From positions 1 through 64,000 of the forward strand of contig NZ_BKCF01000004.1 in the NCBI RefSeq assembly GCF_009014635.1: 64,000 bases of DNA. Reading direction: 5' to 3'. How positions within the stretch are numbered: the stretch's first letter is position 1; every line of letters begins with the position of its first letter. This stretch comes from Patiriisocius marinistellae (GTDB taxonomy: Bacteria > Bacteroidota > Bacteroidia > Flavobacteriales > Flavobacteriaceae). The notes under the pieces were generated by a model. It was not told the DNA's origin and did not search any database. It worked only from the letters and a program-made list of their open reading frames with translations. Both the position numbers and the translations under genes were made by a program. Below are positions 1-64,000 of the stretch, one piece after another.

Positions 1-2125
1 CTATCTCATCATCACAGGCTGTGATTTCTGGAAGCACATTAAAAACAGGTACTTGTCCTAATACTAAATTAAAACTGCCAACAGTTGTACAAAGCTCGGC
101 GCCATTAGGGTCACCGTTCTCATAGTTCACTGCACGAACCCAAACAACGGTATTGCTACTTACATAAGCATCTGCAGGAACAATTGGTGCTGTGTTGTTC
201 TGGGCATCTAGCTCACTCTCATGATAACTCAAGTCAACATCAACAAGAGTATTTAAAATCTCTGCGTCTTTACTCGTTAAATCAAAAGTTTCAAAACCAT
301 CTCCATCTAAATCACATAAAAAATAATCGCTGATGGGGGAGGTAATAGATGGACTGTCGTTGACTATCAAATTTAAAGGGACTAAATCATCGCAACCTGT
401 AGCATCAAAGACTAATCTTGCCCACACGGTTTGAAAAGAGGCGGTAGTATTGGTAAAGGCATCTGGTGTTACAAATGGAAATGCTCCTATATCTGCAAGT
501 GCTTCAGTTGTGTGAAAAGTAACAGAGGTGCCCGCTTGACCATTTTCAATTTGAGGAATGCGCTGTGTTAAATCAAAAATAGCAAATCCATCAAGTGGGC
601 CATCATCACATAATTCTATATCATCAGGAACCACAGCAATAGGATTAGGACGAAAAGTAATTTCTATCTCATCTGTCACAAAACAAATTCCTTGAAAAGC
701 ATCTAACCTATAGGTCCCTGTTTGAGTAGGATTAATAAATGGACCTCCAGCACTAGTTAAAGCAACCCCATTTAAAAACCATTGATACGTAAATGTAGGT
801 CCTAGATCTTGACCTATCGAAACTATATCATTTAAACATTGCAACAAATCTGGACCTAAATCTAATCCTTGTAATGATAAATCAACTAGAAGTTCATCTT
901 CATTATTATTCTCATTGGTTTCCATTATTGTTCCATTACCAGTTCCATCATCATCAACAACAGCTGTTAAAGTAAAAACGACTGGTGTTCCTCCACTGGG
1001 TGGAAAGTTGAGTGTTATGGTACCACTCTCAGAACCATCAATAGGTATGATTCCAGCTGTAGTAGTTTGTCCTACTAAAACACCATCTGCATAAAAAGCA
1101 ATAGGAACACCAGGAGGTAAATCTTCAGTACTGTTTATATTTAAAACTGTATAGTTTACATCTATATCATTATTTTCACACAGTACCCCAATTCCGTCAA
1201 TTTCAATACTAGCATCAGGAACTTCAGAATTAAAAACTGTGATCACATGATTTATTGCAATTACATCAAGAGTTGTTGTTAAAGCAACATCTACAGATGT
1301 ATCTCCTGTGTTTACAGCAGCTCCAACATCAAACAAATCAAGATCCATTTGATAATTATTGGGGTTATTACTAAAGCCATTAGTACCATTAAAAACCTGA
1401 TTAATTGGATTTAGTGCATTTGACATGCGCATACCATTTACACTAAGCGATTCCATAGATACAGTAGGATCATTCATATCGCCCTCCCAAGTTAAAAAAC
1501 TAATTTTTGCTGAATTTGTACTCGCTATATCTAAACTATTTAAAGTAAAGTTTACATCAATTTCTTCACTTAAATAATCAAAACCATCATAAATAGACAC
1601 CTGGTTTTGTGTAGAGCTTAAGTCTTCATAAACTACCACCACAGACCAACCTGCAAAACTAGATGCCCCATTGTAATTTTCTGGAGGAGATTCTAATTCT
1701 GAAAATGTATACGTTCCATTTCCTTCTGCTTGAACAATAGCTGTAACATCTGCAAAACCGCTAAAAGGATTAGCGAAAAATCCGCCTGATATTAAAAATG
1801 TTCTCGTTGCAGTGACAGGTATGCCATTTAAAGCTACTGAAAAATCTTGTTCTGCAATACCTCCTGGTTCTGTTGGAAAATTTGCTGCCCAATAAAGATA
1901 AGCTGCTATTACAGTTTGTCCAGGGTTTAATGTTAGCTCTGCATCACTTTCTGATGGAATATTTAAATCTATATTATTAAAATTATCATCAGTGATTAAA
2001 GTGTTACCAAATTCTGTAAAATTTACTTGACCATAAAACTGCTCGTACAGAGAAATAGGAACAGCATCTTGAGCAAAAGTAGTAGATATACAAAAAATCA
2101 ATAATAATTGTAAATGCTTCTTCAT
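1..2125 (-). CDS. Large secreted Ig-like repeat protein, 3' part missing (T9SS/gliding-associated type)
   Basis: An open frame runs without a stop from an ATG at 2125 to the left edge, giving 708 residues; the C-terminus lies outside the window. Residues 1-18 form a signal peptide (MKKHLQLLLIFCISTTFA, then Q). The first 300 residues are beta-rich and resemble the N-terminus of large flavobacterial surface proteins. A PKD/Ig-like stretch (TYQWFLNG) lies near residue 440. From about residue 505 a roughly 100-residue module repeats: LCDDGPLDGFAIFDLT near 505, FLCDLDGDGFETFDLT near 605, and a third beginning near 703. Such modules usually precede a gliding-motility-type C-terminal sorting domain, so export by T9SS is inferred but the tail cannot be seen. 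Likely a cell-surface adhesin; no enzymatic domain was recognised. Confidence 0.75.
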   Translation of the reverse strand, partial: MKKHLQLLLIFCISTTFAQDAVPISLYEQFYGQVNFTEFGNTLITDDNFNNIDLNIPSESDAELTLNPGQTVIAAYLYWAANFPTEPGGIAEQDFSVALNGIPVTATRTFLISGGFFANPFSGFADVTAIVQAEGNGTYTFSELESPPENYNGASSFAGWSVVVVYEDLSSTQNQVSIYDGFDYLSEEIDVNFTLNSLDIASTNSAKISFLTWEGDMNDPTVSMESLSVNGMRMSNALNPINQVFNGTNGFSNNPNNYQMDLDLFDVGAAVNTGDTSVDVALTTTLDVIAINHVITVFNSEVPDASIEIDGIGVLCENNDIDVNYTVLNINSTEDLPPGVPIAFYADGVLVGQTTTAGIIPIDGSESGTITLNFPPSGGTPVVFTLTAVVDDDGTGNGTIMETNENNNEDELLVDLSLQGLDLGPDLLQCLNDIVSIGQDLGPTFTYQWFLNGVALTSAGGPFINPTQTGTYRLDAFQGICFVTDEIEITFRPNPIAVVPDDIELCDDGPLDGFAIFDLTQRIPQIENGQAGTSVTFHTTEALADIGAFPFVTPDAFTNTTASFQTVWARLVFDATGCDDLVPLNLIVNDSPSITSPISDYFLCDLDGDGFETFDLTSKDAEILNTLVDVDLSYHESELDAQNNTAPIVPADAYVSSNTVVWVRAVNYENGDPNGAELCTTVGSFNLVLGQVPVFNVLPEITACDDEI

Positions 2126-2184
2126 GAGAAAGTTATTTATACTAAAATAGCGTAAATTCTATTATTTATAGCTAGTAAATAAAT

Positions 2185-2222
2185 AAAACACACCGTTAAT
2201 TTATCAATTAACGGTGTGTTTT
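2185..2222. terminator. Bidirectional hairpin terminator after menD
   Basis: Perfect inverted repeat with 17-bp arms (2185-2201 and 2206-2222) and a TATC loop. An A-run lies on one side and a T-run on the other. It sits 10 bp past the menD stop and upstream of the adhesin gene, so it should end menD transcription. Confidence 0.8.
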
Positions 2223-2232
2223 AAGTCAAATT

Positions 2233-3906
2233 CTATTTAATAAATTTAAAATAATCTAACAATACTTCATCATTAACCATAGATGGGGTGAAGATTTCAA
2301 GAAGTTTTGGACCTTCGGAAATATTAAAAAATGAAGTTAATTGCTCTTTGACAGAAATAGTATTATTAGCAGTATGATACTCAAAACCAAACTGCTCGCA
2401 CAATTGTTTTGCGGTCATGTTATGTTTTGTTTCAAAAAATTCTTCAAACTTATCTGAGAATTTAGCTTCTGGTAGAATTCTAAAGATACCACCACCTCCG
2501 TTATTTACAACGATTATTTTAAAATTTTGAGGTATATAATTATTCCACAAAGCGTTACTGTCATAGAAAAAACTTAAATCTCCCGTAATGAAAATTGTTT
2601 GTAATTTTGATGCGTATGCTGCACCAATAGCAGTTGTTGTGCTACCATCGATTCCACTTGTTCCTCGGTTACAAAATATGTGTACGCTTGCATCAAAATT
2701 AAATAACTGTGCATACCTAATGGTAGCACTATTACTTAATTGTAATTGTATGTTTTGAGGTAGTTGTTTAAAAATTTGAGCAAAAACAGAGAAATCTGAA
2801 TATGGAATTCTATTTACATATTGTTCGTGCTTTTCCAAACGTTTATTTTTAATGTCTAACCATTGTGGGTTATAATCACCTTTAAGTTTATTGGTTAATG
2901 GCAAAAATTCTTTTAGAAAGCTATTAATATCAATTTTAATATGCTCTTTTAGATTAAAATAAGTATCATAAGCTTTTTTATCATCTATGTGCCAATGAAC
3001 TGTGGGCGAATAATTTCTTAAAAATGCCTTTATCTTTTTTGATATTATCATCCCTCCAAAAGTGAGTAATATATCTGGTTGTAAATCTTTAAATTCTGCC
3101 TCGGTTAGTGGTGCAATTAATTGATCAATTGCTGGAAAGAAATCTGGATGATGAAGATTTGATGTAGTTTCTGTCAATACTATTACACTATCATCTTTTG
3201 CTAGCTCATCTAGTAAGTGTTGTTCAATACTTTCTGGTGGAACAACGCCTGCAAGAATTATTTTACGATGTGCATTGTTCCACTGGTTTGCTAATGGTTT
3301 TAAAATTTCCGCAGAAAGAATACTTTTTTTATCAATAGTTCTTGCTGGAACATTTTGAGGGTGTACTGTAAGGGTTTCAACGGTACGGTATAATGGTTCA
3401 CTAAATGGCGCATTGATATGTACAGGACCATTGAGTTCTATCGCTGTGTTTATTGCGATGTTAATTTCGGTTTCATTATGAGTTTGATGCTCTTCACCTT
3501 CAATACAATTTGCGCTATACAAAACATGATTGCCATAAACGTTTTCTTGTTGAATGGTTTGACCATCTCCTATTTCTATGAGGTGTGCAGGTCTGTCTGC
3601 CGAAATTACAATAAGCGGAATGTCGCTATAAAAAGCCTCTGCTATGGCAGGAAAATAATTTAATAATGCAGAACCAGATGTACATACAAGTACTACTGGT
3701 TGTTTAAGTTGCTGGGCTATACCTAGTGCAAAAAATGCTGCGCAACGCTCGTCAACTATTGAAAATTTTTTAAAATTATCGTCACCTACAAACCCTGTAA
3801 TCAAAGCGGCATTGCGAGAACCTGGAGAAATTACTATATGATCAACTGCTTTTGCGAGACATAGTTGCGTTATGGTCTGAGAAAGGGATTTGTTTGAAAA
3901 TTTCAT
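2233..3906 (-). CDS. menD: 2-succinyl-5-enolpyruvyl-6-hydroxy-3-cyclohexene-1-carboxylate synthase
   Basis: Cytosolic ThDP-dependent enzyme that joins isochorismate and 2-oxoglutarate in menaquinone synthesis. The N-terminal pyrimidine-binding half has VISPGSRNAAL and the cofactor-activating glutamate in IVDERCAAFFALGIA; the C-terminal pyrophosphate-binding half has GDLSFFYDSNALW followed by VVNNGGGGIFRILPE. The length (557 aa) is normal for MenD. I chose the ATG at 3906 (MKFSNKSL) rather than a start five codons upstream, because homologues begin about there and a TACATTTG -7-like box at 3911-3918 would place transcription start very near this ATG. It follows menI and menF on the same strand with a 90-bp gap after menF. 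A copy of the dispersed CTTCGGAAATATTAA sequence is embedded in the 3' part (2313-2327), where it encodes NISEG. Confidence 0.95.
   Translation of the reverse strand: MKFSNKSLSQTITQLCLAKAVDHIVISPGSRNAALITGFVGDDNFKKFSIVDERCAAFFALGIAQQLKQPVVLVCTSGSALLNYFPAIAEAFYSDIPLIVISADRPAHLIEIGDGQTIQQENVYGNHVLYSANCIEGEEHQTHNETEINIAINTAIELNGPVHINAPFSEPLYRTVETLTVHPQNVPARTIDKKSILSAEILKPLANQWNNAHRKIILAGVVPPESIEQHLLDELAKDDSVIVLTETTSNLHHPDFFPAIDQLIAPLTEAEFKDLQPDILLTFGGMIISKKIKAFLRNYSPTVHWHIDDKKAYDTYFNLKEHIKIDINSFLKEFLPLTNKLKGDYNPQWLDIKNKRLEKHEQYVNRIPYSDFSVFAQIFKQLPQNIQLQLSNSATIRYAQLFNFDASVHIFCNRGTSGIDGSTTTAIGAAYASKLQTIFITGDLSFFYDSNALWNNYIPQNFKIIVVNNGGGGIFRILPEAKFSDKFEEFFETKHNMTAKQLCEQFGFEYHTANNTISVKEQLTSFFNISEGPKLLEIFTPSMVNDEVLLDYFKFIK
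2313..2327 (+). repeat. Dispersed CTTCGGAAATATTAA copy inside menD
   Basis: Exact 15-base copy. The match to the spacer copy at 10579 continues for 23 identical bases, and on past one mismatch. It is in frame in menD (antisense to the strand given). Confidence 0.6.
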
Positions 3907-3910
3907 TATA

Positions 3911-3918
3911 CAAATGTA
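3911..3918 (-). promoter_or_regulatory. Possible -7 box for menD
   Basis: Read on the minus strand this is TACATTTG, matching the Bacteroidota TAnnTTTG -7 consensus, five bases before the chosen menD ATG. If used, the transcript would be nearly leaderless. No -33 TTTG was evident at the usual spacing. Confidence 0.25.
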
Positions 3919-3996
3919 CAAATGCTTGTCTCATTTTTGAAGAAAAGAATTGAATTTTAGAAACCGAATAATTTATTATTTATAAATAACTCGTAG

Positions 3997-5064
3997 TTAA
4001 ACCATAGGTGCAATAACGCTCAACATTGTTGCCATTTTATTTTCGGTTTCTTCCCATTCGGCTTCGGGTTCACTCCCTTGAATAATTCCTCCTCCTACAT
4101 AAATATAAGCAGTTGTATCTTGGATTTTCATACATCTTAAATTAACAAAAAGGCTTGCCAATTTCTTTTTTCCGTTCACGGTGCCCAAAAAACCTGTGTA
4201 ATATTCGCGATCGTATCCTTCATTTTTTAATAATATTGACTTTGCCAGTTTTGTGGGTGATCCACATACTGCTGGAGTAGGGTGTAATACAGAGGCAATG
4301 TTAGGAATTGTGGAGCGTCCATTTTTTAATACTCCTTGTATATCTGTCTTTAAATGTACTAGAGAACCAGCTACATGAGATTTAGGTCTTGATGTTTTTA
4401 AAACAGATGTTAATCGTTGTAAATTAGTTACTATTGAATCTGTCACTAATTGTTGCTCAAATTGTTCTTTATAACTCCAGACTGGCGTTTTATTTTCTAT
4501 ATTTTTTTGTGTTGCTGCAAGTGCCATTGTTGAGAACGAAATTCCATCGCATGAGAAAAGTACTTCGGGAGTAGCTCCACACCAGAGTCCTGTGTTAGGA
4601 TGATACCATATGTATCTAAATGCAGAAAGATTAGTGTTTAAAAGTTCGTTGACTAATAATTCAAAATTAATATTAGGAATTGACACAGCCTTTCTTCTAG
4701 ACGCAACAACCTTCACCACACTCTTAGTACTTATTGAGTCAATTATATTTTGAATAAAATCTTTATAGCGCTGCTCCTCTACTGGATCTGAATTTAAGGT
4801 TATAGTTTTTTGAGTAGTAAATTGAACTGCTATGTTTGACTCTAAAACTGTAGCAGTATCTTTCAAAATACACAGTGCCTCTTCTTTATAATCGAAAGGC
4901 GCAAAAACAAAAGATTCTTCACTAAAGTCTTTTGTTGAATATGCAACTGCATCTTGTTGTAAATAGGCAGTAACCCGATTGTCATTGGGTTGTGAAAATA
5001 AAACAAATGGCAAGTTTTTTTGCCAATGTTTTTCTACAGAAAGGATAAATTGAGGAAGTATCAT
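3997..5064 (-). CDS. menF: Isochorismate synthase
   Basis: Converts chorismate to isochorismate, the entry step of menaquinone synthesis. The C-terminal two thirds is a chorismate-binding domain: KVVASRRKAV (about residue 120), the substrate-site stretch HPTPAVCGSPTKLAKSIL, EGYDREYYTGFLG, and the terminal Mg-binding signature GSEPEAEWEETENK near residue 333. At 355 aa it is the short, single-domain form typical of MenF/EntC, without a glutamine amidotransferase or salicylate-forming extension. The stop of menI lies only 4 bp upstream of the ATG, so the two are co-transcribed, with menD following. EntC for a siderophore is the alternative, but the menD neighbour argues for MenF. Confidence 0.92.
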   Translation of the reverse strand: MILPQFILSVEKHWQKNLPFVLFSQPNDNRVTAYLQQDAVAYSTKDFSEESFVFAPFDYKEEALCILKDTATVLESNIAVQFTTQKTITLNSDPVEEQRYKDFIQNIIDSISTKSVVKVVASRRKAVSIPNINFELLVNELLNTNLSAFRYIWYHPNTGLWCGATPEVLFSCDGISFSTMALAATQKNIENKTPVWSYKEQFEQQLVTDSIVTNLQRLTSVLKTSRPKSHVAGSLVHLKTDIQGVLKNGRSTIPNIASVLHPTPAVCGSPTKLAKSILLKNEGYDREYYTGFLGTVNGKKKLASLFVNLRCMKIQDTTAYIYVGGGIIQGSEPEAEWEETENKMATMLSVIAPMV

Positions 5065-5068
5065 TAAT

Positions 5069-5488
5069 TTATCTACGTAAAGTGAGCGTTGTTAGTTTTA
5101 CCATAGATATTAATTCTTCATTTTCATTCTCAATAGCAATATGCCATAATTGTGTTGTACGCCCTTTATGCAAAATTTTTGCTTTTGCGTATACAAACCC
5201 TTCTTTAATACTCTTTATGTGATTTGCTGAAATTTCAATCCCACGTATTGCAACATCTTTTTCATTTAAAAAGATAAATGCTCCTGCACTTCCCACACTC
5301 TCAGCAAGCGCTACTGAAGCCCCACCATGCAAAACTCCATCTGGTTGATGTACTCGTGAGTTAACTGGCATCTTTGCCGTTACAGTATCTTCGGAAATAT
5401 TAATAAATTCAATATTAAGTGTTTCCATTAATGTGTTTTTACACATGTTGTTACACTTTTTTAAAATTTCGGCTTTATTTAAACCCAT
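5069..5488 (-). CDS. menI: PaaI-type hotdog thioesterase, probable 1,4-dihydroxy-2-naphthoyl-CoA hydrolase
   Basis: A 139-aa hotdog-fold thioesterase. The conserved PaaI-family core is HQPDGVLHGGASVALAESVG (about residues 47-66), which holds the HGG turn and the catalytic acidic residue on the following helix; it continues with the family pattern EISANHIKSIKEG. It is the first gene of a minus-strand run menI-menF-menD with 4 bp between it and menF. That position supports DHNA-CoA hydrolysis in the menaquinone pathway. The hotdog fold alone does not fix the substrate, so the MenI role is inferred from context. A dispersed-repeat copy (5389-5403) lies inside the gene and encodes NISED. Confidence 0.8.
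   Translation of the reverse strand: MGLNKAEILKKCNNMCKNTLMETLNIEFINISEDTVTAKMPVNSRVHQPDGVLHGGASVALAESVGSAGAFIFLNEKDVAIRGIEISANHIKSIKEGFVYAKAKILHKGRTTQLWHIAIENENEELISMVKLTTLTLRR
5389..5403 (+). repeat. Dispersed CTTCGGAAATATTAA copy inside menI
   Basis: Exact 15-base copy, antisense to menI and in frame as NISE, the same tetrapeptide as in menD. Confidence 0.6.
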
Positions 5489-5503
5489 TACCTTTCATTA
5501 AAT

Positions 5504-5511
5504 TACATTTG
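5504..5511 (+). promoter_or_regulatory. Possible -7 box for the 5535 hydrolase
   Basis: TACATTTG fits TAnnTTTG and lies 23 bp before the ATG in the 46-bp divergent spacer. No clear -33 element was found. Confidence 0.3.
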
Positions 5512-5534
5512 TAAAGCTACAAAACCCCTTTTAA

Positions 5535-6182
5535 ATGGCTATTGAAAAATCAGTAAATTATACAAGTAAAAACACTTTTGAAACACTAAATAAACTAACT
5601 CCAAAAACCAAAAATGTATGGTTTGTTTTTCATGGTTTAGGATATTTAAGCCGGTACTTTTTAAAAAGCTTTGAAACATTAAATAATGAAGAAAATTACA
5701 TCATAGCGCCTCAAGCACCTTCAAAATTTTATTTAGGGAGCAAGTTCAAACATGTAGGAGCTTGTTGGCTCACTAAGGAAAATACTGCTGTTGAAAAAGA
5801 AAATGTACTGCGTTATATTGATGCGGTTTATGAAGCTGAAATTTCAGAAACACCTATAAATTTTATTGTTTTAGGTTATTCGCAAGGTGTATCAATTGCA
5901 ACGAGGTGGCTAGCCTCTAGAAAAATTCAATGCAAGCAACTTATTTTACATAGTGGCGCCATTCCAGTGGAGCTTACTCCTGATGATTTTGAGTTTTTGA
6001 GTCCTACAACTATGGTAACTTATCTTTACGGTGATGCAGATGAATATATTACCGAAGCTAAGAAAACCGAAGAAAATTTAAAAGGCGACAAGTTATTTGG
6101 TAATAGACTTGAAACACAGGTTTTTAAAGGTATTCATGAAGTTCACGTAGCCTCGTTGGAAAAATTCGCTAAGAAAAAATAA
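5535..6182 (+). CDS. Alpha/beta hydrolase, phospholipase/carboxylesterase-like
   Basis: A 215-aa single-domain serine hydrolase without a signal peptide. The oxyanion-hole region is FVFHGLGYLSRYF; the nucleophile elbow is GYSQGVS (Gly-Tyr-Ser-Gln-Gly, about residue 115); a probable catalytic Asp lies in YGDADEY and the His in GIHEV near the end. Size and motif order match the Abhydrolase_2 group. It is divergently transcribed from menI with a 46-bp spacer. Because no clear menH is visible, this is one candidate for the SHCHC synthase step, but MenH enzymes belong to a different alpha/beta-hydrolase subgroup, so this is only a guess. A cytosolic esterase of unknown substrate is the safer call. 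Confidence 0.75.
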   Translation: MAIEKSVNYTSKNTFETLNKLTPKTKNVWFVFHGLGYLSRYFLKSFETLNNEENYIIAPQAPSKFYLGSKFKHVGACWLTKENTAVEKENVLRYIDAVYEAEISETPINFIVLGYSQGVSIATRWLASRKIQCKQLILHSGAIPVELTPDDFEFLSPTTMVTYLYGDADEYITEAKKTEENLKGDKLFGNRLETQVFKGIHEVHVASLEKFAKKK

Positions 6183-6271
6183 AAAGAACATGCATTTCAT
6201 CGAATATTTTTGCAGAACATCATAATATAGAGTTTATTTTCTTACTATTGTAAGAAATTAACTACCAAATT

Positions 6272-6985
6272 ATGAGACTACTAACCTTTATAACTGCACT
6301 TTCTATAACTGCTACTGCAACTTTTGCACAGGTTTCACAAGAAGAAAAAGATGCGCTTACAGATCTTTATATTACAACAAACGGTGAGAACTGGGTACAT
6401 ACTTGGGACTTAAACGAGCCAGTTAAAACATGGCATGGGATTACAGTTAAAGATAATAATGTAGTTGAAATCAACTTATTGTTTAATAATCTTAATGGTG
6501 AGATACCTACATCTGTTGGTAATCTTGAACATTTAGAAAAATTAGAACTTTCTTTTAATAAATTATCAGGAGAAATTCCTACAACTGTAGGAAACTTAGA
6601 GGACTTAAAAGTTTTTGCTGTAAACGGAAATCAATTAGAAGGTGTTATACCTTCATCTTTTGGACAACTTTCAAATTTAGAGCAATTACACTTAAGTAGT
6701 AACAGCTTAGAAGGTACCATACCAGTAGCAATTGGTAATCTTGAAAATTTAGAAGTTCTTAATTTGTTTGACAATAATCTAGGAGGAACAATTCCTTATG
6801 CTTTAGTAGGCAGTGAAAGTTTAAAAAAATTAGTAATTGCTGAAAATGAAATAACTAATACTGAAGCCTTTGCAGAAGTATTATTATTTGAGAAAGATGT
6901 AGATAATCCAGCTTTTAAAAACCCTGGAACGTTTGCTCCAGCAAAAACAGTTATTGCAACTGAGACTAGCGACGATGAAAATTAA
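6272..6985 (+). CDS. Secreted plant-type leucine-rich-repeat protein
   Basis: A 237-aa exported protein with a signal peptide (MRLLTFITALSITATATFAQ). An N-terminal cap (DALTDLYITTNGENW, then WHGITVKDNNVVEINL) is followed by about five 24-residue repeats of the plant-specific LRR type, with the pattern L..L.L..N.L.G.IP...GNL..L, for example LSGEIPTTVGNLEDLK and LEGTIPVAIGNLENLE. Such domains bind proteins or glycans. There is no visible T9SS sorting tail; the last 40 residues are low-complexity and acidic at the end. Outer-surface or periplasmic location is inferred from the signal peptide. It is a single-gene unit with its own terminator. Confidence 0.85.
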   Translation: MRLLTFITALSITATATFAQVSQEEKDALTDLYITTNGENWVHTWDLNEPVKTWHGITVKDNNVVEINLLFNNLNGEIPTSVGNLEHLEKLELSFNKLSGEIPTTVGNLEDLKVFAVNGNQLEGVIPSSFGQLSNLEQLHLSSNSLEGTIPVAIGNLENLEVLNLFDNNLGGTIPYALVGSESLKKLVIAENEITNTEAFAEVLLFEKDVDNPAFKNPGTFAPAKTVIATETSDDEN

Positions 6986-7009
6986 TGTTTTATTTTTTGT
7001 GTTATATTC

Positions 7010-7046
7010 AAAAAGTCCTAACAATCAAATGTTAGGACTCTTTTTT
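7010..7046 (+). terminator. Terminator of the LRR gene
   Basis: A 10-bp perfect stem (7014-7023 / 7030-7039), a 6-base loop and six Ts after it. It stands between convergent genes and may also serve the opposite strand. A dispersed-repeat copy follows at 7054. Confidence 0.8.
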
Positions 7047-7068
7047 GTCTAATATTTCCGAAGTAATT

Positions 7069-8388
7069 CTAAAAAACCTTTATAGCTTTAATTGCTTCCT
7101 GTCTTTTATTTACATACCTAAATCCATCTTTTCCGTAAAACCCTGCTTCCTCAAGCATGATTCGTATATCCTTATTCCATTGAGGAATATTCACGGTTGT
7201 ATTTAACTCAATTGCATAAACAGTATTGTGATGAAGTGGATAATCTCCAGTTACAGGAACACCTCCTTGCGAATCCCACATCCCCAGTGTTGTGCCACTA
7301 CTATGACCGTAAGTCCCTAGTGGATGTGTATAGATTGATGGACGCATGCCTTCCTCTTTACCTTGCTTGAGTGACATTGCAAGCACCTCGTTTCCTGTTC
7401 TACCCGCTTTAAAATTTGATGTGAAAATATCTTGTATTCTATTTCCTTTTTTGAAAGCTTCAACTAAAAATTGTGGGACTTCAGTTTCTCCTTCTTTTAA
7501 GACATAAGCGTGTCGCTGGCAATCTGTATTTAATGTAATATAAGTTATGCCAAAATCACAATGCAATAAATCTCCCGGTATAATGACTTTCTCTTTCTCT
7601 CCTTTTGTAAATGAATAAATATGACTTTTTAATTCTTCATTATCTCTCTGCAAATCAATTGTAGGATGGAACCATGTTTCTAACCCCAATTCTGTCACTT
7701 TTTGTCGCATCCACCATACAACATCATCTGTGGTTGTTTTTCCGGGTATAATCACTTTATTAGAAAAAGCTTCGTCAATTATAGCACTAGTTACATCAAC
7801 TAGTTGATTGTAGAGTTTCATTTCTTTATCGGTACGTGTTTCAATCCAACCTATAGCTAATTTTTCTGCGGAAACCACACGCTCTTTATACTGCTGTGGA
7901 AGTACATTCATTAATTCGTCATAATCTGTTTTTACGAGTCCATCAACTATTCCAAAATGTTTCGAAACATTTATACCTATATTTTTAGGGTTACGCTCTT
8001 TGATAATTTCAACAAGTCTTGCCCATTGGTCTGGTTGTTTTTCTTTATCCCATGCAGATGTTATATTATCACCTACGTCATACCGTGCAACGGCAATACG
8101 CTCCATTTTATTTGTTGCTTTGTCTCTATAGAAAACTAGCATTGTTCTGCGCCTTGCATTCAACCATTTTGCTGGCAACATTGTACGCATAACTGGATCT
8201 TCATTATATTCTCTAGCTATTACTAACCACATATCAAATCCAGTATCATCCATAAGTTTGGGGAGTAGGTTTGTAAATCTGTCTGCTAAAATCTCATCTC
8301 GCATTGTTGCTCTATCTCTTTCAGATAAAATTTGAGCATTTAATGATATTGCAATTAAAAGTAAAAGGAAGGTTACTGTTTTTTTCAT
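7069..8388 (-). CDS. Secreted M24-family metallopeptidase (Xaa-Pro aminopeptidase-like)
   Basis: A creatinase/aminopeptidase-P fold enzyme of 439 aa. I start it at 8388 (MKKTVTFLLLLIAISLNAQ), which gives a clean signal peptide; an upstream start would put ten polar residues in front. The C-terminal pita-bread domain carries candidate metal ligands: Asp in LHCDFGITY and in LNTDCQRH, His in THPLGTYGHSSG, Glu in YAIELNTTV and Glu in IMLEEAGFY. The N-terminal 160 residues form the usual accessory domain. All five ligand positions seem present, so it should be active on peptides with proline in the second position, although family members vary in substrate. It lies downstream of the VWA gene but behind a terminator, so it is probably its own unit. 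Confidence 0.85.
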   Translation of the reverse strand: MKKTVTFLLLLIAISLNAQILSERDRATMRDEILADRFTNLLPKLMDDTGFDMWLVIAREYNEDPVMRTMLPAKWLNARRRTMLVFYRDKATNKMERIAVARYDVGDNITSAWDKEKQPDQWARLVEIIKERNPKNIGINVSKHFGIVDGLVKTDYDELMNVLPQQYKERVVSAEKLAIGWIETRTDKEMKLYNQLVDVTSAIIDEAFSNKVIIPGKTTTDDVVWWMRQKVTELGLETWFHPTIDLQRDNEELKSHIYSFTKGEKEKVIIPGDLLHCDFGITYITLNTDCQRHAYVLKEGETEVPQFLVEAFKKGNRIQDIFTSNFKAGRTGNEVLAMSLKQGKEEGMRPSIYTHPLGTYGHSSGTTLGMWDSQGGVPVTGDYPLHHNTVYAIELNTTVNIPQWNKDIRIMLEEAGFYGKDGFRYVNKRQEAIKAIKVF

Positions 8389-8440
8389 AATATTTAGTTT
8401 TTCATTAAATATCGTCAAGATTTAAAAGTTCTGCAACATT

Positions 8441-8484
8441 TCAGAAAAAAACCTGTCAAATTCATTACAAACTTGACAGGTTTT
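8441..8484 (-). terminator. Terminator of the VWA fusion gene
   Basis: Perfect 12-bp arms (8448-8459 / 8473-8484) with a T-run on the minus strand beyond the stem. It lies 25 bp after the stop of the 8510 gene. Confidence 0.8.
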
Positions 8485-8509
8485 AAAACAAACAAACTTT
8501 TATAAAAAA

Positions 8510-10477
8510 TTAAATAGATGATTTTACAAGACGAATGAACTCTGCTCTATATCCTTCTTTGTCTAGCCCTTTTCCTGCTTGCGCCAATGTAAGTACATCT
8601 TCTTTTTTAAAAGTTTTTGTAAATATTGAATGTCTTAACTGCATCCCAAATAACGCCACAGCTGCCGAAAATTTGAAATCCTCATTCATCTGCTCTATAG
8701 GAGTAATATTATTCTTCATTGTTTTAACAATTAACTTACTTTTCTTTCCATCTGGCTCTTTGTATCTAAATTTAACAGTCAATACTTCATCTGTATTAGA
8801 AGTTTTTGTAGATTTTGTATATTTTAAACCACCAATATCTTTTAAATATGGGCTTTTTACACCCACAGGAATTACTTCATAAAAAGCAGTTACACTATGT
8901 CCACTTCCTAGTTCTCCTGCATCTTTAGTATCATCTTTAAAATCTTCATCATTAAGCAGTCTATTTTCATAGCCTACTAATCTATATGCTTGAACCACGT
9001 TAGGATTAAACTCTACTTGTAACTTTACATCTTTTGCAATGGTATAAAGTGTTCCAAAAAATTCAGATCCCAAAACTTTACGAGCCTCTTGCATTGTATC
9101 GATGTATGCATGATTACCGTTTCCTTTATCTGCTAAGGTTTCCATTTTTGAATCTTGGTAATTTCCCATTCCGAATCCAAGACATGTTAAGAAAACACCA
9201 CTTTTCCTCTTTTCCTCTATCAATTCTTCCATAGAACGATTGCTTGAAGCTCCCACATTAAAATCTCCATCTGTAGCAAGGATGACCCTATTGTTTCCAT
9301 TTTTTATAAAATTTTCTTCAGCTATATTATAAGCCAGATTTATTCCTGCACCGCCAGCGGTAGAACCACCAGCATTTAATCTGTCAATCGCATTTAATAT
9401 TTCGGCTTTATTAGCACCAGAAGTAGGAGGTAAAACTAATCCAGCTTCACCCGCATATACAACAATCGAAACTTTATCCTCCTGTCGTAATTGATCCACT
9501 AAAACTCGTAATGCAGATTTTAATAATGGTAATTTATTTTCGCTATTCATAGAGCCAGAGACGTCAAGTAAAAAAACTAAATTAGAGGCTGGAACCTGCA
9601 TATTTCCTTTCGTAATATCTTTCCCCTTCAAACCAATGCGCACTAATTGAGCATTGCTGTTCCATGGTGAGGTTGTCATTTCGGTAGTAATAGAAAATGG
9701 TTCATTTGAGGCAGGTTGCGGGTAATCGTACTGAAAATAATTTACCATTTCTTCTATTTTAACAGCGTCTTTAGGAATTTTCTGTCCGTTATTAATCATA
9801 CGACGCACATTGCTATATCCTGCCTTATCAACATCAATTGAAAACGTGGATAAAGGAGCCGTTATAACATTTTTAAAGATATTCTCCCGAATGATATCAT
9901 AATCTTCATTTTCAGTATTATTATAAATGACATCATCCCTATTATTTAAATGATTTTGGTTAGTGGGCATTGAACTTTTACCTCTAACAATAAACTTAGT
10001 TCCTGAACCTGTAGCACCACCGTTACTAGTAATTTTAACACCTGGCACTTTTCCATTTAATGACCTAACGACATTAATATTTCTTTTTGATTCGATTGAT
10101 TCAGCATCCATTCTTGAAACAGCATAACCCAATGACTTACGCTGTTTTGTTACACCGCTATAACCCGTTACAACTACTTCGCTTAAAGTGGCTCCTTCTT
10201 CTAATACAACATCAATAACAGATTTTCTTCCCGAAATTTTAACCGTTTTTGAATCAAACCCTACATAGGAAAAAACAAGCTCACTACCTATATTAACTGT
10301 AATAGAATAATTACCATCAAAATCTGCTTGCGTCCCATTTGAGGTTTGTTTTTCTACAATATTGACACCCGCTAATGGCAATCCAGAGCTTTCTGTAATA
10401 ATTCCAATAATTGTAATTTTTTGTGCTTGTAGTGGTAGCACAACAATTAATAATAAAATGTAAAGTAAATTTTTCAT
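8510..10477 (-). CDS. Fusion of carboxypeptidase-like domain, TonB-plug-like segment and YfbK-type von Willebrand A domain
   Basis: An exported protein of 655 aa (signal peptide to about residue 18). Residues 22-95 are a CarboxypepD_reg beta-sandwich (GLPLAGVNIVEKQTSNGTQ, FSYVGFDSKTV). Residues 95-175 resemble the SusC plug (LSEVVVTGYSGVTKQRKSLG, RSLNGKVPGVKI, FIVRGKSSM). No beta-barrel follows. From about residue 205 the protein is a YfbK-like VWA protein: STFSIDVDKAGYSNVRRMI, an intact MIDAS (DVSGSM near 306, Thr in GGSTAGG, TDGDFN near 404), and a DUF3520-like C-terminus. It is likely periplasmic or outer-membrane associated and may bind protein partners through its metal site; the function is unknown. 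Confidence 0.85.
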   Translation of the reverse strand: MKNLLYILLLIVVLPLQAQKITIIGIITESSGLPLAGVNIVEKQTSNGTQADFDGNYSITVNIGSELVFSYVGFDSKTVKISGRKSVIDVVLEEGATLSEVVVTGYSGVTKQRKSLGYAVSRMDAESIESKRNINVVRSLNGKVPGVKITSNGGATGSGTKFIVRGKSSMPTNQNHLNNRDDVIYNNTENEDYDIIRENIFKNVITAPLSTFSIDVDKAGYSNVRRMINNGQKIPKDAVKIEEMVNYFQYDYPQPASNEPFSITTEMTTSPWNSNAQLVRIGLKGKDITKGNMQVPASNLVFLLDVSGSMNSENKLPLLKSALRVLVDQLRQEDKVSIVVYAGEAGLVLPPTSGANKAEILNAIDRLNAGGSTAGGAGINLAYNIAEENFIKNGNNRVILATDGDFNVGASSNRSMEELIEEKRKSGVFLTCLGFGMGNYQDSKMETLADKGNGNHAYIDTMQEARKVLGSEFFGTLYTIAKDVKLQVEFNPNVVQAYRLVGYENRLLNDEDFKDDTKDAGELGSGHSVTAFYEVIPVGVKSPYLKDIGGLKYTKSTKTSNTDEVLTVKFRYKEPDGKKSKLIVKTMKNNITPIEQMNEDFKFSAAVALFGMQLRHSIFTKTFKKEDVLTLAQAGKGLDKEGYRAEFIRLVKSSI

Positions 10478-10578
10478 AACGTTGAGTTTTAGATTATGCA
10501 GTAAAACTATGTTATGAATAAATGTTAGAAAATTAAGATTGAGTGAACCGTCATTATCAATGAGGGAAGTATGATGTT

Positions 10579-10593
10579 CTTCGGAAATATTAA
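10579..10593 (+). repeat. Dispersed CTTCGGAAATATTAA copy between VWA gene and menE
   Basis: Exact copy in the 131-bp spacer, 16 bp after the menE stop (minus strand). It shares 23 identical bases, continuing after one mismatch, with the copy inside menD. Confidence 0.6.
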
Positions 10594-10608
10594 AAAATGA
10601 ATTTAATT

Positions 10609-11703
10609 CTATTGTTCGTTAGGCTTAATAAACTTATATCTTGCTAATAAACCTTTAATTTCATTACGCTTAATTTTTCCATTTTCTGTTAGTGGAAATT
10701 TTGATAACGTGTAAATTTTCTTAGGACGCTCATATTGTGACAGTTTCTGAAATACTTCAGAATAATTGGAGATTTTTGTTGAATCTTCGGTTTCTAAAAC
10801 TAGAATTACCCGCTCGCCTAACGCTTCGTCTTTCTTTGATGAAATTATAAAAGGGAGGTTTATTTCCGAAGATATTTTCTTTTCTATTTGTTCAGGAAAG
10901 ACTTTTACCCCACCAGTGTTTATGACATTGTCAAAGCGCCCTAACCAAATAAAAGAAGTGGGCGTTAACAGTGTGACTAAATCATTTGTTACAATTATAT
11001 TTTGAGAGATACCAGCCGCTTCGATAATTAAACATCCTCTTTCATCTATTGAAAATTTAACGTTTGGGAGCGCTGCGTATTCTATGGTTCTGCCTGCTCC
11101 GTTGATTCTTCGTACAGCAACATGCGTTATAGTTTCGGTCATCCCGTATGTAGCAAATGCTTCTACGTTTTTTTGTTGTAATAATTCTTCGAGTTCGCTT
11201 GAAATTTCGCCTCCTCCAATGATTAATTTTTTAACCTTATTAAGAGCTTTCATTGAATGATAGACTTGATAGGGCACCATTGCTGCAAAATCATACTTAT
11301 TGTCATACTGGGTAATCGCGTCCTTCTCGGGTGCAACAACATGCAAATCCCATCCCATTGTTAACGCTCTTACGAGCATCATTTTTCCTGCAATGTATTT
11401 TGCTGATAAACATAAAATAGCAGTATTGCCTTCTCCCATTTTAAAAAAAACTCCTGTAGCTTTTGCACTATTAATCATGTGCAATTTTTGAAGCTTTATT
11501 TTTTTTGATTTTCCAGTTGAGCCGCTTGTTTTAACTTTAATGTAATTTTCTTCATTAAACCATTTTATAATAAACTTTGCAACGTGTTGTTCAAACTTTA
11601 CTCCATCTTCTTTGAGTCGATGTGCAAATGCAAGTAAATCATCTGGATGGTCAAATTGAAGACCGTTAAATTTAAAAGCTGGGTGGAGTTGTGAGGTTAA
11701 CAC
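10609..11703 (-). CDS. menE: o-Succinylbenzoate-CoA ligase
   Basis: An ANL-superfamily adenylating enzyme that activates o-succinylbenzoate with CoA in menaquinone synthesis. The P-loop-like motif is KTSGSTGKSKKIKL (about residue 60), the adenine-binding motif is ATYGMTETITHVA (about 190), the hinge/ribose Asp is in WLGRFDNVINTGGVKV, and the C-terminal catalytic Lys is in TENGKIKRNEIK. At 364 aa it is shorter than Proteobacterial MenE because of a reduced N-terminal subdomain, as in other Bacteroidota. The start is a GTG at 11703; an in-frame stop lies shortly upstream and no ATG occurs early enough, so a non-ATG start looks real. It is last in the menA-menC-menE run, 42 bp after the CPBP gene. 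Confidence 0.92.
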   Translation of the reverse strand: MLTSQLHPAFKFNGLQFDHPDDLLAFAHRLKEDGVKFEQHVAKFIIKWFNEENYIKVKTSGSTGKSKKIKLQKLHMINSAKATGVFFKMGEGNTAILCLSAKYIAGKMMLVRALTMGWDLHVVAPEKDAITQYDNKYDFAAMVPYQVYHSMKALNKVKKLIIGGGEISSELEELLQQKNVEAFATYGMTETITHVAVRRINGAGRTIEYAALPNVKFSIDERGCLIIEAAGISQNIIVTNDLVTLLTPTSFIWLGRFDNVINTGGVKVFPEQIEKKISSEINLPFIISSKKDEALGERVILVLETEDSTKISNYSEVFQKLSQYERPKKIYTLSKFPLTENGKIKRNEIKGLLARYKFIKPNEQ

Positions 11704-11745
11704 GCTTTTTGGGGTTCAGTTTAATTAATATTTTTTTTTATAATA

Positions 11746-12714
11746 TCAGTTATGTTCAATTAGATTATCATTAAATGGTGCTTCTGGCGGAGATGTAGTA
11801 ATAGGTGGAGTCACTTTTCCGAAGAGTTTGTCTTTCCAATTCTTCCATTTATATTTTTTAGCTAGTATTAATAATATAATTGGATACACTATAAACACTG
11901 GTAGTATAATTTCGGCAAGTGATGTTCCTGCTTCTTCTGCTGTGTAAATAAAAATTGCATCTGTTTGTAATGCGCTCCATTCTGAGGTTACTAAAATTGC
12001 TGCCATTAAATTATTACCAAAATGAAACCCTAAAGCTAACTCTAGGCCCTCATCCATAAGTGTCATAATACCTAAAAGCAATCCTGTCCCTATATAAAAA
12101 ATCATAATTACCCATCCCATCTCTGCTACCTCTGGATTTGCTCCGTGAAATACTCCAAAAAGTACTGATGTGATTATTAATGGAAACCATCTATTTTTTA
12201 CAAAGGCTCCCACGTGCTGCATCATGTAGCCTCTAAAAAGATATTCTTCTAGTCCTATTTGTAAAGGGAATAATAGTAAACTAATGATTAATAAAATAGT
12301 AAACTTAACTGGATCAAATTGTAGCTCTACTTGCGAAGGGTCTACAAAATAAGACAATGCAAAAGAAACTATAGTAATTATTACTATTAAAAAAAATGAA
12401 AAGAAAACCCTTCCAAAATCAATTTTTGAACGTGATGTTGTCAATGATAAAAGACTGCGCTCATGAAGAAACTTTACTAATAAAAAGAGTAACCCAAGTA
12501 AAAAAGCAAAGGGTAGTAAATTAGCTGCTAACCAAAAGTTTTTACTAGGAATAATTTCCATCAATTTACGTTGTTCCTCAGCGATGTCTATACCGTCTCC
12601 AAAAAACAAAAAGAATATTAGGTTTCCTATAAAAAGTCCTGCAGTGAGAATAAATGTGAGCCAAAACATCCAAGGGCTATTTTTTCCTTTATAAACTTGT
12701 TGAATATAATTCAT
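11746..12714 (-). CDS. CPBP-family intramembrane glutamic endopeptidase
   Basis: A polytopic membrane protein of 322 aa with about eight hydrophobic segments. The CPBP/Rce1-like active-site motifs are present: EEYLFRGYM (EExxxR, about residue 158) and FHGANPE (FxxxH, about residue 190). A further motif with a conserved polar residue occurs in FHFGNNLMAA. The C-terminus is a short proline-rich cytosolic tail (TPPITTSPPEAP). It lies between menC (3-bp gap) and menE in the menaquinone run; CPBP genes at this position recur in flavobacteria, but a biochemical link to menaquinone is unproven. Substrate unknown. Confidence 0.85.
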   Translation of the reverse strand: MNYIQQVYKGKNSPWMFWLTFILTAGLFIGNLIFFLFFGDGIDIAEEQRKLMEIIPSKNFWLAANLLPFAFLLGLLFLLVKFLHERSLLSLTTSRSKIDFGRVFFSFFLIVIITIVSFALSYFVDPSQVELQFDPVKFTILLIISLLLFPLQIGLEEYLFRGYMMQHVGAFVKNRWFPLIITSVLFGVFHGANPEVAEMGWVIMIFYIGTGLLLGIMTLMDEGLELALGFHFGNNLMAAILVTSEWSALQTDAIFIYTAEEAGTSLAEIILPVFIVYPIILLILAKKYKWKNWKDKLFGKVTPPITTSPPEAPFNDNLIEHN

Positions 12715-12717
12715 AAA

Positions 12718-13752
12718 TTAAACGTTGAAATCCCAATCAATCATTGGGTTGTACTTTATTTTACCGTTGTTTACTTCTAAAGGCGAAGGAATATTATTTT
12801 TGTATAAACTACCCGTGCCCAATCCTTGCGGCAATGTACTATTTTTTGTGAATGTATATTGCGAAATTGCGTTTAAACCTACATTACTTTCTAGTGCAGA
12901 TGTTATCCACCACCCTATCCCCAGTTTTTGGGCCTCTAAAATCCACGAATCACTACCTTCAAAACCACCAATAAAGGAAGGCTTTAAAATTATGTAATGT
13001 GGCTTTATAGTTTGAAGTAATTGTTTTTTTTTCTCTTCGGAAAATATACCTATCAATTCCTCATCGAGAGCAATCGGTAATGGTGACTTTTCACACAGAT
13101 GTGCCATTTTCTCCCATAGTCCTTGCATAATAGGCTGTTCAATACTATGTAATTGTAAGTCTGATAGGGTTTTTAATTTCTCTAAAGCATCGTGAAAATT
13201 AAATGCTCCATTGGCATCTACTCGCAATTCAATTTCCTCTGGTCCAAAGTTTTTACGAATAGATTTTAATAAATCTATTTCGGTTTCAAAATCAATGGCA
13301 CCAATTTTCATTTTTACACAACCAAAGCCTTGCTTTAGCTTTTCAGCGATTTGGGTTTTCATAAAATTTTTATCTCCCATCCACACGAGACCATTTATTT
13401 CGATAGACGCTTTTCCGTGAGAAAAATTTGACGGAAAGATTTGAAAGGGATCTGTTGATTTTAATGATTTAAAAGCTGTTTCTATTCCTATTTGTATAGA
13501 TGGAAATTCAAGGCATTCATCATATAGCTTTTTAAAACCTAGATCAATATTATCACAAACCCATTGTAATTTTATTTCATAATCTGGACGGTCATCAATA
13601 CTCAACCCCTTCAAAAGTCCGCATTCACCAATTCCTTTTTTTCCTTCTTTTACAAGAATTAAAAAATAAGTTTCCTTTTTTTTTAAAACTCCGCGAGATG
13701 TACCACTAGGTCGTTTAAATTCTAAAGTATGTTTTTTGAAATTTGCTTTCAA
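12718..13752 (-). CDS. menC: o-Succinylbenzoate synthase
   Basis: An enolase-superfamily enzyme that dehydrates SHCHC to o-succinylbenzoate in the menaquinone pathway. Expected residues are visible: the Lys of GCVKMKIGAIDF (about 147), Asp in ELRVDANGAF (about 179), Glu in SIEQPIMQG (about 205), Asp/Glu in IALDEEL (about 230), and the second catalytic Lys in YIILKPSFIGG (about 255). It is 344 aa, normal for MenC. The only plausible start is a TTG at 13752: a TAA stands in frame two codons upstream and the next ATG is over 100 residues inside. Its stop lies 3 bp before the CPBP gene, so the genes are co-transcribed. Confidence 0.92.
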   Translation of the reverse strand: MKANFKKHTLEFKRPSGTSRGVLKKKETYFLILVKEGKKGIGECGLLKGLSIDDRPDYEIKLQWVCDNIDLGFKKLYDECLEFPSIQIGIETAFKSLKSTDPFQIFPSNFSHGKASIEINGLVWMGDKNFMKTQIAEKLKQGFGCVKMKIGAIDFETEIDLLKSIRKNFGPEEIELRVDANGAFNFHDALEKLKTLSDLQLHSIEQPIMQGLWEKMAHLCEKSPLPIALDEELIGIFSEEKKKQLLQTIKPHYIILKPSFIGGFEGSDSWILEAQKLGIGWWITSALESNVGLNAISQYTFTKNSTLPQGLGTGSLYKNNIPSPLEVNNGKIKYNPMIDWDFNV

Positions 13753-13791
13753 TCGTTATCTATTTATTACGAATGTTTAATGTGTGTCACA

Positions 13792-13807
13792 TTTCCGCGA
13801 AAGCGTA
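13792..13807. repeat. TTTCCGCGAAAGCGTAA-like element
   Basis: A short GC-richer element in the 69-bp spacer between menC and the hydrolase, containing the self-complementary TTTCCGCGAAA core with one mismatch. The core TTCCGCGAAA also occurs twice before the ATPase gene at 25.9 kb. Confidence 0.35.
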
Positions 13808-13821
13808 ATTGACATTAAAAA

Positions 13822-14502
13822 TTACACTGCAATACTTTTGGTTATATCCAAAAGGTGCAATTTTTTCCCTGCTTTTTCAAAAGCTTTTTTCGCTTGATCG
13901 TGGTCTATTTTAATATAATCAAAGGTGTCATAATGCACGCCTAATACATTATCACATTCAACAAAATCGCTTGCTAAAACAGCATCATCAATCCCCATTG
14001 TAAAATTATCTCCAATAGGTAAAATTGCCAAATCTAGCTTAAATTGTAGCGGTATTAATTTCATATCCATCGTAAGCGCTGTGTCTCCTGCAATGTAAAT
14101 TGTTTTATCGTCTGCCTTAAAAATAAACCCGCCAGGTTGCCCTCCATAGCTACCATCTGGGAAAGAACTTGTATGAATAGCATTTACATACTTTACCATC
14201 CCAAAATCAAAATTCCAGTTTCCGCCGTGATTCATGGGGTGAACTTTAAGTCCCTTTGCTTCATAGTGGTTTGCAATTTCATAATTACTCACAATTTTCG
14301 CCCCTGTATTATTAGCAATTGCCTCAGCATCTAGAATATGATCTTGATGAGCGTGGGTTAAAAAAATATAATCAGCTTTTAAATCCATTATATCCACTTT
14401 ATCCTTCGCTAATTCATTACCCGTAATAAAAGGATCAACAATAATATGTGTGTCCTTAATTTGAATTGCTAGACTATTTTGTCCGTAAAATGTAATTTTC
14501 AT
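13822..14502 (-). CDS. Metal-dependent hydrolase of the metallo-beta-lactamase fold (UPF0173-like)
   Basis: A 226-aa cytosolic protein. The zinc-binding signature is THAHQDHILDAEAI (HxHxDH, about residues 50-55), with further ligands in HTSSFPDGSYGGQPGG (His), YIAGDTALT (Asp, about 140) and GVHYDTFDYI (His, about 194). This fits the UPF0173/YtkL group rather than glyoxalase or RNase J. It is between menA and menC on the same strand, spaced by 69-70 bp, so it may be expressed with them. Substrate unknown; a role in menaquinone synthesis is possible only from position. Confidence 0.85.
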   Translation of the reverse strand: MKITFYGQNSLAIQIKDTHIIVDPFITGNELAKDKVDIMDLKADYIFLTHAHQDHILDAEAIANNTGAKIVSNYEIANHYEAKGLKVHPMNHGGNWNFDFGMVKYVNAIHTSSFPDGSYGGQPGGFIFKADDKTIYIAGDTALTMDMKLIPLQFKLDLAILPIGDNFTMGIDDAVLASDFVECDNVLGVHYDTFDYIKIDHDQAKKAFEKAGKKLHLLDITKSIAV

Positions 14503-14572
14503 AGTTGCTTTATTTCTGAAATTTTAATCCTTGAAAATACTGCATTTTCATACAAATAAATCACAAAAATTC

Positions 14573-15475
14573 TTAAAAGTAGGAAATCAAGAAAAATAAA
14601 ATTGAAAAGAGAAAAGTACTCAATGCTACTTTTTTAAGTTCTGGGTCAAGCAGTATATGAGATTCAACCTTATGTACTTTTACAACATTCATAAATAAAG
14701 GTACAAATGCGATTAAGGGTATATAATCCAATAGCTCATTTGCAACTAATAGAAAATAGCTAACGGCTGCAAAAAAAGCAACTACTATCAAAGCCGTGTG
14801 ATATAATTTTACTTTATCTCTTCCTAATACTACAGCTAATGTGTTTTTATCCACTAGAGCATCTGCTTCTCTGTCTCGCATATTATTGAGGTTCAAAACT
14901 GCTGTACTCATTAATCCTATTGATATTGCTGGAAGAATAATCCAATCACCTAAAGACTGTGTAAAAAGAAAATAACACCCCATTACACCTACTAACCCAA
15001 AAAACAAAAAGACAAACACATCTCCCATTGCGCGATATCCATATGCACTTTTTCCCACTGTATATTTTATTGCTGCAATTACAGCTGCAATTCCAAGGTT
15101 AAAAAACACAAATGAAAGTATGATGTTTTTATTTCCAAAGGCACTAAAAATGAGCATACTCGCAAGTAACAGTGTAATTACAGAAGTAATTATCATCCCA
15201 CGTTTCATCTCTTGTCTTGAAATTAACCCACTCTGTAATGCTCTCATAGGCCCTACTCTACCTGCACTATCTGTCCCTTTTACTCCGTCACCATAATCAT
15301 TTGCAAAATTTGAAAGAATTTGTAATCCTAAAGTTGTTAATAGGGCTAAAACAAATACTGGAGTCGAAAACGAATTTGCCAACAATGCGGCTGCTCCTGC
15401 AACTAAAATTCCTGAAATTGAAAGTGGCAATGTGCGTAGTCTAGCTGCTGAAATCCAAGCTCGAAGTTTAGTCAT
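14573..15475 (-). CDS. menA: 1,4-Dihydroxy-2-naphthoate polyprenyltransferase
   Basis: A UbiA-family integral membrane prenyltransferase that attaches the isoprenoid tail to DHNA, giving demethylmenaquinone. About eight or nine membrane helices are visible. The first Asp-rich motif is NFANDYGDGVKGTDS (about residues 60-75) and the second is NNMRDREADALVDKNTLA (about 200-215); both are the Mg-diphosphate binding loops of MenA. I start at the ATG at 15475 (MTKLRAWISAARLRTLPLS), since a possible -7 box overlaps the upstream TTG. It is the first gene of the menA-hydrolase-menC-CPBP-menE run. Confidence 0.93.
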   Translation of the reverse strand: MTKLRAWISAARLRTLPLSISGILVAGAAALLANSFSTPVFVLALLTTLGLQILSNFANDYGDGVKGTDSAGRVGPMRALQSGLISRQEMKRGMIITSVITLLLASMLIFSAFGNKNIILSFVFFNLGIAAVIAAIKYTVGKSAYGYRAMGDVFVFLFFGLVGVMGCYFLFTQSLGDWIILPAISIGLMSTAVLNLNNMRDREADALVDKNTLAVVLGRDKVKLYHTALIVVAFFAAVSYFLLVANELLDYIPLIAFVPLFMNVVKVHKVESHILLDPELKKVALSTFLFSILFFLISYF

Positions 15476-15490
15476 TTTGTATCTTTTTGG

Positions 15491-15498
15491 CAAAAATA
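15491..15498 (-). promoter_or_regulatory. Possible -7 box for menA
   Basis: On the minus strand this reads TATTTTTG (TAnnTTTG), 16 bp before the menA ATG. It argues against the upstream TTG at 15493 being the start. No convincing -33 was seen. Confidence 0.25.
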
Positions 15499-15540
15499 CA
15501 TTTTTTGAGTTTTAAGGAGCTTACATTTTAAACATTGATA

Positions 15541-15587
15541 AAAAAAAGAACCCACGCTATCATTTAAACAATAATAACGCGGGTCTT
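15541..15587 (-). terminator. Terminator of the large T9SS protein gene
   Basis: A 14-base stem with two wobble positions (15547-15560 with 15574-15587), followed on the minus strand by a run of seven Ts. It is 28 bp after the stop of the 15615 gene. Confidence 0.75.
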
Positions 15588-15614
15588 ATTAAATTGGCTA
15601 AAATTCAAATACTA

Positions 15615-18600
15615 TTACTTCACTAGTAACTTTTGGGTTGCTCCTTGGCTATTCTTTATAATGTATGTTCCAGCGGTCATTGATGCTGTATTCATTGATG
15701 CTACATTTTTTAATTTTACAATCTCACGCCCTAACATATCATACACCATATATGTGTCTGGCGTGTTGAAAAATACGGTTCCGTTTGATGGGTTTGGATA
15801 GATTTTAAAACCATTATTTGTTACAATAAAATCTTGTGTTCCTAAAACAACATTGTCTAATGAAATAATGCTTAATGTTGCGCTTACTTCATTTGCGACA
15901 ACTAAATACGCTGTTCCTGTAGTACTTTCCTCTGCACTTACATATACTAATCCCTCTGGTCCTAAATCTCCCATTTCAGTTCCTCCTGGAGTAGCCTCCC
16001 TATTATTGATGTATTGTAAATATTGTGGTGCCGCTGGGTCTGTAACATTATAAATCATTACTCCACCTATTCTTTCTAATAAAATGAAAGCATAAAATTC
16101 ACCATCAATTTCTTTAACTAAAACTCCTTCTGGCTCTGGACCTTTATTGTCGCTTCGGTTTTTTGGGTTGTTGTTTGCGTTACTTGCATTGAAAATTCCA
16201 CCAAGAATAGGATCGGCAGCTGTGATAACTTCAAAATCATTTCCACTATCGTATATTAAGGTACCTGTTGCAGCTTCAAAAATTGAGAATGAACGCCCAC
16301 CAAAAACGTGCAACTCTTCGTAAAATCCATCGCCATCGCTATCCCCAGAAGCAGACGAAAAGTTTAATGCGCCTAAATTACTTCCAAGGTTTAAAATTTC
16401 CGAAGTACTAAAAACTGTGGTGTTTAAGTTTAAGTCACTTATGTTTACTTCCTCTTCAAATGCATCATACTCTCTTGCATCACCTTCGTTTGCAGTAACG
16501 ATATAATCTACACCACCCACGCTGTAAAATGCAATGGCATCTGGCATGTACATCCCTTTAATTGGCCATGAGGCGTTAAAAATAAAATCTGTCTCATCGC
16601 TTGTGTCTAAGGAGTTCTGCGGAAATGAATGGTCTTTTAAACCAAATGTTTTAATATCAATTACCGTCGCCGTTTCTATATCTATAATTGCATATGCATT
16701 GTTTTCTTGCAGCGCTACGTAAGCTGTTGCGGAGTCATCAGAAATTGCAATATATTCTGGTTCAAAATCTTGTGAAGCATTTGCATTAGGACCATAAACT
16801 CTAATTCCGTTTGCGTTTAACATTACTTCTTGACCGTTATAAGCGTTAAAATTTACACTTGTTACATTACTCTGATCAATTGCAGAAAGTCCTCCTGAAA
16901 CATCAATTATTGAAATTGTTCCTTCTGGATCAATTGTGTAATCGTTATTAGGTTGTCCTTCGTTTGCTACGAGTAATTTTGTTTCATCTGGTGTGAATGT
17001 TAGCATATCTGGTAATACTCCTACTTCAACAATTACAGGAGTTTCATTCCCTAAAGTATCTGAAAATGCTACAAATCCATTTCCTGTCTCATCATTGTTT
17101 GCAATGGCGATGGCAAGTAAATTACCATTCACTGCTACACTCTGTGCAGATGCTCCCACTGGAGTAATATCTGCAAAATCAATTTGTGAAACGTTTGAAG
17201 GGTCATTAAAGTCTAAAATATTGATCGTTGCAGCATTTACCACAAATAATTGTTGGTTGATTGGGTCATAAGCAACAATCTCTGCCGTTCCATCTTCATC
17301 AACTGTGTAACTAGTTAAAAAGTTTGCGTCAAGCTGTGAACTATCACCTACTGGCACAACCGTATCATCATCCAGAATATAAACCGAAAATAAATCATTT
17401 GTACCTACTGACGCATTTGTAGCGTTCTCTGCTTGTACTACAAAAAACACATCTGAGTTATCATCTGTATTGTTTAGCAACGGTATTGTAAATGATTGGT
17501 CTGCATTACTTCCTGCTGGAAATATAACAGTTTGTACTATTGCAAATGTAAAATCTGTTCCTTCTAAAGCAGTTCCTCCAGCAACTAATGAAACATCAAT
17601 AGTTGCATTTGTTGTTGGTGTGTCGCTTATACTTAATGTAACAGTAGCTAATCCTGCATCCTCAGAAACTGAAATATACGCTGTATCAAAATTAATAAAT
17701 GCTAAAGGTGTTGCTGGCAACCCATTTCCTGGCGAACCTATATTAGGTACATCACTATTTGCACCTCCAAGTTCGATAGTTTCAACGGCTCCATTTGCAT
17801 TACCTACAACACTAAAGGCTGATAATTCTACATCATAAGATTGTCCATCGTTTGCAGCTGTATCTGGGTATATTCCAGTTGCGATAGGTCTTGTTGTAGC
17901 TGGGTCTCCCAACCACAAAACAACAGTATCTCCACCTGCACCGAGCCCTGCGCCGTCTGTATTTCCTATTTGTATTCCTGTCAAATCTATTACTTGACTC
18001 CAAATATTTGTAAATGTTGTAATATCTGAAGTATCTCCTGTTACTAAAACTATCGCTGTTGCTCCTGGCTGAATTTCTGTTATTCCTTGAACAGCATCTG
18101 CTGTTGTAGGATCTGCAGATTCATCATCATAAAACAAATCACCATCTGTTGCAGCTACATAAGCAACTGTTCCCGTGTTTTTAATTTCAAACCAGTCTGC
18201 AGTTAAGTCTGTTCCTGCTTGACCTGAAAATATTTCTGTAATTTCTAATTGTGGTGTTGCGACAACTGCTTCTCCTTCAAATAATATATTGTCTATTGTT
18301 AATGCTTCGGAACCTGAATTTAGTCGAACCTCTATCACTAACTGCGCTTGTATATTTGCTGGTACTGATGCTAATCCTGTTATCCAAGTGTTTTCTATCA
18401 TCAAATCGTTAATATCACTTCCTGTAGTATTAAGGATGTCTATCTCTGTCATATTTGTCAAATCACGCACGTAAATTCTCATACGGTCGCTCCCACTTTC
18501 ATTTACGGTACCATCACCTTCATATCCAGTATCATTAATATGATAATCAACTTTTACAGTTGTATTTATGTACCCCGAAAAATCAACTATATCAAATTCA

Positions 18601-18956
18601 ACAGTCATTGTACCATCTGTGTCAGATAATTGATACCCATTTGCTCCATCCGTGAACATCCCTACATTTCCTGTAAAATCTGTCACTCCCACAAAATCTC
18701 CGTCTGTTAATCCTACATCTGGAGTATCATAAGGAACATAATTTGCATTAAAACCTATTTCATTAGTTCCTACAAAATTTATAATAGGCTCTCCCGCATT
18801 GCTTATTAATACGTGTTGCGTATTTGCATCTCCAGTATCTGTGTACATCCCCGTATTAACATCAGGTTCTTCAAAACTTGTGGCTGCTACCGTACTAACT
18901 TGTGCTTGTGAAATAGCACCCACGAAGGCAAGTACTAATAGTGTAATTTTTTTCAT
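15615..18956 (-). CDS. Secreted multidomain protein with lamin-tail, Calx-beta and choice-of-anchor I domains and a T9SS tail
   Basis: An 1113-aa exported protein with a signal peptide (MKKITLLVLAFVGAISQAQ). Residues 20-230 form a beta-sandwich of the kind found before lamin-tail domains; about 237-415 is a lamin-tail domain (LEITEIFSGQAG, DWFEIKNTGTVAY); about 421-530 is a Calx-beta domain (AYISVSEDAGLATVTLS); about 545-1030 is a beta-propeller-like choice-of-anchor I region (VAYDPINQQLFVVNAATI, ANEGDAREYDAF, PEPEGVLV). The last 70 residues are a type A T9SS sorting domain (FKIYPNPSNGTVFF ... GTYIIKNSQG). Expected to be secreted or anchored on the cell surface. Related propeller domains occur in phosphatases or esterases, but no catalytic site was identified. 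It is monocistronic with its own terminator. Confidence 0.88.
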   Translation of the reverse strand: MKKITLLVLAFVGAISQAQVSTVAATSFEEPDVNTGMYTDTGDANTQHVLISNAGEPIINFVGTNEIGFNANYVPYDTPDVGLTDGDFVGVTDFTGNVGMFTDGANGYQLSDTDGTMTVEFDIVDFSGYINTTVKVDYHINDTGYEGDGTVNESGSDRMRIYVRDLTNMTEIDILNTTGSDINDLMIENTWITGLASVPANIQAQLVIEVRLNSGSEALTIDNILFEGEAVVATPQLEITEIFSGQAGTDLTADWFEIKNTGTVAYVAATDGDLFYDDESADPTTADAVQGITEIQPGATAIVLVTGDTSDITTFTNIWSQVIDLTGIQIGNTDGAGLGAGGDTVVLWLGDPATTRPIATGIYPDTAANDGQSYDVELSAFSVVGNANGAVETIELGGANSDVPNIGSPGNGLPATPLAFINFDTAYISVSEDAGLATVTLSISDTPTTNATIDVSLVAGGTALEGTDFTFAIVQTVIFPAGSNADQSFTIPLLNNTDDNSDVFFVVQAENATNASVGTNDLFSVYILDDDTVVPVGDSSQLDANFLTSYTVDEDGTAEIVAYDPINQQLFVVNAATINILDFNDPSNVSQIDFADITPVGASAQSVAVNGNLLAIAIANNDETGNGFVAFSDTLGNETPVIVEVGVLPDMLTFTPDETKLLVANEGQPNNDYTIDPEGTISIIDVSGGLSAIDQSNVTSVNFNAYNGQEVMLNANGIRVYGPNANASQDFEPEYIAISDDSATAYVALQENNAYAIIDIETATVIDIKTFGLKDHSFPQNSLDTSDETDFIFNASWPIKGMYMPDAIAFYSVGGVDYIVTANEGDAREYDAFEEEVNISDLNLNTTVFSTSEILNLGSNLGALNFSSASGDSDGDGFYEELHVFGGRSFSIFEAATGTLIYDSGNDFEVITAADPILGGIFNASNANNNPKNRSDNKGPEPEGVLVKEIDGEFYAFILLERIGGVMIYNVTDPAAPQYLQYINNREATPGGTEMGDLGPEGLVYVSAEESTTGTAYLVVANEVSATLSIISLDNVVLGTQDFIVTNNGFKIYPNPSNGTVFFNTPDTYMVYDMLGREIVKLKNVASMNTASMTAGTYIIKNSQGATQKLLVK

Positions 18957-19139
18957 AATTGGTTTTTAATTGAGCCCCAAAACTATTAATTACAACTGCA
19001 GATATGTTTAACTAAACTTTACGGTATCGTGAAGAATTTTTAGTGAGATAGCTATGATTTCTTCTGAAATTTTAAGAAAATGTAAATTAATCGTTATGAT
19101 ATTTATAATTTAGATTTCTTTGGTTACTTTAGCTTTCAG

Positions 19140-19160
19140 CCGAAATTTTAAAAAATTCGG
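19140..19160. repeat. Inverted repeat upstream of the DoxX gene
   Basis: The 21-base element begins CCGAAATTTT and ends AAAAATTCGG, an almost perfect palindrome. It lies in the 268-bp divergent spacer (18957-19224), which holds no gene. It could be an operator or a relative of the dispersed CTTCGGAAAT sequence. Confidence 0.4.
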
Positions 19161-19224
19161 AATTTAAATTTATTTTAATCTTTATAATAATCTGAGGCTC
19201 ATTTCAGAAAAAAAATTATTCCCC

Positions 19225-19596
19225 ATGACATCAACCTACCACATTGGACTTTTATTTTTAAGACTCACCTTTAGCGCGATGATGCTTACGCACGGCATCC
19301 CTAAATTAATGAAACTTATACAAGGTAATATGGAGTTTGGTGACCCTATAGGTATAGGTAGCGTGCCATCTTTTATATTAATTGTAATTGCTGAGGTAAT
19401 TTGTCCTTTATTAATAATTATAGGATATAGGACAAGAATCGCTTCCATTCCAGTGGTTATCGCAATGGGTGTTGCAGCATTTATAGTTCATGGCGCAGAT
19501 GCTCTTGCTACAAAAGAAAAAGCATTATTATATTTATTTGCATTTGCTTCAATCACTCTTTTAGGACCAGGAAGACATAGTGTTGATAAGAAGTAA
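19225..19596 (+). CDS. DoxX-family membrane protein
   Basis: A 123-aa protein with four predicted membrane helices. The DoxX pattern is clear: LLFLRLTFSAMMLTHGIPKL at the N-terminus, EVICPLLIIIGYRTRIASIP in the middle and LYLFAFASITLLGPGRHSVD at the end. DoxX proteins are small inner-membrane proteins linked in some bacteria to thiol or redox stress; no catalytic residue is known that would define a reaction. It starts at the ATG (MTSTYHIG) and is followed 19 bp later by the DUF6090 gene in the same direction, so the two may be co-transcribed. Confidence 0.88.
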   Translation: MTSTYHIGLLFLRLTFSAMMLTHGIPKLMKLIQGNMEFGDPIGIGSVPSFILIVIAEVICPLLIIIGYRTRIASIPVVIAMGVAAFIVHGADALATKEKALLYLFAFASITLLGPGRHSVDKK

Positions 19597-19615
19597 TATA
19601 AATTAAAACTTTTTA

Positions 19616-20335
19616 ATGTCAATAACTTTAAAAAAAGTAAAACTTCAATATATGTTCAAGAATAAAATTGGGCGGTATCTATTATACGCAATTGGCGAGA
19701 TAGTTTTAGTAGTGATTGGAATTTTACTAGCATTGAATATTAATAATAACAATGAAGCAAGGAAAGAAAACAATGAATATTTAAGGATATTAAACAACAT
19801 AAGGTTTGACTTAATTAAAGATACTTTAAGTATTAGTAAAGCAATTCCTTATTATGAATCTCGAGCTACCTTAGCAAAAAGAATAGTAAATGATGAACTA
19901 AGCGAGAATGACTATAAATCTTGTATTTTTTGTGCTTCTATGTTAGCTTTTGAATTTCCCATTTTATTAAATAAAAAAGGCTCAATTTTACTATCTAATT
20001 TGAACTTATCAATTTCTCAAAATGACTCTTTAGCTTTTAATATTTTAGGATTTTATAAAGAAAATGAAATTAACTTTGAACCAACGAGAATTGAAGTTGG
20101 TAAAAATGTAATGGAAAATATTAAACACTGGAGAAATAATTATCCTTGGTTTTCAAAAGTTATTTCAGGAAAAGGCGACCCAAAATTTATAGATTATATT
20201 ACAAACGATCCAGATTTTAAAAACAGAGTAGCGTATTTTAAAGTAATGATTAGTGATAACTATATAAAAAAACTAAATGATTATAATGAACAGGCAAAGA
20301 AATTGATTGAAGATATTGATGATAGGCTGTTATAA
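19616..20335 (+). CDS. DUF6090-type single-pass membrane protein
   Basis: A 239-aa protein whose N-terminus has the family hallmark: a short basic cytosolic stretch (MFKNKIGRYLLYAIGE) running into one membrane helix (IVLVVIGILLALNIN), then NNEARKENNEYLRIL and a mostly helical soluble domain of about 190 residues that should lie in the periplasm. Such genes are numerous in flavobacteria and often occur in families; the function is unknown. It follows doxX by 19 bp and ends 9 bp before the stop of holA on the other strand, so no room exists for a separate terminator. Confidence 0.75.
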   Translation: MSITLKKVKLQYMFKNKIGRYLLYAIGEIVLVVIGILLALNINNNNEARKENNEYLRILNNIRFDLIKDTLSISKAIPYYESRATLAKRIVNDELSENDYKSCIFCASMLAFEFPILLNKKGSILLSNLNLSISQNDSLAFNILGFYKENEINFEPTRIEVGKNVMENIKHWRNNYPWFSKVISGKGDPKFIDYITNDPDFKNRVAYFKVMISDNYIKKLNDYNEQAKKLIEDIDDRLL

Positions 20336-20344
20336 TATTATTAA

Positions 20345-21349
20345 CTACTCAAATATCTTAACAAGCAACTCCTTCAACAAATCGCCTTGCGACATATTTG
20401 CTGCACCCACACCCTTACTTTTCATGTCAACTCCTCTAATAGCAGCGATGATGCTACTTACTTTTTTCATTGGGTAATTTCGGGCTGCTTTTTCGTAGTC
20501 TTTTAAAAAATATGGATTTACTCCAAGTTCTTTTGCTGCACTCGCTTTGTTAGTCAAAGAATGATACTTTAAAACTTTTACAAAAAAACCATAAAGCAAT
20601 GAAACTGTCATTACAATAGGGTTGTTTTTGGGGTTCTGAGAAAAATATTGAATGATAGAAAATGCTTTTCTAATATCCCGTTCCCCAATTGCTTTTTGTA
20701 ATTCAAAATTATTAAAGTCCTTACTTATTCCTATATTTTCTTCTATAATTTGAGGTGTAATTTGGGCTCCCGGCTTTAAAATGAGTTTAAGTTTATCAAG
20801 TTCATTATTAATTTTACCTAAGTCTGTTCCTAAAAATTCAGTAAGCATTTGGGCAGCCTTTGGCGAAATAGTATATCCTTTACTTGCTAATGTTCTCTTT
20901 ATCCATTCTGGAATTTGATTGTCATACAATTTTTTACTCTCAAACAAAACACCCGCCTTTTTAATTGCTTTTGATAATTTTTTACGAGCATCCAGTTTCT
21001 TGTACTTATAGCATAAAACAAGTACTGTGGTAGGCTGAGGACTCTCAACATAAGTAACTAGATTTTCAATAGTACGTGACAAATCCTGTGCTTCTTTGAC
21101 AATCACAACTTGCCGTTCTGCCATCATTGGGTAACGCTTTGCATTCCCCACAATGTCATCGATAGTTACATCTCTACCGTACAAAACCATTTGATTAAAT
21201 CCTTTTTCTTCTTCGCTAAGTACTGCTTTTTCAATATAATCACTAATTGCATCAATATAATACGCCTCTTCGCCCATCAAAAAGTAAACAGGTTTAATAT
21301 CACCATTTTTGATGTTCGTGACTATTTCTTTTGCAATTTGGAGAGACAT
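20345..21349 (-). CDS. holA: DNA polymerase III, delta subunit
   Basis: The clamp-loader subunit that opens the sliding clamp during DNA replication. The 334-aa length is usual. The N-terminal AAA-like domain begins with DIKPVYFLMGEEAYYIDAI (a degenerate P-loop region, as expected for delta), followed by the family strings VGNAKRYPMMAERQVVIVKE and QPTTVLVLCYKYKKLDARKK. The middle and C-terminal helical collar have LTEFLGTDLGKINNELDKL and GVGAANMSQGDLLKELLVKI. It starts at an ATG (MSLQIAKEIVTNIKNG). It is divergent from the nuclease-fold gene at 21523, with a dispersed repeat 25 bp upstream of its start. Confidence 0.93.
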   Translation of the reverse strand: MSLQIAKEIVTNIKNGDIKPVYFLMGEEAYYIDAISDYIEKAVLSEEEKGFNQMVLYGRDVTIDDIVGNAKRYPMMAERQVVIVKEAQDLSRTIENLVTYVESPQPTTVLVLCYKYKKLDARKKLSKAIKKAGVLFESKKLYDNQIPEWIKRTLASKGYTISPKAAQMLTEFLGTDLGKINNELDKLKLILKPGAQITPQIIEENIGISKDFNNFELQKAIGERDIRKAFSIIQYFSQNPKNNPIVMTVSLLYGFFVKVLKYHSLTNKASAAKELGVNPYFLKDYEKAARNYPMKKVSSIIAAIRGVDMKSKGVGAANMSQGDLLKELLVKIFE

Positions 21350-21373
21350 AAATTATAAGACTGGTTGAAGTGA

Positions 21374-21388
21374 CTTCGGAAATATTAA
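21374..21388 (+). repeat. Dispersed CTTCGGAAATATTAA copy upstream of holA
   Basis: Exact 15-base copy in the divergent spacer between holA and the 21523 gene. Confidence 0.6.
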
Positions 21389-21522
21389 GTTGTAAAAATA
21401 TCAAAATAATCGACTATTTCTTTACAACTTCAATGTGTATCTTTTGGCAAATTTCAGAAATACTAATAATAGAAGTCTTTAAATCAAATTTTAAAATTTC
21501 TAATTTTCCTACTTTTACCGTA

Positions 21523-21978
21523 ATGCAACAATTATACTTTAATCAATATTCATTTCGGCTTAAAAATAAAGAGGGAAAAACCTTTATTTTTGATGTTATT
21601 CGCAAAAAATTTATGGTGCTCACGCCAGAGGAATGGGTGCGCCAGCATTGTGTACATTTTTTAATTAATAAATTAAATTATCCACTTTCATTAATCAATG
21701 TGGAAAAGCAAATTAAGTTACACGACACTACTAAACGTTACGATATTGTTACATTTAACAGCGATGGAAGTATTCATTTAATTGTAGAATGTAAAGCTCC
21801 AAAAATTAATATTACTCAAGAAACTTTTGACCAAATTGCACGTTATAACCATGTATTAAAAGCACAATATTTAATGGTCACAAACGGGTTAGAACATTAT
21901 TATTGCAATATGGATTTTGAAAATAAACGTTATTCATTTTTGGAGTCACTCCCTCCTTATATTCCCAACCATTCTTAG
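21523..21978 (+). CDS. Small PD-(D/E)xK-fold protein like the N-terminus of type I restriction HsdR
   Basis: A 151-aa protein from the ATG at 21523 (MQQLYFNQYSF); the open frame extends upstream, but that part is low-complexity and crosses the holA promoter region. It resembles the HSDR_N_2 nuclease domain: Glu61 in INVEKQIKL, Asp74 in KRYDIVTF, and Glu89-x-Lys91 in IVECKAPKI give a complete D...ExK nuclease-type active site. The C-terminal part (ITQETFDQIARYN, YLMVTNGLEHYYC) also matches that family. There is no helicase or specificity subunit nearby, so it is not a restriction system here. It is 12 bp upstream of the glycosyltransferase. A role in nucleic-acid processing is inferred only from the fold. 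Confidence 0.8.
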   Translation: MQQLYFNQYSFRLKNKEGKTFIFDVIRKKFMVLTPEEWVRQHCVHFLINKLNYPLSLINVEKQIKLHDTTKRYDIVTFNSDGSIHLIVECKAPKINITQETFDQIARYNHVLKAQYLMVTNGLEHYYCNMDFENKRYSFLESLPPYIPNHS

Positions 21979-21990
21979 TATTTTACACCC

Positions 21991-22986
21991 GTGAAAATTG
22001 CCGTAGTCATATTAAATTGGAATGGTCAAAAACTCCTCGAGAAGTTTTTGCCATCAGTGCTTTCATTTTCAAAAGAAGCAACAATTTATGTAGCAGATAA
22101 TGCCTCAACAGACACAAGTATAGCATTTACTACAGAAATGTTCCCTAGCGTTCAAATTATTAAAAACCATGAAAATGGTGGCTATGCTAAAGGCTATAAT
22201 GACGCACTTGCCCATTTAACCGAAGATATTTTTGTTCTTTTAAACAGTGATGTTGAAGTGACAGAAAATTGGTTAACTCCAATTATTTCTGCTTTTAAAA
22301 AACACGAAAATTTAGTAGCCGCACAACCTAAAATATTAGACTTTAAAAACAAAGCATATTTTGAATATGCAGGCGCAGCTGGAGGTTACATTGATAATTT
22401 AGGGTATCCCTATTGCCGTGGACGCATTTTTGAAACCCTTGAAAAAGATGAAGGTCAATATGATGACAATACAGAGATTTTCTGGGCGACTGGTGCCTGT
22501 CTTTTTATTAGAAAAAATGCCTTTGTAGCTGCTGGCGGATTTGATGAAGATTTATTTGCACACCAAGAAGAAATAGATTTGTGCTGGAGATTACAAAGTA
22601 ATGGCGGGATTATTAAATATTTTGGGAGCTCTAAGGTCTATCACGTAGGAGGTGCAACATTAGCAGCGGGTAATCCTAAAAAAACTTTTTATAATTTTAG
22701 AAATTCACTTTTAGTATTATTTAAAAATATTGAAGGAGTAAAAATTTACCGCATTTTATTTTTGAGAATGATACTCGATGGTATTGCCGCATTCAAGTTT
22801 TTATTAGAAGGAAAACCTTCTCATTTTGTTTCAATTTTTAAAGCTCATATTTCTTTTTATAGTCATATTTGGGCATTCTTTCCTAAACGAAAAAAATGGA
22901 AATCTACGTTTCAATACGCTAAAAACAAACACCTTATCAAACAATACTTCATAAATAAAAGAAAGACTTTTAAAATGTTAAAATAA
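21991..22986 (+). CDS. Family 2 glycosyltransferase (rhamnosyltransferase-like)
   Basis: A 331-aa GT-A fold enzyme that transfers a sugar from an NDP-sugar, probably onto a surface glycan. Typical elements are VVILNWNGQKLLEKFLPSV at the N-terminus, VADNASTDTS, NGGYAKGYNDAL, the metal-binding DxD-equivalent LLNSDVEV (about residue 85), and FWATGACLFIRKNAF followed by GGFDEDLFAHQEEIDLCWRL (the ED motif, about residue 180). The C-terminal 90 residues contain hydrophobic and basic segments that could sit on the membrane. The start is a GTG (MKIAVVILNWNG), required because the family begins exactly there. It lies 12 bp after the nuclease-fold gene. Confidence 0.9.
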   Translation: MKIAVVILNWNGQKLLEKFLPSVLSFSKEATIYVADNASTDTSIAFTTEMFPSVQIIKNHENGGYAKGYNDALAHLTEDIFVLLNSDVEVTENWLTPIISAFKKHENLVAAQPKILDFKNKAYFEYAGAAGGYIDNLGYPYCRGRIFETLEKDEGQYDDNTEIFWATGACLFIRKNAFVAAGGFDEDLFAHQEEIDLCWRLQSNGGIIKYFGSSKVYHVGGATLAAGNPKKTFYNFRNSLLVLFKNIEGVKIYRILFLRMILDGIAAFKFLLEGKPSHFVSIFKAHISFYSHIWAFFPKRKKWKSTFQYAKNKHLIKQYFINKRKTFKMLK

Positions 22987-23032
22987 ATTTCTAATCTTTT
23001 GTTAAACTCCGTAATTTCTGTCGTCCTTTATA

Positions 23033-23040
23033 TACATTTG
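23033..23040 (+). promoter_or_regulatory. Possible -7 box for the OmpA lipoprotein gene
   Basis: TACATTTG, matching TAnnTTTG, 34 bp before the ATG. A properly spaced -33 was not evident. Confidence 0.3.
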
Positions 23041-23074
23041 GTATCGAATTTAACAATTTAAATAATTACAACCT

Positions 23075-23932
23075 ATGAAAAAAATCATGTTATTAATGCT
23101 TTGCAGCACTCTAGTTTTAGGGTCATGTGTATCTTCAAAAAAGTTTAAAGAACTTGAGGCCAAGCAAAAAAGCACGCAAGATTTATTAAATACCGCTACT
23201 GTAAAATTAAATTCTTGTGAGAGTGATAAAGCTGCAGCAAACGCAAGAGTTAAATCACTTGAGGAACGTCTTGCAGAAATGCGTAAAACAAACCAAGATT
23301 TAATCCAGACATCTGGAGACATGACTGTTTTGACAACTCAAGGAGCAAAAAATCTTGAAAAATCTTTAGAGAGCTTAAAAGAAAAAGATCTTAAAATTTC
23401 TCGTTTACAAGACGCATTAACTAAGAAAGATAGTGTGACTTTAGCACTTGTTACAAGCTTGAAAAAAGAAGTTGGTATCAACGATGAAGATATTGAAATC
23501 AATGTTGAGAAGAGTGTTGTGTTTATCTCATTAAGTGATAAAGTACTTTTTAAAAGTGGAAGTTACCAAGTAACATCTCGTGCAAGAGAAATTCTTGGAA
23601 AAGTTGCCACCGTAATCAACGGGAAGCCTAACTTTGAAGCAATGGTTGAAGGACATACAGATAATGTACCTTTTAACAGCAACGGTACACTTTTAGACAA
23701 CTGGGATTTAAGTGTTAAACGTGCTACAGCTATTGTTCGTGAATTACAATCACTAGGTGTTAAACCAGCTCAATTAATTGCAGCAGGACGTGGTGAGTAC
23801 ATTCCGTTAGTGTCAAATGACTCTCCAGAAAATCGTTCAACAAACCGTAGAACTAAAATTTTAATCTTACCTAAGATTGATCAATTTTACGAAATGATTG
23901 AAGATGAAATGAAAAATCTTTCAGAAGAATAA
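23075..23932 (+). CDS. OmpA-family lipoprotein
   Basis: A 285-aa envelope protein. The signal peptide ends in a lipobox (LVLGSC, Cys17), so it is a lipoprotein. Residues 20-130 form a long coiled coil with heptads (EELEAKQ-like, KSLEERLAEMRK, NLEKSLESLKEKDLK). Residues 150-280 are an OmpA-like peptidoglycan-binding domain: VLFKSGSYQVTSRAREIL, MVEGHTDNVPFNSNG (conserved Asp for diaminopimelate), NWDLSVKRATAIVREL and NRRTKILILPK (conserved Arg). It should tether the outer membrane to the cell wall. It is monocistronic with a strong terminator. Confidence 0.9.
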   Translation: MKKIMLLMLCSTLVLGSCVSSKKFKELEAKQKSTQDLLNTATVKLNSCESDKAAANARVKSLEERLAEMRKTNQDLIQTSGDMTVLTTQGAKNLEKSLESLKEKDLKISRLQDALTKKDSVTLALVTSLKKEVGINDEDIEINVEKSVVFISLSDKVLFKSGSYQVTSRAREILGKVATVINGKPNFEAMVEGHTDNVPFNSNGTLLDNWDLSVKRATAIVRELQSLGVKPAQLIAAGRGEYIPLVSNDSPENRSTNRRTKILILPKIDQFYEMIEDEMKNLSEE

Positions 23933-23955
23933 TTAAATTTAAAAATTAAATTTAG

Positions 23956-23987
23956 AATCCCATTCGTAACTCGAATGGGATTTTTTT
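23956..23987 (+). terminator. Terminator of the OmpA lipoprotein gene
   Basis: Perfect 11-bp stem (23956-23966 / 23972-23982), TAACT loop, and a run of seven Ts starting inside the stem end. A CTTCGGAAAT copy follows at 23999. Confidence 0.85.
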
Positions 23988-24050
23988 ATATCTTTTCTCT
24001 TCGGAAATCTTAATCATTTCACTCCTCTTTTTTTTAAATAGAATATAAAC

Positions 24051-24058
24051 TAACTTTG
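24051..24058 (+). promoter_or_regulatory. Possible -7 box for the RetSat/CrtI-like gene
   Basis: TAACTTTG fits TAnnTTTG, 43 bp before the ATG at 24101. The -33 region is only a T-run. Confidence 0.3.
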
Positions 24059-24100
24059 AGACTATTCAAATACTTGAGTAAGCCACTTAAATACTGCTAA

Positions 24101-25801
24101 ATGAAAGACGACTATAAGTCTCAACAATACGATACCATAATTATAGGTGCAGGTGCAGGTGGTCTAGCTTCAGCAATTTGTCTTGCAAGAGAAGGTCAAA
24201 AAGTTTTAGTTTTAGAGCAGCATGATGTTCCTGGAGGTTGGTGTCACAGTTTTTACCTCAACGGTCATAGATTTACCCCCGGAGTACACTACGTAGGACT
24301 TTGCGGAAATGAAGGAGATGGAAACTCTACAAGCGAATTATACGAGGGACTTGGAATAGGTGGTAACCTTACGTTTTTTCAAATGAATCCCACAGCTTAC
24401 GAGCATTGCTGGATTGGGGAAGAAAGATTTGATTATCCTTCCACACACGAAGAGCTTATTAAACGTTTACAAGAACGTTTTCCACATGAAAAAAAAGGCA
24501 TAAAAAAATATTTGAATCTATTAAAAAGAGTTGGTTATCAATTGAGCTTAATTCCTGAGGTTAAAACTTTCTGGGATAAAGTAACCATTCCATTTCGCAC
24601 AAAAGATATGGGAAAATATGGCTTATTTACTTTACAGCGCGTAATAGATTGGCATATTAAAGACCCCCTACTTAAAGATTTTTTAAATGTACAATATGGT
24701 GACCATGGCGTAGAGCCAGACCGTGCAAGCTTCGTTTTACATGCTGCTTTAATGAATCATTATTTTAAAGGAGGTTATTACCCAATGGGTGGTGGTGGTG
24801 CCATTATCAAGGCTATGACTAATGCTATAAAAAAACATGGTAGTAAGGTAAAAACAAGTACAGCTGTAAAAAAGATATTGATTGAAGGTAATAAGCAAAA
24901 ACGTGCTATTGGTGTGGAACTTGAAGATAGCACTCAATTATTTGCAAAAAATATTATCTCAAACGCAGACCCTGGAATAACGTATAATACCTTAATAGGT
25001 AAAGAAAATTTAAGTAAAAAACTCTATGAAAAATTGGGTAAAGCTAAATACTCTTGCACATCATTGATGCTTTTTTTAACAGTAGATATGGATGTTAGGG
25101 CTGCGGGATTAGACTCTGGAAATATCTGGATGCTTGAAGGAGGTAACATGAGTGAAAATTTCCGAAGAAATCAACAAGCAGATATATTAAGCGATGAAAC
25201 CTTTACCGGAATGTTTATTAGTTGTACTACTTTAAAAGATCCACCAAGTTTTGATGGGAGATACCATACAATTGAAGCAATTACCTATATTAATTATGAT
25301 TCTTTTAAAAAATATGAAAACGAAGATTTAGAACGCTCTGAAGGTTATTTAGATTTTAAAGCTAGGCTTACTGAAAAAATGATTAGGACCTTAGAAAAAG
25401 CTTTGCCTACAGTACGCAATCATATTGTTCATAAAGACCTTGGCACACCAATTACTAATGAATTTTATGTAAACTCTACTCATGGTAGCGTTTATGGAAC
25501 TGAAAAAACACTTAAACACATAGGTCCGTTTGGATTTAAAGCTAAAAGCGAAGTTAAAAACTTATACCTCTGCGGAGCAAGTATTGCTGCTCATGGTGTT
25601 GCTGGTGCAAGTTACAGCGGTGTTCAAACTGCAGGATTAATTTTAGGAAAAAAACAAAACGAATTACTACTACCCAATCCAGAACAGCAAGTTAAAACCT
25701 ATAATGCTGAAGACTCAAGTGAATATCCACAATGGATTTTGAAAAAGATGGAAGTTAAAAAAGCAAAACTAGCATCTGGTGTAAATAAGTTTGCTACATA
25801 A
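24101..25801 (+). CDS. RetSat/phytoene-desaturase-like FAD-dependent oxidoreductase
   Basis: A 566-aa flavoprotein of the CrtI/all-trans-retinol 13,14-reductase group. The N-terminal Rossmann motif is TIIIGAGAGGLASAICLA (GxGxxG, about residue 15), followed by VLVLEQHDVPGGWCHSF and FTPGVHYVG. A GGGGAIIKAMTNAIKKHGSKV stretch and a C-terminal FAD-contact segment (LYLCGASIAAHGVAGASYSG, about residue 490) are also characteristic. Substrate could be a carotenoid, retinoid or other polyprenoid; none of the usual carotenoid genes (crtB, crtY) is adjacent, so the substrate is open. It is a single gene between the OmpA gene and the ATPase gene. A CTTCGGAAAT copy lies within it on the minus strand (25158-25166). 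Confidence 0.85.
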   Translation: MKDDYKSQQYDTIIIGAGAGGLASAICLAREGQKVLVLEQHDVPGGWCHSFYLNGHRFTPGVHYVGLCGNEGDGNSTSELYEGLGIGGNLTFFQMNPTAYEHCWIGEERFDYPSTHEELIKRLQERFPHEKKGIKKYLNLLKRVGYQLSLIPEVKTFWDKVTIPFRTKDMGKYGLFTLQRVIDWHIKDPLLKDFLNVQYGDHGVEPDRASFVLHAALMNHYFKGGYYPMGGGGAIIKAMTNAIKKHGSKVKTSTAVKKILIEGNKQKRAIGVELEDSTQLFAKNIISNADPGITYNTLIGKENLSKKLYEKLGKAKYSCTSLMLFLTVDMDVRAAGLDSGNIWMLEGGNMSENFRRNQQADILSDETFTGMFISCTTLKDPPSFDGRYHTIEAITYINYDSFKKYENEDLERSEGYLDFKARLTEKMIRTLEKALPTVRNHIVHKDLGTPITNEFYVNSTHGSVYGTEKTLKHIGPFGFKAKSEVKNLYLCGASIAAHGVAGASYSGVQTAGLILGKKQNELLLPNPEQQVKTYNAEDSSEYPQWILKKMEVKKAKLASGVNKFAT

Positions 25802-25840
25802 TAATTTTATATATCGCGGAATCTCCTATTTTAACATAGT

Positions 25841-25909
25841 TTCCGCGAAATATAAATTTATAATTCGCTGAAAGTTATTATATTTACACTATTCCGCGAA
25901 ATATAAATT
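25841..25909 (+). repeat. 18-bp direct repeats directly before the ATPase gene
   Basis: TTCCGCGAAATATAAATT occurs exactly at 25841-25858 and 25892-25909, 51 bp apart, and the second copy ends one base before the ATG at 25911. A partial inverted copy (TATCGCGGAA) lies at 25812-25821. They may be operator sites or a dispersed element. Confidence 0.7.
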
Positions 25910-25910
25910 A

Positions 25911-27341
25911 ATGAAAGTAATAGGTAGAACTCCCGAAATCCACCATATGCAGTCACTATTAAAAGATAGTGATGCTCATTTTCTAGCAATAATAGGTAGA
26001 AGGCGTGTGGGTAAAACTTTTTTAATTAGAGAAGTTTATAAAGAAGTAAAGGTGTTTGAAATGACAGGCATTAAAGATGCTGACCTCAACAATCAACTTT
26101 TAAATTTTACGTTTCAAATGAATCAGTATTTTGAAACTGACACACCATTATCAAAGCCTGAAGGTTGGTTAGAAGCGTTTCATATTTTAAGCCAAGCGAT
26201 TACTAAATCAAAATTTAAAAAGAAGCCTGTTGTATTTTTTGATGAGTTACCGTGGATGGCAACACGACGTTCAGGTTTTACAGAAGCATTAGCTCACTGG
26301 TGGAATAATTGGGGTTCTCAACAAAATATAGTGGTGGTGGTTTGTGGCTCAGCAGCTTCTTGGATGCTAGATAATGTTGTTAATGCAAAAGGAGGTCTGC
26401 ACAATCGAATTACAAAACTAATTACCTTGATGCCTTTTACTTTACAGGAAACTAAACAGTTTCTTACAGCAAAAAAAGTGTCCTTAACAGATTATCAAAT
26501 AATCCAATTATACCTAACTATAGGAGGTATTCCTCATTATCTCAACCATGTTGAAAAAGGAAAAAGTACAGCACAGAATATTCAAGAGCTATGCTTTTCA
26601 AAAGATGGTATCCTTCGCAATGAGTTTGATCAATTATATGCTGCACTCTTTGATAATTCAAGTAAGCATATTCAAATTATTAAAGCACTTGCAACTAAAG
26701 CAAAAGGACTTGATAGACAAGAAATTTTAAGTGCTACAAGCATGACTGATGGAGGCTGGTTTTCTAAAGTTTTAAAAGAATTAGAAAGCTCTGGTTTTAT
26801 CTCTACGTATGAACCATTAGAAAATAAAAAGAAGCAAACATTATTTCGATTAACTGACGAATATTCTTTATTCTATCTAAAATTTATGGATGGCAAGCGG
26901 GTGAGTGGTCAAAATAGTTGGATGCGAGTTAGTGAAAGTCAAGGGTACAAAATATGGGTGGGATATGCATTTGAATCCCTTTGTATGAAACATGTTGACA
27001 ACATTAAGAATGCCTTGGGAATTTCGGCAGTCGAAACTAGTGTAAATAGTTTTTTACACAAAGGTGATGACCGCTTTGGAAAAGGATTTCAAATTGATCT
27101 TTTGATAGATCGAAAAGATGACATTATCAATATTTGTGAAATGAAATTCTATGCAGACGAGTTTACTATTAATATAGACTATGCCAAAAAATTGCGTACA
27201 AAATTGCAGGGATTAAAAACCGTGACAAATACTAGAAAAGTAATTCATCTCACATTTATTAGCACGTATGGTGTCCTTGAAAATAAATATAAATCTGAAA
27301 TTGTAACTAATGATTTAACTACTGAAATTTTCTTTGACTAA
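25911..27341 (+). CDS. Archaeal-type AAA ATPase with nuclease-like C-terminal domain (DUF234-type)
   Basis: A 476-aa protein. The N-terminal ATPase domain has Walker A GRRRVGKTF (residues 29-36), Walker B VVFFDELPWM (about 103-110) and a sensor-like VVVCGSAASWM (about 145). A winged-helix-like part follows (DRQEILSATSMTDGGWFSKVLKELE). The C-terminal domain ends with a D...ExK pattern (QIDLLIDRKDD near 396, ICEMKFY near 408) typical of PD-(D/E)xK nuclease folds. Proteins of this architecture are scattered in archaea and Bacteroidota and occur singly; their function is unknown and they may be mobile or defence-related, which is inference. The promoter region has two 18-bp direct repeats and the stop codon sits inside a terminator hairpin. 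Confidence 0.85.
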   Translation: MKVIGRTPEIHHMQSLLKDSDAHFLAIIGRRRVGKTFLIREVYKEVKVFEMTGIKDADLNNQLLNFTFQMNQYFETDTPLSKPEGWLEAFHILSQAITKSKFKKKPVVFFDELPWMATRRSGFTEALAHWWNNWGSQQNIVVVVCGSAASWMLDNVVNAKGGLHNRITKLITLMPFTLQETKQFLTAKKVSLTDYQIIQLYLTIGGIPHYLNHVEKGKSTAQNIQELCFSKDGILRNEFDQLYAALFDNSSKHIQIIKALATKAKGLDRQEILSATSMTDGGWFSKVLKELESSGFISTYEPLENKKKQTLFRLTDEYSLFYLKFMDGKRVSGQNSWMRVSESQGYKIWVGYAFESLCMKHVDNIKNALGISAVETSVNSFLHKGDDRFGKGFQIDLLIDRKDDIINICEMKFYADEFTINIDYAKKLRTKLQGLKTVTNTRKVIHLTFISTYGVLENKYKSEIVTNDLTTEIFFD

Positions 27342-27371
27342 AAAAAAATCAATCGAAGAAAATTTCAGTAG
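27319..27371. terminator. Hairpin overlapping the ATPase stop codon
   Basis: Inverted repeat with 19-base arms and one mismatch (27319-27337 / 27353-27371). The left arm is the last six codons of the gene and the loop contains the TAA and a run of A. It is followed by A/T tracts on each side, so it can end transcription of both convergent genes. Confidence 0.75.
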
Positions 27372-27379
27372 AAAAAAAA

Positions 27380-28114
27380 TTATCTATATTCAGGATTTTC
27401 GAATGCCCAATGTGTACCAGCGTCCCAATCTTTCCTAGAATTACCGTAGCTAGAGTATCCACTATTTGATTTTAACATTGCTGCTAAATGAAGTAAATTA
27501 TAAGTCATGAATGTTGTATTTCGGTTTGTGAAATCACTTTTAAATCCTACTGGATTGTCTAATTTTTTTCCATTCCACTCAGTATCTCCATAACTAGCAC
27601 CAGGGCCAACCTCGCCTATCCAACCGCAGTCTGCTTGTGGTGGCACAGAGTAGCCTATATGCTGCAAAGCGTATAAAATACCCATAGCACAATGTTTTAC
27701 TCCATCTTCGTTTCCAGTGACTACACAACCTCCTACTTTGCCATAAAAAAGATACTGTCCTTTTTCATTTGTTTTACCGCTCATAGCGTATAATCGCTCA
27801 ATTAATTTTTGAGCGACAGATGATTTTTCACCAAGCCAGATTGGGGTTCCTACTATCAAAATATCTGCTGCAAAAATACGCTCAAACAATTGAGGCCATT
27901 CGTCTGCATTCCAATTATGCTCTGTCATATCTGGATAGACACCCGGTGGCACTTCATGGTCAACTAATCTAATATCATCAATTGAAACATGTTCTTTTTC
28001 CATAATTTTTCTAGAAACACTAATTAATGTTTCAGTATGGCTTTCGCTTGGCGATTTTTTAAGTGTACAATTTACATAGACAACTTTTAAATTACTAAAG
28101 TCTGGTTTTTTCAT
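27380..28114 (-). CDS. Flavodoxin-fold NAD(P)H-dependent FMN reductase-like protein
   Basis: A 244-aa cytosolic protein of the flavodoxin-like FMN reductase group. The phosphate-binding loop lies in VNCTLKKSPSESHTETL at the N-terminus, followed by ADILIVGTPIWLGEKSSVAQKLIERLYA (read in parts: VGTPIWLGEKS is the FMN-contact loop, about residue 97) and GGCVVTGNEDGVKHCAMG (about 128). The C-terminal 70 residues contain aromatic-rich sequence (ASYGDTEWNGKK, YNLLHLAAML). It may reduce quinones or act in iron or redox metabolism; no partner is visible. Convergent with the ATPase gene. Confidence 0.82.
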   Translation of the reverse strand: MKKPDFSNLKVVYVNCTLKKSPSESHTETLISVSRKIMEKEHVSIDDIRLVDHEVPPGVYPDMTEHNWNADEWPQLFERIFAADILIVGTPIWLGEKSSVAQKLIERLYAMSGKTNEKGQYLFYGKVGGCVVTGNEDGVKHCAMGILYALQHIGYSVPPQADCGWIGEVGPGASYGDTEWNGKKLDNPVGFKSDFTNRNTTFMTYNLLHLAAMLKSNSGYSSYGNSRKDWDAGTHWAFENPEYR

Positions 28115-28307
28115 GTTTTTTGTTTTAGAAAATTAGAAGGCTATTTTATTCAAACCGCCTAGTAATTTTACCAAACTTAAATAAACTTGAATGAATCTCC
28201 GTAATAATTGAGGTCTATTTATCGTCGTTAATTACAAACTAAACTTACATACAAAGAAATCATCCCTTTATTTTAAGGTATATAAAATCATTTTAATTTG
28301 ATATAAA

Positions 28308-28925
28308 CTAGACCTCTAAGCTTCCTTTTCCTTCTCTAATAAGCACTGGCTCACCACCTGTCAAATCAATAACGGTTGAGGCTATATTACCACCATAACC
28401 ACCATCTATTACTAAATCGACAAGATTTTCCCATTTTTCAAATATAAGTTCTGGGTCTGTTGTGTATTCTAGAACTTCGTCTTCATCTTTTATCGATGAG
28501 GTAATAATTGGATTTCCTAACTCATGTATAATTGCACGCACCGTGTTATGATCTGGCACACGAATCCCTACTTCCTTCTTTTTCTTAAAAGTAGATGGCA
28601 AGTTATTATTTGCTTCTAATATAAATGTATAAGGACCTGGAAGGGCACGTTTTAATAATTTAAAGGTAGCACCATCAATTTGTTTAACGTAATCACTAAG
28701 ATTACTTAAATCCTCACAAACAAATGCAAAATTTGCTTTCTCTAGTTTAACGCCTTTAATACGAGCTATTCGCTCCATTGCATTTTTGTTCGTAATATCG
28801 CACCCCAAAGCATATACTGTATCGCTAGGATAAATTATCAATCCTCCGTTGCGAAGTACATTCACAACTTTTTTTATCTCTTTAGGGTTAGGATTATCTT
28901 CGTAAATTTTAATTAATTCTGCCAT
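28308..28925 (-). CDS. yciO: YciO/Sua5-family protein
   Basis: A 205-aa protein of the Sua5/YciO/YrdC superfamily, which makes or handles threonylcarbamoyl-AMP for tRNA t6A. The nucleotide-binding core is YPSDTVYALGCDITNKNAM (about residue 32), followed by ALPGPYTFILEA, VGIRVPDHN and NPIITSSIKDED. Length and wording follow the E. coli YciO pattern (AMERIARIKG, LVDLVIDGGYGG, STVIDLTGGEPVLIREG) more than TsaC or the two-domain Sua5. YciO has weaker demonstrated t6A activity, so a second Sua5 may exist elsewhere. Its start is 67 bp from the stop of the small gene at 28993, same strand. Confidence 0.85.
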   Translation of the reverse strand: MAELIKIYEDNPNPKEIKKVVNVLRNGGLIIYPSDTVYALGCDITNKNAMERIARIKGVKLEKANFAFVCEDLSNLSDYVKQIDGATFKLLKRALPGPYTFILEANNNLPSTFKKKKEVGIRVPDHNTVRAIIHELGNPIITSSIKDEDEVLEYTTDPELIFEKWENLVDLVIDGGYGGNIASTVIDLTGGEPVLIREGKGSLEV

Positions 28926-28992
28926 ATTATTATATTTAGGATTGAGGTTTAAATTGAGAATTACCTAATTAATTCTAGTTTAATAATTTAAT

Positions 28993-29202
28993 TTAAGCGC
29001 GTTCTACTTCAGATTCTAGCTTAAGAACATTGTTACCATCTGTTACCTCAATGTATAATGCCTTATTTCCTTCTTCTCCGTTTCGTGTTACTTCGGTACC
29101 ATCGATTGTTCTAGTTACTTTTTTTGTAAAGGTACTTTTTACTTTTCCGCTAGCAGAACCACTACCCCATTTCCAAGTTACTTTTGTTCCTTCTTTTATC
29201 AT
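28993..29202 (-). CDS. DUF2945 (hypervirulence-associated Tudor-like) small protein
   Basis: A 69-aa protein. It has the family layout: KEGTKVTWKWGSGSASGKVK at the N-terminus, a Thr-rich middle (KKVTRTIDGTEVTRNGEEGN) and ALYIEVTDGNNVLKLESEVE at the end, predicted as a small beta-barrel. Function is unknown in bacteria; the name comes from fungal relatives. It lies upstream of yciO on the same strand and may be co-transcribed with it. A dispersed-repeat copy (29214-29228) is 12 bp before its start. Confidence 0.85.
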   Translation of the reverse strand: MIKEGTKVTWKWGSGSASGKVKSTFTKKVTRTIDGTEVTRNGEEGNKALYIEVTDGNNVLKLESEVERA

Positions 29203-29213
29203 AGTTTAATTAT

Positions 29214-29228
29214 TTAATATTTCCGAAG
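29214..29228 (-). repeat. Dispersed CTTCGGAAATATTAA copy before the DUF2945 gene
   Basis: Exact 15-base copy read on the minus strand, in the divergent spacer, 12 bp before the start codon. Confidence 0.6.
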
Positions 29229-29348
29229 CATTAGGATTACAAAGTGCTCCGCCAAACTAAAATAATTATAGTTTTTTAGTGTTACCAACAGAATAACACT
29301 TCATTAACATAAAAATAGTTTTTTTACGTTATCCTAAAAACTTTGTTA

Positions 29349-30239
29349 ATGAAAACCACTTTTTATTTATTCTCATTCCTCATTTTATCATCATTTATTA
29401 GCTGTAATGATGATGAGTCTATAAATGAAATTCCTCAAATGATGGAAAACTCTGAGCCTCTTGAAGCTTCTTTTCAGCAAAATGTTTCCTACGGAAATGA
29501 TAGTCAACAGGTCTATGATTTATATCTTCCCGCAAACCGAACAGATGAGAAAACTAAAGTAATTATCCTTGTACATGGCGGTGGATGGATTGAAGGCGAC
29601 AAAGCAGATGTGACTGGTTATATTTCATTAATACAACAAAACAACCCTAATCATGCGATAGTAAATATGAATTATAGACTCGCGGTTATTCCAACAATAC
29701 CTGCGTTCCCTAATCAATTTTTAGATTTAAAAGCAGTGATAACAAAGTTAACCGCAGAGCGCGAAACTTTACAAATTTTACCAGAATTTGGTTTAATTGG
29801 TTTAAGTGCTGGAGCACACATATCGTTACAATACGACTCTGTGTATGATACAAATGATCAAGTAAAGTTTGTGGCAGATATTGTTGGGCCATCAGATTTT
29901 ACAGATCCTTTTTACGCTGATAATCCTAATTTTAGTACTTTATTAAATTTTTTCACAGACGAATCTCAATACCCCCCAAATACAAATTTTGCAACAGCGT
30001 TAAGCCCTGCATTACAAGTAAGTGTTAGAACAAGTCCTACGATTATGTTCTATGGTAATCAAGATGAGTTAGTACCATTAACAAATGGAGACAGGCTCAA
30101 TGCTGCTCTTGAGGCAAACAGTATTGAACATCAATATACTGTGTATGATGGTGGACATGGCAATTGGAATACAATTCAATTTGCAGACGTTGAAGCAAAA
30201 TTATCTGCTTTTATCGAAGCACACTTAGCTATTGATTAA
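29349..30239 (+). CDS. Lipoprotein alpha/beta-hydrolase, feruloyl/acetyl-esterase-like
   Basis: A 296-aa esterase. I chose the ATG at 29349 (MKTTFYLFSFLILSSFISC), giving a signal peptide with a lipobox (SFISC) and acidic residues after the Cys (NDDESINE), which in Bacteroidota can direct export to the outer surface. The hydrolase core has the oxyanion loop VHGGGWIEGDKAD, nucleophile GLSAGAHI (about residue 157), catalytic Asp in GNQDELVPL and His in YDGGHGNW. BD-FAE/carbohydrate-esterase-type; possible role in de-esterifying polysaccharides, which is inference. Its stop overlaps the uvrD stop on the other strand by 4 bp. Confidence 0.88.
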   Translation: MKTTFYLFSFLILSSFISCNDDESINEIPQMMENSEPLEASFQQNVSYGNDSQQVYDLYLPANRTDEKTKVIILVHGGGWIEGDKADVTGYISLIQQNNPNHAIVNMNYRLAVIPTIPAFPNQFLDLKAVITKLTAERETLQILPEFGLIGLSAGAHISLQYDSVYDTNDQVKFVADIVGPSDFTDPFYADNPNFSTLLNFFTDESQYPPNTNFATALSPALQVSVRTSPTIMFYGNQDELVPLTNGDRLNAALEANSIEHQYTVYDGGHGNWNTIQFADVEAKLSAFIEAHLAID

Positions 30240-32557
30240 TTATCTAATACATTCAGCTTAGCAAAACGAAGTAACAGCTTTTTAAGTCCTCCGTTTTCAA
30301 AATTAATTTCGGCTTTCGTATCTGCGCCTACGCCTTCAATTTTATTTATACGCCCTTTTCCAAAACGCACATGTTCTACAAATGTTCCTACATTTAAGTT
30401 AGCTGCAGCTGGGTCAAAATTTTTGTCTGCGCTGCTAGTTACAGGCTTAAGCCTTCTTAGTTTTCTAAGTTGATCTTCACTAGGTCCCGTAGGTGCCTTT
30501 CCTGCAACAGGCTTGCTTAATCTCAATTTACTTTTGTCTACCTCATCAAAAATATCTGCATCTAAAAGAGGCTTATAGCGATGTTCTGTTATTGGCGTTA
30601 GGTATTGTTTGTACTCTTCGGCTATTTCATCAATAAAGCGACTAGGTTCAGCATCTATTAATTTACCCCAACGATACCTAGATTGCGTGTATGTCAAGTA
30701 CGCTTGCTTCTCTGCGCGTGTTAATGCAACGTAAAACAATCTACGTTCCTCTTCAAGCTCGGCACGCGTATTCATTGCCATCCCGCTTGGGAATAGCTCC
30801 TCCTCCATCCCTACAATATAAACGTACGGAAACTCTAATCCCTTTGCTAAATGTACAGTCATCAAAGCAACTCTATCATCATCGCCTTTATCATTATCAA
30901 GGTCTGTTGCTAGTGCTACGTCTTCCATAAATTCTGAAAGGCTTCCCGTTGCATCAGCAAGTTCTTTTTGCTCTTCGGTAAAATCTCGCATACCGTTTAG
31001 CAACTCTTCAATGTTTTCAATACGAGCAATTCCCTCAGGTGTACCGTCTTTTTTAAGCTCAGTTAAAAGGCCTGTTTTTTTAGCTACGTGCTCAGCAATT
31101 TCAAAAGCATTCATCGTTTGATTAACAACCTGAAAGCTTTCAATCATAGTAACAAAATTCTTTAATTTATTCTTTGTACCATTATTAATGTTTAATTCTA
31201 GTTTGTCTAGAACTTTCATCACTTCAAACATAGAACGGTCATAGTGATTTGCAGCAACTGTTAATCGCTCAATGGTTGTTTGCCCTATTCCACGAGCTGG
31301 ATAATTTATCACTCTCTTAATAGCTTCTTCATCCTTAGGATTTAAAATTAAACGTAAATATGAGAGTACATCTTTAATTTCTTTACGCTGGTAAAAACTT
31401 AATCCTCCGTAAATTCTATAAGGAATATCACGTTTTCTAAGCGCGTCTTCCATAGCTCTTGATTGCGCATTTGTACGATATAAAATGGCAAAATCACCAT
31501 TTTTACGCTGCTCGTTCATTTGTGTTTCAAAAATGTTGCTGGCTACAAATCTTCCTTCATCACCATCTGTCATTGTGCGATTAATCATAATAGGCACACC
31601 TTCATCGTTCGCTGTCCACACCACTTTATCAAGACGTGTTTTATTCTTTTCAATTATACTGTTTGCTGCATTAACAATATTTTTTGTGGAACGATAATTT
31701 TGTTCTAGACGATATGTTTTAACATCATCATAATCTTTCTGAAAATTGAGAATGTTATTAATATTTGCGCCTCTAAAAGCATAAATACTTTGAGCATCGT
31801 CACCTACTACGCATATATTTTGAAACTTATCACTCAATGCTTTTACAATTAAATATTGGCTGTGGTTTGTATCTTGGTACTCATCAACTAGAATATACCT
31901 AAAACGATTTTGATACTTAGCAAGTGTCGCTGGAAAACGTGTTAAAAGCTCATTTGTTTTCAATAATAAATCATCAAAGTCCATCGCCCCGGCCTTAAAA
32001 CATTTATCGCAATAGCTTTTATAGATTTCACCTAAACGCGGCATTTTTGCCATGGCGTCTGCTTCCATTAATTCTGGATTATTAAAATATGCCTTTACAG
32101 TAACTAAACTGTTTTTATAACTCGAAATTCGCGAATAAACCTGCTTGTATTTATACACATCTTTGTCAAGATGCATTTCTTTAATAACAGCTCGAATCAC
32201 ACTTTGAGAATCTTGCGTGTCATAAATTGTAAAATTTGAAGGGTACCCCAATTGATGTCCCTCAAACCGTAAAATCTTAGCAAAAATACTATGAAACGTT
32301 CCCATCCATAGGTTTTTAGCCTCACTTGTCCCCACAATATCAGCAATACGTTTTTTCATTTCGCGGGCTGCTTTATTAGTAAACGTAAGTGCGAGAATAC
32401 TAAAAGGATCTACACCTTTTGACATTAAAAAAGCAATACGGTATGTTAGCACACGTGTTTTGCCAGAGCCTGCGCCAGCAATAACAATCATGGCACCGTC
32501 TTTTTGAATCGTAGGCGCTAATTGTGCCTCATTGAGTTGATCTAAATATTCTTGCAA
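30236..32557 (-). CDS. uvrD: ATP-dependent 3'-5' DNA helicase UvrD/PcrA
   Basis: A superfamily 1A helicase for nucleotide-excision and mismatch repair. Conserved motifs are visible: Walker A VIAGAGSGKTRVL, motif Ia ALTFTNKAAREMKKRI, Walker B VDEYQDTNHSQY, motif III VVGDDAQSIYAFRGA, motif IV YRLEQNYRST, motif V VHLAKGLEFPYVYI and motif VI RRLFYVALTRA. The C-terminal tail ends in a UvrD/PcrA-type Tudor-like segment (VGTFVEHVRFGKGRINKIEG). I start at a TTG at 32557 (QEYLDQLNEAQL follows), giving 773 aa, because relatives begin there; a TTG at 32635 is the alternative and would add 26 residues that include a copy of the dispersed CTTCGGAAAT sequence. Confidence 0.93.
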   Translation of the reverse strand: MQEYLDQLNEAQLAPTIQKDGAMIVIAGAGSGKTRVLTYRIAFLMSKGVDPFSILALTFTNKAAREMKKRIADIVGTSEAKNLWMGTFHSIFAKILRFEGHQLGYPSNFTIYDTQDSQSVIRAVIKEMHLDKDVYKYKQVYSRISSYKNSLVTVKAYFNNPELMEADAMAKMPRLGEIYKSYCDKCFKAGAMDFDDLLLKTNELLTRFPATLAKYQNRFRYILVDEYQDTNHSQYLIVKALSDKFQNICVVGDDAQSIYAFRGANINNILNFQKDYDDVKTYRLEQNYRSTKNIVNAANSIIEKNKTRLDKVVWTANDEGVPIMINRTMTDGDEGRFVASNIFETQMNEQRKNGDFAILYRTNAQSRAMEDALRKRDIPYRIYGGLSFYQRKEIKDVLSYLRLILNPKDEEAIKRVINYPARGIGQTTIERLTVAANHYDRSMFEVMKVLDKLELNINNGTKNKLKNFVTMIESFQVVNQTMNAFEIAEHVAKKTGLLTELKKDGTPEGIARIENIEELLNGMRDFTEEQKELADATGSLSEFMEDVALATDLDNDKGDDDRVALMTVHLAKGLEFPYVYIVGMEEELFPSGMAMNTRAELEEERRLFYVALTRAEKQAYLTYTQSRYRWGKLIDAEPSRFIDEIAEEYKQYLTPITEHRYKPLLDADIFDEVDKSKLRLSKPVAGKAPTGPSEDQLRKLRRLKPVTSSADKNFDPAAANLNVGTFVEHVRFGKGRINKIEGVGADTKAEINFENGGLKKLLLRFAKLNVLDN

Positions 32558-32646
32558 ATGTTTGATTTTTAGTACTTCGGAAATATAATGGGGTTTCGAA
32601 ATAAGCAGATTTTTTACTACTTCGAAAATACTCAATTTAGGTTAAA

Positions 32647-32814
32647 ATTTCCGAAGCTATTTTCAGAAATTATAAACAAACTTTTTTTCACTTCTGAAAT
32701 GATATTAATTGAATATCTTTAGCGTTGATTGTACTTACAATTTACATTAAAGTGACATTACCGAACAAAATGCTTCATTCATTTTTCAATTAATGGTTGT
32801 ACTATATTTCCGAA
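32647..32814. repeat. Two CTTCGGAAAT copies in the uvrD-amidohydrolase spacer
   Basis: Minus-orientation copies at 32647-32655 and 32806-32814 lie in the divergent spacer, and a third is just inside the extended uvrD frame (32576-32584). The spacer (32636-32842) otherwise holds no gene. Confidence 0.55.
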
Positions 32815-32842
32815 GTAAAGCGAATTAAGTAAAATAAAAAAT

Positions 32843-34123
32843 ATGAAAAAAACATACACCCTCCTCCTATTTGCATTAATAGTCTTTAGTGCAAATGCAC
32901 AATTAGATATATCTATTTTAAAAGACATTGAAAATATAGAAAGCCAAGTTATCGATTGGCGTCATTATTTTCATGAAAATCCAGAGCTTTCCAACCGCGA
33001 ATTTAACACTGCAAAGAAAATTGAGGAGCATTTAAAAAGCTTAGGGATGGAAGTGCAAACAGGTATCGCAAAAACGGGGGTTGTAGGTTTACTTAAAGGT
33101 AGCAATCCTGGAAAAGTCGTTGCTTTGAGAGCAGATATAGACGGATTGCCAGTGACCGAAAGAAACGATTTATCTTTTAAAAGCAATGTAAAAGATACGT
33201 TCCTAGGCACCGAAACTGGCGTAATGCACGCCTGTGGTCATGACACACATATTGCAATATTAATGGGCGTTGCCGAAGTAATGAGCAAGCACAAAGACAA
33301 AATCAACGGTACAATAAAATTTATTTTTCAACCAGCCGAAGAAGGCCCACCTCCCGGTGAAGAAGGTGGCGCAAAATTAATGGTAAAAGAAGGTGTTCTT
33401 AAAAACCCAGATGTTGATGCAATTTATGGATTACACATAAATAGCGGAACTCCGGTGGGAACGATTAAATTAAAGCCCGAAGGTATTATGGCTGCGGTGG
33501 AGCGTTTTGTGATTAATGTAGAAGGAAAAGGTTCGCACGGTTCTGCACCTTGGAGTGGAGTTGATCCTATATTAATTTCGGCAAAAATAATTGATGGGTT
33601 TCAAACAATTATTTCTCGCGAGTCTAATTTGATTGATGCACCCGCAGTAATTACAGTAGGAAAAATAACTAGTGGAACACGTTTTAATGTCATCCCTGAA
33701 AGTGCTGAGTTAATTGGTACGGTTCGCACATTAGATCCAAATATGCGAGACCTCATCATTAAGCGCATGACCGAAATGGCAGGCGACATCGCAAAAGCAT
33801 ATGGAGGTAAAGCAACGATTGAATGGCAAAACAATACCATTGTAACTTATAACGACCCAGCACTTACTGTGAAAGCTATTGAAACTTTAAAAGGTGTTGC
33901 GGGGGCAGATAAGGTAGAAGATATGAAAGCGGTTACTGGAGGTGAAGATTTTAGTTATTTTCAAGAAAAAATTCCTGGAGTTTATTTTTTCTTAGGTGGG
34001 ATGACACCTGGAAACACAAATCCATATCCACACCATACACCAGATTTTCAAATTGACGATGCCGGGATGTTGCTTGGAGTAAAAGCATTATCACAATTAG
34101 CAATAGACTTTTTGAATGAATAA
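32843..34123 (+). CDS. Secreted M20-family amidohydrolase
   Basis: A 426-aa exported zinc or manganese amidohydrolase (signal peptide MKKTYTLLLFALIVFSANAQ). Metal-site motifs of the IAA-amino-acid/hippurate hydrolase group are present: MHACGHDTHIAILMG (Cys and His ligands, about residue 130), FQPAEEGPPPGEEGG (catalytic Glu pair) and a C-terminal His in YPHHTPDFQIDD. The lid/dimer domain includes VEGKGSHGSAPWSGVDP. It cleaves N-acyl amino acids or similar amides in the periplasm or outside; the substrate is not fixed by sequence. It is followed 34 bp later by the glutamate-synthase-like gene in the same direction. Confidence 0.9.
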   Translation: MKKTYTLLLFALIVFSANAQLDISILKDIENIESQVIDWRHYFHENPELSNREFNTAKKIEEHLKSLGMEVQTGIAKTGVVGLLKGSNPGKVVALRADIDGLPVTERNDLSFKSNVKDTFLGTETGVMHACGHDTHIAILMGVAEVMSKHKDKINGTIKFIFQPAEEGPPPGEEGGAKLMVKEGVLKNPDVDAIYGLHINSGTPVGTIKLKPEGIMAAVERFVINVEGKGSHGSAPWSGVDPILISAKIIDGFQTIISRESNLIDAPAVITVGKITSGTRFNVIPESAELIGTVRTLDPNMRDLIIKRMTEMAGDIAKAYGGKATIEWQNNTIVTYNDPALTVKAIETLKGVAGADKVEDMKAVTGGEDFSYFQEKIPGVYFFLGGMTPGNTNPYPHHTPDFQIDDAGMLLGVKALSQLAIDFLNE

Positions 34124-34157
34124 AATAAAGTGACAAACAAAAAAAATTGTTTAAGGT

Positions 34158-35771
34158 ATGAATGAAATTTTAAGTTTTCTAGGAAATATCCCTTGGTGGG
34201 GCTGGGTAATTCTTGTAGTGTTATTAGTTGCAGTATATGATGTACTACAGAAAAAACACACCATTTTACATAATTTTCCAGTAGTTGGTCACTTTAGATA
34301 TATGCTTGAAAGTATAGGGCCTGAGTTGAGACAATATATTGTAGCAAATAACCGAGAAGAACTACCATTTAACCGTATTGAAAGGGGTTGGATTTATGCT
34401 TCGTCAAAAAATGAAAATAATTATGAAGGTTTTGGAACTGACAGAGATATATACGAACCTAACTATATTTTTGTTAAGAATGCAATGATGCCTTTTAAAG
34501 TAGAAAATAACCACCCAAATGCGAAAGACCCATATTTTCTACCTTGTGCTAAAGTCATGGGATTAGCTCATGAAAGAAGGAGACCGTTTAGACCAGCATC
34601 AGTAATTAATGTTTCTGCTATGAGTTTTGGCTCTCTTTCTGCGCGTGCAGTTGAATCTTTGAATGTAGGCTGTAAGTTATCACATGCATATCATAATACT
34701 GGCGAGGGTGGACTATCACCTTATCATAAAAAAGGTGGGGATGTTATTTTCCACTTTGGAACAGGTTACTTTGGTGTACGCAGTAGCGAAGGTACTTTTT
34801 CTATGGAAAAAATGGTAAAACTTTGTGCGGAGAACCCTCAAGTTAGAGCTGTTGAAGTAAAACTATCACAAGGTGCAAAACCAGGAAAAGGTGGTGTCCT
34901 ACCTGGTAAAAAAATTACTGCTGAAATTGCCGAAATTAGACATGTAGAAGTTGGCAAAGATGTTTTGTCACCTCCTACACACTCAGCATTTAATGGCGTT
35001 GATGGGCTTGTTGATTTTGTAGAAGATATTGCAAATGCTACTGGATTACCAGTAGGTATAAAAGCAGCTATTGGAAAATTGGAAGATTGGGAAAAACTAG
35101 CTTCTATAATGGCCGAAACTGGTAAAGGCCCTGATTTTATAACAGTCGATGGTGGTGAAGGTGGTACAGGTGCTGCGCCCCCAAGTTTTGCAGACCATGT
35201 TGCTTTACCATGGATTTATGGGTTTAGTGAAATTTATCAAATTTTTAAAAAATATGACCTCAACGAAAAAATTGTATTTATAGGAAGTGGAAAATTAGGA
35301 TTTCCTGCAAGAGCGGTTATGGCTTTTGCAATGGGGGTAGATTGTATTAATGTTGCTCGTGAAGCAATGCTATCTATAGGTTGTATACAAGCTAAATTAT
35401 GTCATACTAACGAGTGTCCAAGTGGTGTTGCTACTCAAAGCAAATGGAAGCAAATGGGTATTAATGTTGATGAAAAATCTGTTAGAGCGCATTACTATTT
35501 TAAAAATTTTAGAAAAGAGTTATTAGAGATGACTCATGCTGCTGGCTATGAACATCCTTGTTTATTTACCATGGATGATGTTGAAATGGCAACTGGAGAT
35601 AAAGAAATGGTAAATGATTTATCTCGTGTATTTAAGTATAATAAAGTAAAAGTTCCATTTAGTAATACAAAAACATTACAAAAGTGTGAACATCTGGGTG
35701 GAGGCTATAAAGTTAAAGAAGAAAAGAAAGTCGTAAAAGCTGCAATCAAAAAAGAAGAAGTAAGATATTAA
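34158..35771 (+). CDS. Membrane-anchored FMN-binding glutamate-synthase-like protein
   Basis: A 537-aa protein made of one N-terminal membrane helix (WWGWVILVVLLVAVYDVL, about residues 13-30) and the FMN-binding TIM-barrel central/synthase domain of glutamate synthase. Core motifs include VSAMSFGSLSARAVESLN, YHNTGEGGLSPYHKKGG, VEVKLSQGAKPGKGGVLPG, FITVDGGEGGTGAAPPSF and an iron-sulfur-type Cys cluster C....C....C in GCIQAKLCHTNECPSGVATQ. The glutaminase domain, the GXGXG domain and GltD are missing, as in the archaeal-type stand-alone proteins. It may be an oxidoreductase of different substrate; assembling into GOGAT is unproven. Confidence 0.85.
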   Translation: MNEILSFLGNIPWWGWVILVVLLVAVYDVLQKKHTILHNFPVVGHFRYMLESIGPELRQYIVANNREELPFNRIERGWIYASSKNENNYEGFGTDRDIYEPNYIFVKNAMMPFKVENNHPNAKDPYFLPCAKVMGLAHERRRPFRPASVINVSAMSFGSLSARAVESLNVGCKLSHAYHNTGEGGLSPYHKKGGDVIFHFGTGYFGVRSSEGTFSMEKMVKLCAENPQVRAVEVKLSQGAKPGKGGVLPGKKITAEIAEIRHVEVGKDVLSPPTHSAFNGVDGLVDFVEDIANATGLPVGIKAAIGKLEDWEKLASIMAETGKGPDFITVDGGEGGTGAAPPSFADHVALPWIYGFSEIYQIFKKYDLNEKIVFIGSGKLGFPARAVMAFAMGVDCINVAREAMLSIGCIQAKLCHTNECPSGVATQSKWKQMGINVDEKSVRAHYYFKNFRKELLEMTHAAGYEHPCLFTMDDVEMATGDKEMVNDLSRVFKYNKVKVPFSNTKTLQKCEHLGGGYKVKEEKKVVKAAIKKEEVRY

Positions 35772-35842
35772 AAACAATACCTACATTTATTTTTCGTTAT
35801 TTTTTAAGTTTATAAAATCCAAATCATCAACCTACTTTATTT

Positions 35843-36367
35843 ATGGAACAACTCGAACAATTATTTCCTTATTTTGCTTTAATAATTACTGCATTGATAG
35901 TTGGTGCAGTGGCATTTTTATTTTTTAAAAAACATACAGAAAACGAAGAAAATCGACGTCGTTATTTGCTTCATAAAGATGCACAAGGAAAATTATTACC
36001 TCTTAGATTACAAGCTTTTGAGCGAATCACACTCTTTCTAGAACGTATGGATTTAAACAAATCTGTTGTACGCATTAAACCTAGAAATAGTAATGTCGAA
36101 GTTTATGAGAATGATTTAATCAATGGTATTGAACAAGAGTATGAACACAATTTGACGCAACAAATTTATGTTTCTGCAGAGGCTTGGAATATTATTCGTA
36201 CAGCTAAAAACGCTACAATACAAACTGTAAGACAAATGGCAATGAATGAGAAAAATGATTCGGCAGATAAATTAAGAGAATCACTTTTAAATAATGCTAT
36301 GGCTGGAGTTTCACCTTCTCAAAAAGCACTTGCCTTTATAAAAACAGAAATTTCAGAATTATTTTAG
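35843..36367 (+). CDS. Single-pass membrane protein of unknown function
   Basis: A 174-aa protein with one N-terminal helix (YFALIITALIVGAVAFLFF) followed by a charged, mostly helical cytosolic domain: ENEENRRRYLLHKDAQGKLL, RLQAFERITLFLERMDL, NLTQQIYVSAEAWNIIR, IQTVRQMAMNE. I recall proteins of this pattern in many flavobacteria (DUF7935-like), with no known role. It is 71 bp after the glutamate-synthase-like gene, same strand, and its stop codon overlaps the stop of the response regulator on the other strand by 4 bp (36364-36367). Confidence 0.7.
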   Translation: MEQLEQLFPYFALIITALIVGAVAFLFFKKHTENEENRRRYLLHKDAQGKLLPLRLQAFERITLFLERMDLNKSVVRIKPRNSNVEVYENDLINGIEQEYEHNLTQQIYVSAEAWNIIRTAKNATIQTVRQMAMNEKNDSADKLRESLLNNAMAGVSPSQKALAFIKTEISELF

Positions 36368-37005
36368 GGTTTAAAATATCCTGCTTTAATAGCAAAGAGT
36401 ACTAACCCTATTCTATTTTTTATTCCTAATTTTTCATATACAGAATCTCTATAGCCTTCAATTGTTTTTGGACTCAAAAACATTTGCGAGGCTATTTCTT
36501 TATAATTCATCTCTGTACACGCATGTTTTAAAAATTCTACTTCGCGATCTTTGAGCTGGAGTGATGATTCTTTTGTACCGTTTAAAGAGTTAATTAAAAG
36601 TCTTGAAACTGCATTTGTATGATAAAATCCTTTTTCCATAAGTTGTTCAAGTGCATCTTCTAGAATATCTTTTTTTGTGTCTTTCATCAAATACCCCTTT
36701 GCTCCTACTCGCAACATTTTTAATATAGTTTCCTCATTTTCTTCAACAGACAATGCCATTACATTAACTCTTGGGTATTCAGATTTCAAAATTTCGGTAG
36801 TTTCAATTCCGTTTAAAATGGGCATATTAACATCCATTAAAACAACGTCTGGCACAAAATTAGGGTTTTTACATTTGTCTAAAAGTTCTTGTCCGTTTTT
36901 ACAGAGATATAAAGTTTCAAAATTTTTAAAATCGTTTACTAATCCTCCTATGGCCTGTGACAATAAAGTGTGATCATCAACTACTACTACGGTGTATTTT
37001 TTCAT
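36364..37005 (-). CDS. NarL/LuxR-type response regulator
   Basis: A 213-aa two-component regulator. The receiver domain has the acidic pocket VVVDDHTLLSQ, phosphoacceptor Asp in PDVVLMDVNMPILNG (about residue 56) and the conserved Lys in GYLMKDTKKDI (about 108). The C-terminal LuxR helix-turn-helix is LKDREVEFLKHACTEMNYKEIA (split here: KDREVEFLKHA, then MNYKEIASQMFLSPKTIEGY) and KLGIKNRIGLVLFA. It binds DNA once phosphorylated, presumably by the kinase whose gene overlaps it by 4 bp. Confidence 0.93.
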   Translation of the reverse strand: MKKYTVVVVDDHTLLSQAIGGLVNDFKNFETLYLCKNGQELLDKCKNPNFVPDVVLMDVNMPILNGIETTEILKSEYPRVNVMALSVEENEETILKMLRVGAKGYLMKDTKKDILEDALEQLMEKGFYHTNAVSRLLINSLNGTKESSLQLKDREVEFLKHACTEMNYKEIASQMFLSPKTIEGYRDSVYEKLGIKNRIGLVLFAIKAGYFKP

Positions 37006-37787
37006 ATTATTTTTTGATTAGTAGGTTTATATTGAATTTTAAGTTGTGTTCCTTTTTTCTCTTCGGAAATTAGCTGCAATTGGGCACCTATTAATTTTGC
37101 TCTATTTTTCATATTCAATAGTCCTATTCCTTCAATTTTTGACATTTCGGCGAAGCCAATACCATTGTCTTTAGCTTCCATTGTTACTATTTCTGAAAAG
37201 GAAATAACTACTTCTAGATTAGATGCTTTTGAATGTTTTATTGTGTTTGAAAAAAACTCTTGAAGTATACGAAACAAAATAATCTCATGATTTGCATTAA
37301 ATGAAAATGGGCTTCCACTAATCTCTAAAGATGCGTTTATAAATTCTAGCCTATTGAACCTGTCAATCTCTAATTGGACAGCCTCAGAAAGAGATAAGCT
37401 TTTAAGTACATCTGGATTTATTAATTTTGATAATGCACGCAATTCATCTAATCCTGTGCCTATAGTTTGTACCATTTCGTCAATACGTTCTGGATGGTCT
37501 TTAATGCTCTGTGCTTGTATTTTTGCTAATGTCAATAATTGGCCAATATTATCATGTAACTCCCAACTTATATTGCGAAGGGTTGCCTCCCTGATCTCAA
37601 TTTGTGATTCGGCAAGCTCCTTTTCAAACGATTTTTTAGCTTGTTCCTGTTCTTTAACTAGTGAGTTTTTACTCCCCATAAATACAAGCAATAGTACAAT
37701 AATGACTACTGCCAGCAAAAGTGCAATACCAATTAGCGTAACGCTAAATACTTCTTTTTCGCCACTAATAAGCCCACTATAAAGCAT
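37002..37787 (-). CDS. Membrane histidine kinase of the NarX/DegS type (HisKA_3)
   Basis: A 261-aa kinase. One membrane helix (about residues 16-36: FSVTLIGIALLLAVVIIVLL) leads into a dimerisation helix with the phospho-acceptor in ISWELHDNIGQLLTLAKIQ (His about residue 78). The ATP-binding domain has FFSNTIKHSKASN (N box), MEAKDNGIGFAE (G1) and EGIGLLNMKNRAKLIGA (G2). There is no extracellular sensor domain, so sensing likely depends on the neighbouring polytopic protein. The chosen ATG (37787) places 55 bp of the gene inside the upstream gene, and its end overlaps the response regulator start by 4 bp. Confidence 0.9.
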   Translation of the reverse strand: MLYSGLISGEKEVFSVTLIGIALLLAVVIIVLLLVFMGSKNSLVKEQEQAKKSFEKELAESQIEIREATLRNISWELHDNIGQLLTLAKIQAQSIKDHPERIDEMVQTIGTGLDELRALSKLINPDVLKSLSLSEAVQLEIDRFNRLEFINASLEISGSPFSFNANHEIILFRILQEFFSNTIKHSKASNLEVVISFSEIVTMEAKDNGIGFAEMSKIEGIGLLNMKNRAKLIGAQLQLISEEKKGTQLKIQYKPTNQKII

Positions 37788-38404
37788 AAGTTCATTATTA
37801 TAATTAATACATACTGTAATATGCTGAATTGAAAGAATAAATTATTGTATTCAACAAAACTATTTTTTATAATTTTTATGGGAATATATCCAATAAAAAA
37901 GAGGAATAATCCCACACTAATCCAAAAAAGCATATTAAATTGAATTATCATTACTCGCTTAGTCCTCAATAAATCTATGTAAAACATTACAATAGATATG
38001 ATTGTAAAAAATCCACCTAAAACATAAATAGACACTTGCATTTCTGTGAAGAAATTACTTATAATTATCTTGATTCCATATAGAAGAATGAAAATAATCA
38101 TCATAGCGCTTATGCATTTTTTGAAAATGTTATAAATAACATTTTCTTTAAAAACTTGGAAAATAAATAAGAAATAAAAAAGATAAAAAATGTTATAAAA
38201 AATAAAGTTTGTAGTAAGATTTAAAATTTGAATTGTAAAAAATCCAATAAATTCTATTAAAAAAATAAGTACGGCTAATATAGGAAACCACTTAAGCCCA
38301 GTCTCTTTATATTCCTTAAACCTCCATATTGCAAGTAACGCAACAATAACGTATTGCACCATGTAGGTTTTTACAAGAATAGAAATAAGTGTTTCGGTTT
38401 CCAA
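37733..38404 (-). CDS. Polytopic membrane protein, probable sensor partner of the kinase
   Basis: A 223-aa protein with about seven hydrophobic segments and little soluble sequence, for example MVQYVIVALLAIWRFKEY, FPILAVLIFLIEFIGFF, MIIFILLYGIKIII and YVLIIIMNLCFIVGLLVAKK. It has no recognisable domain, but the layout of seven helices followed by a kinase with one helix suggests a split sensor (7TM-type) feeding the HK/RR pair. The frame starts at a TTG (38404); an ATG 14 codons in (38362, MVQYVIV) is the alternative. Overlaps the kinase by 55 bp. The sensing role is inferred from operon structure. Confidence 0.7.
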   Translation of the reverse strand: METETLISILVKTYMVQYVIVALLAIWRFKEYKETGLKWFPILAVLIFLIEFIGFFTIQILNLTTNFIFYNIFYLFYFLFIFQVFKENVIYNIFKKCISAMMIIFILLYGIKIIISNFFTEMQVSIYVLGGFFTIISIVMFYIDLLRTKRVMIIQFNMLFWISVGLFLFFIGYIPIKIIKNSFVEYNNLFFQFSILQYVLIIIMNLCFIVGLLVAKKKYLALR

Positions 38405-38425
38405 TTTAAATTACTTAGCTATTAA

Positions 38426-39247
38426 TTATCCTTTTTTTCCATTATTATTATCGTCATTATCATTGTCGTTGCTATCATTATCGTTATCACTACCTCCCAT
38501 ATCAGTATTTTGCTTAGGTGGAGGAACAACATTACCGTCATTTAATATAAGACTTCTATCCTCGTTGTCTTGAGCAATATTAAAACCTAACATTGAAGCT
38601 TGAGATACTTGTTTACCAATTCTATTCCCTTTTCTATTTACTTTACCGTCTTTTTTATTTAGTTCTTCCACCCCATTAATTAGAAATACTGGCTCTCGCT
38701 TTCCTCCATTAGCACTACCAGAAGTATAAAAGCCTTGTTGCATTCCATTTGCTGGGTTTTTAGTGGTTGGCAAAATAAAAATAGACTCTTGTCTATTATA
38801 TCTAGCAACTTCTCCACTTTCAAACACATCGCCTTTGATTGGGTATGCACCTAGATAGATTCTAAGATTCCCTACTTTAGCACCTGCTAAATCAGCTTCA
38901 CTTTCTATGTAAGATATATAATGTTTTATCTCTTCTAAGCTATACTCAATATATCGCGTAGGTTTAAAATTAGGATCTGTCGTGTTAGTTCCATCAGAGT
39001 TTTGATTTAATTCTGGATTATCTGCTCCCCACATTAAAGCAGGTACTTTTCTCTCTGTATAAATATCATACATGTTTTTAGCTTGCTTAATTGAGATAAT
39101 TTTAGCAGGCTCATTTACATATTCTGGTGGAGTTTCATCGTTTGAATCACCTGTAGGCTCTTCTGAAAATAAACCACATGAACTAAATAAAGTCGCAAAT
39201 AAAAAAATAGCAATAGCTCCAATAATTGTTTGTTTTAAATCTTTCAT
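38426..39247 (-). CDS. Lipoprotein with an Asp/Asn-rich tail
   Basis: A 273-aa lipoprotein: hydrophobic signal and lipobox (LFATLFSSC), then acidic GLFSEEPTGDSNDETP. The middle has no known domain; it is predicted mixed alpha/beta (AKNMYDIYTERKVPALMWGA, YSLEEIKHYISYIESEADL, NLRIYLGAYPIKGD). The last 25 residues are almost only Asp, Asn, Ser and Gly (GGSDNDNDSND, DNDDNNNGKKG), which could bind calcium. It stands 21 bp upstream of the polytopic sensor gene and could be transcribed with it. Function unknown. Confidence 0.75.
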   Translation of the reverse strand: MKDLKQTIIGAIAIFLFATLFSSCGLFSEEPTGDSNDETPPEYVNEPAKIISIKQAKNMYDIYTERKVPALMWGADNPELNQNSDGTNTTDPNFKPTRYIEYSLEEIKHYISYIESEADLAGAKVGNLRIYLGAYPIKGDVFESGEVARYNRQESIFILPTTKNPANGMQQGFYTSGSANGGKREPVFLINGVEELNKKDGKVNRKGNRIGKQVSQASMLGFNIAQDNEDRSLILNDGNVVPPPKQNTDMGGSDNDNDSNDNDNDDNNNGKKG

Positions 39248-39299
39248 TGTTTGTTAGTTTTTTAGTTTATGTAAATGTATGAGTAATAGCTAAATACAC

Positions 39300-39320
39300 A
39301 AAAGGGGGATTCCCCCTTTT
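39300..39320. promoter_or_regulatory. Short G5/C5 hairpin in the divergent spacer
   Basis: AAAAGGGGG, ATT, CCCCCTTTT: 9-bp perfect arms with a 3-base loop. It lies 52 bp upstream of the lipoprotein start and 175 bp upstream of the 39496 gene. It may be a terminator-like or regulatory hairpin; nothing else was seen in 39248-39381. Confidence 0.5.
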
Positions 39321-39381
39321 TAAAAAAGAGAAATGACTAAATCAAAAAAGGACTTAAATTTCTAATTAACAGTTGTTTAAC

Positions 39382-39414
39382 TTGACAATTAATGTGATTT
39401 GGGTAGCATCTTTG
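39382..39414 (+). promoter_or_regulatory. Probable promoter of the 39496 gene
   Basis: TTGACA-like -33 (39382) and CATCTTTG (39407-39414), one mismatch from TAnnTTTG, with a 22-base spacer. The ATG is 82 bp further on, and the leader contains an AGTAATG/CATTACT inverted repeat around 39420-39443. Confidence 0.35.
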
Positions 39415-39495
39415 CCTCAGTAATGCTAACCAACCATTACTTGGCGGTAACTGAAAAGCCACAAAAAAAGAGTAGGTATTATTAAAACTTTTATC

Positions 39496-41535
39496 ATGAA
39501 AAATTTTCTACACATCTCAAAAAAAGTCGCATGGCTTTGCTGCATTTTATTTACAGCAAGCATGAGCGCACAAAATCAAGGTTTTTGTGAACCTTTTGAT
39601 CAGTTTAACAATACCTCACCAGCAGGTCCTGGGTGTAATGGGGTTGCAACACCTAATGTTTTAGATAATTGGGGAGTCATTAATACAGATATTAACTATA
39701 CAGATAATAATAGCCAGAACGGTGCTGGTGACAGATACCTTTATATGGATGATGGCTCATGTGGTAATGGAGCTAGTTTTATTTATAATGCAATAGACTA
39801 CGCAGGAAACTGGATGGCTATGACGCAAGATGAAGGTTGCTTTTGTTATGATTTTAGGACTTTTCATATTCAAACCGGAACATTAAGTGGAAGTTCCCTT
39901 CGTATTTACGATGGTCCAGACCCACAATCTTCAACAGTATCTGCAGTATTTACACTTAACATTCCTGTGGATCCATCGAGAGGATGGGTACGTATTTGTG
40001 CCCCTATTGATTTTGCTGATGCTGCTGGAAACCTACCAGGCAATAGTGATGGCACATGGGTAATTAATAGCGGAGGAGCTGCAGCGTGGAATTCATTAAT
40101 TTCAAACGTAGGGTCAATTGCATATTTAGTAGATGTAGCGGGTGGGGATGAACGCTTTGGTATTGACAATATATGTATAAGTCAAGATTGTGATAGTACA
40201 TTTACAGAAGAACCACCTACAGAAGATGGATCATATTGTTGTGATGAAAGTGAAAACCTTATGACAAATGGAAATTTTGAATTTGGAAACACAGGATTTA
40301 CAAGTAGCTATTCGCAAAATGGTGCAACACTACCAGGACAATATGATGTAACAGATAGTGCAAGTGCATTTGGTGCAAACATTACAGACCACTCATTTTG
40401 CGAAGATCCCATAGCATATGCCACAAATGATAAATTTCTTTTAGTAAATGGAAAGACGACACAACCCGCAGGTACTGTTTCAGAAATTTACAGAAAGTCA
40501 TTAAACTTAGATGAAAATAAAGAATACCGTTTTTGTGCTAATTTCAAAAATATGCCACAATGTACGTTTGATATTCTTCCGGAAATTGAAATCGTAACCA
40601 CAACAGGATTTAGCCAGACTGCAGTGATTGATGTAGATCCTACAGATCCTTGTGCATGGCAATCAGTAAGCTTTTGTTTTACTGGGGGTGAAGATATGGA
40701 TTTTAGAATATTACTTAAAGAAGACGGATTAGGTGATGGTAATGATCTTGCAATTGATGATATCGCAGTTAGCGAGTTGGCTGACCCAGAATTAACCATT
40801 ACAGTACAACACCAAGGAAATCCTCAACAAATTACAGGGTCTATAAATACAATAAGCACAGGTGATGATGTATTACCATTTGATACCGAAATTTGTGAAG
40901 AGCCGTGGTACTGGTTTGTAGCTACCGTTGACAACTATAGCGGAGGAAGCATTACAATAGATTTTGCAGACTCTTATGGTTGGGGTAATGATACTGGATA
41001 TAGTATTTTCAATCCAGGAACATCTGGAGCAACTCCATGGAATCTAACAACAGTTTACAACAACTTCCCATTTGATCAAAACAAACTTTATATTGTAGGG
41101 ATGTACTCTAATAGTTGTTGTGTAGATTGTTATGATGAAGGTTTCACTTACCAATTAACATATAATAATCGAATACCTTCAATACCGCAATCTGGATTAA
41201 ACCCAGCACATAAACAACGTATTATCTCAATGTTAGGCAGATATGCACCTACAATTGGTTCGCGTAGAGATGGAATTCAAATATCTAACAATATTTCAAT
41301 GTTAAATGTGTCACCTAATCCTGCTACAAGTATTGTTACTGTTCGCCTTGAAAACAATACTGTCAATCAAGTTGTCATTACAACTATGAGTGGAAACATT
41401 GTAAAAGATGATACAAATAGAAATAGTAATACATTTCAAGAAGTAAATGTTGAAGGGCTAGCATCAGGGATGTATTTAGTAAAAGCAACCGCAGCAGACG
41501 GTAGCATGCATACATCAAAGCTAATTATTGAATAA
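39496..41535 (+). CDS. Secreted protein with T9SS type A sorting tail
   Basis: A 679-aa exported protein with a signal peptide (MKNFLHISKKVAWLCCIL, cleaved after ...SMSA). Residues 25-230 form a Cys-containing beta-sandwich (DRYLYMDDGSCGNGASF, RYDGPDPQSS-like IYDGPDPQSS); 240-430 a second carbohydrate-binding-like module (NLMTNGNFEFGNTGF, FRILLKEDGLGDGNDLAIDD); 440-570 a third Cys-rich region (YSNSCCVDCYDEGFTYQL). The last 75 residues are a sorting tail (MLNVSPNPATSIVTVRLEN, GLASGMYLVKATA). Expected on the cell surface or released. No catalytic residues recognised; may bind glycans or proteins. Monocistronic. Confidence 0.88.
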   Translation: MKNFLHISKKVAWLCCILFTASMSAQNQGFCEPFDQFNNTSPAGPGCNGVATPNVLDNWGVINTDINYTDNNSQNGAGDRYLYMDDGSCGNGASFIYNAIDYAGNWMAMTQDEGCFCYDFRTFHIQTGTLSGSSLRIYDGPDPQSSTVSAVFTLNIPVDPSRGWVRICAPIDFADAAGNLPGNSDGTWVINSGGAAAWNSLISNVGSIAYLVDVAGGDERFGIDNICISQDCDSTFTEEPPTEDGSYCCDESENLMTNGNFEFGNTGFTSSYSQNGATLPGQYDVTDSASAFGANITDHSFCEDPIAYATNDKFLLVNGKTTQPAGTVSEIYRKSLNLDENKEYRFCANFKNMPQCTFDILPEIEIVTTTGFSQTAVIDVDPTDPCAWQSVSFCFTGGEDMDFRILLKEDGLGDGNDLAIDDIAVSELADPELTITVQHQGNPQQITGSINTISTGDDVLPFDTEICEEPWYWFVATVDNYSGGSITIDFADSYGWGNDTGYSIFNPGTSGATPWNLTTVYNNFPFDQNKLYIVGMYSNSCCVDCYDEGFTYQLTYNNRIPSIPQSGLNPAHKQRIISMLGRYAPTIGSRRDGIQISNNISMLNVSPNPATSIVTVRLENNTVNQVVITTMSGNIVKDDTNRNSNTFQEVNVEGLASGMYLVKATAADGSMHTSKLIIE

Positions 41536-41561
41536 GCCAACTAACCATAATTAGATTTTTT

Positions 41562-41596
41562 AAGACCCTTTGATATAATTTCAAAGGGTCTTTTTT
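41562..41596 (+). terminator. Terminator of the 39496 gene
   Basis: Perfect 12-bp arms (41562-41573 / 41581-41592) with a TATAATT loop and a T-run. A CTTCGGAAAT copy starts 12 bp later (41608). Confidence 0.85.
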
Positions 41597-41629
41597 ATAT
41601 TTTTTTACTTCGGAAATTTTAAACAATAG

Positions 41630-43693
41630 TTACTTTTCCGAAGCCTTAAAACCTATTCTTTCAAGATACTCTTTTTCTGTATCTGAAAATTGCGAATAGA
41701 TTTCCTTAACTTTATTGCTATATTTTTCTTCTTTTAAAACCTCGGTGAGTAAAGTGCGAGCACTGTCTCTAAACCTCCAATAATGATGTGTACTAGCATT
41801 TACTAATGACGCTAAGGATGTATCATCAAAAATTCCTAAATAATTTACATACTCAAAAGCTTTTTCTCGTATTTCAAAAGAGTAGTTGTTTGATGTATAA
41901 TTATTTAGTTCACTTGTAAAATTTGCTGCGTTCTGCTTTTGGTAGCCTTCTGTTAACATTGCGAGAACTAACCAAATTTGACGCACATTCTTATCTTGAA
42001 AACCAACAATACCTTTGGTTTTGTCTAAATATTTTGGCATTTGGTTTGGTAATGCTTTTCTTAATAAAAGTAAAGCCGCTTCAATAGTCACGTAGCTTTC
42101 ATCATTTAGTAAAGATTCAAAATCTGCTTTTAATACATTAGGTATTGCCCCTTCGTACGAAATTGCAATCGCTTGTCGCGTCATTAAATTATTACTCTCA
42201 AAGGCTTTCTTTAAATATGGAATCACTTTCTCAACAGGCTCCGCAGTTAATTGAAAAACAGCCTCTTGACCTAAATACTCATTGTTAAAAGTCAACGCAG
42301 TGGTCAATGGTATTTTCTTTTCGGCTATTGCTACTGGTCGCAAAGAAGAAAGCTCAAAATATTCTTTTATAAATGGTGACGCTAGTAAAGACTCATATGC
42401 TTGATTGGCCTGAAAGGCCGTTTGTTGAAGCCAGTCTTTTTCCCAATTGTCTATCGTAATTGTTGTATTACGTTTGACCATATTTAAAAAATTATCTGTT
42501 TCTACATTTTTAAATGCATGTTCTTCGAGGTATTGCTTAATAGTGTTTTTAAATGCGGTATCCCCTATTCGCTCTCTCAAAATATGTAATGCCCATGCTC
42601 CTTTTTCATAAAAAGTAAGTGAAGATGCTTTTGGGTCTAAAAGAGATTGCCCTTTTCCAGCCTCGCTTACCTCTTGTAAACTGTTTGCTGATTGTAACAA
42701 TTTCCAATAGTAATAATCATCACCATAGATTTCTCGTTCTGCCAATAGCGCATAATACGTTGCAAAACCTTCTTGCAACCAATGGTGAGTTCCAGAGGTT
42801 TCTGTCACTAGATTTCCAAACCATTGATGCGCTAATTCATGCGCATTTACGTTTGTATAATCTCTATCATTTATGCCTATTTCGTCAACGACAAAAGATT
42901 CAGAAAAAATAGTGCAACTTGTATTCTCCATACCTGCATACAGAAAATCGCGCACAGGAACTTGTTTGTAATTTTGCCAAGGGTACGGAACGTCTATTTC
43001 ATTTTCTAAATAATCAAAAATGGTTTTTGTGTGCTTATACGTAGTTTTTACAATTGCTGAATCGTTAGGCCTATAATATAACTCAATAGGAATTCCACTT
43101 GCCGAAACCACTGTAGTTTTATTATAATCTCCCATTGCAAAAGCTACTAGGTAACTTGACATTGGGTTTTCCATGTCGAAAAAATATTCTTTAAAATTAT
43201 CTTTTCTAATTATATCTACTAATATTCCATTACTTAAAATAGTTTGTGTTTCTGGAACAACATATTTTAAATCAAACTCAATCTTATCATTCATGTCATC
43301 AATACTCGGTAGCCAGTGCGATGTATTTTTCCCTTGTCCTTGTGTCCATATATGATCGCCAGTAAAATAAAGCGCCTTTTTAGGTTTTGCAACGTATTGA
43401 AAATTGACCTCGTAGGTATTACCCGCTTTAAAATTGTTGTGGAAAATAATTTTATCATCGGTGTAATAAATTTTGGTATCACCGTCTTTCGCATCGGGGC
43501 GCTCCATATTAATCGCGTCTAGATAAACTTTATCTATATCCTTCAAAATGGTAAATGAGACAAAAACATCTCCATTGACAGACATTTCCGAAGCATTGGG
43601 CATTATCGTCGCTGTGATTTTTTTGAAATCAACAATATTTGTTTGCTGGGAAAAAGATGCGATTGAGGCAAAGAGTAAAAGATATTTTATCAA
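41630..43693 (-). CDS. M1-family zinc aminopeptidase
   Basis: A 687-aa exported metallopeptidase. The start is a TTG at 43693 (IKYLLLFASIASFSQQ follows); no ATG occurs before the signal peptide. The N-terminal beta domain is followed by the exopeptidase signature YAGMENTS (GxMEN type), the zinc site NAHELAHQWFG (HExxH, about residue 287) with the third ligand Glu in WLQEGFATYYALLA, 19 residues on, and the catalytic Tyr region in SLTFYEKGAWALH. The C-terminal 250 residues are helical repeats. It trims N-terminal residues from peptides in the periplasm or outside. Convergent with the T9SS gene. Confidence 0.92.
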   Translation of the reverse strand: MIKYLLLFASIASFSQQTNIVDFKKITATIMPNASEMSVNGDVFVSFTILKDIDKVYLDAINMERPDAKDGDTKIYYTDDKIIFHNNFKAGNTYEVNFQYVAKPKKALYFTGDHIWTQGQGKNTSHWLPSIDDMNDKIEFDLKYVVPETQTILSNGILVDIIRKDNFKEYFFDMENPMSSYLVAFAMGDYNKTTVVSASGIPIELYYRPNDSAIVKTTYKHTKTIFDYLENEIDVPYPWQNYKQVPVRDFLYAGMENTSCTIFSESFVVDEIGINDRDYTNVNAHELAHQWFGNLVTETSGTHHWLQEGFATYYALLAEREIYGDDYYYWKLLQSANSLQEVSEAGKGQSLLDPKASSLTFYEKGAWALHILRERIGDTAFKNTIKQYLEEHAFKNVETDNFLNMVKRNTTITIDNWEKDWLQQTAFQANQAYESLLASPFIKEYFELSSLRPVAIAEKKIPLTTALTFNNEYLGQEAVFQLTAEPVEKVIPYLKKAFESNNLMTRQAIAISYEGAIPNVLKADFESLLNDESYVTIEAALLLLRKALPNQMPKYLDKTKGIVGFQDKNVRQIWLVLAMLTEGYQKQNAANFTSELNNYTSNNYSFEIREKAFEYVNYLGIFDDTSLASLVNASTHHYWRFRDSARTLLTEVLKEEKYSNKVKEIYSQFSDTEKEYLERIGFKASEK

Positions 43694-43847
43694 TGTTGAA
43701 GCTTTATTTTGAATTTCTAATGCATTGTAATTTTTGTATGTCGAGAACGTTTTACTTTACTAATAATCAATTCTACATCCTCTATGACAGGGGAAAATTT
43801 AAGAGATATATTTTGTTCTAAAATGGATTTCCATACGTAAATATAAT

Positions 43848-43874
43848 AATTCTGAATTCCGAATTCTGAATTCC
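43848..43874. repeat. Tandem ATTCTGAATTCCGA repeat upstream of recG
   Basis: Two adjoining copies of ATTCTGAATTCC(G/A)A containing repeated self-complementary GAATTC, 28 bp before the recG ATG in the 208-bp spacer. Possible operator; otherwise nothing else was seen there. Confidence 0.55.
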
Positions 43875-43901
43875 AAATTTAAAATTCATTATTTTCGTTT
43901 T

Positions 43902-46007
43902 ATGAATTCAAATTTTCTACAAACTCCCATTGAGTATCTTAAAGGTGTTGGCCCTAATAGGGCTTCATTGCTAAAGACGGAGCTTGGGATTCATACGTTT
44001 CAAGACCTCATCCATTTATTTCCAAATAGGTACATTGACCGCACTCAGTTTTATAAAATTGCGCAATTAAAACCTACAAGTGCAGATATTCAAATCATTG
44101 GAAAAATTACGCATATTAAAACTGTGCAGCAAAAGAGAGGGAAACGATTAGTTGCTACATTTAGAGATGAAACTGGCTCGATGGAATTAGTCTGGTTTAG
44201 AGGTCACAAATGGATTAAAGAAAATTTAAAAATTAATGTGCCGTATGTTGTCTTTGGAAAAACCAATCATTTTAACCATAGTTATTCCATGCCACATCCG
44301 GAAATGGAATTACTTACCGAATATGAAAAAGGGCTTAAAGCAACCATGCAGCCCGTATATCCGTCCACAGAAAAATTAGCCAATAGCAACATTACAAACA
44401 GAGTACTTTTAGGACTGCTTGCAACGCTCTTTTCTGAAATTAAAAACAACCAAAAAGAGACGCTATCAAAACCACTTTTGAGTGAACTAAAATTACTGCC
44501 AAAAGGCGAGTCAATTATAAATATTCATTTTCCAGAAAGTCAGGAAAAATTGGCTAGAGCACAATATAGATTAAAATTTGAAGAATTATTTTACATTCAG
44601 CTGCAATTATTATTCAAAAACCTCATTCATAAAAGCAAAATAAAAGGATATCCTTTTACCGAAATAGGGAACTACTTCAACACTTTTTACAATGAACAAT
44701 TACCCTTTGAATTAACAGACGCACAAAAACGAGTAGTTAAAGAAATACGGTTTGATTTAGGTAGTAATGCACAAATGAATCGCTTATTACAAGGAGATGT
44801 AGGAAGTGGAAAGACGATTGTAGCCTTTTTATCAATGCTAATGGCACTTGACAACGGATTTCAAGCGTGTTTAATGGCGCCTACTGAAATTTTGTCAGTA
44901 CAGCATTACAATGGATTACTTGAACTGTGTAACGATTTGAATATCAGCATATCACTTTTAACAGGCTCAAGTAAAACTTCAGAAAGGCGAATCATACATA
45001 AATCTCTTGAAAATGGTGAATTAAACATACTTGTTGGCACACATGCGTTGCTTGAAGATAAAGTAAAGTTTAAAAATTTAGGACTTGCTATTATAGATGA
45101 ACAACATCGTTTTGGCGTAGCACAACGGAGTAAGCTTTGGCATAAAAACGAATACCCTCCACATATTCTTGTGATGACCGCCACCCCTATTCCTAGAACC
45201 CTTGCAATGAGTGTTTATGGCGACCTTGACATTAGTGTAATTGACGAACTACCACCAGGAAGAAAAGACATTAAAACTGTACACCGTTTTGATGCGAATA
45301 GATTGAAAGTATTTGGTTTTATAAGAGATGAAATTGCGTTAGGAAGACAGGTATATATTGTTTATCCATTGATACAAGAAAGCGAGGCGTTAGACTATAA
45401 AGATTTAATGGATGGCTATGAGAGTATTTCTCGAGAATTTCAGCAGCCAAAATATCAAATATCTATTGTCCACGGGCAAATGAAAGCAGTTGATAAAGAA
45501 TTTGAAATGAACCGTTTTATCAAAGGCGAAACTCAAATAATGGTCGCAACAACGGTAATTGAGGTTGGGGTAAATGTGCCTAATGCGTCTGTGATGGTGA
45601 TTGAAAGCGCTGAGCGTTTTGGTCTATCGCAACTCCATCAATTGCGAGGTCGTGTGGGTCGCGGTGCTGAGCAAAGTTACTGTATTTTAATGACAAGCCA
45701 TAAATTAAGTGAAGATGCAAAAACAAGAATACAAACTATGACACACACTAGTGATGGATTTGAAATAGCCGAAGTTGATTTAAAACTTCGAGGTCCTGGC
45801 GACATTATGGGAACGCAACAAAGTGGCGTTCTCAATTTAAAAATCGCAGACATCATTAAAGACACTGAAATTTTAAAAATAGCGCGAAGTTATGCTCAAA
45901 AATTATTAAGAGAAGATCCCAATTTTGTTAAGCAAGAAAATGAGCCTATTAAGGATAGCTACGCGCAATTGATGAAATATAAGAATATTTGGAATTATAT
46001 ATCTTAA
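43902..46007 (+). CDS. recG: ATP-dependent DNA helicase RecG
   Basis: A branch-migration helicase that rescues stalled forks. The 701-aa length is usual. The N-terminal OB/wedge domain contains YLKGVGPNRASLLKTELG and IIGKITHIKTVQQKRGKRLV; the helicase domain has LTDAQKRVVKEI (Q-like motif), Walker A QGDVGSGKTIVAFLS, DEQHRFG (DExH box), VMTATPIPRTLAM, and the C-terminal domain has ATTVIEVGVNVPNASVMVIE followed by RFGLSQLHQLRGRVGRG (motifs V and VI). Starts at an ATG. No neighbours in the same transcript are obvious. Confidence 0.96.
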   Translation: MNSNFLQTPIEYLKGVGPNRASLLKTELGIHTFQDLIHLFPNRYIDRTQFYKIAQLKPTSADIQIIGKITHIKTVQQKRGKRLVATFRDETGSMELVWFRGHKWIKENLKINVPYVVFGKTNHFNHSYSMPHPEMELLTEYEKGLKATMQPVYPSTEKLANSNITNRVLLGLLATLFSEIKNNQKETLSKPLLSELKLLPKGESIINIHFPESQEKLARAQYRLKFEELFYIQLQLLFKNLIHKSKIKGYPFTEIGNYFNTFYNEQLPFELTDAQKRVVKEIRFDLGSNAQMNRLLQGDVGSGKTIVAFLSMLMALDNGFQACLMAPTEILSVQHYNGLLELCNDLNISISLLTGSSKTSERRIIHKSLENGELNILVGTHALLEDKVKFKNLGLAIIDEQHRFGVAQRSKLWHKNEYPPHILVMTATPIPRTLAMSVYGDLDISVIDELPPGRKDIKTVHRFDANRLKVFGFIRDEIALGRQVYIVYPLIQESEALDYKDLMDGYESISREFQQPKYQISIVHGQMKAVDKEFEMNRFIKGETQIMVATTVIEVGVNVPNASVMVIESAERFGLSQLHQLRGRVGRGAEQSYCILMTSHKLSEDAKTRIQTMTHTSDGFEIAEVDLKLRGPGDIMGTQQSGVLNLKIADIIKDTEILKIARSYAQKLLREDPNFVKQENEPIKDSYAQLMKYKNIWNYIS

Positions 46008-46093
46008 TGACCTAAGAAGGGTTTTAATATAGCACCATTGAAAAATTTATATTTGCTTTTAGCTAATTTACAAAACACAACTAATAACACTGC

Positions 46094-47179
46094 ATGAGCA
46101 CCTCGATTAAGCAGAAACATATACCTAACCTAACTCCTATACGATTTTTTTTAGCTCTTCTTGTAGTTATTTATCATATTCCTCAATTTTCAAATAACAG
46201 AGGATTTCCTTTTTTTAATGATTTAGCTATTTTCCACAAAGGCCGAGAAGCAGTTTATATGTTTTTTGCATTAAGCGGTTTTTTAATTATTAAACAGCTA
46301 TTTATAGAAAAGAAAAAAACAGGGACAGTTAATCTTAAAGGATTTTACATAAGGCGAATTCTAAGAATATTCCCATTATATTACCTTATTTTGATTATTG
46401 GATTTCTGTATTATCAATTAATACTCCCCCATTTAGGATTTGATTTTGAAAATAATTATGATTTAATCACAGGAATATTTTTATCCGTTTGCTTTCTTCC
46501 TAATGTTTTTGCTACTTTTTCACCAGGAGGTATTCTTGAAATCTTATGGTCTATAGGTATTGAAGAGCAATTTTACTTACTAATTGCACCATTATTTTTA
46601 TTGTTACCTGTTAAAAGAGTTGTATTTTTTTTAGGAGTATTTACTACATTTTACTTTTTAGTTTTTTTCTCAGAGCAATTTATATTTTTTAGAAAATATG
46701 ATATGCTCTACTATTATTTCTCATTTAGTGGTATTTGTGCAATTCTATGGAACAAAAAACACATACAGCGTACTATCACAATAATGAGATTACCTATTCT
46801 AGTATTATTTATACTTTATTTTGTGTCAGATATTTTCAGTAAAAATTTAAATGATATTATTTATCATGCATTTAGCGTATTACTTTTTGGGTTCACAATA
46901 GCTGTATTAGCAGTTAAACCTATTAGGTTCCTTGAAAACAAAGTCATGAATTACTTAGGCAAAATATCTTACGGGATTTATATGTATCATGCCATCGCAA
47001 TGCAATCCGTAGGTTTCTTATTTCTGAAATTACTTCCAAAATTTAAAATAAACAATGCACTAACCATCATAACAATCAATGTTTTAGTGATTGGAATTAC
47101 TATAACTGTGTCTCATTTTTCTTATCAATATTTTGAGAAATATTTCTTAAAGATGAAACGTAAAACAAGAAATAATTAA
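46094..47179 (+). CDS. Acyltransferase family 3 membrane protein (OafA-like)
   Basis: A 361-aa inner-membrane O-acyltransferase with about ten membrane helices. Near the N-terminus is the family pattern NLTPIRFFLALLVVIYHIPQ (catalytic His), then FFALSGFLIIKQLF, and RRILRIFPLYYLILI (arginines of the RxxR motif, about residue 92). It has only the membrane domain, without an SGNH domain. It probably acetylates or otherwise acylates a cell-surface glycan. No other glycan genes are adjacent. Confidence 0.92.
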   Translation: MSTSIKQKHIPNLTPIRFFLALLVVIYHIPQFSNNRGFPFFNDLAIFHKGREAVYMFFALSGFLIIKQLFIEKKKTGTVNLKGFYIRRILRIFPLYYLILIIGFLYYQLILPHLGFDFENNYDLITGIFLSVCFLPNVFATFSPGGILEILWSIGIEEQFYLLIAPLFLLLPVKRVVFFLGVFTTFYFLVFFSEQFIFFRKYDMLYYYFSFSGICAILWNKKHIQRTITIMRLPILVLFILYFVSDIFSKNLNDIIYHAFSVLLFGFTIAVLAVKPIRFLENKVMNYLGKISYGIYMYHAIAMQSVGFLFLKLLPKFKINNALTIITINVLVIGITITVSHFSYQYFEKYFLKMKRKTRNN

Positions 47180-47200
47180 ATAGTAAAAAAAAACTAATTA

Positions 47201-48412
47201 CTACTCTTTCACTAACCCGCCAACAAACTCTTCAAATTCCTTAGTGAATTTTGTATACTCCTTACCCGTTGCTGGTCCATTGAAACCCGTGTGTATCCTG
47301 CGTACTTTTCCTGTTTTATCGATAAAAATAGTCGTAGGGTAACTTAAAACATGGTTAAGCATTGGTAATTTTTTATTAGCCTTTAGCTTACTAGCGCTTC
47401 CATATTGAGCAAGTAAAACAGGATAAGGAACACCAACACCCTTTTTAAATTTGTTGATAGATTTTATTGCACCCTCCTCTGTTTTTGCATATTCAAATGC
47501 TAGAGCTACCATTTCTAGATTTTCACTTTTATTCTTTTTGTAATATTCAGAAAAATATTTTGTTTCATCAAGGCAGTTAGGACACCATGTTCCCATTATT
47601 TGAACCAATACAACTTTATCTTTAAATCTATCATCTGCCAATGAAACCTCTTTTCCTTTAGTATCCTTAAAAGTAAATTCTATCTTTTCATATCCTTCTT
47701 TTATAAATGTAAGAGAGTCTGTACTTGGCAACTCATACTCATTATTAAGTTTTGCCATAAAAGGCTCTTTCCAATGATTACCACTATAAAAATGCCCCTC
47801 CATCAAACTATCTGTCACTTTTGCTTCAAATAAAAAAGCATGTGCACCATCAAAAGTAGAAAGCTTTAAAGTATCATCTTGGATCATTCCATCGAGATAA
47901 CGATAATCACCAGTGGTTGTTCTAAAAGTACCATGCACTTTATTTCCTGTTTGCTTAAAAATACCTTTTGCAATATATCTATCAGCTGGTTTATTTGGAC
48001 TAAAAACAGTTTCCCAGGCCCCATTAATAATTACTGTGGGCGCTCCTTTTATTTTAAAACGTTTTTCTTTTCCTGCATACATATAAAATGGAACAACTCT
48101 ATCAAGACTAGGTTTTATAAAATTTCCTGAAATTGTATCATTTGAATAAATTCCTTTAAATATACCCTCAAAAACAGGATGTTCAATATACACACTATCC
48201 CCAAAAAATGTAATATCCTTAACTTCAATGCGCTCTTCGGCATTTTGAATAATCATTTTTGAACCTTTCTGCCATTCTAAAATGAACGGAATCTCTTTAC
48301 CTTTATCAAGCTTTAATGCAGCTCTCCAAGTACCATCTTTAGGAAATTTCGGCTTTGCCTCTTGACAAGCAATAAAAAATGGTACTATAAGAAACAATAA
48401 AACTTTTTTCAT
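47201..48412 (-). CDS. Lipoprotein thioredoxin of the TlpA/redoxin type
   Basis: A 403-aa lipoprotein (signal ending LIVPFFIAC). The N-terminal 230 residues form a beta-rich region of repeated strands (GTWRAALKLDKGKEIPF, GAWETVFSPNKPADRYI, TGNKVHGTFRTTTGDYRYL). The C-terminal 170 residues are a TlpA-like thioredoxin fold with active site IMGTWCPNCLDE (CPNC, about residue 278) and the cis-Pro loop SYPTTIFIDKTGKV. It is likely a periplasmic thiol-disulfide reductase. Monocistronic and convergent with the acyltransferase gene. Confidence 0.88.
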   Translation of the reverse strand: MKKVLLFLIVPFFIACQEAKPKFPKDGTWRAALKLDKGKEIPFILEWQKGSKMIIQNAEERIEVKDITFFGDSVYIEHPVFEGIFKGIYSNDTISGNFIKPSLDRVVPFYMYAGKEKRFKIKGAPTVIINGAWETVFSPNKPADRYIAKGIFKQTGNKVHGTFRTTTGDYRYLDGMIQDDTLKLSTFDGAHAFLFEAKVTDSLMEGHFYSGNHWKEPFMAKLNNEYELPSTDSLTFIKEGYEKIEFTFKDTKGKEVSLADDRFKDKVVLVQIMGTWCPNCLDETKYFSEYYKKNKSENLEMVALAFEYAKTEEGAIKSINKFKKGVGVPYPVLLAQYGSASKLKANKKLPMLNHVLSYPTTIFIDKTGKVRRIHTGFNGPATGKEYTKFTKEFEEFVGGLVKE

Positions 48413-48478
48413 CAGTATAATTTATAAAATCTTTAGACTATAAGTTTTAAAAGTACTTACATTAAATGTTCTAAATGT

Positions 48479-48486
48479 TATCTTTG
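48479..48486 (+). promoter_or_regulatory. Probable -7 box for pheT
   Basis: TATCTTTG (followed by C), an exact match to TAnnTTTG, 24 bp before the ATG. It is the clearest -7 box in the window. Confidence 0.45.
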
Positions 48487-48509
48487 CCGTTCTTTAAGAA
48501 AACTTTATA

Positions 48510-50939
48510 ATGAAGATCTCATACAACTGGCTAAAACAATTTATTAAAACCGACTGGGAAGCCGAAAAAACTGGCGAACTCCTTACTGACCTTGGATTAG
48601 AAATTGAAGGAATAGAACAATATTCTTCAATTAAAGGCGGATTAAAAGGTATCGTAGTTGGTCACGTACTCTCATGCGAACAACACAACAATGCAGACCG
48701 CTTAAAGGTGACAAAAGTAGATCTTGGCGATGGCAATATTGTACAAATAGTTTGTGGAGCACCTAATGTTGCTACTGGTCAAAAAGTACCTGTAGCTACT
48801 ATAGGAACTACACTTTATGATGCAGAAGGCAACCCTTGGCAAATAAAGAAAGGAAAAATAAGAGGCGAAGTAAGCGAAGGAATGATTTGTGCAGAAGACG
48901 AACTTGGGCTAGGAAAAGGGCATGATGGCATTATGGTGCTTGATGAAAAAATTGCTCCTGGAACGTTAGCTTCGGAAATATTAGATGTTGAAAATGACGA
49001 AATTTTTGAAATAGGGTTAACGCCCAACCGCGCTGATGCAATGAGCCACTGGGGTGTTGCAAGAGATTTAAGAGCTGGTTTAATTCAAAAAGATATTTCA
49101 ATGGAATTAATTACTCCATCAACATCAAATTTTCATATTGAAGACCGTACTCGAAAAATTGAAATCAATGTTGAAAATAATGAACTTGCACCAAGATATT
49201 GTGGTGTAAGTATTTCAGAAATCGTAGTGCAAGAATCTCCTGCATGGCTTCAAAACAGATTGAAAGCTATAGGACTTGCACCTATTAACAACATTGTTGA
49301 CATCACTAATTATATTCTCCACGAGCTTGGACAACCATTGCACGCATTTGACGGCGCAAAAATTGAGGGTAATATAATTAATGTAAAAACACTTCCATCA
49401 GGCACTAAATTTACAACCCTTGACGGCGTAGAACGAACATTGCATGAAGAGGATTTAATGATTTGTAATGAGAATAAGCCTATGTGTATTGCTGGAGTTT
49501 TTGGCGGTATAGATAGCGGGGTTACAAATAGTACATCTAGCATTTTCTTGGAGAGTGCATATTTCAATCCTGTAAGCATTCGTAAAACTGCAAAACGTCA
49601 TGGATTAAACACAGATGCTTCTTTTCGTTTTGAGAGAGGCATTGACCCTAATATCACAGAATACGCATTAAAACGTGCTGCTATTTTAATATGCGAGATT
49701 GCTGGTGGAAAAATAAGTAGCGATATAATTGATGTGTATCCCAAAAAGATTGAAGATCATCAAGTATTTTTAAATTATGAAAAGGCAAATAGCCTTATAG
49801 GCGAAGAGATTTCTAAAGAAACCATAAAAAGAATACTTACTTCTCTTGAAATCAAAGTAAATAACGTTACTGAAACAGGTATAGGAATGACCATCCCAGC
49901 CTATCGCAACGATGTGACAAGAGAGGCAGATGTAATTGAAGAGGTTTTACGTGTTTATGGTTATAATAACATTAAAACTACACAAAAATTAAATGCGTCA
50001 ATTGCAACTACTCACGGAGTTCAAGATTATAAAATTCAAAATAAGGCAGCTACATTTCTTGCGAGTATAGGCTTTAATGAAATGTTGAACAACTCGCTCA
50101 CTTCTCCTAAATATTTAGAGTTAAGTGAAGGTTTGAGTAATGACAACGATGTATCTATGCTTAATCCATTGAGCCAAGAATTATCTGTTATGCGACAGTC
50201 TATGCTATTTGGTGGATTAGAATCCTTAGCATATAATGCAAACCGAAAAGCTACAAACATAAAGCTATTCGAATTTGGGAAAACCTACCACAATTACAGC
50301 GATAAGCGTGAAGAGATGAGTCATCTATCACTATTAATTTCAGGAAATAAAACTCAAGATAATTGGCATAACGCTACAGCTCAAAAGGGTGATTTTTTCT
50401 ACGGAAAAGGGGTAGCGATGTCAATTTTAGAGCTGTTGGGAATTAATGGAACGATTGAAAGAGAATTGAAAAACTCATTGTTTTCTGAAGGTATTGCAAT
50501 AGCAAAAAAGAAAAAAGTATTAGTTGAGTTTGGTGTTATATCAAAGAAAGTAACAAAACATTTTGGCCTTGATACAGAAATTTTATACGCAGATTTTCAA
50601 TGGAATGCAATACTTTCAGAAATATCCACATCAAATTTCACAGTACAGCCTATTCCTAAATTTCCGAAGGTGAAAAAAGATTTCTCTTTGTTATTAGATG
50701 AAGGGGTATTATTTTCAGATTTAAAAAATACGGCATTTCAAACAGAACGAAGTTTATTAAAGGAAGTTAACCTTTTTGATGTTTATACTGGAAAAAATCT
50801 CCCAAGTGGAAAAAAATCGTACGCATTGAGTTTTACACTACAAGATGAAAACAAAACGCTTACAGATAAGCAAATTGACAAAATTATGGGGAAACTGCAA
50901 CAACGATTTGAAAAAGATTATGGAGCCAGTTTGAGATAA
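48510..50939 (+). CDS. pheT: Phenylalanine-tRNA ligase beta subunit
   Basis: Beta chain of the alpha2-beta2 enzyme that charges tRNA-Phe. The 809-aa length is normal. The N-terminal MKISYNWLKQFIKTDWEA is followed by an EMAP-II-type tRNA-binding domain (VVGHVLSCEQHNNADRLKVT, VCGAPNVATGQKVPVA), B3/B4 editing (NNIVDITNYILHELGQPLHA), B5 (NVTETGIGMTIPAYRNDVTR), a catalytic-like core and a C-terminal FDX-ACB anticodon-binding domain (FPKVKKDFSLLLDEGV, KSYALSFTLQDENKTLTDKQ). The alpha subunit gene is not in the window. Two CTTCGGAAAT copies lie within it (48971, 50660). Confidence 0.97.
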   Translation: MKISYNWLKQFIKTDWEAEKTGELLTDLGLEIEGIEQYSSIKGGLKGIVVGHVLSCEQHNNADRLKVTKVDLGDGNIVQIVCGAPNVATGQKVPVATIGTTLYDAEGNPWQIKKGKIRGEVSEGMICAEDELGLGKGHDGIMVLDEKIAPGTLASEILDVENDEIFEIGLTPNRADAMSHWGVARDLRAGLIQKDISMELITPSTSNFHIEDRTRKIEINVENNELAPRYCGVSISEIVVQESPAWLQNRLKAIGLAPINNIVDITNYILHELGQPLHAFDGAKIEGNIINVKTLPSGTKFTTLDGVERTLHEEDLMICNENKPMCIAGVFGGIDSGVTNSTSSIFLESAYFNPVSIRKTAKRHGLNTDASFRFERGIDPNITEYALKRAAILICEIAGGKISSDIIDVYPKKIEDHQVFLNYEKANSLIGEEISKETIKRILTSLEIKVNNVTETGIGMTIPAYRNDVTREADVIEEVLRVYGYNNIKTTQKLNASIATTHGVQDYKIQNKAATFLASIGFNEMLNNSLTSPKYLELSEGLSNDNDVSMLNPLSQELSVMRQSMLFGGLESLAYNANRKATNIKLFEFGKTYHNYSDKREEMSHLSLLISGNKTQDNWHNATAQKGDFFYGKGVAMSILELLGINGTIERELKNSLFSEGIAIAKKKKVLVEFGVISKKVTKHFGLDTEILYADFQWNAILSEISTSNFTVQPIPKFPKVKKDFSLLLDEGVLFSDLKNTAFQTERSLLKEVNLFDVYTGKNLPSGKKSYALSFTLQDENKTLTDKQIDKIMGKLQQRFEKDYGASLR

Positions 50940-50965
50940 TTAGCAATTAGCAATTAGCAATTAGC
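50938..50965 (+). repeat. Four tandem AATTAGC heptamers after pheT
   Basis: Four perfect copies in a row, beginning within the pheT stop codon (TAA at 50937-50939) and ending before the terminator. Likely slippage-prone. Confidence 0.85.
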
Positions 50966-50972
50966 AAAACTT

Positions 50973-51009
50973 AAAAAATCCTGAGAATAAAACGTTCTCA
51001 GGATTTTTT
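50973..51009. terminator. Bidirectional terminator between pheT and the fasciclin gene
   Basis: Perfect 15-bp arms including flanking A and T runs (50973-50987 / 50995-51009) with a TAAAACG loop. Confidence 0.85.
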
Positions 51010-51032
51010 CTCTACTGTTATTTCTATTTTAG

Positions 51033-51608
51033 TTATTTTTTTTCTTCTTTTAAAGAGAATGCCATTCCCTCTACAATATGAAAGAAACCATTTTTGTGAT
51101 AAAAATTAGTATCTATTATCAAAGCTTTATTTCCTTCAACATCATTTAACGTGATAGTATTTCCATTTGAGGTTGCGATAAGTTTTGTTCCAGCTAATGT
51201 TAAAAAACTTGCAGAACCATTGTTACTTTCGATTGCCTTTTTAATAGATACTGCATCTAATCTTCCTGGTACACTATGAGCCTTAAACATCATTGATAAC
51301 TTATCTGTATCAATCATAAGTGCTTCACGTTCCTCTTTGTCCATGTTATTAAAAACCTTATCAGTCATAACAAAAACAGTCACCATCTCTTCTTGGTCTA
51401 TTTCTTTTAAAAGTGTTTCATTTGAAAGTATTTGAGTAGCATATGTAAAAGAATTACTTTCAGAAATATTATCGATTAGTGTCTTCGCCCCAGTAAATGT
51501 AGTTCCTTTAAAAATCTTAGTACTATTGTTTGCTGTTTTATTCATATACTTTTGAGCCGATACTGAAAAAGATGTTACGATTAAAAGTGCAAAAATTATA
51601 TGTTTCAT
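51033..51608 (-). CDS. Fasciclin-domain secreted protein
   Basis: A 191-aa exported protein with a signal peptide (MKHIIFALLIVTSFSVSAQ). Residues 45-185 are one fasciclin domain: ETLLKEIDQEEMVTVFVMTD (first FAS1 box; usually TVFAPTD), MMFKAHSVPGRLDAVSIKK (central YH-like motif) and FYHKNGFFHIVEGMAF (second box). FAS1 domains mediate adhesion or protein binding. Some residues differ from the standard box (VFVMTDKVFNN instead of VFAPTDxAF). A TATCTTTG -7 box is present 36 bp upstream. Confidence 0.85.
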   Translation of the reverse strand: MKHIIFALLIVTSFSVSAQKYMNKTANNSTKIFKGTTFTGAKTLIDNISESNSFTYATQILSNETLLKEIDQEEMVTVFVMTDKVFNNMDKEEREALMIDTDKLSMMFKAHSVPGRLDAVSIKKAIESNNGSASFLTLAGTKLIATSNGNTITLNDVEGNKALIIDTNFYHKNGFFHIVEGMAFSLKEEKK

Positions 51609-51643
51609 GTTTTTAAAATTTCAGAATTTATACTTGTTAAAAT

Positions 51644-51651
51644 CAAAGATA
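51644..51651 (-). promoter_or_regulatory. Probable -7 box for the fasciclin gene
   Basis: On the minus strand TATCTTTG, an exact TAnnTTTG match, 36 bp before the ATG. Confidence 0.4.
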
Positions 51652-51767
51652 CAAACTATGTACCACAACGTTAATTTAATTAAATAGTTGCTCTAATTAG
51701 TTAAATTACTAAAACGTGTTGTTTTTTAAATGCTTTGCCCGTAAATTTATATAAATAAATTATCGCT

Positions 51768-52484
51768 ATGATAGCACGTACGAATATTAAAACGCAGTTA
51801 GAAAAAACAAGAGCAAAACGAATTGACGAAAAGGAAATTTTATGTAAGGTTCAAGAAATTTTTAAAAAAAATCAAAAAGAACGAGATGTAATTAAAAATA
51901 GACTTGAGACTAAAAACATTTTAAATGAAAACCGTTTTAACATTGATTTGTTAATTTCAGAAAATATTTTTCACATTGAAGATATTAAAAAACTTTGTAT
52001 CGATTACAGGCTTCGATTTTTAGACTCTCATTATTTTAAAGGTCCATATCCAGACGAAGCAATTTCTAAAATAAGAAGCCTTGAAAATATGCATGACACA
52101 ACTTTAAAAGGATTTAAAATTGTAGCTCCTGCAAAATTAATGAAGTTAGAAAATGCTGATGATCCACTACTCTTTTCTCCCATGGGGAATGATTATTATT
52201 ATTTAGTACATAAATGGGGTACAGATTTACATCCATTTAGAAAAGCTCAAATGTGGCCTTATAAAAGTTTTGAAAATCTTGTTTTTACAATTTTATTAGT
52301 AAGTATATTTCTTACAATGATTACACCAATGCACTTGTTTTCTCGTAGAGATTTAAATCAAGAATACCTTATGTTATTTTTATTTATGTTCAAAGGTGTC
52401 GCTGGTGTAGTGCTATTTTATGGTTTTTCTAAAGGAAAAAACTTTAATGGTGCTATCTGGAATAGCAAATACTATAATGCTTAA
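51768..52484 (+). CDS. Membrane protein of unknown function
   Basis: A 238-aa protein. The N-terminal 75 residues are highly charged and helical (LEKTRAKRIDEKEILCKVQ). The middle contains a soluble stretch (YRLRFLDSHYFKGPYPDEA, FSPMGNDYYYLVHKWGTDLH). Two membrane helices follow near the C-terminus (FENLVFTILLVSIFLTMI and EYLMLFLFMFKGVAGVVLF). No domain recognised. It is followed 11 bp later by the DUF2007 gene, same strand, so the two are probably co-transcribed. Confidence 0.7.
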   Translation: MIARTNIKTQLEKTRAKRIDEKEILCKVQEIFKKNQKERDVIKNRLETKNILNENRFNIDLLISENIFHIEDIKKLCIDYRLRFLDSHYFKGPYPDEAISKIRSLENMHDTTLKGFKIVAPAKLMKLENADDPLLFSPMGNDYYYLVHKWGTDLHPFRKAQMWPYKSFENLVFTILLVSIFLTMITPMHLFSRRDLNQEYLMLFLFMFKGVAGVVLFYGFSKGKNFNGAIWNSKYYNA

Positions 52485-52495
52485 ACTTATACCTA

Positions 52496-52738
52496 ATGGA
52501 TTTAGAAAAAGAAACAGTACGAATATTTACAGGACCTGCCATGATAGGTCAAGGATTAATAGCAAGATTAAATGACTTAGGAATTTCGCCAATTGTAAAA
52601 GATGACCACCAAAGTGGTATTACAGGAGGATTTGCTACAGGAGTTCCTAATCAAGTTAGGTTATTTATAAGAAGAGAAGAACTTGAAAAATCCAAAGAGT
52701 TGATTGAGTTATACTTAAAAGAAGTAGGAGAAAATTAA
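52496..52738 (+). CDS. DUF2007-type putative signal-transducing protein
   Basis: An 80-aa ferredoxin-like (PII-like) domain protein. Family features: RIFTGPAMIGQGLIARLNDL near the start (usually a long helix after the first strand), GISPIVKDDHQSG, and QVRLFIRREELEKSKELIEL at the end. Short cytosolic proteins like this are called signal transducers by annotation, but their function is unknown. 11 bp after the membrane protein gene. Confidence 0.85.
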   Translation: MDLEKETVRIFTGPAMIGQGLIARLNDLGISPIVKDDHQSGITGGFATGVPNQVRLFIRREELEKSKELIELYLKEVGEN

Positions 52739-52754
52739 AACCTAAAAGACAATA

Positions 52755-52793
52755 GAAAGCCCCAAATATCTTACTTGATATATTGGGGCTTTC
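52755..52793. terminator. Bidirectional terminator
   Basis: GAAAGCCCCAAATATC (52755-52770) pairs with 52777-52793 with one bulge; TTACTT loop. Lies between the convergent DUF2007 and ABC-F genes. Confidence 0.8.
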
Positions 52794-52816
52794 TATTAAA
52801 AATAGCTGAGGATTAA

Positions 52817-54442
52817 TTAAGCGTTAACTTCATACATTTTTTCACGCTGTTCTTTAATTTTTGGGTCATTCATATATTCATCAAAGGTCATATATCTATC
52901 AATAACTCCATTAGGGGTTAATTCAATAACTCTATTACCTACTGTTTGAGCAAACTCATGGTCATGAGTTGTAAACATTATTGTTCCTTTAAAGTTTTTA
53001 AGCGAATTATTAAATGCCGTAATAGACTCTAAGTCTAAGTGGTTTGTAGGCTCATCAAGCATCAACACATTTGCACGCATCATCATCATCCTACTTAACA
53101 TACAACGTACTTTTTCACCTCCAGAAAGTACATTACATTTTTTTAATGCTTCTTCCCCACTAAATATCATTTTACCAAGGAAACCACGAATGTGCACCTC
53201 TTCTCTTTCTTCTTCGGTTTTTGCCCATTGACGTAGCCAATCTACAAGAGAGTCATCACTTTCAAAAAAGTGGTGATTGTCTAATGGGAGATAACTTTGA
53301 TTAGTTGTTACTCCCCAATTATACTCGCCTCCATCTGCCTTTTCATTACCAGAGATAATCTGATAAAAAGCCGTTGTAGCTCTTGAGTCTTTAGAATAAA
53401 CTACAATTTTATCTCCTTTTACAAGGTTAATATCAACATTTTGAAAAAGCACATCACCTTCTAATGATGCAGAAAGATTTTCAATGTTTAATATTTGATC
53501 TCCAGCTTCACGCTCTCTTTCAAATATTATTGCTGGATATCTTCTACTTGAGGGTTTTATGTTACTTACATCAAGCTTTTCAATCATCTTCTTTCTACTT
53601 GTTGCTTGTTTTGATTTCGCAACATTTGCAGAAAACCGACGTATAAACTCCTCTAATTCTTTCTTTTTATCTTCTGCCTTTTTATTTTGTTGGGCTCTTT
53701 GACGAGAAGCTAATTGACTACTCTCATACCAGAAAGTGTAATTACCACTAAAATGATTTATTTTTCCAAAATCAATATCACTTATATGAGTACAAACCGC
53801 ATCTAGAAAATGCCTATCGTGAGATACAACTATTACACACGCATCATAATTAGCTAAAAAATGCTCTAACCAACCTATTGTTTCATAATCCAAGTCGTTA
53901 GTAGGCTCATCCATTATCAATACATCTGGATTACCAAAAAGTGCTTGAGCTAGAAGAATACGTACTTTTTGCTTTCCATCAACATCACTCATCATACTAT
54001 AATGCAAGCTTTCATCAATACCTAAATTAGAAAGAAGTGCTGCTGCATCACTATCTGCATTCCAACCATTCATTTCTTCAAAAATAACTTGAAGTTCACC
54101 TATTTTTTCTGCGTTCTCGTCAGTATAATCTGCATAAAGAGCATCTATTTTAGATTTAATTTCAAATAACTCCTTATTACCTCTAACCACAGTTTCTAAA
54201 ACTGGATATTCATCATAAGCATTATGGTTTTGTTCAAGCACAGACATACGCTTACCATGCTCTAAATGAACACTCCCAGAGGTTGGATCTTGTTTGCCTG
54301 AAATGATTTTCAAGAACGTTGATTTACCAGCACCGTTTGCACCAATAATTCCATAACAATTGCCTGATACAAATTGCGTATTTACCTCATCAAAAAGAAT
54401 ACGTTTACCAAACTGCACTGATAAATTTGAAACTGAAAGCAT
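52817..54442 (-). CDS. ABC-F family ATPase with one degenerate nucleotide site
   Basis: A 541-aa cytosolic protein of two ABC domains and a charged linker (SRQRAQQNKKAEDKKKELEE), without membrane segments; ABC-F proteins act on the ribosome. NBD1 has intact Walker A GANGAGKSTFLK and Walker B VLIMDEPTNDLD, but its signature is MSDVDGKQKV instead of LSGGQ. NBD2 has an intact signature (VLSGGEKVRC) and Walker B VLMLDEPTNHLD, but its Walker A region reads YSKDSRATTAF and lacks the GxxxxGK(S/T) pattern. So the composite site made of NBD1 Walker A and NBD2 signature is intact, and the other is degenerate. Resembles YbiT/Ettt-type housekeeping ABC-F more than antibiotic-resistance ones. Confidence 0.92.
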   Translation of the reverse strand: MLSVSNLSVQFGKRILFDEVNTQFVSGNCYGIIGANGAGKSTFLKIISGKQDPTSGSVHLEHGKRMSVLEQNHNAYDEYPVLETVVRGNKELFEIKSKIDALYADYTDENAEKIGELQVIFEEMNGWNADSDAAALLSNLGIDESLHYSMMSDVDGKQKVRILLAQALFGNPDVLIMDEPTNDLDYETIGWLEHFLANYDACVIVVSHDRHFLDAVCTHISDIDFGKINHFSGNYTFWYESSQLASRQRAQQNKKAEDKKKELEEFIRRFSANVAKSKQATSRKKMIEKLDVSNIKPSSRRYPAIIFEREREAGDQILNIENLSASLEGDVLFQNVDINLVKGDKIVVYSKDSRATTAFYQIISGNEKADGGEYNWGVTTNQSYLPLDNHHFFESDDSLVDWLRQWAKTEEEREEVHIRGFLGKMIFSGEEALKKCNVLSGGEKVRCMLSRMMMMRANVLMLDEPTNHLDLESITAFNNSLKNFKGTIMFTTHDHEFAQTVGNRVIELTPNGVIDRYMTFDEYMNDPKIKEQREKMYEVNA

Positions 54443-54470
54443 ACTATTTTTCCTTGTTTAAAATGTTGCG

Positions 54471-54478
54471 CAAAAGTA
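54471..54478 (-). promoter_or_regulatory. Possible -7 box for the ABC-F gene
   Basis: On the minus strand TACTTTTG (TAnnTTTG), 29 bp before the ATG. Confidence 0.35.
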
Positions 54479-54589
54479 ATTAAATAAGGTACATCTTTAA
54501 AACTTTAAAACTCTTAAAATCATTTTAACTATGTGTTAACAATTGAGTCACTAGGAGACGGTTATATTTGCTCAACTAAAACCCCATTT

Positions 54590-55981
54590 TTGATAAAAAA
54601 ACTACTTCTCTCTCTTTTGTTAATCCCTTTTATATCATGTGAAAACAATGATAATAAGAAGGAAGCTACCTTTTTAGGTGGACAAATAATTAATCCGGTT
54701 TCTAATTTTGTTATTATAAGTGATTTTAATTCAAAAAACGATACCATCCGTCTTGATGATGATGGCTCATTTCGTTTTGAATGTGAATCTTTAGAAACTG
54801 GACTATATACTTTTAGACACGGTGAAATTCAATTTTTCTATTTAGAAAAAGGAGATAGTTTACTTTTTAGAGTTAATACTGTTGATTTTGATGAATCATT
54901 AGCATTTTCTGGAAAAGGTGCAGAAAAAAATAATTTTTTAGTCAGTTTATTTCTCAAAAATGAGTCTGTAGCAGAAAAACTACCTGGTTATTATAAGTTA
55001 TCACCAGCTGCATATTCTGCAAAAATAGATTCTATAACTAACCGTCGTAAAAATTCACTTACCGAGTTAGAAGAGAGTATACCATTATCTGATGATTTTA
55101 TTAAAATAGCTCAAGGGACTATAGACTACAATAGTTATTCTCAAAAAGAGCGGTACTTAAGTAAAAGGTTAATGGAAGAGGAAGATAACTCTTCAGCTAA
55201 AATCCCTGCTAACTTCTATGATTTTAGAAATAAGATTGCTTACAGTGATTCATCACTTCAAAATCATTATGCATATAATAGGTTTTTAAATAGACATTTT
55301 GAAAACCTCGCGTTAAGTAAAATTAATGATGAAGAACTTGAAGCAGATTTTAAGCAACATAAATATAAATTGCTTTTAATTGATAGTCTTGTAAAAACCG
55401 AAAGTTTGAAAAATAACTTATTACGTTCAAATTTACGCAGGTATTTAATTGACACACACGATGCGAGTAGAGATACAGAGCTACTAGCCTTATTCAACAA
55501 AATTGACACCAATAAACGCCACCAATCTGAAATTTTAAAGTATGCTCAAAAAACTTCAAAATTAAGAAAAGGAGAGAAAGTTCCAGAAATAATATTAGTC
55601 ACAGTAACGAATGAAACTATTCTTTTAGAAGATATACTTAAGAAAAAAACAGTACTTTTCTTTTGGTCAAAAAATTCTATTAGGCATTATAAGGAAATTC
55701 ATTTGCGCATTGCTGAGCTAAAAAGCAAATTTCCTGAATACGATTACATAGGTATTAACACAGATAATCATTTTAAGAAATGGCAAAAAACTGTATTAGC
55801 TTCTGGTTATAGCAAAACCCATGAATATCAATTTGAAAATGATAAAGAAGCTGAGAATGAATTATTGATCAATTCTGTCAACAAGGCTATAATAATTGAC
55901 AACGATAGTAAAATCATTGACACTTACTCAAATATATTTAATCAAGGTTTTGAAACAAAATTGCTTGGTTATATTAACTAA
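54590..55981 (+). CDS. Lipoprotein with a cysteine-less thioredoxin-like C-terminal domain
   Basis: I start at the TTG at 54590 (IKKLLLSLLLIPFISC follows), giving a signal peptide with lipobox; a GTG at 54533 would add 19 polar residues. The 463-aa protein has a beta-rich N-terminal domain (GLYTFRHGEIQFFYLEKGD, a DUF4369-like pattern), a helical middle (NAYNRFLNRHFENLALSK-like YAYNRFLNRHFENLALSK) and a C-terminal thioredoxin-like fold: GEKVPEIILV, then LFFWSKNSIRHYKEIHLRI where a CxxC is expected, YIGINTDNHF, and a strand pair. With no cysteine there, it cannot be a thiol oxidoreductase by the usual mechanism. Function unknown. Confidence 0.72.
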   Translation: MIKKLLLSLLLIPFISCENNDNKKEATFLGGQIINPVSNFVIISDFNSKNDTIRLDDDGSFRFECESLETGLYTFRHGEIQFFYLEKGDSLLFRVNTVDFDESLAFSGKGAEKNNFLVSLFLKNESVAEKLPGYYKLSPAAYSAKIDSITNRRKNSLTELEESIPLSDDFIKIAQGTIDYNSYSQKERYLSKRLMEEEDNSSAKIPANFYDFRNKIAYSDSSLQNHYAYNRFLNRHFENLALSKINDEELEADFKQHKYKLLLIDSLVKTESLKNNLLRSNLRRYLIDTHDASRDTELLALFNKIDTNKRHQSEILKYAQKTSKLRKGEKVPEIILVTVTNETILLEDILKKKTVLFFWSKNSIRHYKEIHLRIAELKSKFPEYDYIGINTDNHFKKWQKTVLASGYSKTHEYQFENDKEAENELLINSVNKAIIIDNDSKIIDTYSNIFNQGFETKLLGYIN

Positions 55982-56013
55982 AAAAAGGCTTTCAATTATT
56001 TGAAAACCTTTTT
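55982..56013 (+). terminator. Terminator of the 54590 gene
   Basis: AAAAAGG(C)TTTCAA pairs with TTGAAA(A)CCTTTTT, a stem with one internal mismatch and flanking A/T runs. A dispersed repeat copy follows at 56020. Confidence 0.65.
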
Positions 56014-56019
56014 CTTTCT

Positions 56020-56034
56020 CTTCGGAAATATTAA
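56020..56034 (+). repeat. Dispersed CTTCGGAAATATTAA copy after a terminator
   Basis: Exact 15-base copy, 7 bp past the hairpin ending the 54590 gene. Confidence 0.6.
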
Positions 56035-56086
56035 AACTGAAAACTATTTTAGATAATTAGAAATATAATATAAACTAATTATTTTT

Positions 56087-56740
56087 CTAGTTTCCTTTTT
56101 TATAATCTTCTAAAAATTTAGCAAGTCCAATGTCTGTTAAAGGATGTTTTAACAATCCTTCAATAGAAGATAGTGGTCCAGTCATAACATCTGCCCCTAG
56201 TTTTGCACACTCTAAAATATGCATCGTATGACGCACAGAGGCTGCTAAAATTTCGGTTTCAAAACCATAGTTATCATAGATTAATCTAATTTCGGCAATA
56301 AGATTTAAACCATCTGTTGAAATATCATCCAGTCTTCCTATAAATGGAGAAACGTATGTAGCTCCTGCCTTAGCAGCTAATAACGCTTGCCCTGCAGAAA
56401 AAACTAATGTGCAATTAGTACGAATGCCATTATCACTAAAATACTTTATCGCTTTAATACCCTCTTTAATCATAGGAACTTTTACTACAATTTGTGGGTG
56501 CAACTCAGCAAGTGCTTCTCCTTCTTTTACCATTCCTTCAAAATCTGTGGAGATTACTTCGGCAGAAACATCGCCGTCAACTATTTTACAAATAGAAACG
56601 TAATGTTTTAAAATATTATCATGCCCAGTAATGCCTTCTTTCGCCATCAATGATGGGTTTGTGGTTACACCATCTAAAACCCCTAAAGCTTGTGCTTCTT
56701 TAATTTGGTCAAGATTCGCAGTATCAATGAAAAATTTCAT
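56087..56740 (-). CDS. Transaldolase of the short (TalC/FSA-like) family
   Basis: A 217-aa TIM-barrel enzyme of the pentose phosphate pathway. The N-terminus [34 protein letters not shown], the Schiff-base Lys in [15 protein letters not shown] (about residue 86), [19 protein letters not shown] and SPFIGRLDD are all characteristic. The length matches the 210-230-aa subfamily, which contains both transaldolases and fructose-6-phosphate aldolases; most Bacteroidota members are taken as transaldolases. Monocistronic. Confidence 0.93.
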
Positions 56741-56846
56741 AGTTTTTGTTTTATTAAAATTTCAGTATAAAAATAAAGAAGAAAATTGTGTTGCTTTGTT
56801 AAAGCGGTACTAAGTTATTGAAGCTATATAATACAAGCTTCTTATT

Positions 56847-57653
56847 TTACAGCTTATAATGTTTCATCAACATTTTTTCATAGGTTTTTGAAGGTAATAC
56901 TTTTTTAAGGCCTATGGAAAGTTTTTGTACAAATGCACCTACTCTATAATGCACTCTTGGTTTTGTTGTTTCAATGATAGAAAGGACTGCTTTTGCCATT
57001 TCATTGGGATCATTACCACCATCTACGTGCGCATCCATCATTTTTAGTGTATCACCATAAGCTTGTCTGTATGCAGATTGTTCTAAAACTGGTGCATGAT
57101 ATCTTCCAGCAGCAATGTTCGTAGCAAAGTCTCCAGGAGCAACATTTGCCATTTGAATACCAAATTGCTTTACCTCCATTCTATAAGCTTCTGTTATTAA
57201 CTCAAGAGCACCTTTTGTCGCACTATAAACACCGCGATATGGCAATCCCATATACCCTGCAATTGATGTAATATTAATAATATGACCATTTTTTTGCTTT
57301 CGCATGTGTGGGAGCGTAGCATTAATCATTTCAATAGGGCCAAAAAGGTTTGTATTAAATGCCTTTTTTATCTCTATAGTTGGAGTTTCTTCCATAGGGC
57401 CAGTGATTCCCACTCCAGCATTGTTAATAAGTACATCAATTTTACCTTCCAAAGCAATTACATCTAAGATGCAATTTTTAATACTCTCTGTATTTGTAAC
57501 ATCCAGAGCTACTAAGTTAAATGGAAAATCATTTTTAAATCTATCAGGATTTCTACTTGTACCATAAACAGTATATCCTTTTTCAGAAAGATATTCTCCT
57601 ATTGCCTTCCCTATTCCTGAAGAACCTCCTGTAATCAATACAACCTTACTCAT
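56847..57653 (-). CDS. Short-chain dehydrogenase/reductase
   Basis: A 268-aa classical SDR. The NAD(P)-binding motif is ITGGSSGIGKAIGEYL (TGxxxGIG), DVLINNAGVGITGP gives the NNAG motif, the catalytic Ser is in NITSIAGYMG (about residue 130), and Tyr-x-x-x-Lys is in YSATKGALEL (about 144-148). The Arg-containing TSRNP stretch after the second strand suggests NADP(H). A C-terminal tail (VQKLSIGLKKVLPSKTYEKM) resembles steroid or fatty-acid-type SDRs that attach to membranes. Substrate unknown. Confidence 0.9.
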   Translation of the reverse strand: MSKVVLITGGSSGIGKAIGEYLSEKGYTVYGTSRNPDRFKNDFPFNLVALDVTNTESIKNCILDVIALEGKIDVLINNAGVGITGPMEETPTIEIKKAFNTNLFGPIEMINATLPHMRKQKNGHIINITSIAGYMGLPYRGVYSATKGALELITEAYRMEVKQFGIQMANVAPGDFATNIAAGRYHAPVLEQSAYRQAYGDTLKMMDAHVDGGNDPNEMAKAVLSIIETTKPRVHYRVGAFVQKLSIGLKKVLPSKTYEKMLMKHYKL

Positions 57654-57669
57654 AAAATTTTGTAAGATG

Positions 57670-57700
57670 CAAAGATGCAGTTACGTTGTGATATATGCAA
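57670..57700 (-). promoter_or_regulatory. Probable promoter of the SDR gene
   Basis: On the minus strand TTG at 57700-57698, a 20-base spacer, and CATCTTTG at 57677-57670, one mismatch from the Bacteroidota consensus. The ATG is 16 bp further on. Confidence 0.4.
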
Positions 57701-57790
57701 AATTTTATTTAATGAAGGTTTTTAAATTTCTCTTTAGTTAAAAATAATAAACCTATGAGCTGTATTGTTAAGAAACAACATTATTAAAAA

Positions 57791-58831
57791 TTAAGATTTT
57801 AAGTAATACTTTTTCCTTAACCAAAAAGAAACCCTTACTAATAAAATTAATGCCGGAACTTCAACTAATGGACCTATAACTCCCGCAAAGGCTTGTCCAG
57901 AATTTAATCCAAAAACTGCAATAGCGACTGCGATTGCCAATTCAAAATTATTACCTGCTGCAGTAAAAGCAACGGCTGCTGTTTTATCGTACGTCGCTCC
58001 CATTGCTTTTGTAAAGAAAAAACCAATAATAAACATTAATGTAAAATAGATAAGTAAAGGAACTGCTATTATTAATACATCCATAGGTATCTCCACAATC
58101 AACTCTCCTTTTAATGAGAACATTATTATGATTGTAAATAAAAGAGCAATTAATGTTAAGGGTGAAATTGCTGGAATAAACTTTTGAGAATACCATGTCT
58201 CCCCTTTTAATTTAACTAAAATGACCCTACTTAAAATGCCCATTAAAAAAGGAATCCCTAAATAAATAGCTACACTTTCGGCTATTGTTCCTACTGATAT
58301 ATCAACAATTGCACCTTCAAATCCAAAATAAGGCGGCAATACTGTTATAAAAAGCCAGGCATAAAAACTATAAGCAAATACTTGAAAAATACTGTTCAAT
58401 GCTACTAATCCTGCACCGTATTCACTACTACCTTCTGCGAGGTCATTCCACACTAAAACCATTGCAATACAACGCGCTAATCCTATTAAAATTAACCCTA
58501 CCATATACTCAGGGTAGTCTCTTAAAAAAGTAATCGCTAAAATGAACATCAAAATAGGACCAACTATCCAATTTAAGATTAACGAAATAGAAAGAATTTT
58601 TGTATTTCTAAAAACCTTAGGTAGTAAGGCAAAATTAACTTTAGCTAAAGGTGGGTACATCATAATCATTAAACCTATTGCTATAGGAATATTTGTACTA
58701 CCACTACTAAAAGAGTTAACAATTTCTGGAAATGATGGATAAAAATAACCTAATCCTACACCTACTACCATTGCAGTAAATATCCAAAGAGTTAAATAAC
58801 TATCAAGGAAACTTAATTTTTTTAAAGCCAT
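57791..58831 (-). CDS. acr3: Arsenite efflux permease ACR3
   Basis: A 346-aa inner-membrane transporter of the ACR3 (BASS-like) family with about ten helices. Family signatures are [40 protein letters not shown] (the Cys-containing segment of helix 4, the As(III) thiol-binding site) and [20 protein letters not shown] (the conserved Glu of helix 9). It exports arsenite by proton antiport. It follows arsC with a 3-bp gap and ends the ars operon. Confidence 0.95.
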
Positions 58832-58834
58832 TTT

Positions 58835-59467
58835 TTAAGAATTTATTTGAGAAAAGACATAAAATAATTCAGTCGCAATTTGCAGACTTCTTTCATTATA
58901 TTTTTCAACTTGTTGTGGTGTATTATCAAAAGCCTTAGGGTCTTTATAAGTAATAGGTATACGTTTTTCAGCACCAGGCACAAATGGACACGCTTCATTT
59001 GCACTATCACAGGTCATAATTGCTGCAAAATTAGATTTTGGATTAAAGTCATTATCAAGTTGCTTAGAAAACCCAATTATAGGGTGCTCATTTTCAGCAT
59101 ACTTAATACTATAAATAGGATTTTCTCCTTCTGAAATTTTAACAATCCCAAACCCGGAAGTTTTTAAAGTCTCAACAACCATTTGAAAAAGCGCCGTATT
59201 TTCAGTTCCGCCAGAATAACAAAAAACATTTTTAATATTAAAATGAAACGCCATTGCCTGTGCCCAAATTTGTGACAAATGGCTTCTGCGGGAGTTATGA
59301 GTACAGATAAAATTAATACGGCAAGTTTCTTGTATTGAAACTTTTGATTTAATAAAATCAATTAAAGGTTTCAAAATTGCTTTACGCTCTTCTGTGATAG
59401 TCTCTGTTTCAAGACCATTAACTATCTTTTCAATATCTGGGAACAAACCTGATAATTTTGCTTTCAT
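58835..59467 (-). CDS. arsC: Arsenate reductase / low-molecular-weight phosphatase-like protein
   Basis: A 210-aa protein of the protein-tyrosine-phosphatase-like arsenate-reductase group. The P-loop is NFICTHNSRRSHLSQIWAQA, i.e. Cys-x5-Arg followed by Ser (Cys about residue 49). More Cys residues are in IMTCDSANEACPFVPGAEKR (about residues 155-168), where arsenate-reductase or phosphatase relatives hold redox cysteines and the acid Asp. It probably reduces arsenate to arsenite for the ACR3 pump 3 bp downstream. It is longer than the classical 130-150-aa enzyme, with a helical N-terminal extension of about 45 residues. It follows the DUF6428 gene by 18 bp. Confidence 0.9.
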   Translation of the reverse strand: MKAKLSGLFPDIEKIVNGLETETITEERKAILKPLIDFIKSKVSIQETCRINFICTHNSRRSHLSQIWAQAMAFHFNIKNVFCYSGGTENTALFQMVVETLKTSGFGIVKISEGENPIYSIKYAENEHPIIGFSKQLDNDFNPKSNFAAIMTCDSANEACPFVPGAEKRIPITYKDPKAFDNTPQQVEKYNERSLQIATELFYVFSQINS

Positions 59468-59485
59468 AATAGGAAATTATATAGT

Positions 59486-59953
59486 TTAACAGCAACCACC
59501 TCCAGGTGTGCAAGAGTTTTCGGTTTGTAATTCTGAAAATTTTATTTTTGGTTTTTCTGTAGGAATACCACATTGGTCTTTTGCCAAACAATCTGTTTGT
59601 TTTGTTGTCAAAACAAAATTTACCCCGTCAAAATCAAGACCAAATTTCCCAATCGTGTCTCCTTGGTATTCAACTTCAATTTCTAAATCTTCAATACCTA
59701 ATATCTTTTCAGATAGTTCAATTATGTTCAACAACTTTTCAGGGTGTAACCTATGGTCATAGTCGTTTGCGTTCCAAAGTTGGAAATTTGCAACCTCTTC
59801 GTTTCTAACAGTCCCACCACAGTCAATAAAGTGTTTTGTTATTTTCCCCACTTCTGTAACATGAAAATGATTAGGGACTAACGTTCCATTTGGCAACTGA
59901 AATGAAATGGTTTCTAGTTCGTTTAATTTACTTTTTATTTCTGAGAGTTTCAT
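59486..59953 (-). CDS. DUF6428 protein of the ars operon
   Basis: A 155-aa cytosolic protein. Family pattern: LETISFQLPNGTLVPNHFHV, a FIDCGGTVRNEE stretch, WNANDYDHRLHPEKLLNII and a Cys-ending tail (SCTPGGGCC). The C-terminal CC resembles thiol metal sites, and further Cys occur in KQTDCLAKDQCGIP. It stands between arsR and arsC on the same strand. It is a recurring but uncharacterised member of flavobacterial arsenic operons; binding or delivering arsenite to ACR3 or ArsC is a reasonable guess. Confidence 0.8.
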   Translation of the reverse strand: MKLSEIKSKLNELETISFQLPNGTLVPNHFHVTEVGKITKHFIDCGGTVRNEEVANFQLWNANDYDHRLHPEKLLNIIELSEKILGIEDLEIEVEYQGDTIGKFGLDFDGVNFVLTTKQTDCLAKDQCGIPTEKPKIKFSELQTENSCTPGGGCC

Positions 59954-59967
59954 AATTATATTTGTTT

Positions 59968-59987
59968 ATTGCGATTATACGATTAAT
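59968..59987 (-). promoter_or_regulatory. Candidate ArsR operator 2
   Basis: This 20-base element matches the one upstream of arsR at 17 of 20 positions. It lies between the arsR stop and the DUF6428 start, suggesting an internal regulated promoter. Confidence 0.5.
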
Positions 59988-60000
59988 GCGCTAAATTTTT

Positions 60001-60330
60001 TTAGCAACATTCTGCTTTTGAAATATCTTGATTTAAAAATTGCGACATAACTTCTTTCATTTTTACCCAATTTTCAGTGTTAATACAATAGCAAACACTA
60101 GTTCCTTCGACATTACCTTTAATTAAGCCTAAATGTTTTAATTCTTTAAGGTGTTGAGAAATTGTAGGTTGCGCAAGCCCTATCTCATTTACTAAATCAC
60201 CACAAACACAACTATTTATATTAAACAAATGTTGTAATATAGCAACCCTTGCTGGATGCCCAAATACCTTTGCAAACAAAGCTATTTCATTTTGTTGATC
60301 TGTAAACATCTCGGTTTTTGCTAATCCCAT
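60001..60330 (-). CDS. arsR: ArsR/SmtB-family arsenic-sensing repressor
   Basis: A 109-aa winged-helix regulator, first gene of the ars operon. The recognition region is GLAQPTISQHLKELKHLG (about residues 58-75), just after an As(III)-type Cys pair in INSCVCGDLVNEI (CVC, the classic ELCVCDL-like site). More Cys are in TSVCYCINTENW and the protein ends ISKAECC. As(III) binding should release it from DNA. Two similar 20-base elements (60350-60369 and 59968-59987) carry the palindromic ATCGTAATATTGCAAT type of sequence and are likely its operators. Confidence 0.94.
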   Translation of the reverse strand: MGLAKTEMFTDQQNEIALFAKVFGHPARVAILQHLFNINSCVCGDLVNEIGLAQPTISQHLKELKHLGLIKGNVEGTSVCYCINTENWVKMKEVMSQFLNQDISKAECC

Positions 60331-60349
60331 AAGTTCCTTTTATTACTTG

Positions 60350-60369
60350 ATTGCAATATTACGATTAAT
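60350..60369 (-). promoter_or_regulatory. Candidate ArsR operator 1
   Basis: Read on the minus strand it contains ATCGTAATATTGCAAT, an imperfect palindrome, 20 bp before the arsR ATG. Confidence 0.6.
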
Positions 60370-60467
60370 ATATGTAAGTCTAAAATTTTATTAAAAAAAT
60401 TAATGAAAATAGTTAGATAGAATTAGGTTTTCGAAGTTTAAAGTCCTTGACTTTAGGGTACAAAAAA

Positions 60468-60562
60468 TGGCAAGCTACCTACATCACACTGCTACGACCG
60501 TCTACCCTTGCTGCGTTCCCACCCTGGGGGATTCAACAGGAGCTAGTTGTGTAGGACTTGCC
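60468..60562 (-). ncRNA. ffs: Signal recognition particle RNA (small bacterial type)
   Basis: Read on the minus strand it contains the Bacteroidota SRP signature: an AGCTCCTGTTGAATCCCCCA stretch followed by GGGAACGCAGCAAGGGTA, which forms the conserved apical hairpin that binds Ffh. The ends pair: GGCAAGTCCTACAC at the 5' side with GATGTAGGTAGCTTGCC at the 3' side. About 95 nt. The ends are estimated from base pairing. It fills most of the 319-bp gap between arsR and the glutaminyl cyclase gene, which holds no protein gene. Confidence 0.9.
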
Positions 60563-60649
60563 GCTGCAAAGATACTTCTTTTCCCTTCTTTTGCAATAAT
60601 TTTTCCAACTCATTTTTAATAAATATCTTGCGTAAAAAATAGCCGCGTT

Positions 60650-61699
60650 ATGAAATTTGCTAATCTACTAATTGTCTTTGTTTTACTGTTATTAATTACA
60701 AGTTGTGATGAAGAAATTAAAAATCCTAATCAACATTTTTCAATTGAAATAAAGGATAATAAAAAGAGTTTTACAACTTCGGAAACGGTAGCTATAACAC
60801 TAATAAGTAAAAAGGGGAAACCTATTGATAATGTTTCCTACTCGCTAGACGAAAATCCATTTGATGGAAAAACGAGTGGTGCATCGCTTAATATTTCCGC
60901 AGAAAAACTTGGCGAACGTACCATAAATGCAACGATTACTTCTGAGGGAAATGATTATACTATTTCAAAACCTTTTACAATTTTATCATCTGTAAAACCT
61001 AAACTATATGGCTACAGAGTTCTTGAAGTTTACCCACATGATCAAGAAGCTTATACACAAGGATTAGAGTTTGAGGGTGAAGACTTATATGAAAGTACAG
61101 GCCAACGTGGATTTTCTGACTTGAGAAAAACGAACTATAAAACTGGCGAAGTCCTCATTGATAACGATTTAAAACCTCAATTTTTTGGTGAAGGTTTAAC
61201 AATTTTAAATGATAAATTATATCAACTCACATGGCAAGCTGGACAAGGGATTGTTTATGATTTTCCTTCATTAAAACAAAACACAACGTTTAAATATAAT
61301 AAAAGCAAAGAAGGCTGGGGACTAGCAAACGACGGTACAAAAATTTATAAAAGTGATGGCACTGAAAAAATATGGACTCTTAACCCAAACACCCTTGCCG
61401 AAGAAGATTATATAGAAATATATACAAACACAAGTAAAGTAAAAAGTGTTAACGAGCTTGAATGGATTGAAGGAAAAATTTTTGCGAACGTTTATCAAAG
61501 CGAGGCTATAGCAATAGTTGACCCTGCAAACGGCGCTGTAACTGGCATTATCAACATGAAAGGCTTAAAAGAGAAAGTGACTCAGCACAACCAGCTTGAT
61601 GTTTTAAACGGGATTGCTTATAAAGGTGAACCAAATATTATTTATGTTACGGGGAAAAAATGGGATAAGCTTTTTAAGATAGAGATATTTGAAAAGTAA
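60650..61699 (+). CDS. Lipoprotein glutaminyl-peptide cyclotransferase
   Basis: A 349-aa protein with lipobox (LLLITSC, then DEEI). Residues 25-110 form a beta-sandwich, and 115-349 are the plant-type glutaminyl cyclase beta-propeller: VYPHDQEAYTQGLEFEGEDL, YESTGQRGFSDLRKTNYKTG, FGEGLTILNDKLYQLTWQ, EGWGLANDGTKIYKSDGT and NELEWIEGKIFANVYQS. It converts N-terminal Gln to pyroglutamate, which suits many T9SS and exported Bacteroidota proteins that begin with Gln after signal cleavage. Starts at an ATG. Confidence 0.9.
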   Translation: MKFANLLIVFVLLLLITSCDEEIKNPNQHFSIEIKDNKKSFTTSETVAITLISKKGKPIDNVSYSLDENPFDGKTSGASLNISAEKLGERTINATITSEGNDYTISKPFTILSSVKPKLYGYRVLEVYPHDQEAYTQGLEFEGEDLYESTGQRGFSDLRKTNYKTGEVLIDNDLKPQFFGEGLTILNDKLYQLTWQAGQGIVYDFPSLKQNTTFKYNKSKEGWGLANDGTKIYKSDGTEKIWTLNPNTLAEEDYIEIYTNTSKVKSVNELEWIEGKIFANVYQSEAIAIVDPANGAVTGIINMKGLKEKVTQHNQLDVLNGIAYKGEPNIIYVTGKKWDKLFKIEIFEK

Positions 61700-61797
61700 T
61701 TTTTTTAACTCTCCCTCAATCAAAACATCCATTCCCTCAATTGTCATTTTAAATAACCTATGTTAAACTCACCTTTGTGGTAACAAAACCATTAAAG

Positions 61798-62901
61798 ATG
61801 AAAAAGACTATACTTGTAAAAATTCCAAAACCTTGTCATGAGGATTGGAAGAAAATGACTCTAACAGAAAAAGGTAGACATTGTGCTTCTTGCGAAAAAG
61901 AAGTGACAGACTTTACTCAAAAAAGCGACGAGCAAATTTTTAAAATTCTAAAAGAAAACCCTAATAGCTGTGGACGATTTAAGAAAACACAGCTAAATAG
62001 AGAGATTATACTTCAACGAAAATCTACAACATCTCTTGCTCCATATGCTGCTAGTTTATTGTTACCGTTGACATTATTGGGGAGTCTAAACAGTAAGGCT
62101 TCTTCAAAAGAAAATAAAACTGAAAGTGTATACAAATCAATAGGTATTGGCAAATTTAGTGATACTACAATACCCTCAAAAGCCGTCAACCTTACTATTG
62201 GGGTTGTAACGGATGGCTTCGGAAATGCAATAAAAAACGTAAAAATTACTTCTATTGAAACAGGCGTTGTATCCTATACAAATTACAAAGGCGAATATAA
62301 AATTACCTGTAATCATGGAGAAACTCTCCTTTTTGAAGCTGCAAATTTTGATCCTTCTAAAATTATTATTAAAAACCAAAATAAAATAAAAAATGTATCT
62401 CTAAATAAAAACCAAGCCCTAATAAAAATATCAGGCACAGTGACTGACAGTAGCGGTTTGCCTCTACCTGGTGTAAATATTATTGTAAAAGGCACAACAA
62501 GTGGAACACAAAGTGATTTTGATGGGCTTTATAATATAAATGCTGAGGAAGGACAATCCTTAGTTTTTAGCTATGTGGGGTTTGATAATGTTGAAAAAGT
62601 TATTTCAGAACATTCAAAAACAATTAACCTAATGATGGAAGAAAACATTACTGGTGGTTTTTATACCGTAGGATTAATTATTTCAGAACCATCAGGCCCA
62701 TCAATAATGCCCTTTGGAAACATCTCTTTTGCTTATGATTATGAAAGAGATGCTATTAAGAAAAAACAAAGAGACGCTTATGAAAATGGATTAAAATTTA
62801 AGCGTAGAAAATGGAGAGAAAAAAGAGAAGCAAGAAAATTAAAAAGAAAACAACGAAAAGAAAAGAGATTTGAAAAACTAAAAAACAAAAGTAGAAATTA
62901 A
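61798..62901 (+). CDS. Membrane protein with a Cys-rich N-terminus, carboxypeptidase-like domain and basic tail
   Basis: I start at 61798 (MKKTILVKIPKPCHEDW), giving 367 aa; a GTG at 61777 would add seven residues. Residues 10-65 contain PCHEDWKKMTLTEKGRHCAS (Cys, His, His, Cys) followed by CEKEVTDF and SCGRF, a repeated flavobacterial motif that may bind a metal. One membrane helix follows (SLAPYAASLLLPLTLLGS, about 75-92). Residues 130-200 and 208-285 are two carboxypeptidase-regulatory-like beta-sandwiches (GVVTDGFGNAIKNVKI, GLPLPGVNIIVKGTTSGTQS). The last 60 residues are extremely basic (KFKRRKWREKREARKLKRKQ). Function unknown; topology N-in with a periplasmic C-terminal part is inferred. 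Confidence 0.8.
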   Translation: MKKTILVKIPKPCHEDWKKMTLTEKGRHCASCEKEVTDFTQKSDEQIFKILKENPNSCGRFKKTQLNREIILQRKSTTSLAPYAASLLLPLTLLGSLNSKASSKENKTESVYKSIGIGKFSDTTIPSKAVNLTIGVVTDGFGNAIKNVKITSIETGVVSYTNYKGEYKITCNHGETLLFEAANFDPSKIIIKNQNKIKNVSLNKNQALIKISGTVTDSSGLPLPGVNIIVKGTTSGTQSDFDGLYNINAEEGQSLVFSYVGFDNVEKVISEHSKTINLMMEENITGGFYTVGLIISEPSGPSIMPFGNISFAYDYERDAIKKKQRDAYENGLKFKRRKWREKREARKLKRKQRKEKRFEKLKNKSRN

Positions 62902-63032
62902 ACCTTCTAAATTTTAATAAAAACTTTTAAAAAACAGTTAGAGTGCTTTGATTTGACAATTCTAATAAATCAAGGAGGTTTCACAATATTAGAGCCAAAT
63001 AAAAGTTATATTTTTACCTAAAATTTTCTTTG

Positions 63033-64000
63033 ATGAAATATATCTATGGCTTGGCGTTATTTTGCTGCATTATCCTATGGAGTTCGTGCCGAAACGATTT
63101 TGAAACTATTGCTAACACAGGAAATCTTGAGTTTTCAAGAGACACTGTTTATCTAGACACTGTCTTTACGAATATAGGCTCTAGTACCTATAATTTAAAA
63201 GTATACAACCGCAGCGATGATGACATTACAATACCTACTATATCTCTTGGAGAAGGACAATTTTCAAATTATAGACTAAATGTTGACGGGATCCCAGGAA
63301 AGGAATTTAACGATATCAATATACTTGCAAACGATAGTATTTTTGTTTTTGTAGAAACTACACTAGATATTGATAATCTTCCAGGAAATGATTTAAATTT
63401 TCTATATACTGATCAAATTTTATTTGACACAGGCGCTATACAGCAAAAAGTTGAGTTAGTAACTTTAGTGCAAGATGCAGTATTTCTATTTCCTGCTGAT
63501 TTAGGAAACGGAATGGTAGAAACCCTCAATTTAGGGCAAGATGGAGAAGGTAATGACATCCTCATAGAAGGGTTTTTCTTAGATGATACAGAACTTAATT
63601 GGACCAATGAAAAGCCTTATGTTATATATGGATACGCGGCTGTTAATACCGGAAAAACATTAACCGTGGATGCAGGAGCACGAATTCATTTTCATAATGG
63701 AAGTGGTCTTTTAATCAATGAAGGAGGTGTAATGAATGTCAATGGAACTCCAAGTGCAGACCCAGAATTATTAGAAAACGAAGTGATTTTTCAAGGTGAC
63801 CGTTTAGAGCCAGATTTTGAAAACACTCCTGGACAATGGGGAACTATTTGGTTTACAAATAACAGTACAGGAAATACATTTACTAATGCAACCATAAAAA
63901 ATTCTTTAATAGGTTTACGCGTTGCGAATAGTCAAATTGATTTAGAGAATGTACAAATATATAACGCAGCTGTAAGTGGACTTGAAGCATTAACTGGAAC
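63033..64000 (+). CDS. Right-handed beta-helix lipoprotein, 3' part missing
   Basis: Open from an ATG at 63033 (MKYIYGLALFCCIILWSSC) to the right edge, 322 residues visible. The signal ends in a lipobox (WSSC), followed by RNDFET. Residues 25-130 form a beta-sandwich (FSRDTVYLDTVFTNIGSSTY), then a passage with DAGARIHFHNGSGLLINEGG, GQWGTIWFTNNSTGNTFTNA and IKNSLIGLRVANSQIDLENV, the parallel beta-helix repeat style of polysaccharide-binding or lyase-like proteins. Likely on the outer surface. The truncated end prevents any claim of catalysis. Confidence 0.85.
   Translation, partial: MKYIYGLALFCCIILWSSCRNDFETIANTGNLEFSRDTVYLDTVFTNIGSSTYNLKVYNRSDDDITIPTISLGEGQFSNYRLNVDGIPGKEFNDINILANDSIFVFVETTLDIDNLPGNDLNFLYTDQILFDTGAIQQKVELVTLVQDAVFLFPADLGNGMVETLNLGQDGEGNDILIEGFFLDDTELNWTNEKPYVIYGYAAVNTGKTLTVDAGARIHFHNGSGLLINEGGVMNVNGTPSADPELLENEVIFQGDRLEPDFENTPGQWGTIWFTNNSTGNTFTNATIKNSLIGLRVANSQIDLENVQIYNAAVSGLEALTG

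Follow-up and report, generated by a model that had tools for sequence, protein, structure and literature searches.

Copies of the word in the window

The window, a DNA stretch of 64,000 nt, carries 20 exact copies of the 9-mer TTCGGAAAT, 11 on the plus strand and 9 on the minus strand, whereas 100 dinucleotide shuffles gave a mean of 0.94 copies and a maximum of 4. The 10-mer CTTCGGAAAT is also present 20 times, which means that a C precedes every copy of the 9-mer, and six copies reach the exact 15-mer CTTCGGAAATATTAA. These counts agree with the preliminary description, which had reported 20 copies on both strands with about one expected in 64 kb, six of them reaching the 15-mer; all the copies that it listed were found, and only the start of the final one had to be corrected, from 62219 to 62218. 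Its division into 11 genic and 9 spacer copies is fair because the copy at 21374 sits at the start of a GTG-start ORF, gene calls by longest ORF placing 8 of the 20 copies between genes.

In the coordinates of the 10-mer, the copies that form part of the 15-mer are located at 2313..2322 (+, to 2327), 5389..5398 (+, to 5403), 10579..10588 (+, in a spacer, to 10593), 21374..21383 (+, the copy at the GTG start, to 21388), 29219..29228 (-, in a divergent spacer, the 15-mer occupying 29214-29228) and 56020..56029 (+, in a convergent spacer, to 56034). Further spacer copies are found at 7054..7063 (-) and 41608..41617 (+), both between convergent genes, and at 23999..24008 (+), while the copies at 10862..10871 (-), 16396..16405 (-), 25158..25167 (-), 37061..37070 (+), 43584..43593 (-), 48970..48979 (+), 50660..50669 (-) and 62217..62226 (+) lie within ORFs. 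Two copies face each other at a distance of 72 bp, the left half of this inward-facing pair being at 32575..32584 (+), near the start of a uvrD-like ORF, and the right half at 32647..32656 (-), in a divergent spacer that contains another copy at 32806..32815 (-).

Abundance, consensus and placement across the genome

The preliminary description had proposed that the word be counted genome-wide, and this count returned 865 copies of the 9-mer (440 + / 425 -) against 68 of the reversed word (30 / 38), and 833 copies of the 10-mer (428 + / 405 -, thus with no strand bias genome-wide) against 16 of its reverse (4 / 12). In a genome sample of 1.264 Mb, which represents 38% of the genome and includes the window, an order-3 Markov model predicts 2.5 copies of CTTCGGAAAT and 334 are observed. 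The true core of the word is this 10-mer. Its C at position 1 is retained in 98% of the 9-mer copies, and the T at position 10 has no mirror partner. In the same sample, the 334 perfect copies are accompanied by 331 singly mismatched ones, of which 84.5 would be expected by chance, resulting in a perfect-to-mismatch ratio of 1.01 (0.03 expected), a value also found in the congener G001; the ratios of the 9-mers are lower, at only 0.41 for TTCGGAAAT and 0.80. The core is flanked by a T-rich stretch on its 5' side and by TnAA on its 3' side, and the motif extended in this way has 1082 matches in the sample, compared to 134 in one Markov sequence, which extrapolates to approximately 2500 per genome or one per 1.3 kb. 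Variants are tolerated at particular positions of the core (T3 to A/G, G5 to T, A7 to C and T10 to A/C), and most of them are transversions. An RNA hairpin with a UNCG tetraloop was also considered, as the core contains CTTCGG and tolerates A/G at position 3, and was dropped because the flanks are not complementary.

With regard to placement, 128 of the 334 copies in the sample are found in spacers, at about six times the genic density, and the 206 genic copies compare with 8.35 (sd 2.2) in 20 synonymous shuffles. Codon usage is thereby ruled out as the cause, and neither of the explanations that the preliminary description had set against its own proposal, a count close to a Markov expectation or codon usage alone, survives these comparisons. 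Chance combined with codon usage was weighed together with transcription terminators and REP/MITE-type inserts, and this group of explanations is considered very improbable. The different types of spacer are used in proportion, with 35 copies in 23.4 kb of co-directional, 13 in 11.5 kb of divergent and 11 in 7.3 kb of convergent spacers, and no preference of the word for gene ends was seen. A recombination or replication signal of the Chi or KOPS type would likewise be short, frequent and present in both genes and spacers; nevertheless, the polarity of such signals is absent here, since orientation does not follow GC skew in twelve 100-kb bins (the five of negative skew have 80 + and 68 - copies, the seven of positive skew 91 + and 75 -), and this explanation is regarded as extremely unlikely.

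Counts per 10-kb bin have a variance of 7.7 for a mean of 8.5, a little more regular than a random scatter. At 24.3 and 23.5 kb, the two longest strict gaps are near the expected maximum of 22 kb, for which reason genomic-island deserts were dropped as an explanation. The longer of the two corresponds to a metal-efflux cluster, and nothing visibly mobile was seen in the two proteins scanned in the other.

Inward-facing pairs

Copies in close proximity tend to face each other. In the 1.264-Mb sample, 39 of the 51 pairs less than 300 bp apart face inward (tail-to-tail), while 20,000 permutations of the strand labels gave a mean of 12.7 and a maximum of 25. The whole-genome scan of this genome detected 23 inward and 4 outward close pairs, and 14 genomes together have 39 inward and 7 outward, the spacing being 24-27 bp in 23 of these 39 inward pairs, where 5.0 would be expected if it were uniform over 14-44 bp. 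Furthermore, weaker partner sites are in excess 15-300 bp downstream of strict sites, with 266 against 126.8 expected, and with 79 against 41.3 in G001.

These pairs bear on an alternative in which the word would be recognised by a DNA-binding protein abundant inside the cell, a nucleoid-structuring or global factor, acting cooperatively on two facing sites about 25 bp or more apart. The inward orientation, the narrow spacing class and the excess of weaker partners all favour this explanation, as does the position-specific tolerance of variants, mainly transversions, which would be expected of a binding site. However, most copies of the word are solitary, the consensus is very strong for such a factor (an argument taken from PMC1626085), six congeners are almost devoid of the word and, once the 24-27 bp class is set aside, helical phasing is not established (p = 0.055, and 0.13 and 0.50 at longer spacings). 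Moreover, the 10 proteins scanned beside tight pairs are unrelated and have nothing visibly in common, on which ground the operator of a single regulon was also rejected. Taken together, an intracellular binder is considered possible but rather doubtful. The preliminary description had suggested a chromosome-organising protein: the tail-to-tail pairs at 24-27 bp would favour some cooperative binder, whereas the lack of orientation by GC skew argues against polar signals of the FtsK type.

Terminators deserve mention at this point, as three of the tight inverted pairs can fold and, in Neisseria, inverted pairs of uptake signals act at terminators (PMC3630211). The pairs described here differ in not being at terminators: the nine spaced by 24-26 bp comprise four in divergent spacers, one intragenic and four in or at co-directional gaps, with none in a convergent spacer, and the proportionate use of spacer types points in the same direction. 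In addition, the T tract is found 5' of the core, so that a hairpin would have no T run on the 3' side.

Conservation, origin and dialects among relatives

Copies of the word are conserved beyond their surroundings. In G001, 15 of the 58 aligned sites are identical, compared to 3.0 expected from neighbouring windows, approximately five times the conservation of the surroundings, and in a second congener, G002, this is the case for 6 of 17 (2.15 expected). The alignment with G001 contains 43 ungapped sites out of the 58, 15 of them identical and 28 with substitutions, and 15 gapped ones; copies arise mostly by substitution and not by copying. This argues against REP/MITE-type inserts and against the mini-repeat put forward in the preliminary description, if taken as a copied element, as does the finding that no conserved interior was detected between paired copies.

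The distribution of the word among relatives is patchy. The 10-mer is raised, defined as at least 60 copies and three times the control, in 24 of 397 family members, belonging to 12 of 231 genera, and the six small-genome congeners have almost none. The 8-mer CTTCGGAA is the most over-represented in eight of nine large-genome pools and the second in the ninth, with 3' continuations that differ between pools. The genes of Aequorivita, Ulvibacter and Altibacter are enriched in CTTCGGAA, with no greater enrichment in their spacers, and Dokdonia, a separate genus, has a different, palindromic word. Viral contigs also contain matches, one in each of the stretches listed (at least 120), which were treated as chance and not used as evidence.

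An extreme excess of a short word that is patchy among relatives, with other words taking its place in some of them, is reminiscent of the cyanobacterial HIP1 and its alternates (PMC4390886). A word of this kind could result from a mutation bias linked to a methyltransferase or to repair, with no receptor involved. According to the same study, HIP1 reaches very high numbers, differs from lineage to lineage, is scarce in obligate symbionts and is tied to methyltransferases, to which the near-absence of the word in small-genome congeners and the palindrome of Dokdonia could be compared. Conversely, HIPs are palindromes, while CTTCGGAAAT is not its own complement, only TTCNGAA being symmetric, and a mutation bias predicts neither a flanking consensus nor inward pairing nor a six-fold preference for spacers. 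This origin is therefore judged unlikely.

The word as a candidate uptake sequence

Uptake sequences are well characterised in the Pasteurellaceae and the Neisseriaceae. The density, strand balance, strong consensus, AT-rich flanks, spacer enrichment and lineage dialects described above match those of Haemophilus and Neisseria. In the account of the Pasteurellaceae USS, uptake signals occur close to once per kb and are separated from ordinary binding sites by their strong consensus (PMC1626085). Shared features include a core of 9-10 bp with an AT-rich 3' flank (as in Haemophilus), a density of about one site per kb, occurrence on both strands, frequent placement inside genes, as many perfect copies as singly mismatched ones, a mutational origin and family dialects that have part of the core in common (PMC1626085). 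The present system differs in its word and phylum, in a 5' flank that is T-rich too, in a perfect-to-mismatch ratio of about 1.0 and in its inward pairs at 24-27 bp. The Neisseriaceae DUS is also short and frequent, with lineage dialects, many inverted pairs and spacers that are especially permissive (PMC3630211), terminator association being the difference noted above.

In view of these likenesses, this flavobacterium and certain relatives may possess a DNA-uptake ('self') sequence whose core is CTTCGGAAAT, with its 5' T-rich tract and 3' TnAA, a proposal that stands about evenly between right and wrong. On this view, the machinery of natural transformation would include a DNA receptor at the cell surface that binds the word in free DNA, and DNA from the same or a sister species would be imported preferentially through this binding. 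Repeated import and recombination, biased to fragments that bear the word, would allow copies created by point mutation to spread and persist wherever they are tolerated, in spacers and synonymous codons and on both strands alike, and where a lineage lost or altered this preference, the word would disappear or turn into a dialect. We infer the competence of the cell, the reading of the word during uptake and the identity of the reader protein, all three.

Several observations do not sit well with an uptake sequence. Uptake signals are generally described as scarce in foreign or recently acquired DNA. In collinear regions, the density per 10 kb is 1.75 for genes absent from G001 (23 copies over 131 kb) and 1.71 for genes in common with it (62 over 362 kb), a lack of depletion that counts against uptake, absence from G001 being a weak proxy for foreign origin; the corresponding spacers have 10.9 and 14.8 sites per 10 kb. 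Moreover, the inward pairs at 24-27 bp are left unexplained by uptake through single sites, the perfect-to-mismatch ratios of about 1 for the 10-mer and 0.41 for TTCGGAAAT are modest, and CTTCGGAA has no added enrichment in the spacers of Aequorivita, Ulvibacter and Altibacter. The DNA-uptake suggestion of the preliminary description is retained as the best fit, on many indirect features.

In Neisseria, the DUS receptor ComP is a pilin (PMC3868556). Homologues of genes linked to transformation in Riemerella are present in this flavobacterium, in line with an uptake role. Against such a role, the presence of the word does not correlate with competence genes, and this candidate relationship was rejected: the ComEC (PF03772), DUF5689 (PF18942), DprA (PF02481) and HHH_3 (PF12836) families are all found in this genome and equally in motif-poor relatives, ComEC in 10 of 11 genus members, DUF5689 in 34 of 36 genomes, DprA in 36 of 36 and HHH_3 in 39 of 39 genome handles. 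We know of no counterpart of ComP in this flavobacterium. By analogy only, the first candidate for the reader would be the surface protein with DUF5689, together with the beta-barrel next to it. At a broader level, and more tentatively, Bacteroidota may possess a self-recognition code in which Flavobacteriaceae genera use dialects based on CTTCGGAA, read by a non-pilus uptake machinery, perhaps DUF5689 with a beta-barrel partner, that favours paired inward sites about 25 bp apart.

A sharp, lineage-variable word offers a concrete testable sequence and, within a single genus, a contrast between 833 copies and almost none. If it serves uptake, a third group would have evolved uptake specificity, and its outer-membrane machinery would be of another type; if it is bound in the cytoplasm, a major chromosome-binding factor of flavobacteria would have come to light. 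No uptake sequence was found reported for Bacteroidota in the literature searched, and a search for the exact word gave, among the matches listed, unrelated titles. Riemerella columbina, which is in the same bacterial order, is reported to prefer its own DNA; k-mer counts by the authors returned only A-rich words, and they left the question open (PMC7965970). In the present genome, the DUF5689 gene adjoins an ORF of 952 aa whose carboxypeptidase-regulatory match is weak, and the two resemble the Riemerella transformation operon.

Abundance and anatomy of the word

All 20 copies of the 9-mer (the 10-mer core word CTTCGGAAAT without its first base, C) listed in the preliminary description exist in the window, with one start wrong by a base, and the extension of six of them to an exact 15-mer is confirmed. 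In the whole genome of P. marinistellae (3,338,299 bases in 30 contigs, the window opening contig 4), the 9-mer occurs 865 times and CTTCGGAAAT 833 times, against 68 and 16 for the same words read backwards. A sample made up of the window and 60 stretches of 20 kb, 1.264 Mb in all or 38% of the genome, holds 334 exact copies of CTTCGGAAAT, where 2.5 are expected from an order-3 Markov model. Copy counts per 10-kb bin are slightly under-dispersed, and no dependence of copy strand on GC skew was seen.

According to mechanical longest-ORF gene calls, 205 of these 334 copies lie in ORFs, 128 in spacers and one on an edge, with a density about sixfold higher in spacers than in genes; over 464 kb, the number of copies per base is about the same in co-directional, divergent and convergent spacers. 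Inside genes the word occurs in several frames, most commonly read as I-S-E (67/205), S-E (57/205) and F-G-N (51/205), and the 206 in-gene copies observed compare with 8.35 after 20 within-gene shufflings of synonymous codons.

C precedes the 9-mer in 98% of 145 copies (first 464 kb). The extended consensus is T-rich from -9 to -1, followed by the core CTTC[G/T]GAAAT, T at +11 and A at +13/+14. At 10 bits the 1.264-Mb sample contains 1082 matches to it and one Markov-generated sequence 134; by extrapolation the genome would have about 2500 sites. Single-base variants of CTTCGGAAAT are frequent at certain positions only, with 1.3 to 6.4 copies expected for each: A (29) or G (27) in place of T3, T (72) in place of G5, C (16) in place of A7, and A (30) or C (31) in place of T10. 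Transversions number 230 against 54 expected and transitions 101 against 30.5. The pattern resembles a set of tolerated alternatives more than decay. Perfect and mismatched copies of CTTCGGAAAT stand in a ratio of 1.0, which does not clearly exceed 1; the 9-mers give lower ratios.

Several local features were also recorded. Eleven exact copies fall within 13.8 kb of contig 1 (161528-175337, L093; 3.6 expected), a run of genes for which the sample shows no orthologue in the motif-rich congener G001, where the Pfam domains of one gene suggest RadA. The longest stretch free of CTTCGGAAAT spans 24.3 kb (contig 1, 1063115-1087378; L178, L179) and corresponds to a heavy-metal efflux cluster with RND pump, HlyD, P-type ATPase and HMBD domains. 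The window itself has Rfam matches to a DUF805b RNA (39441-39478, + strand) and a Bacteroidales-type small SRP RNA (60464-60570, - strand), and among named organisms its RecG is closest to those of Aequorivita, Ulvibacter, Altibacter and Marixanthomonas. The SRP RNA match and these RecG relatives place the window in Flavobacteriaceae.

Resemblance to DNA-uptake signals

According to one account (PMC1626085), the signals of Haemophilus and Neisseria alike occur about once per kb and in either orientation, have many copies in genes and unusually many perfect copies, arise by mutation and form subclade dialects; in Haemophilus there is an AT-rich 3' motif. Each of these traits is seen, at least in part, in the P. 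marinistellae word, and by this analogy a DNA-uptake sequence is the favoured reading. Among the open-licence papers listed for uptake sequences together with Bacteroidetes, Flavobacteriaceae or Flavobacterium, no report of an uptake sequence in Bacteroidota was seen; Riemerella columbina is reported to prefer its own DNA, a preference not traced there to any word (PMC7965970).

Transformation in Riemerella, a member of the same order, requires ComEC, DprA, ComF and RecA, a DUF5689 surface protein with its adjoining outer-membrane protein, and likewise an HHH and a DUF1343 protein (PMC8459023). P. marinistellae has matches to ComEC, DprA, DUF5689 and HHH_3, and a 952-aa ORF adjoins its DUF5689 gene, the 920 aa scanned giving one match below the Pfam cut-off. 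Since these four are also found in nearly all motif-poor genomes tested, they permit the uptake reading without favouring it over its rivals. The motif-rich G001 (L195), G009 (L192) and G437 (L193) have a DUF5689 protein in tandem double form, 742-756 aa long; in P. marinistellae (490 aa) and the congener G002 (482 aa) it is a single form in open frame.

Distribution among relatives

Among 11 genomes of the genus counted, the motif-rich members hold 865, 625, 505, 413 and 266 copies of the 9-mer, the last in a MAG 59% complete, and six small congeners (1.7-2.1 Mb) hold 14 to 42, fewer than the 49 to 77 copies of the reversed control word in the same genomes. The small congeners retain at most a trace of CTTCGGAA, the 8-mer shared by relatives (3 against 0.7 expected and 2 against 0.5 in two sampled genomes, 4 against 0.4 in a pool). 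By our own tally, with a threshold of at least 60 copies and three times the control, the 10-mer is raised in 24 of 397 Flavobacteriaceae genomes and 12 of 231 genera, and counts within a genus differ strongly (66 and 345; 92 and 225; 79 and 212).

Of all 8-mers, CTTCGGAA shows the strongest over-representation in eight of nine large-genome pools and comes second in the remaining one; in smaller pools of near relatives it ranks first, second and nineteenth. In these relatives its in-gene copies exceed the synonymous null (65 against 6.6 in U. litoralis, for example), and spacers are not denser in it than genes. No marked excess was found in smaller pools of Dokdonia, Aquimarina, Maribacter, Muricauda, Flavobacterium, Planktosalinus, Winogradskyella and Mesonia/Christiangramia. 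In Dokdonia a different word, the perfectly palindromic CGCTTTCGCGAAAGCG, is very frequent; CGCGAAAG occurs there 51 times against 1.5 expected (L019, L021, L025, L052 and L078, together about 84 kb).

Conservation and gene age

Along 387 kb aligned to G001 at 73% identity, 58 sites comprise 15 identical, 28 with substitutions and 15 with gaps, where neighbouring windows predict 3.0 identical; against G002 the figures are 6 of 17 observed and 2.15 predicted. Identical sites number 0 of 20 in two small relatives (13 + 7 sites), 1 of 7 in G437, 0 of 4 in A. lipolytica and 0 of 2 in U. litoralis. Genes absent from collinear G001 regions were not depleted, carrying as many sites as shared genes.

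Inward-facing pairs

In the 1.264-Mb sample, 39 of 51 pairs at most 300 bp apart point inward (CTTCGGAAAT ... ATTTCCGAAG), while strand-label permutation gives a mean of 12.7 and never more than 25 (20,000 permutations). When 14 whole genomes were scanned for pairs separated by 4-34 bases, 39 pairs faced inward and 7 outward; the inward ones are spread over six genomes, with 23 from P. marinistellae. The spacing is 24-27 bp in 23 of the 39, and no significant rhythm was found outside this class. Nine such pairs in the P. marinistellae sample lie in divergent spacers (four), at co-directional gaps (four) and in a gene (one). Pairs facing inward at such a set spacing suggest two touching protein copies.

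Inverted pairs are also known from Neisseria, but there they are tied to terminators (PMC3630211). The set spacing of the inward pairs, the lack of depletion in the gene-age test and the perfect-to-mismatched ratio all fit the uptake reading poorly, and because of these three results the alternative that the word is the site of a cooperatively binding intracellular protein, although rather unlikely, is kept beside the preferred uptake sequence. For the 8-mer, the inward excess is clear in G001 (15/21) and visible in Altibacter (10/19), and weak or absent in G437 (4/8), U. litoralis (5/12), G002 (3/5) and the comparison genomes G405 (2/5) and G402 (0/6). On contig 11 of G001 (4198-4223), two fused copies form a perfect 26-bp palindrome, CTTCGGAAATATTAATATTTCCGAAG.
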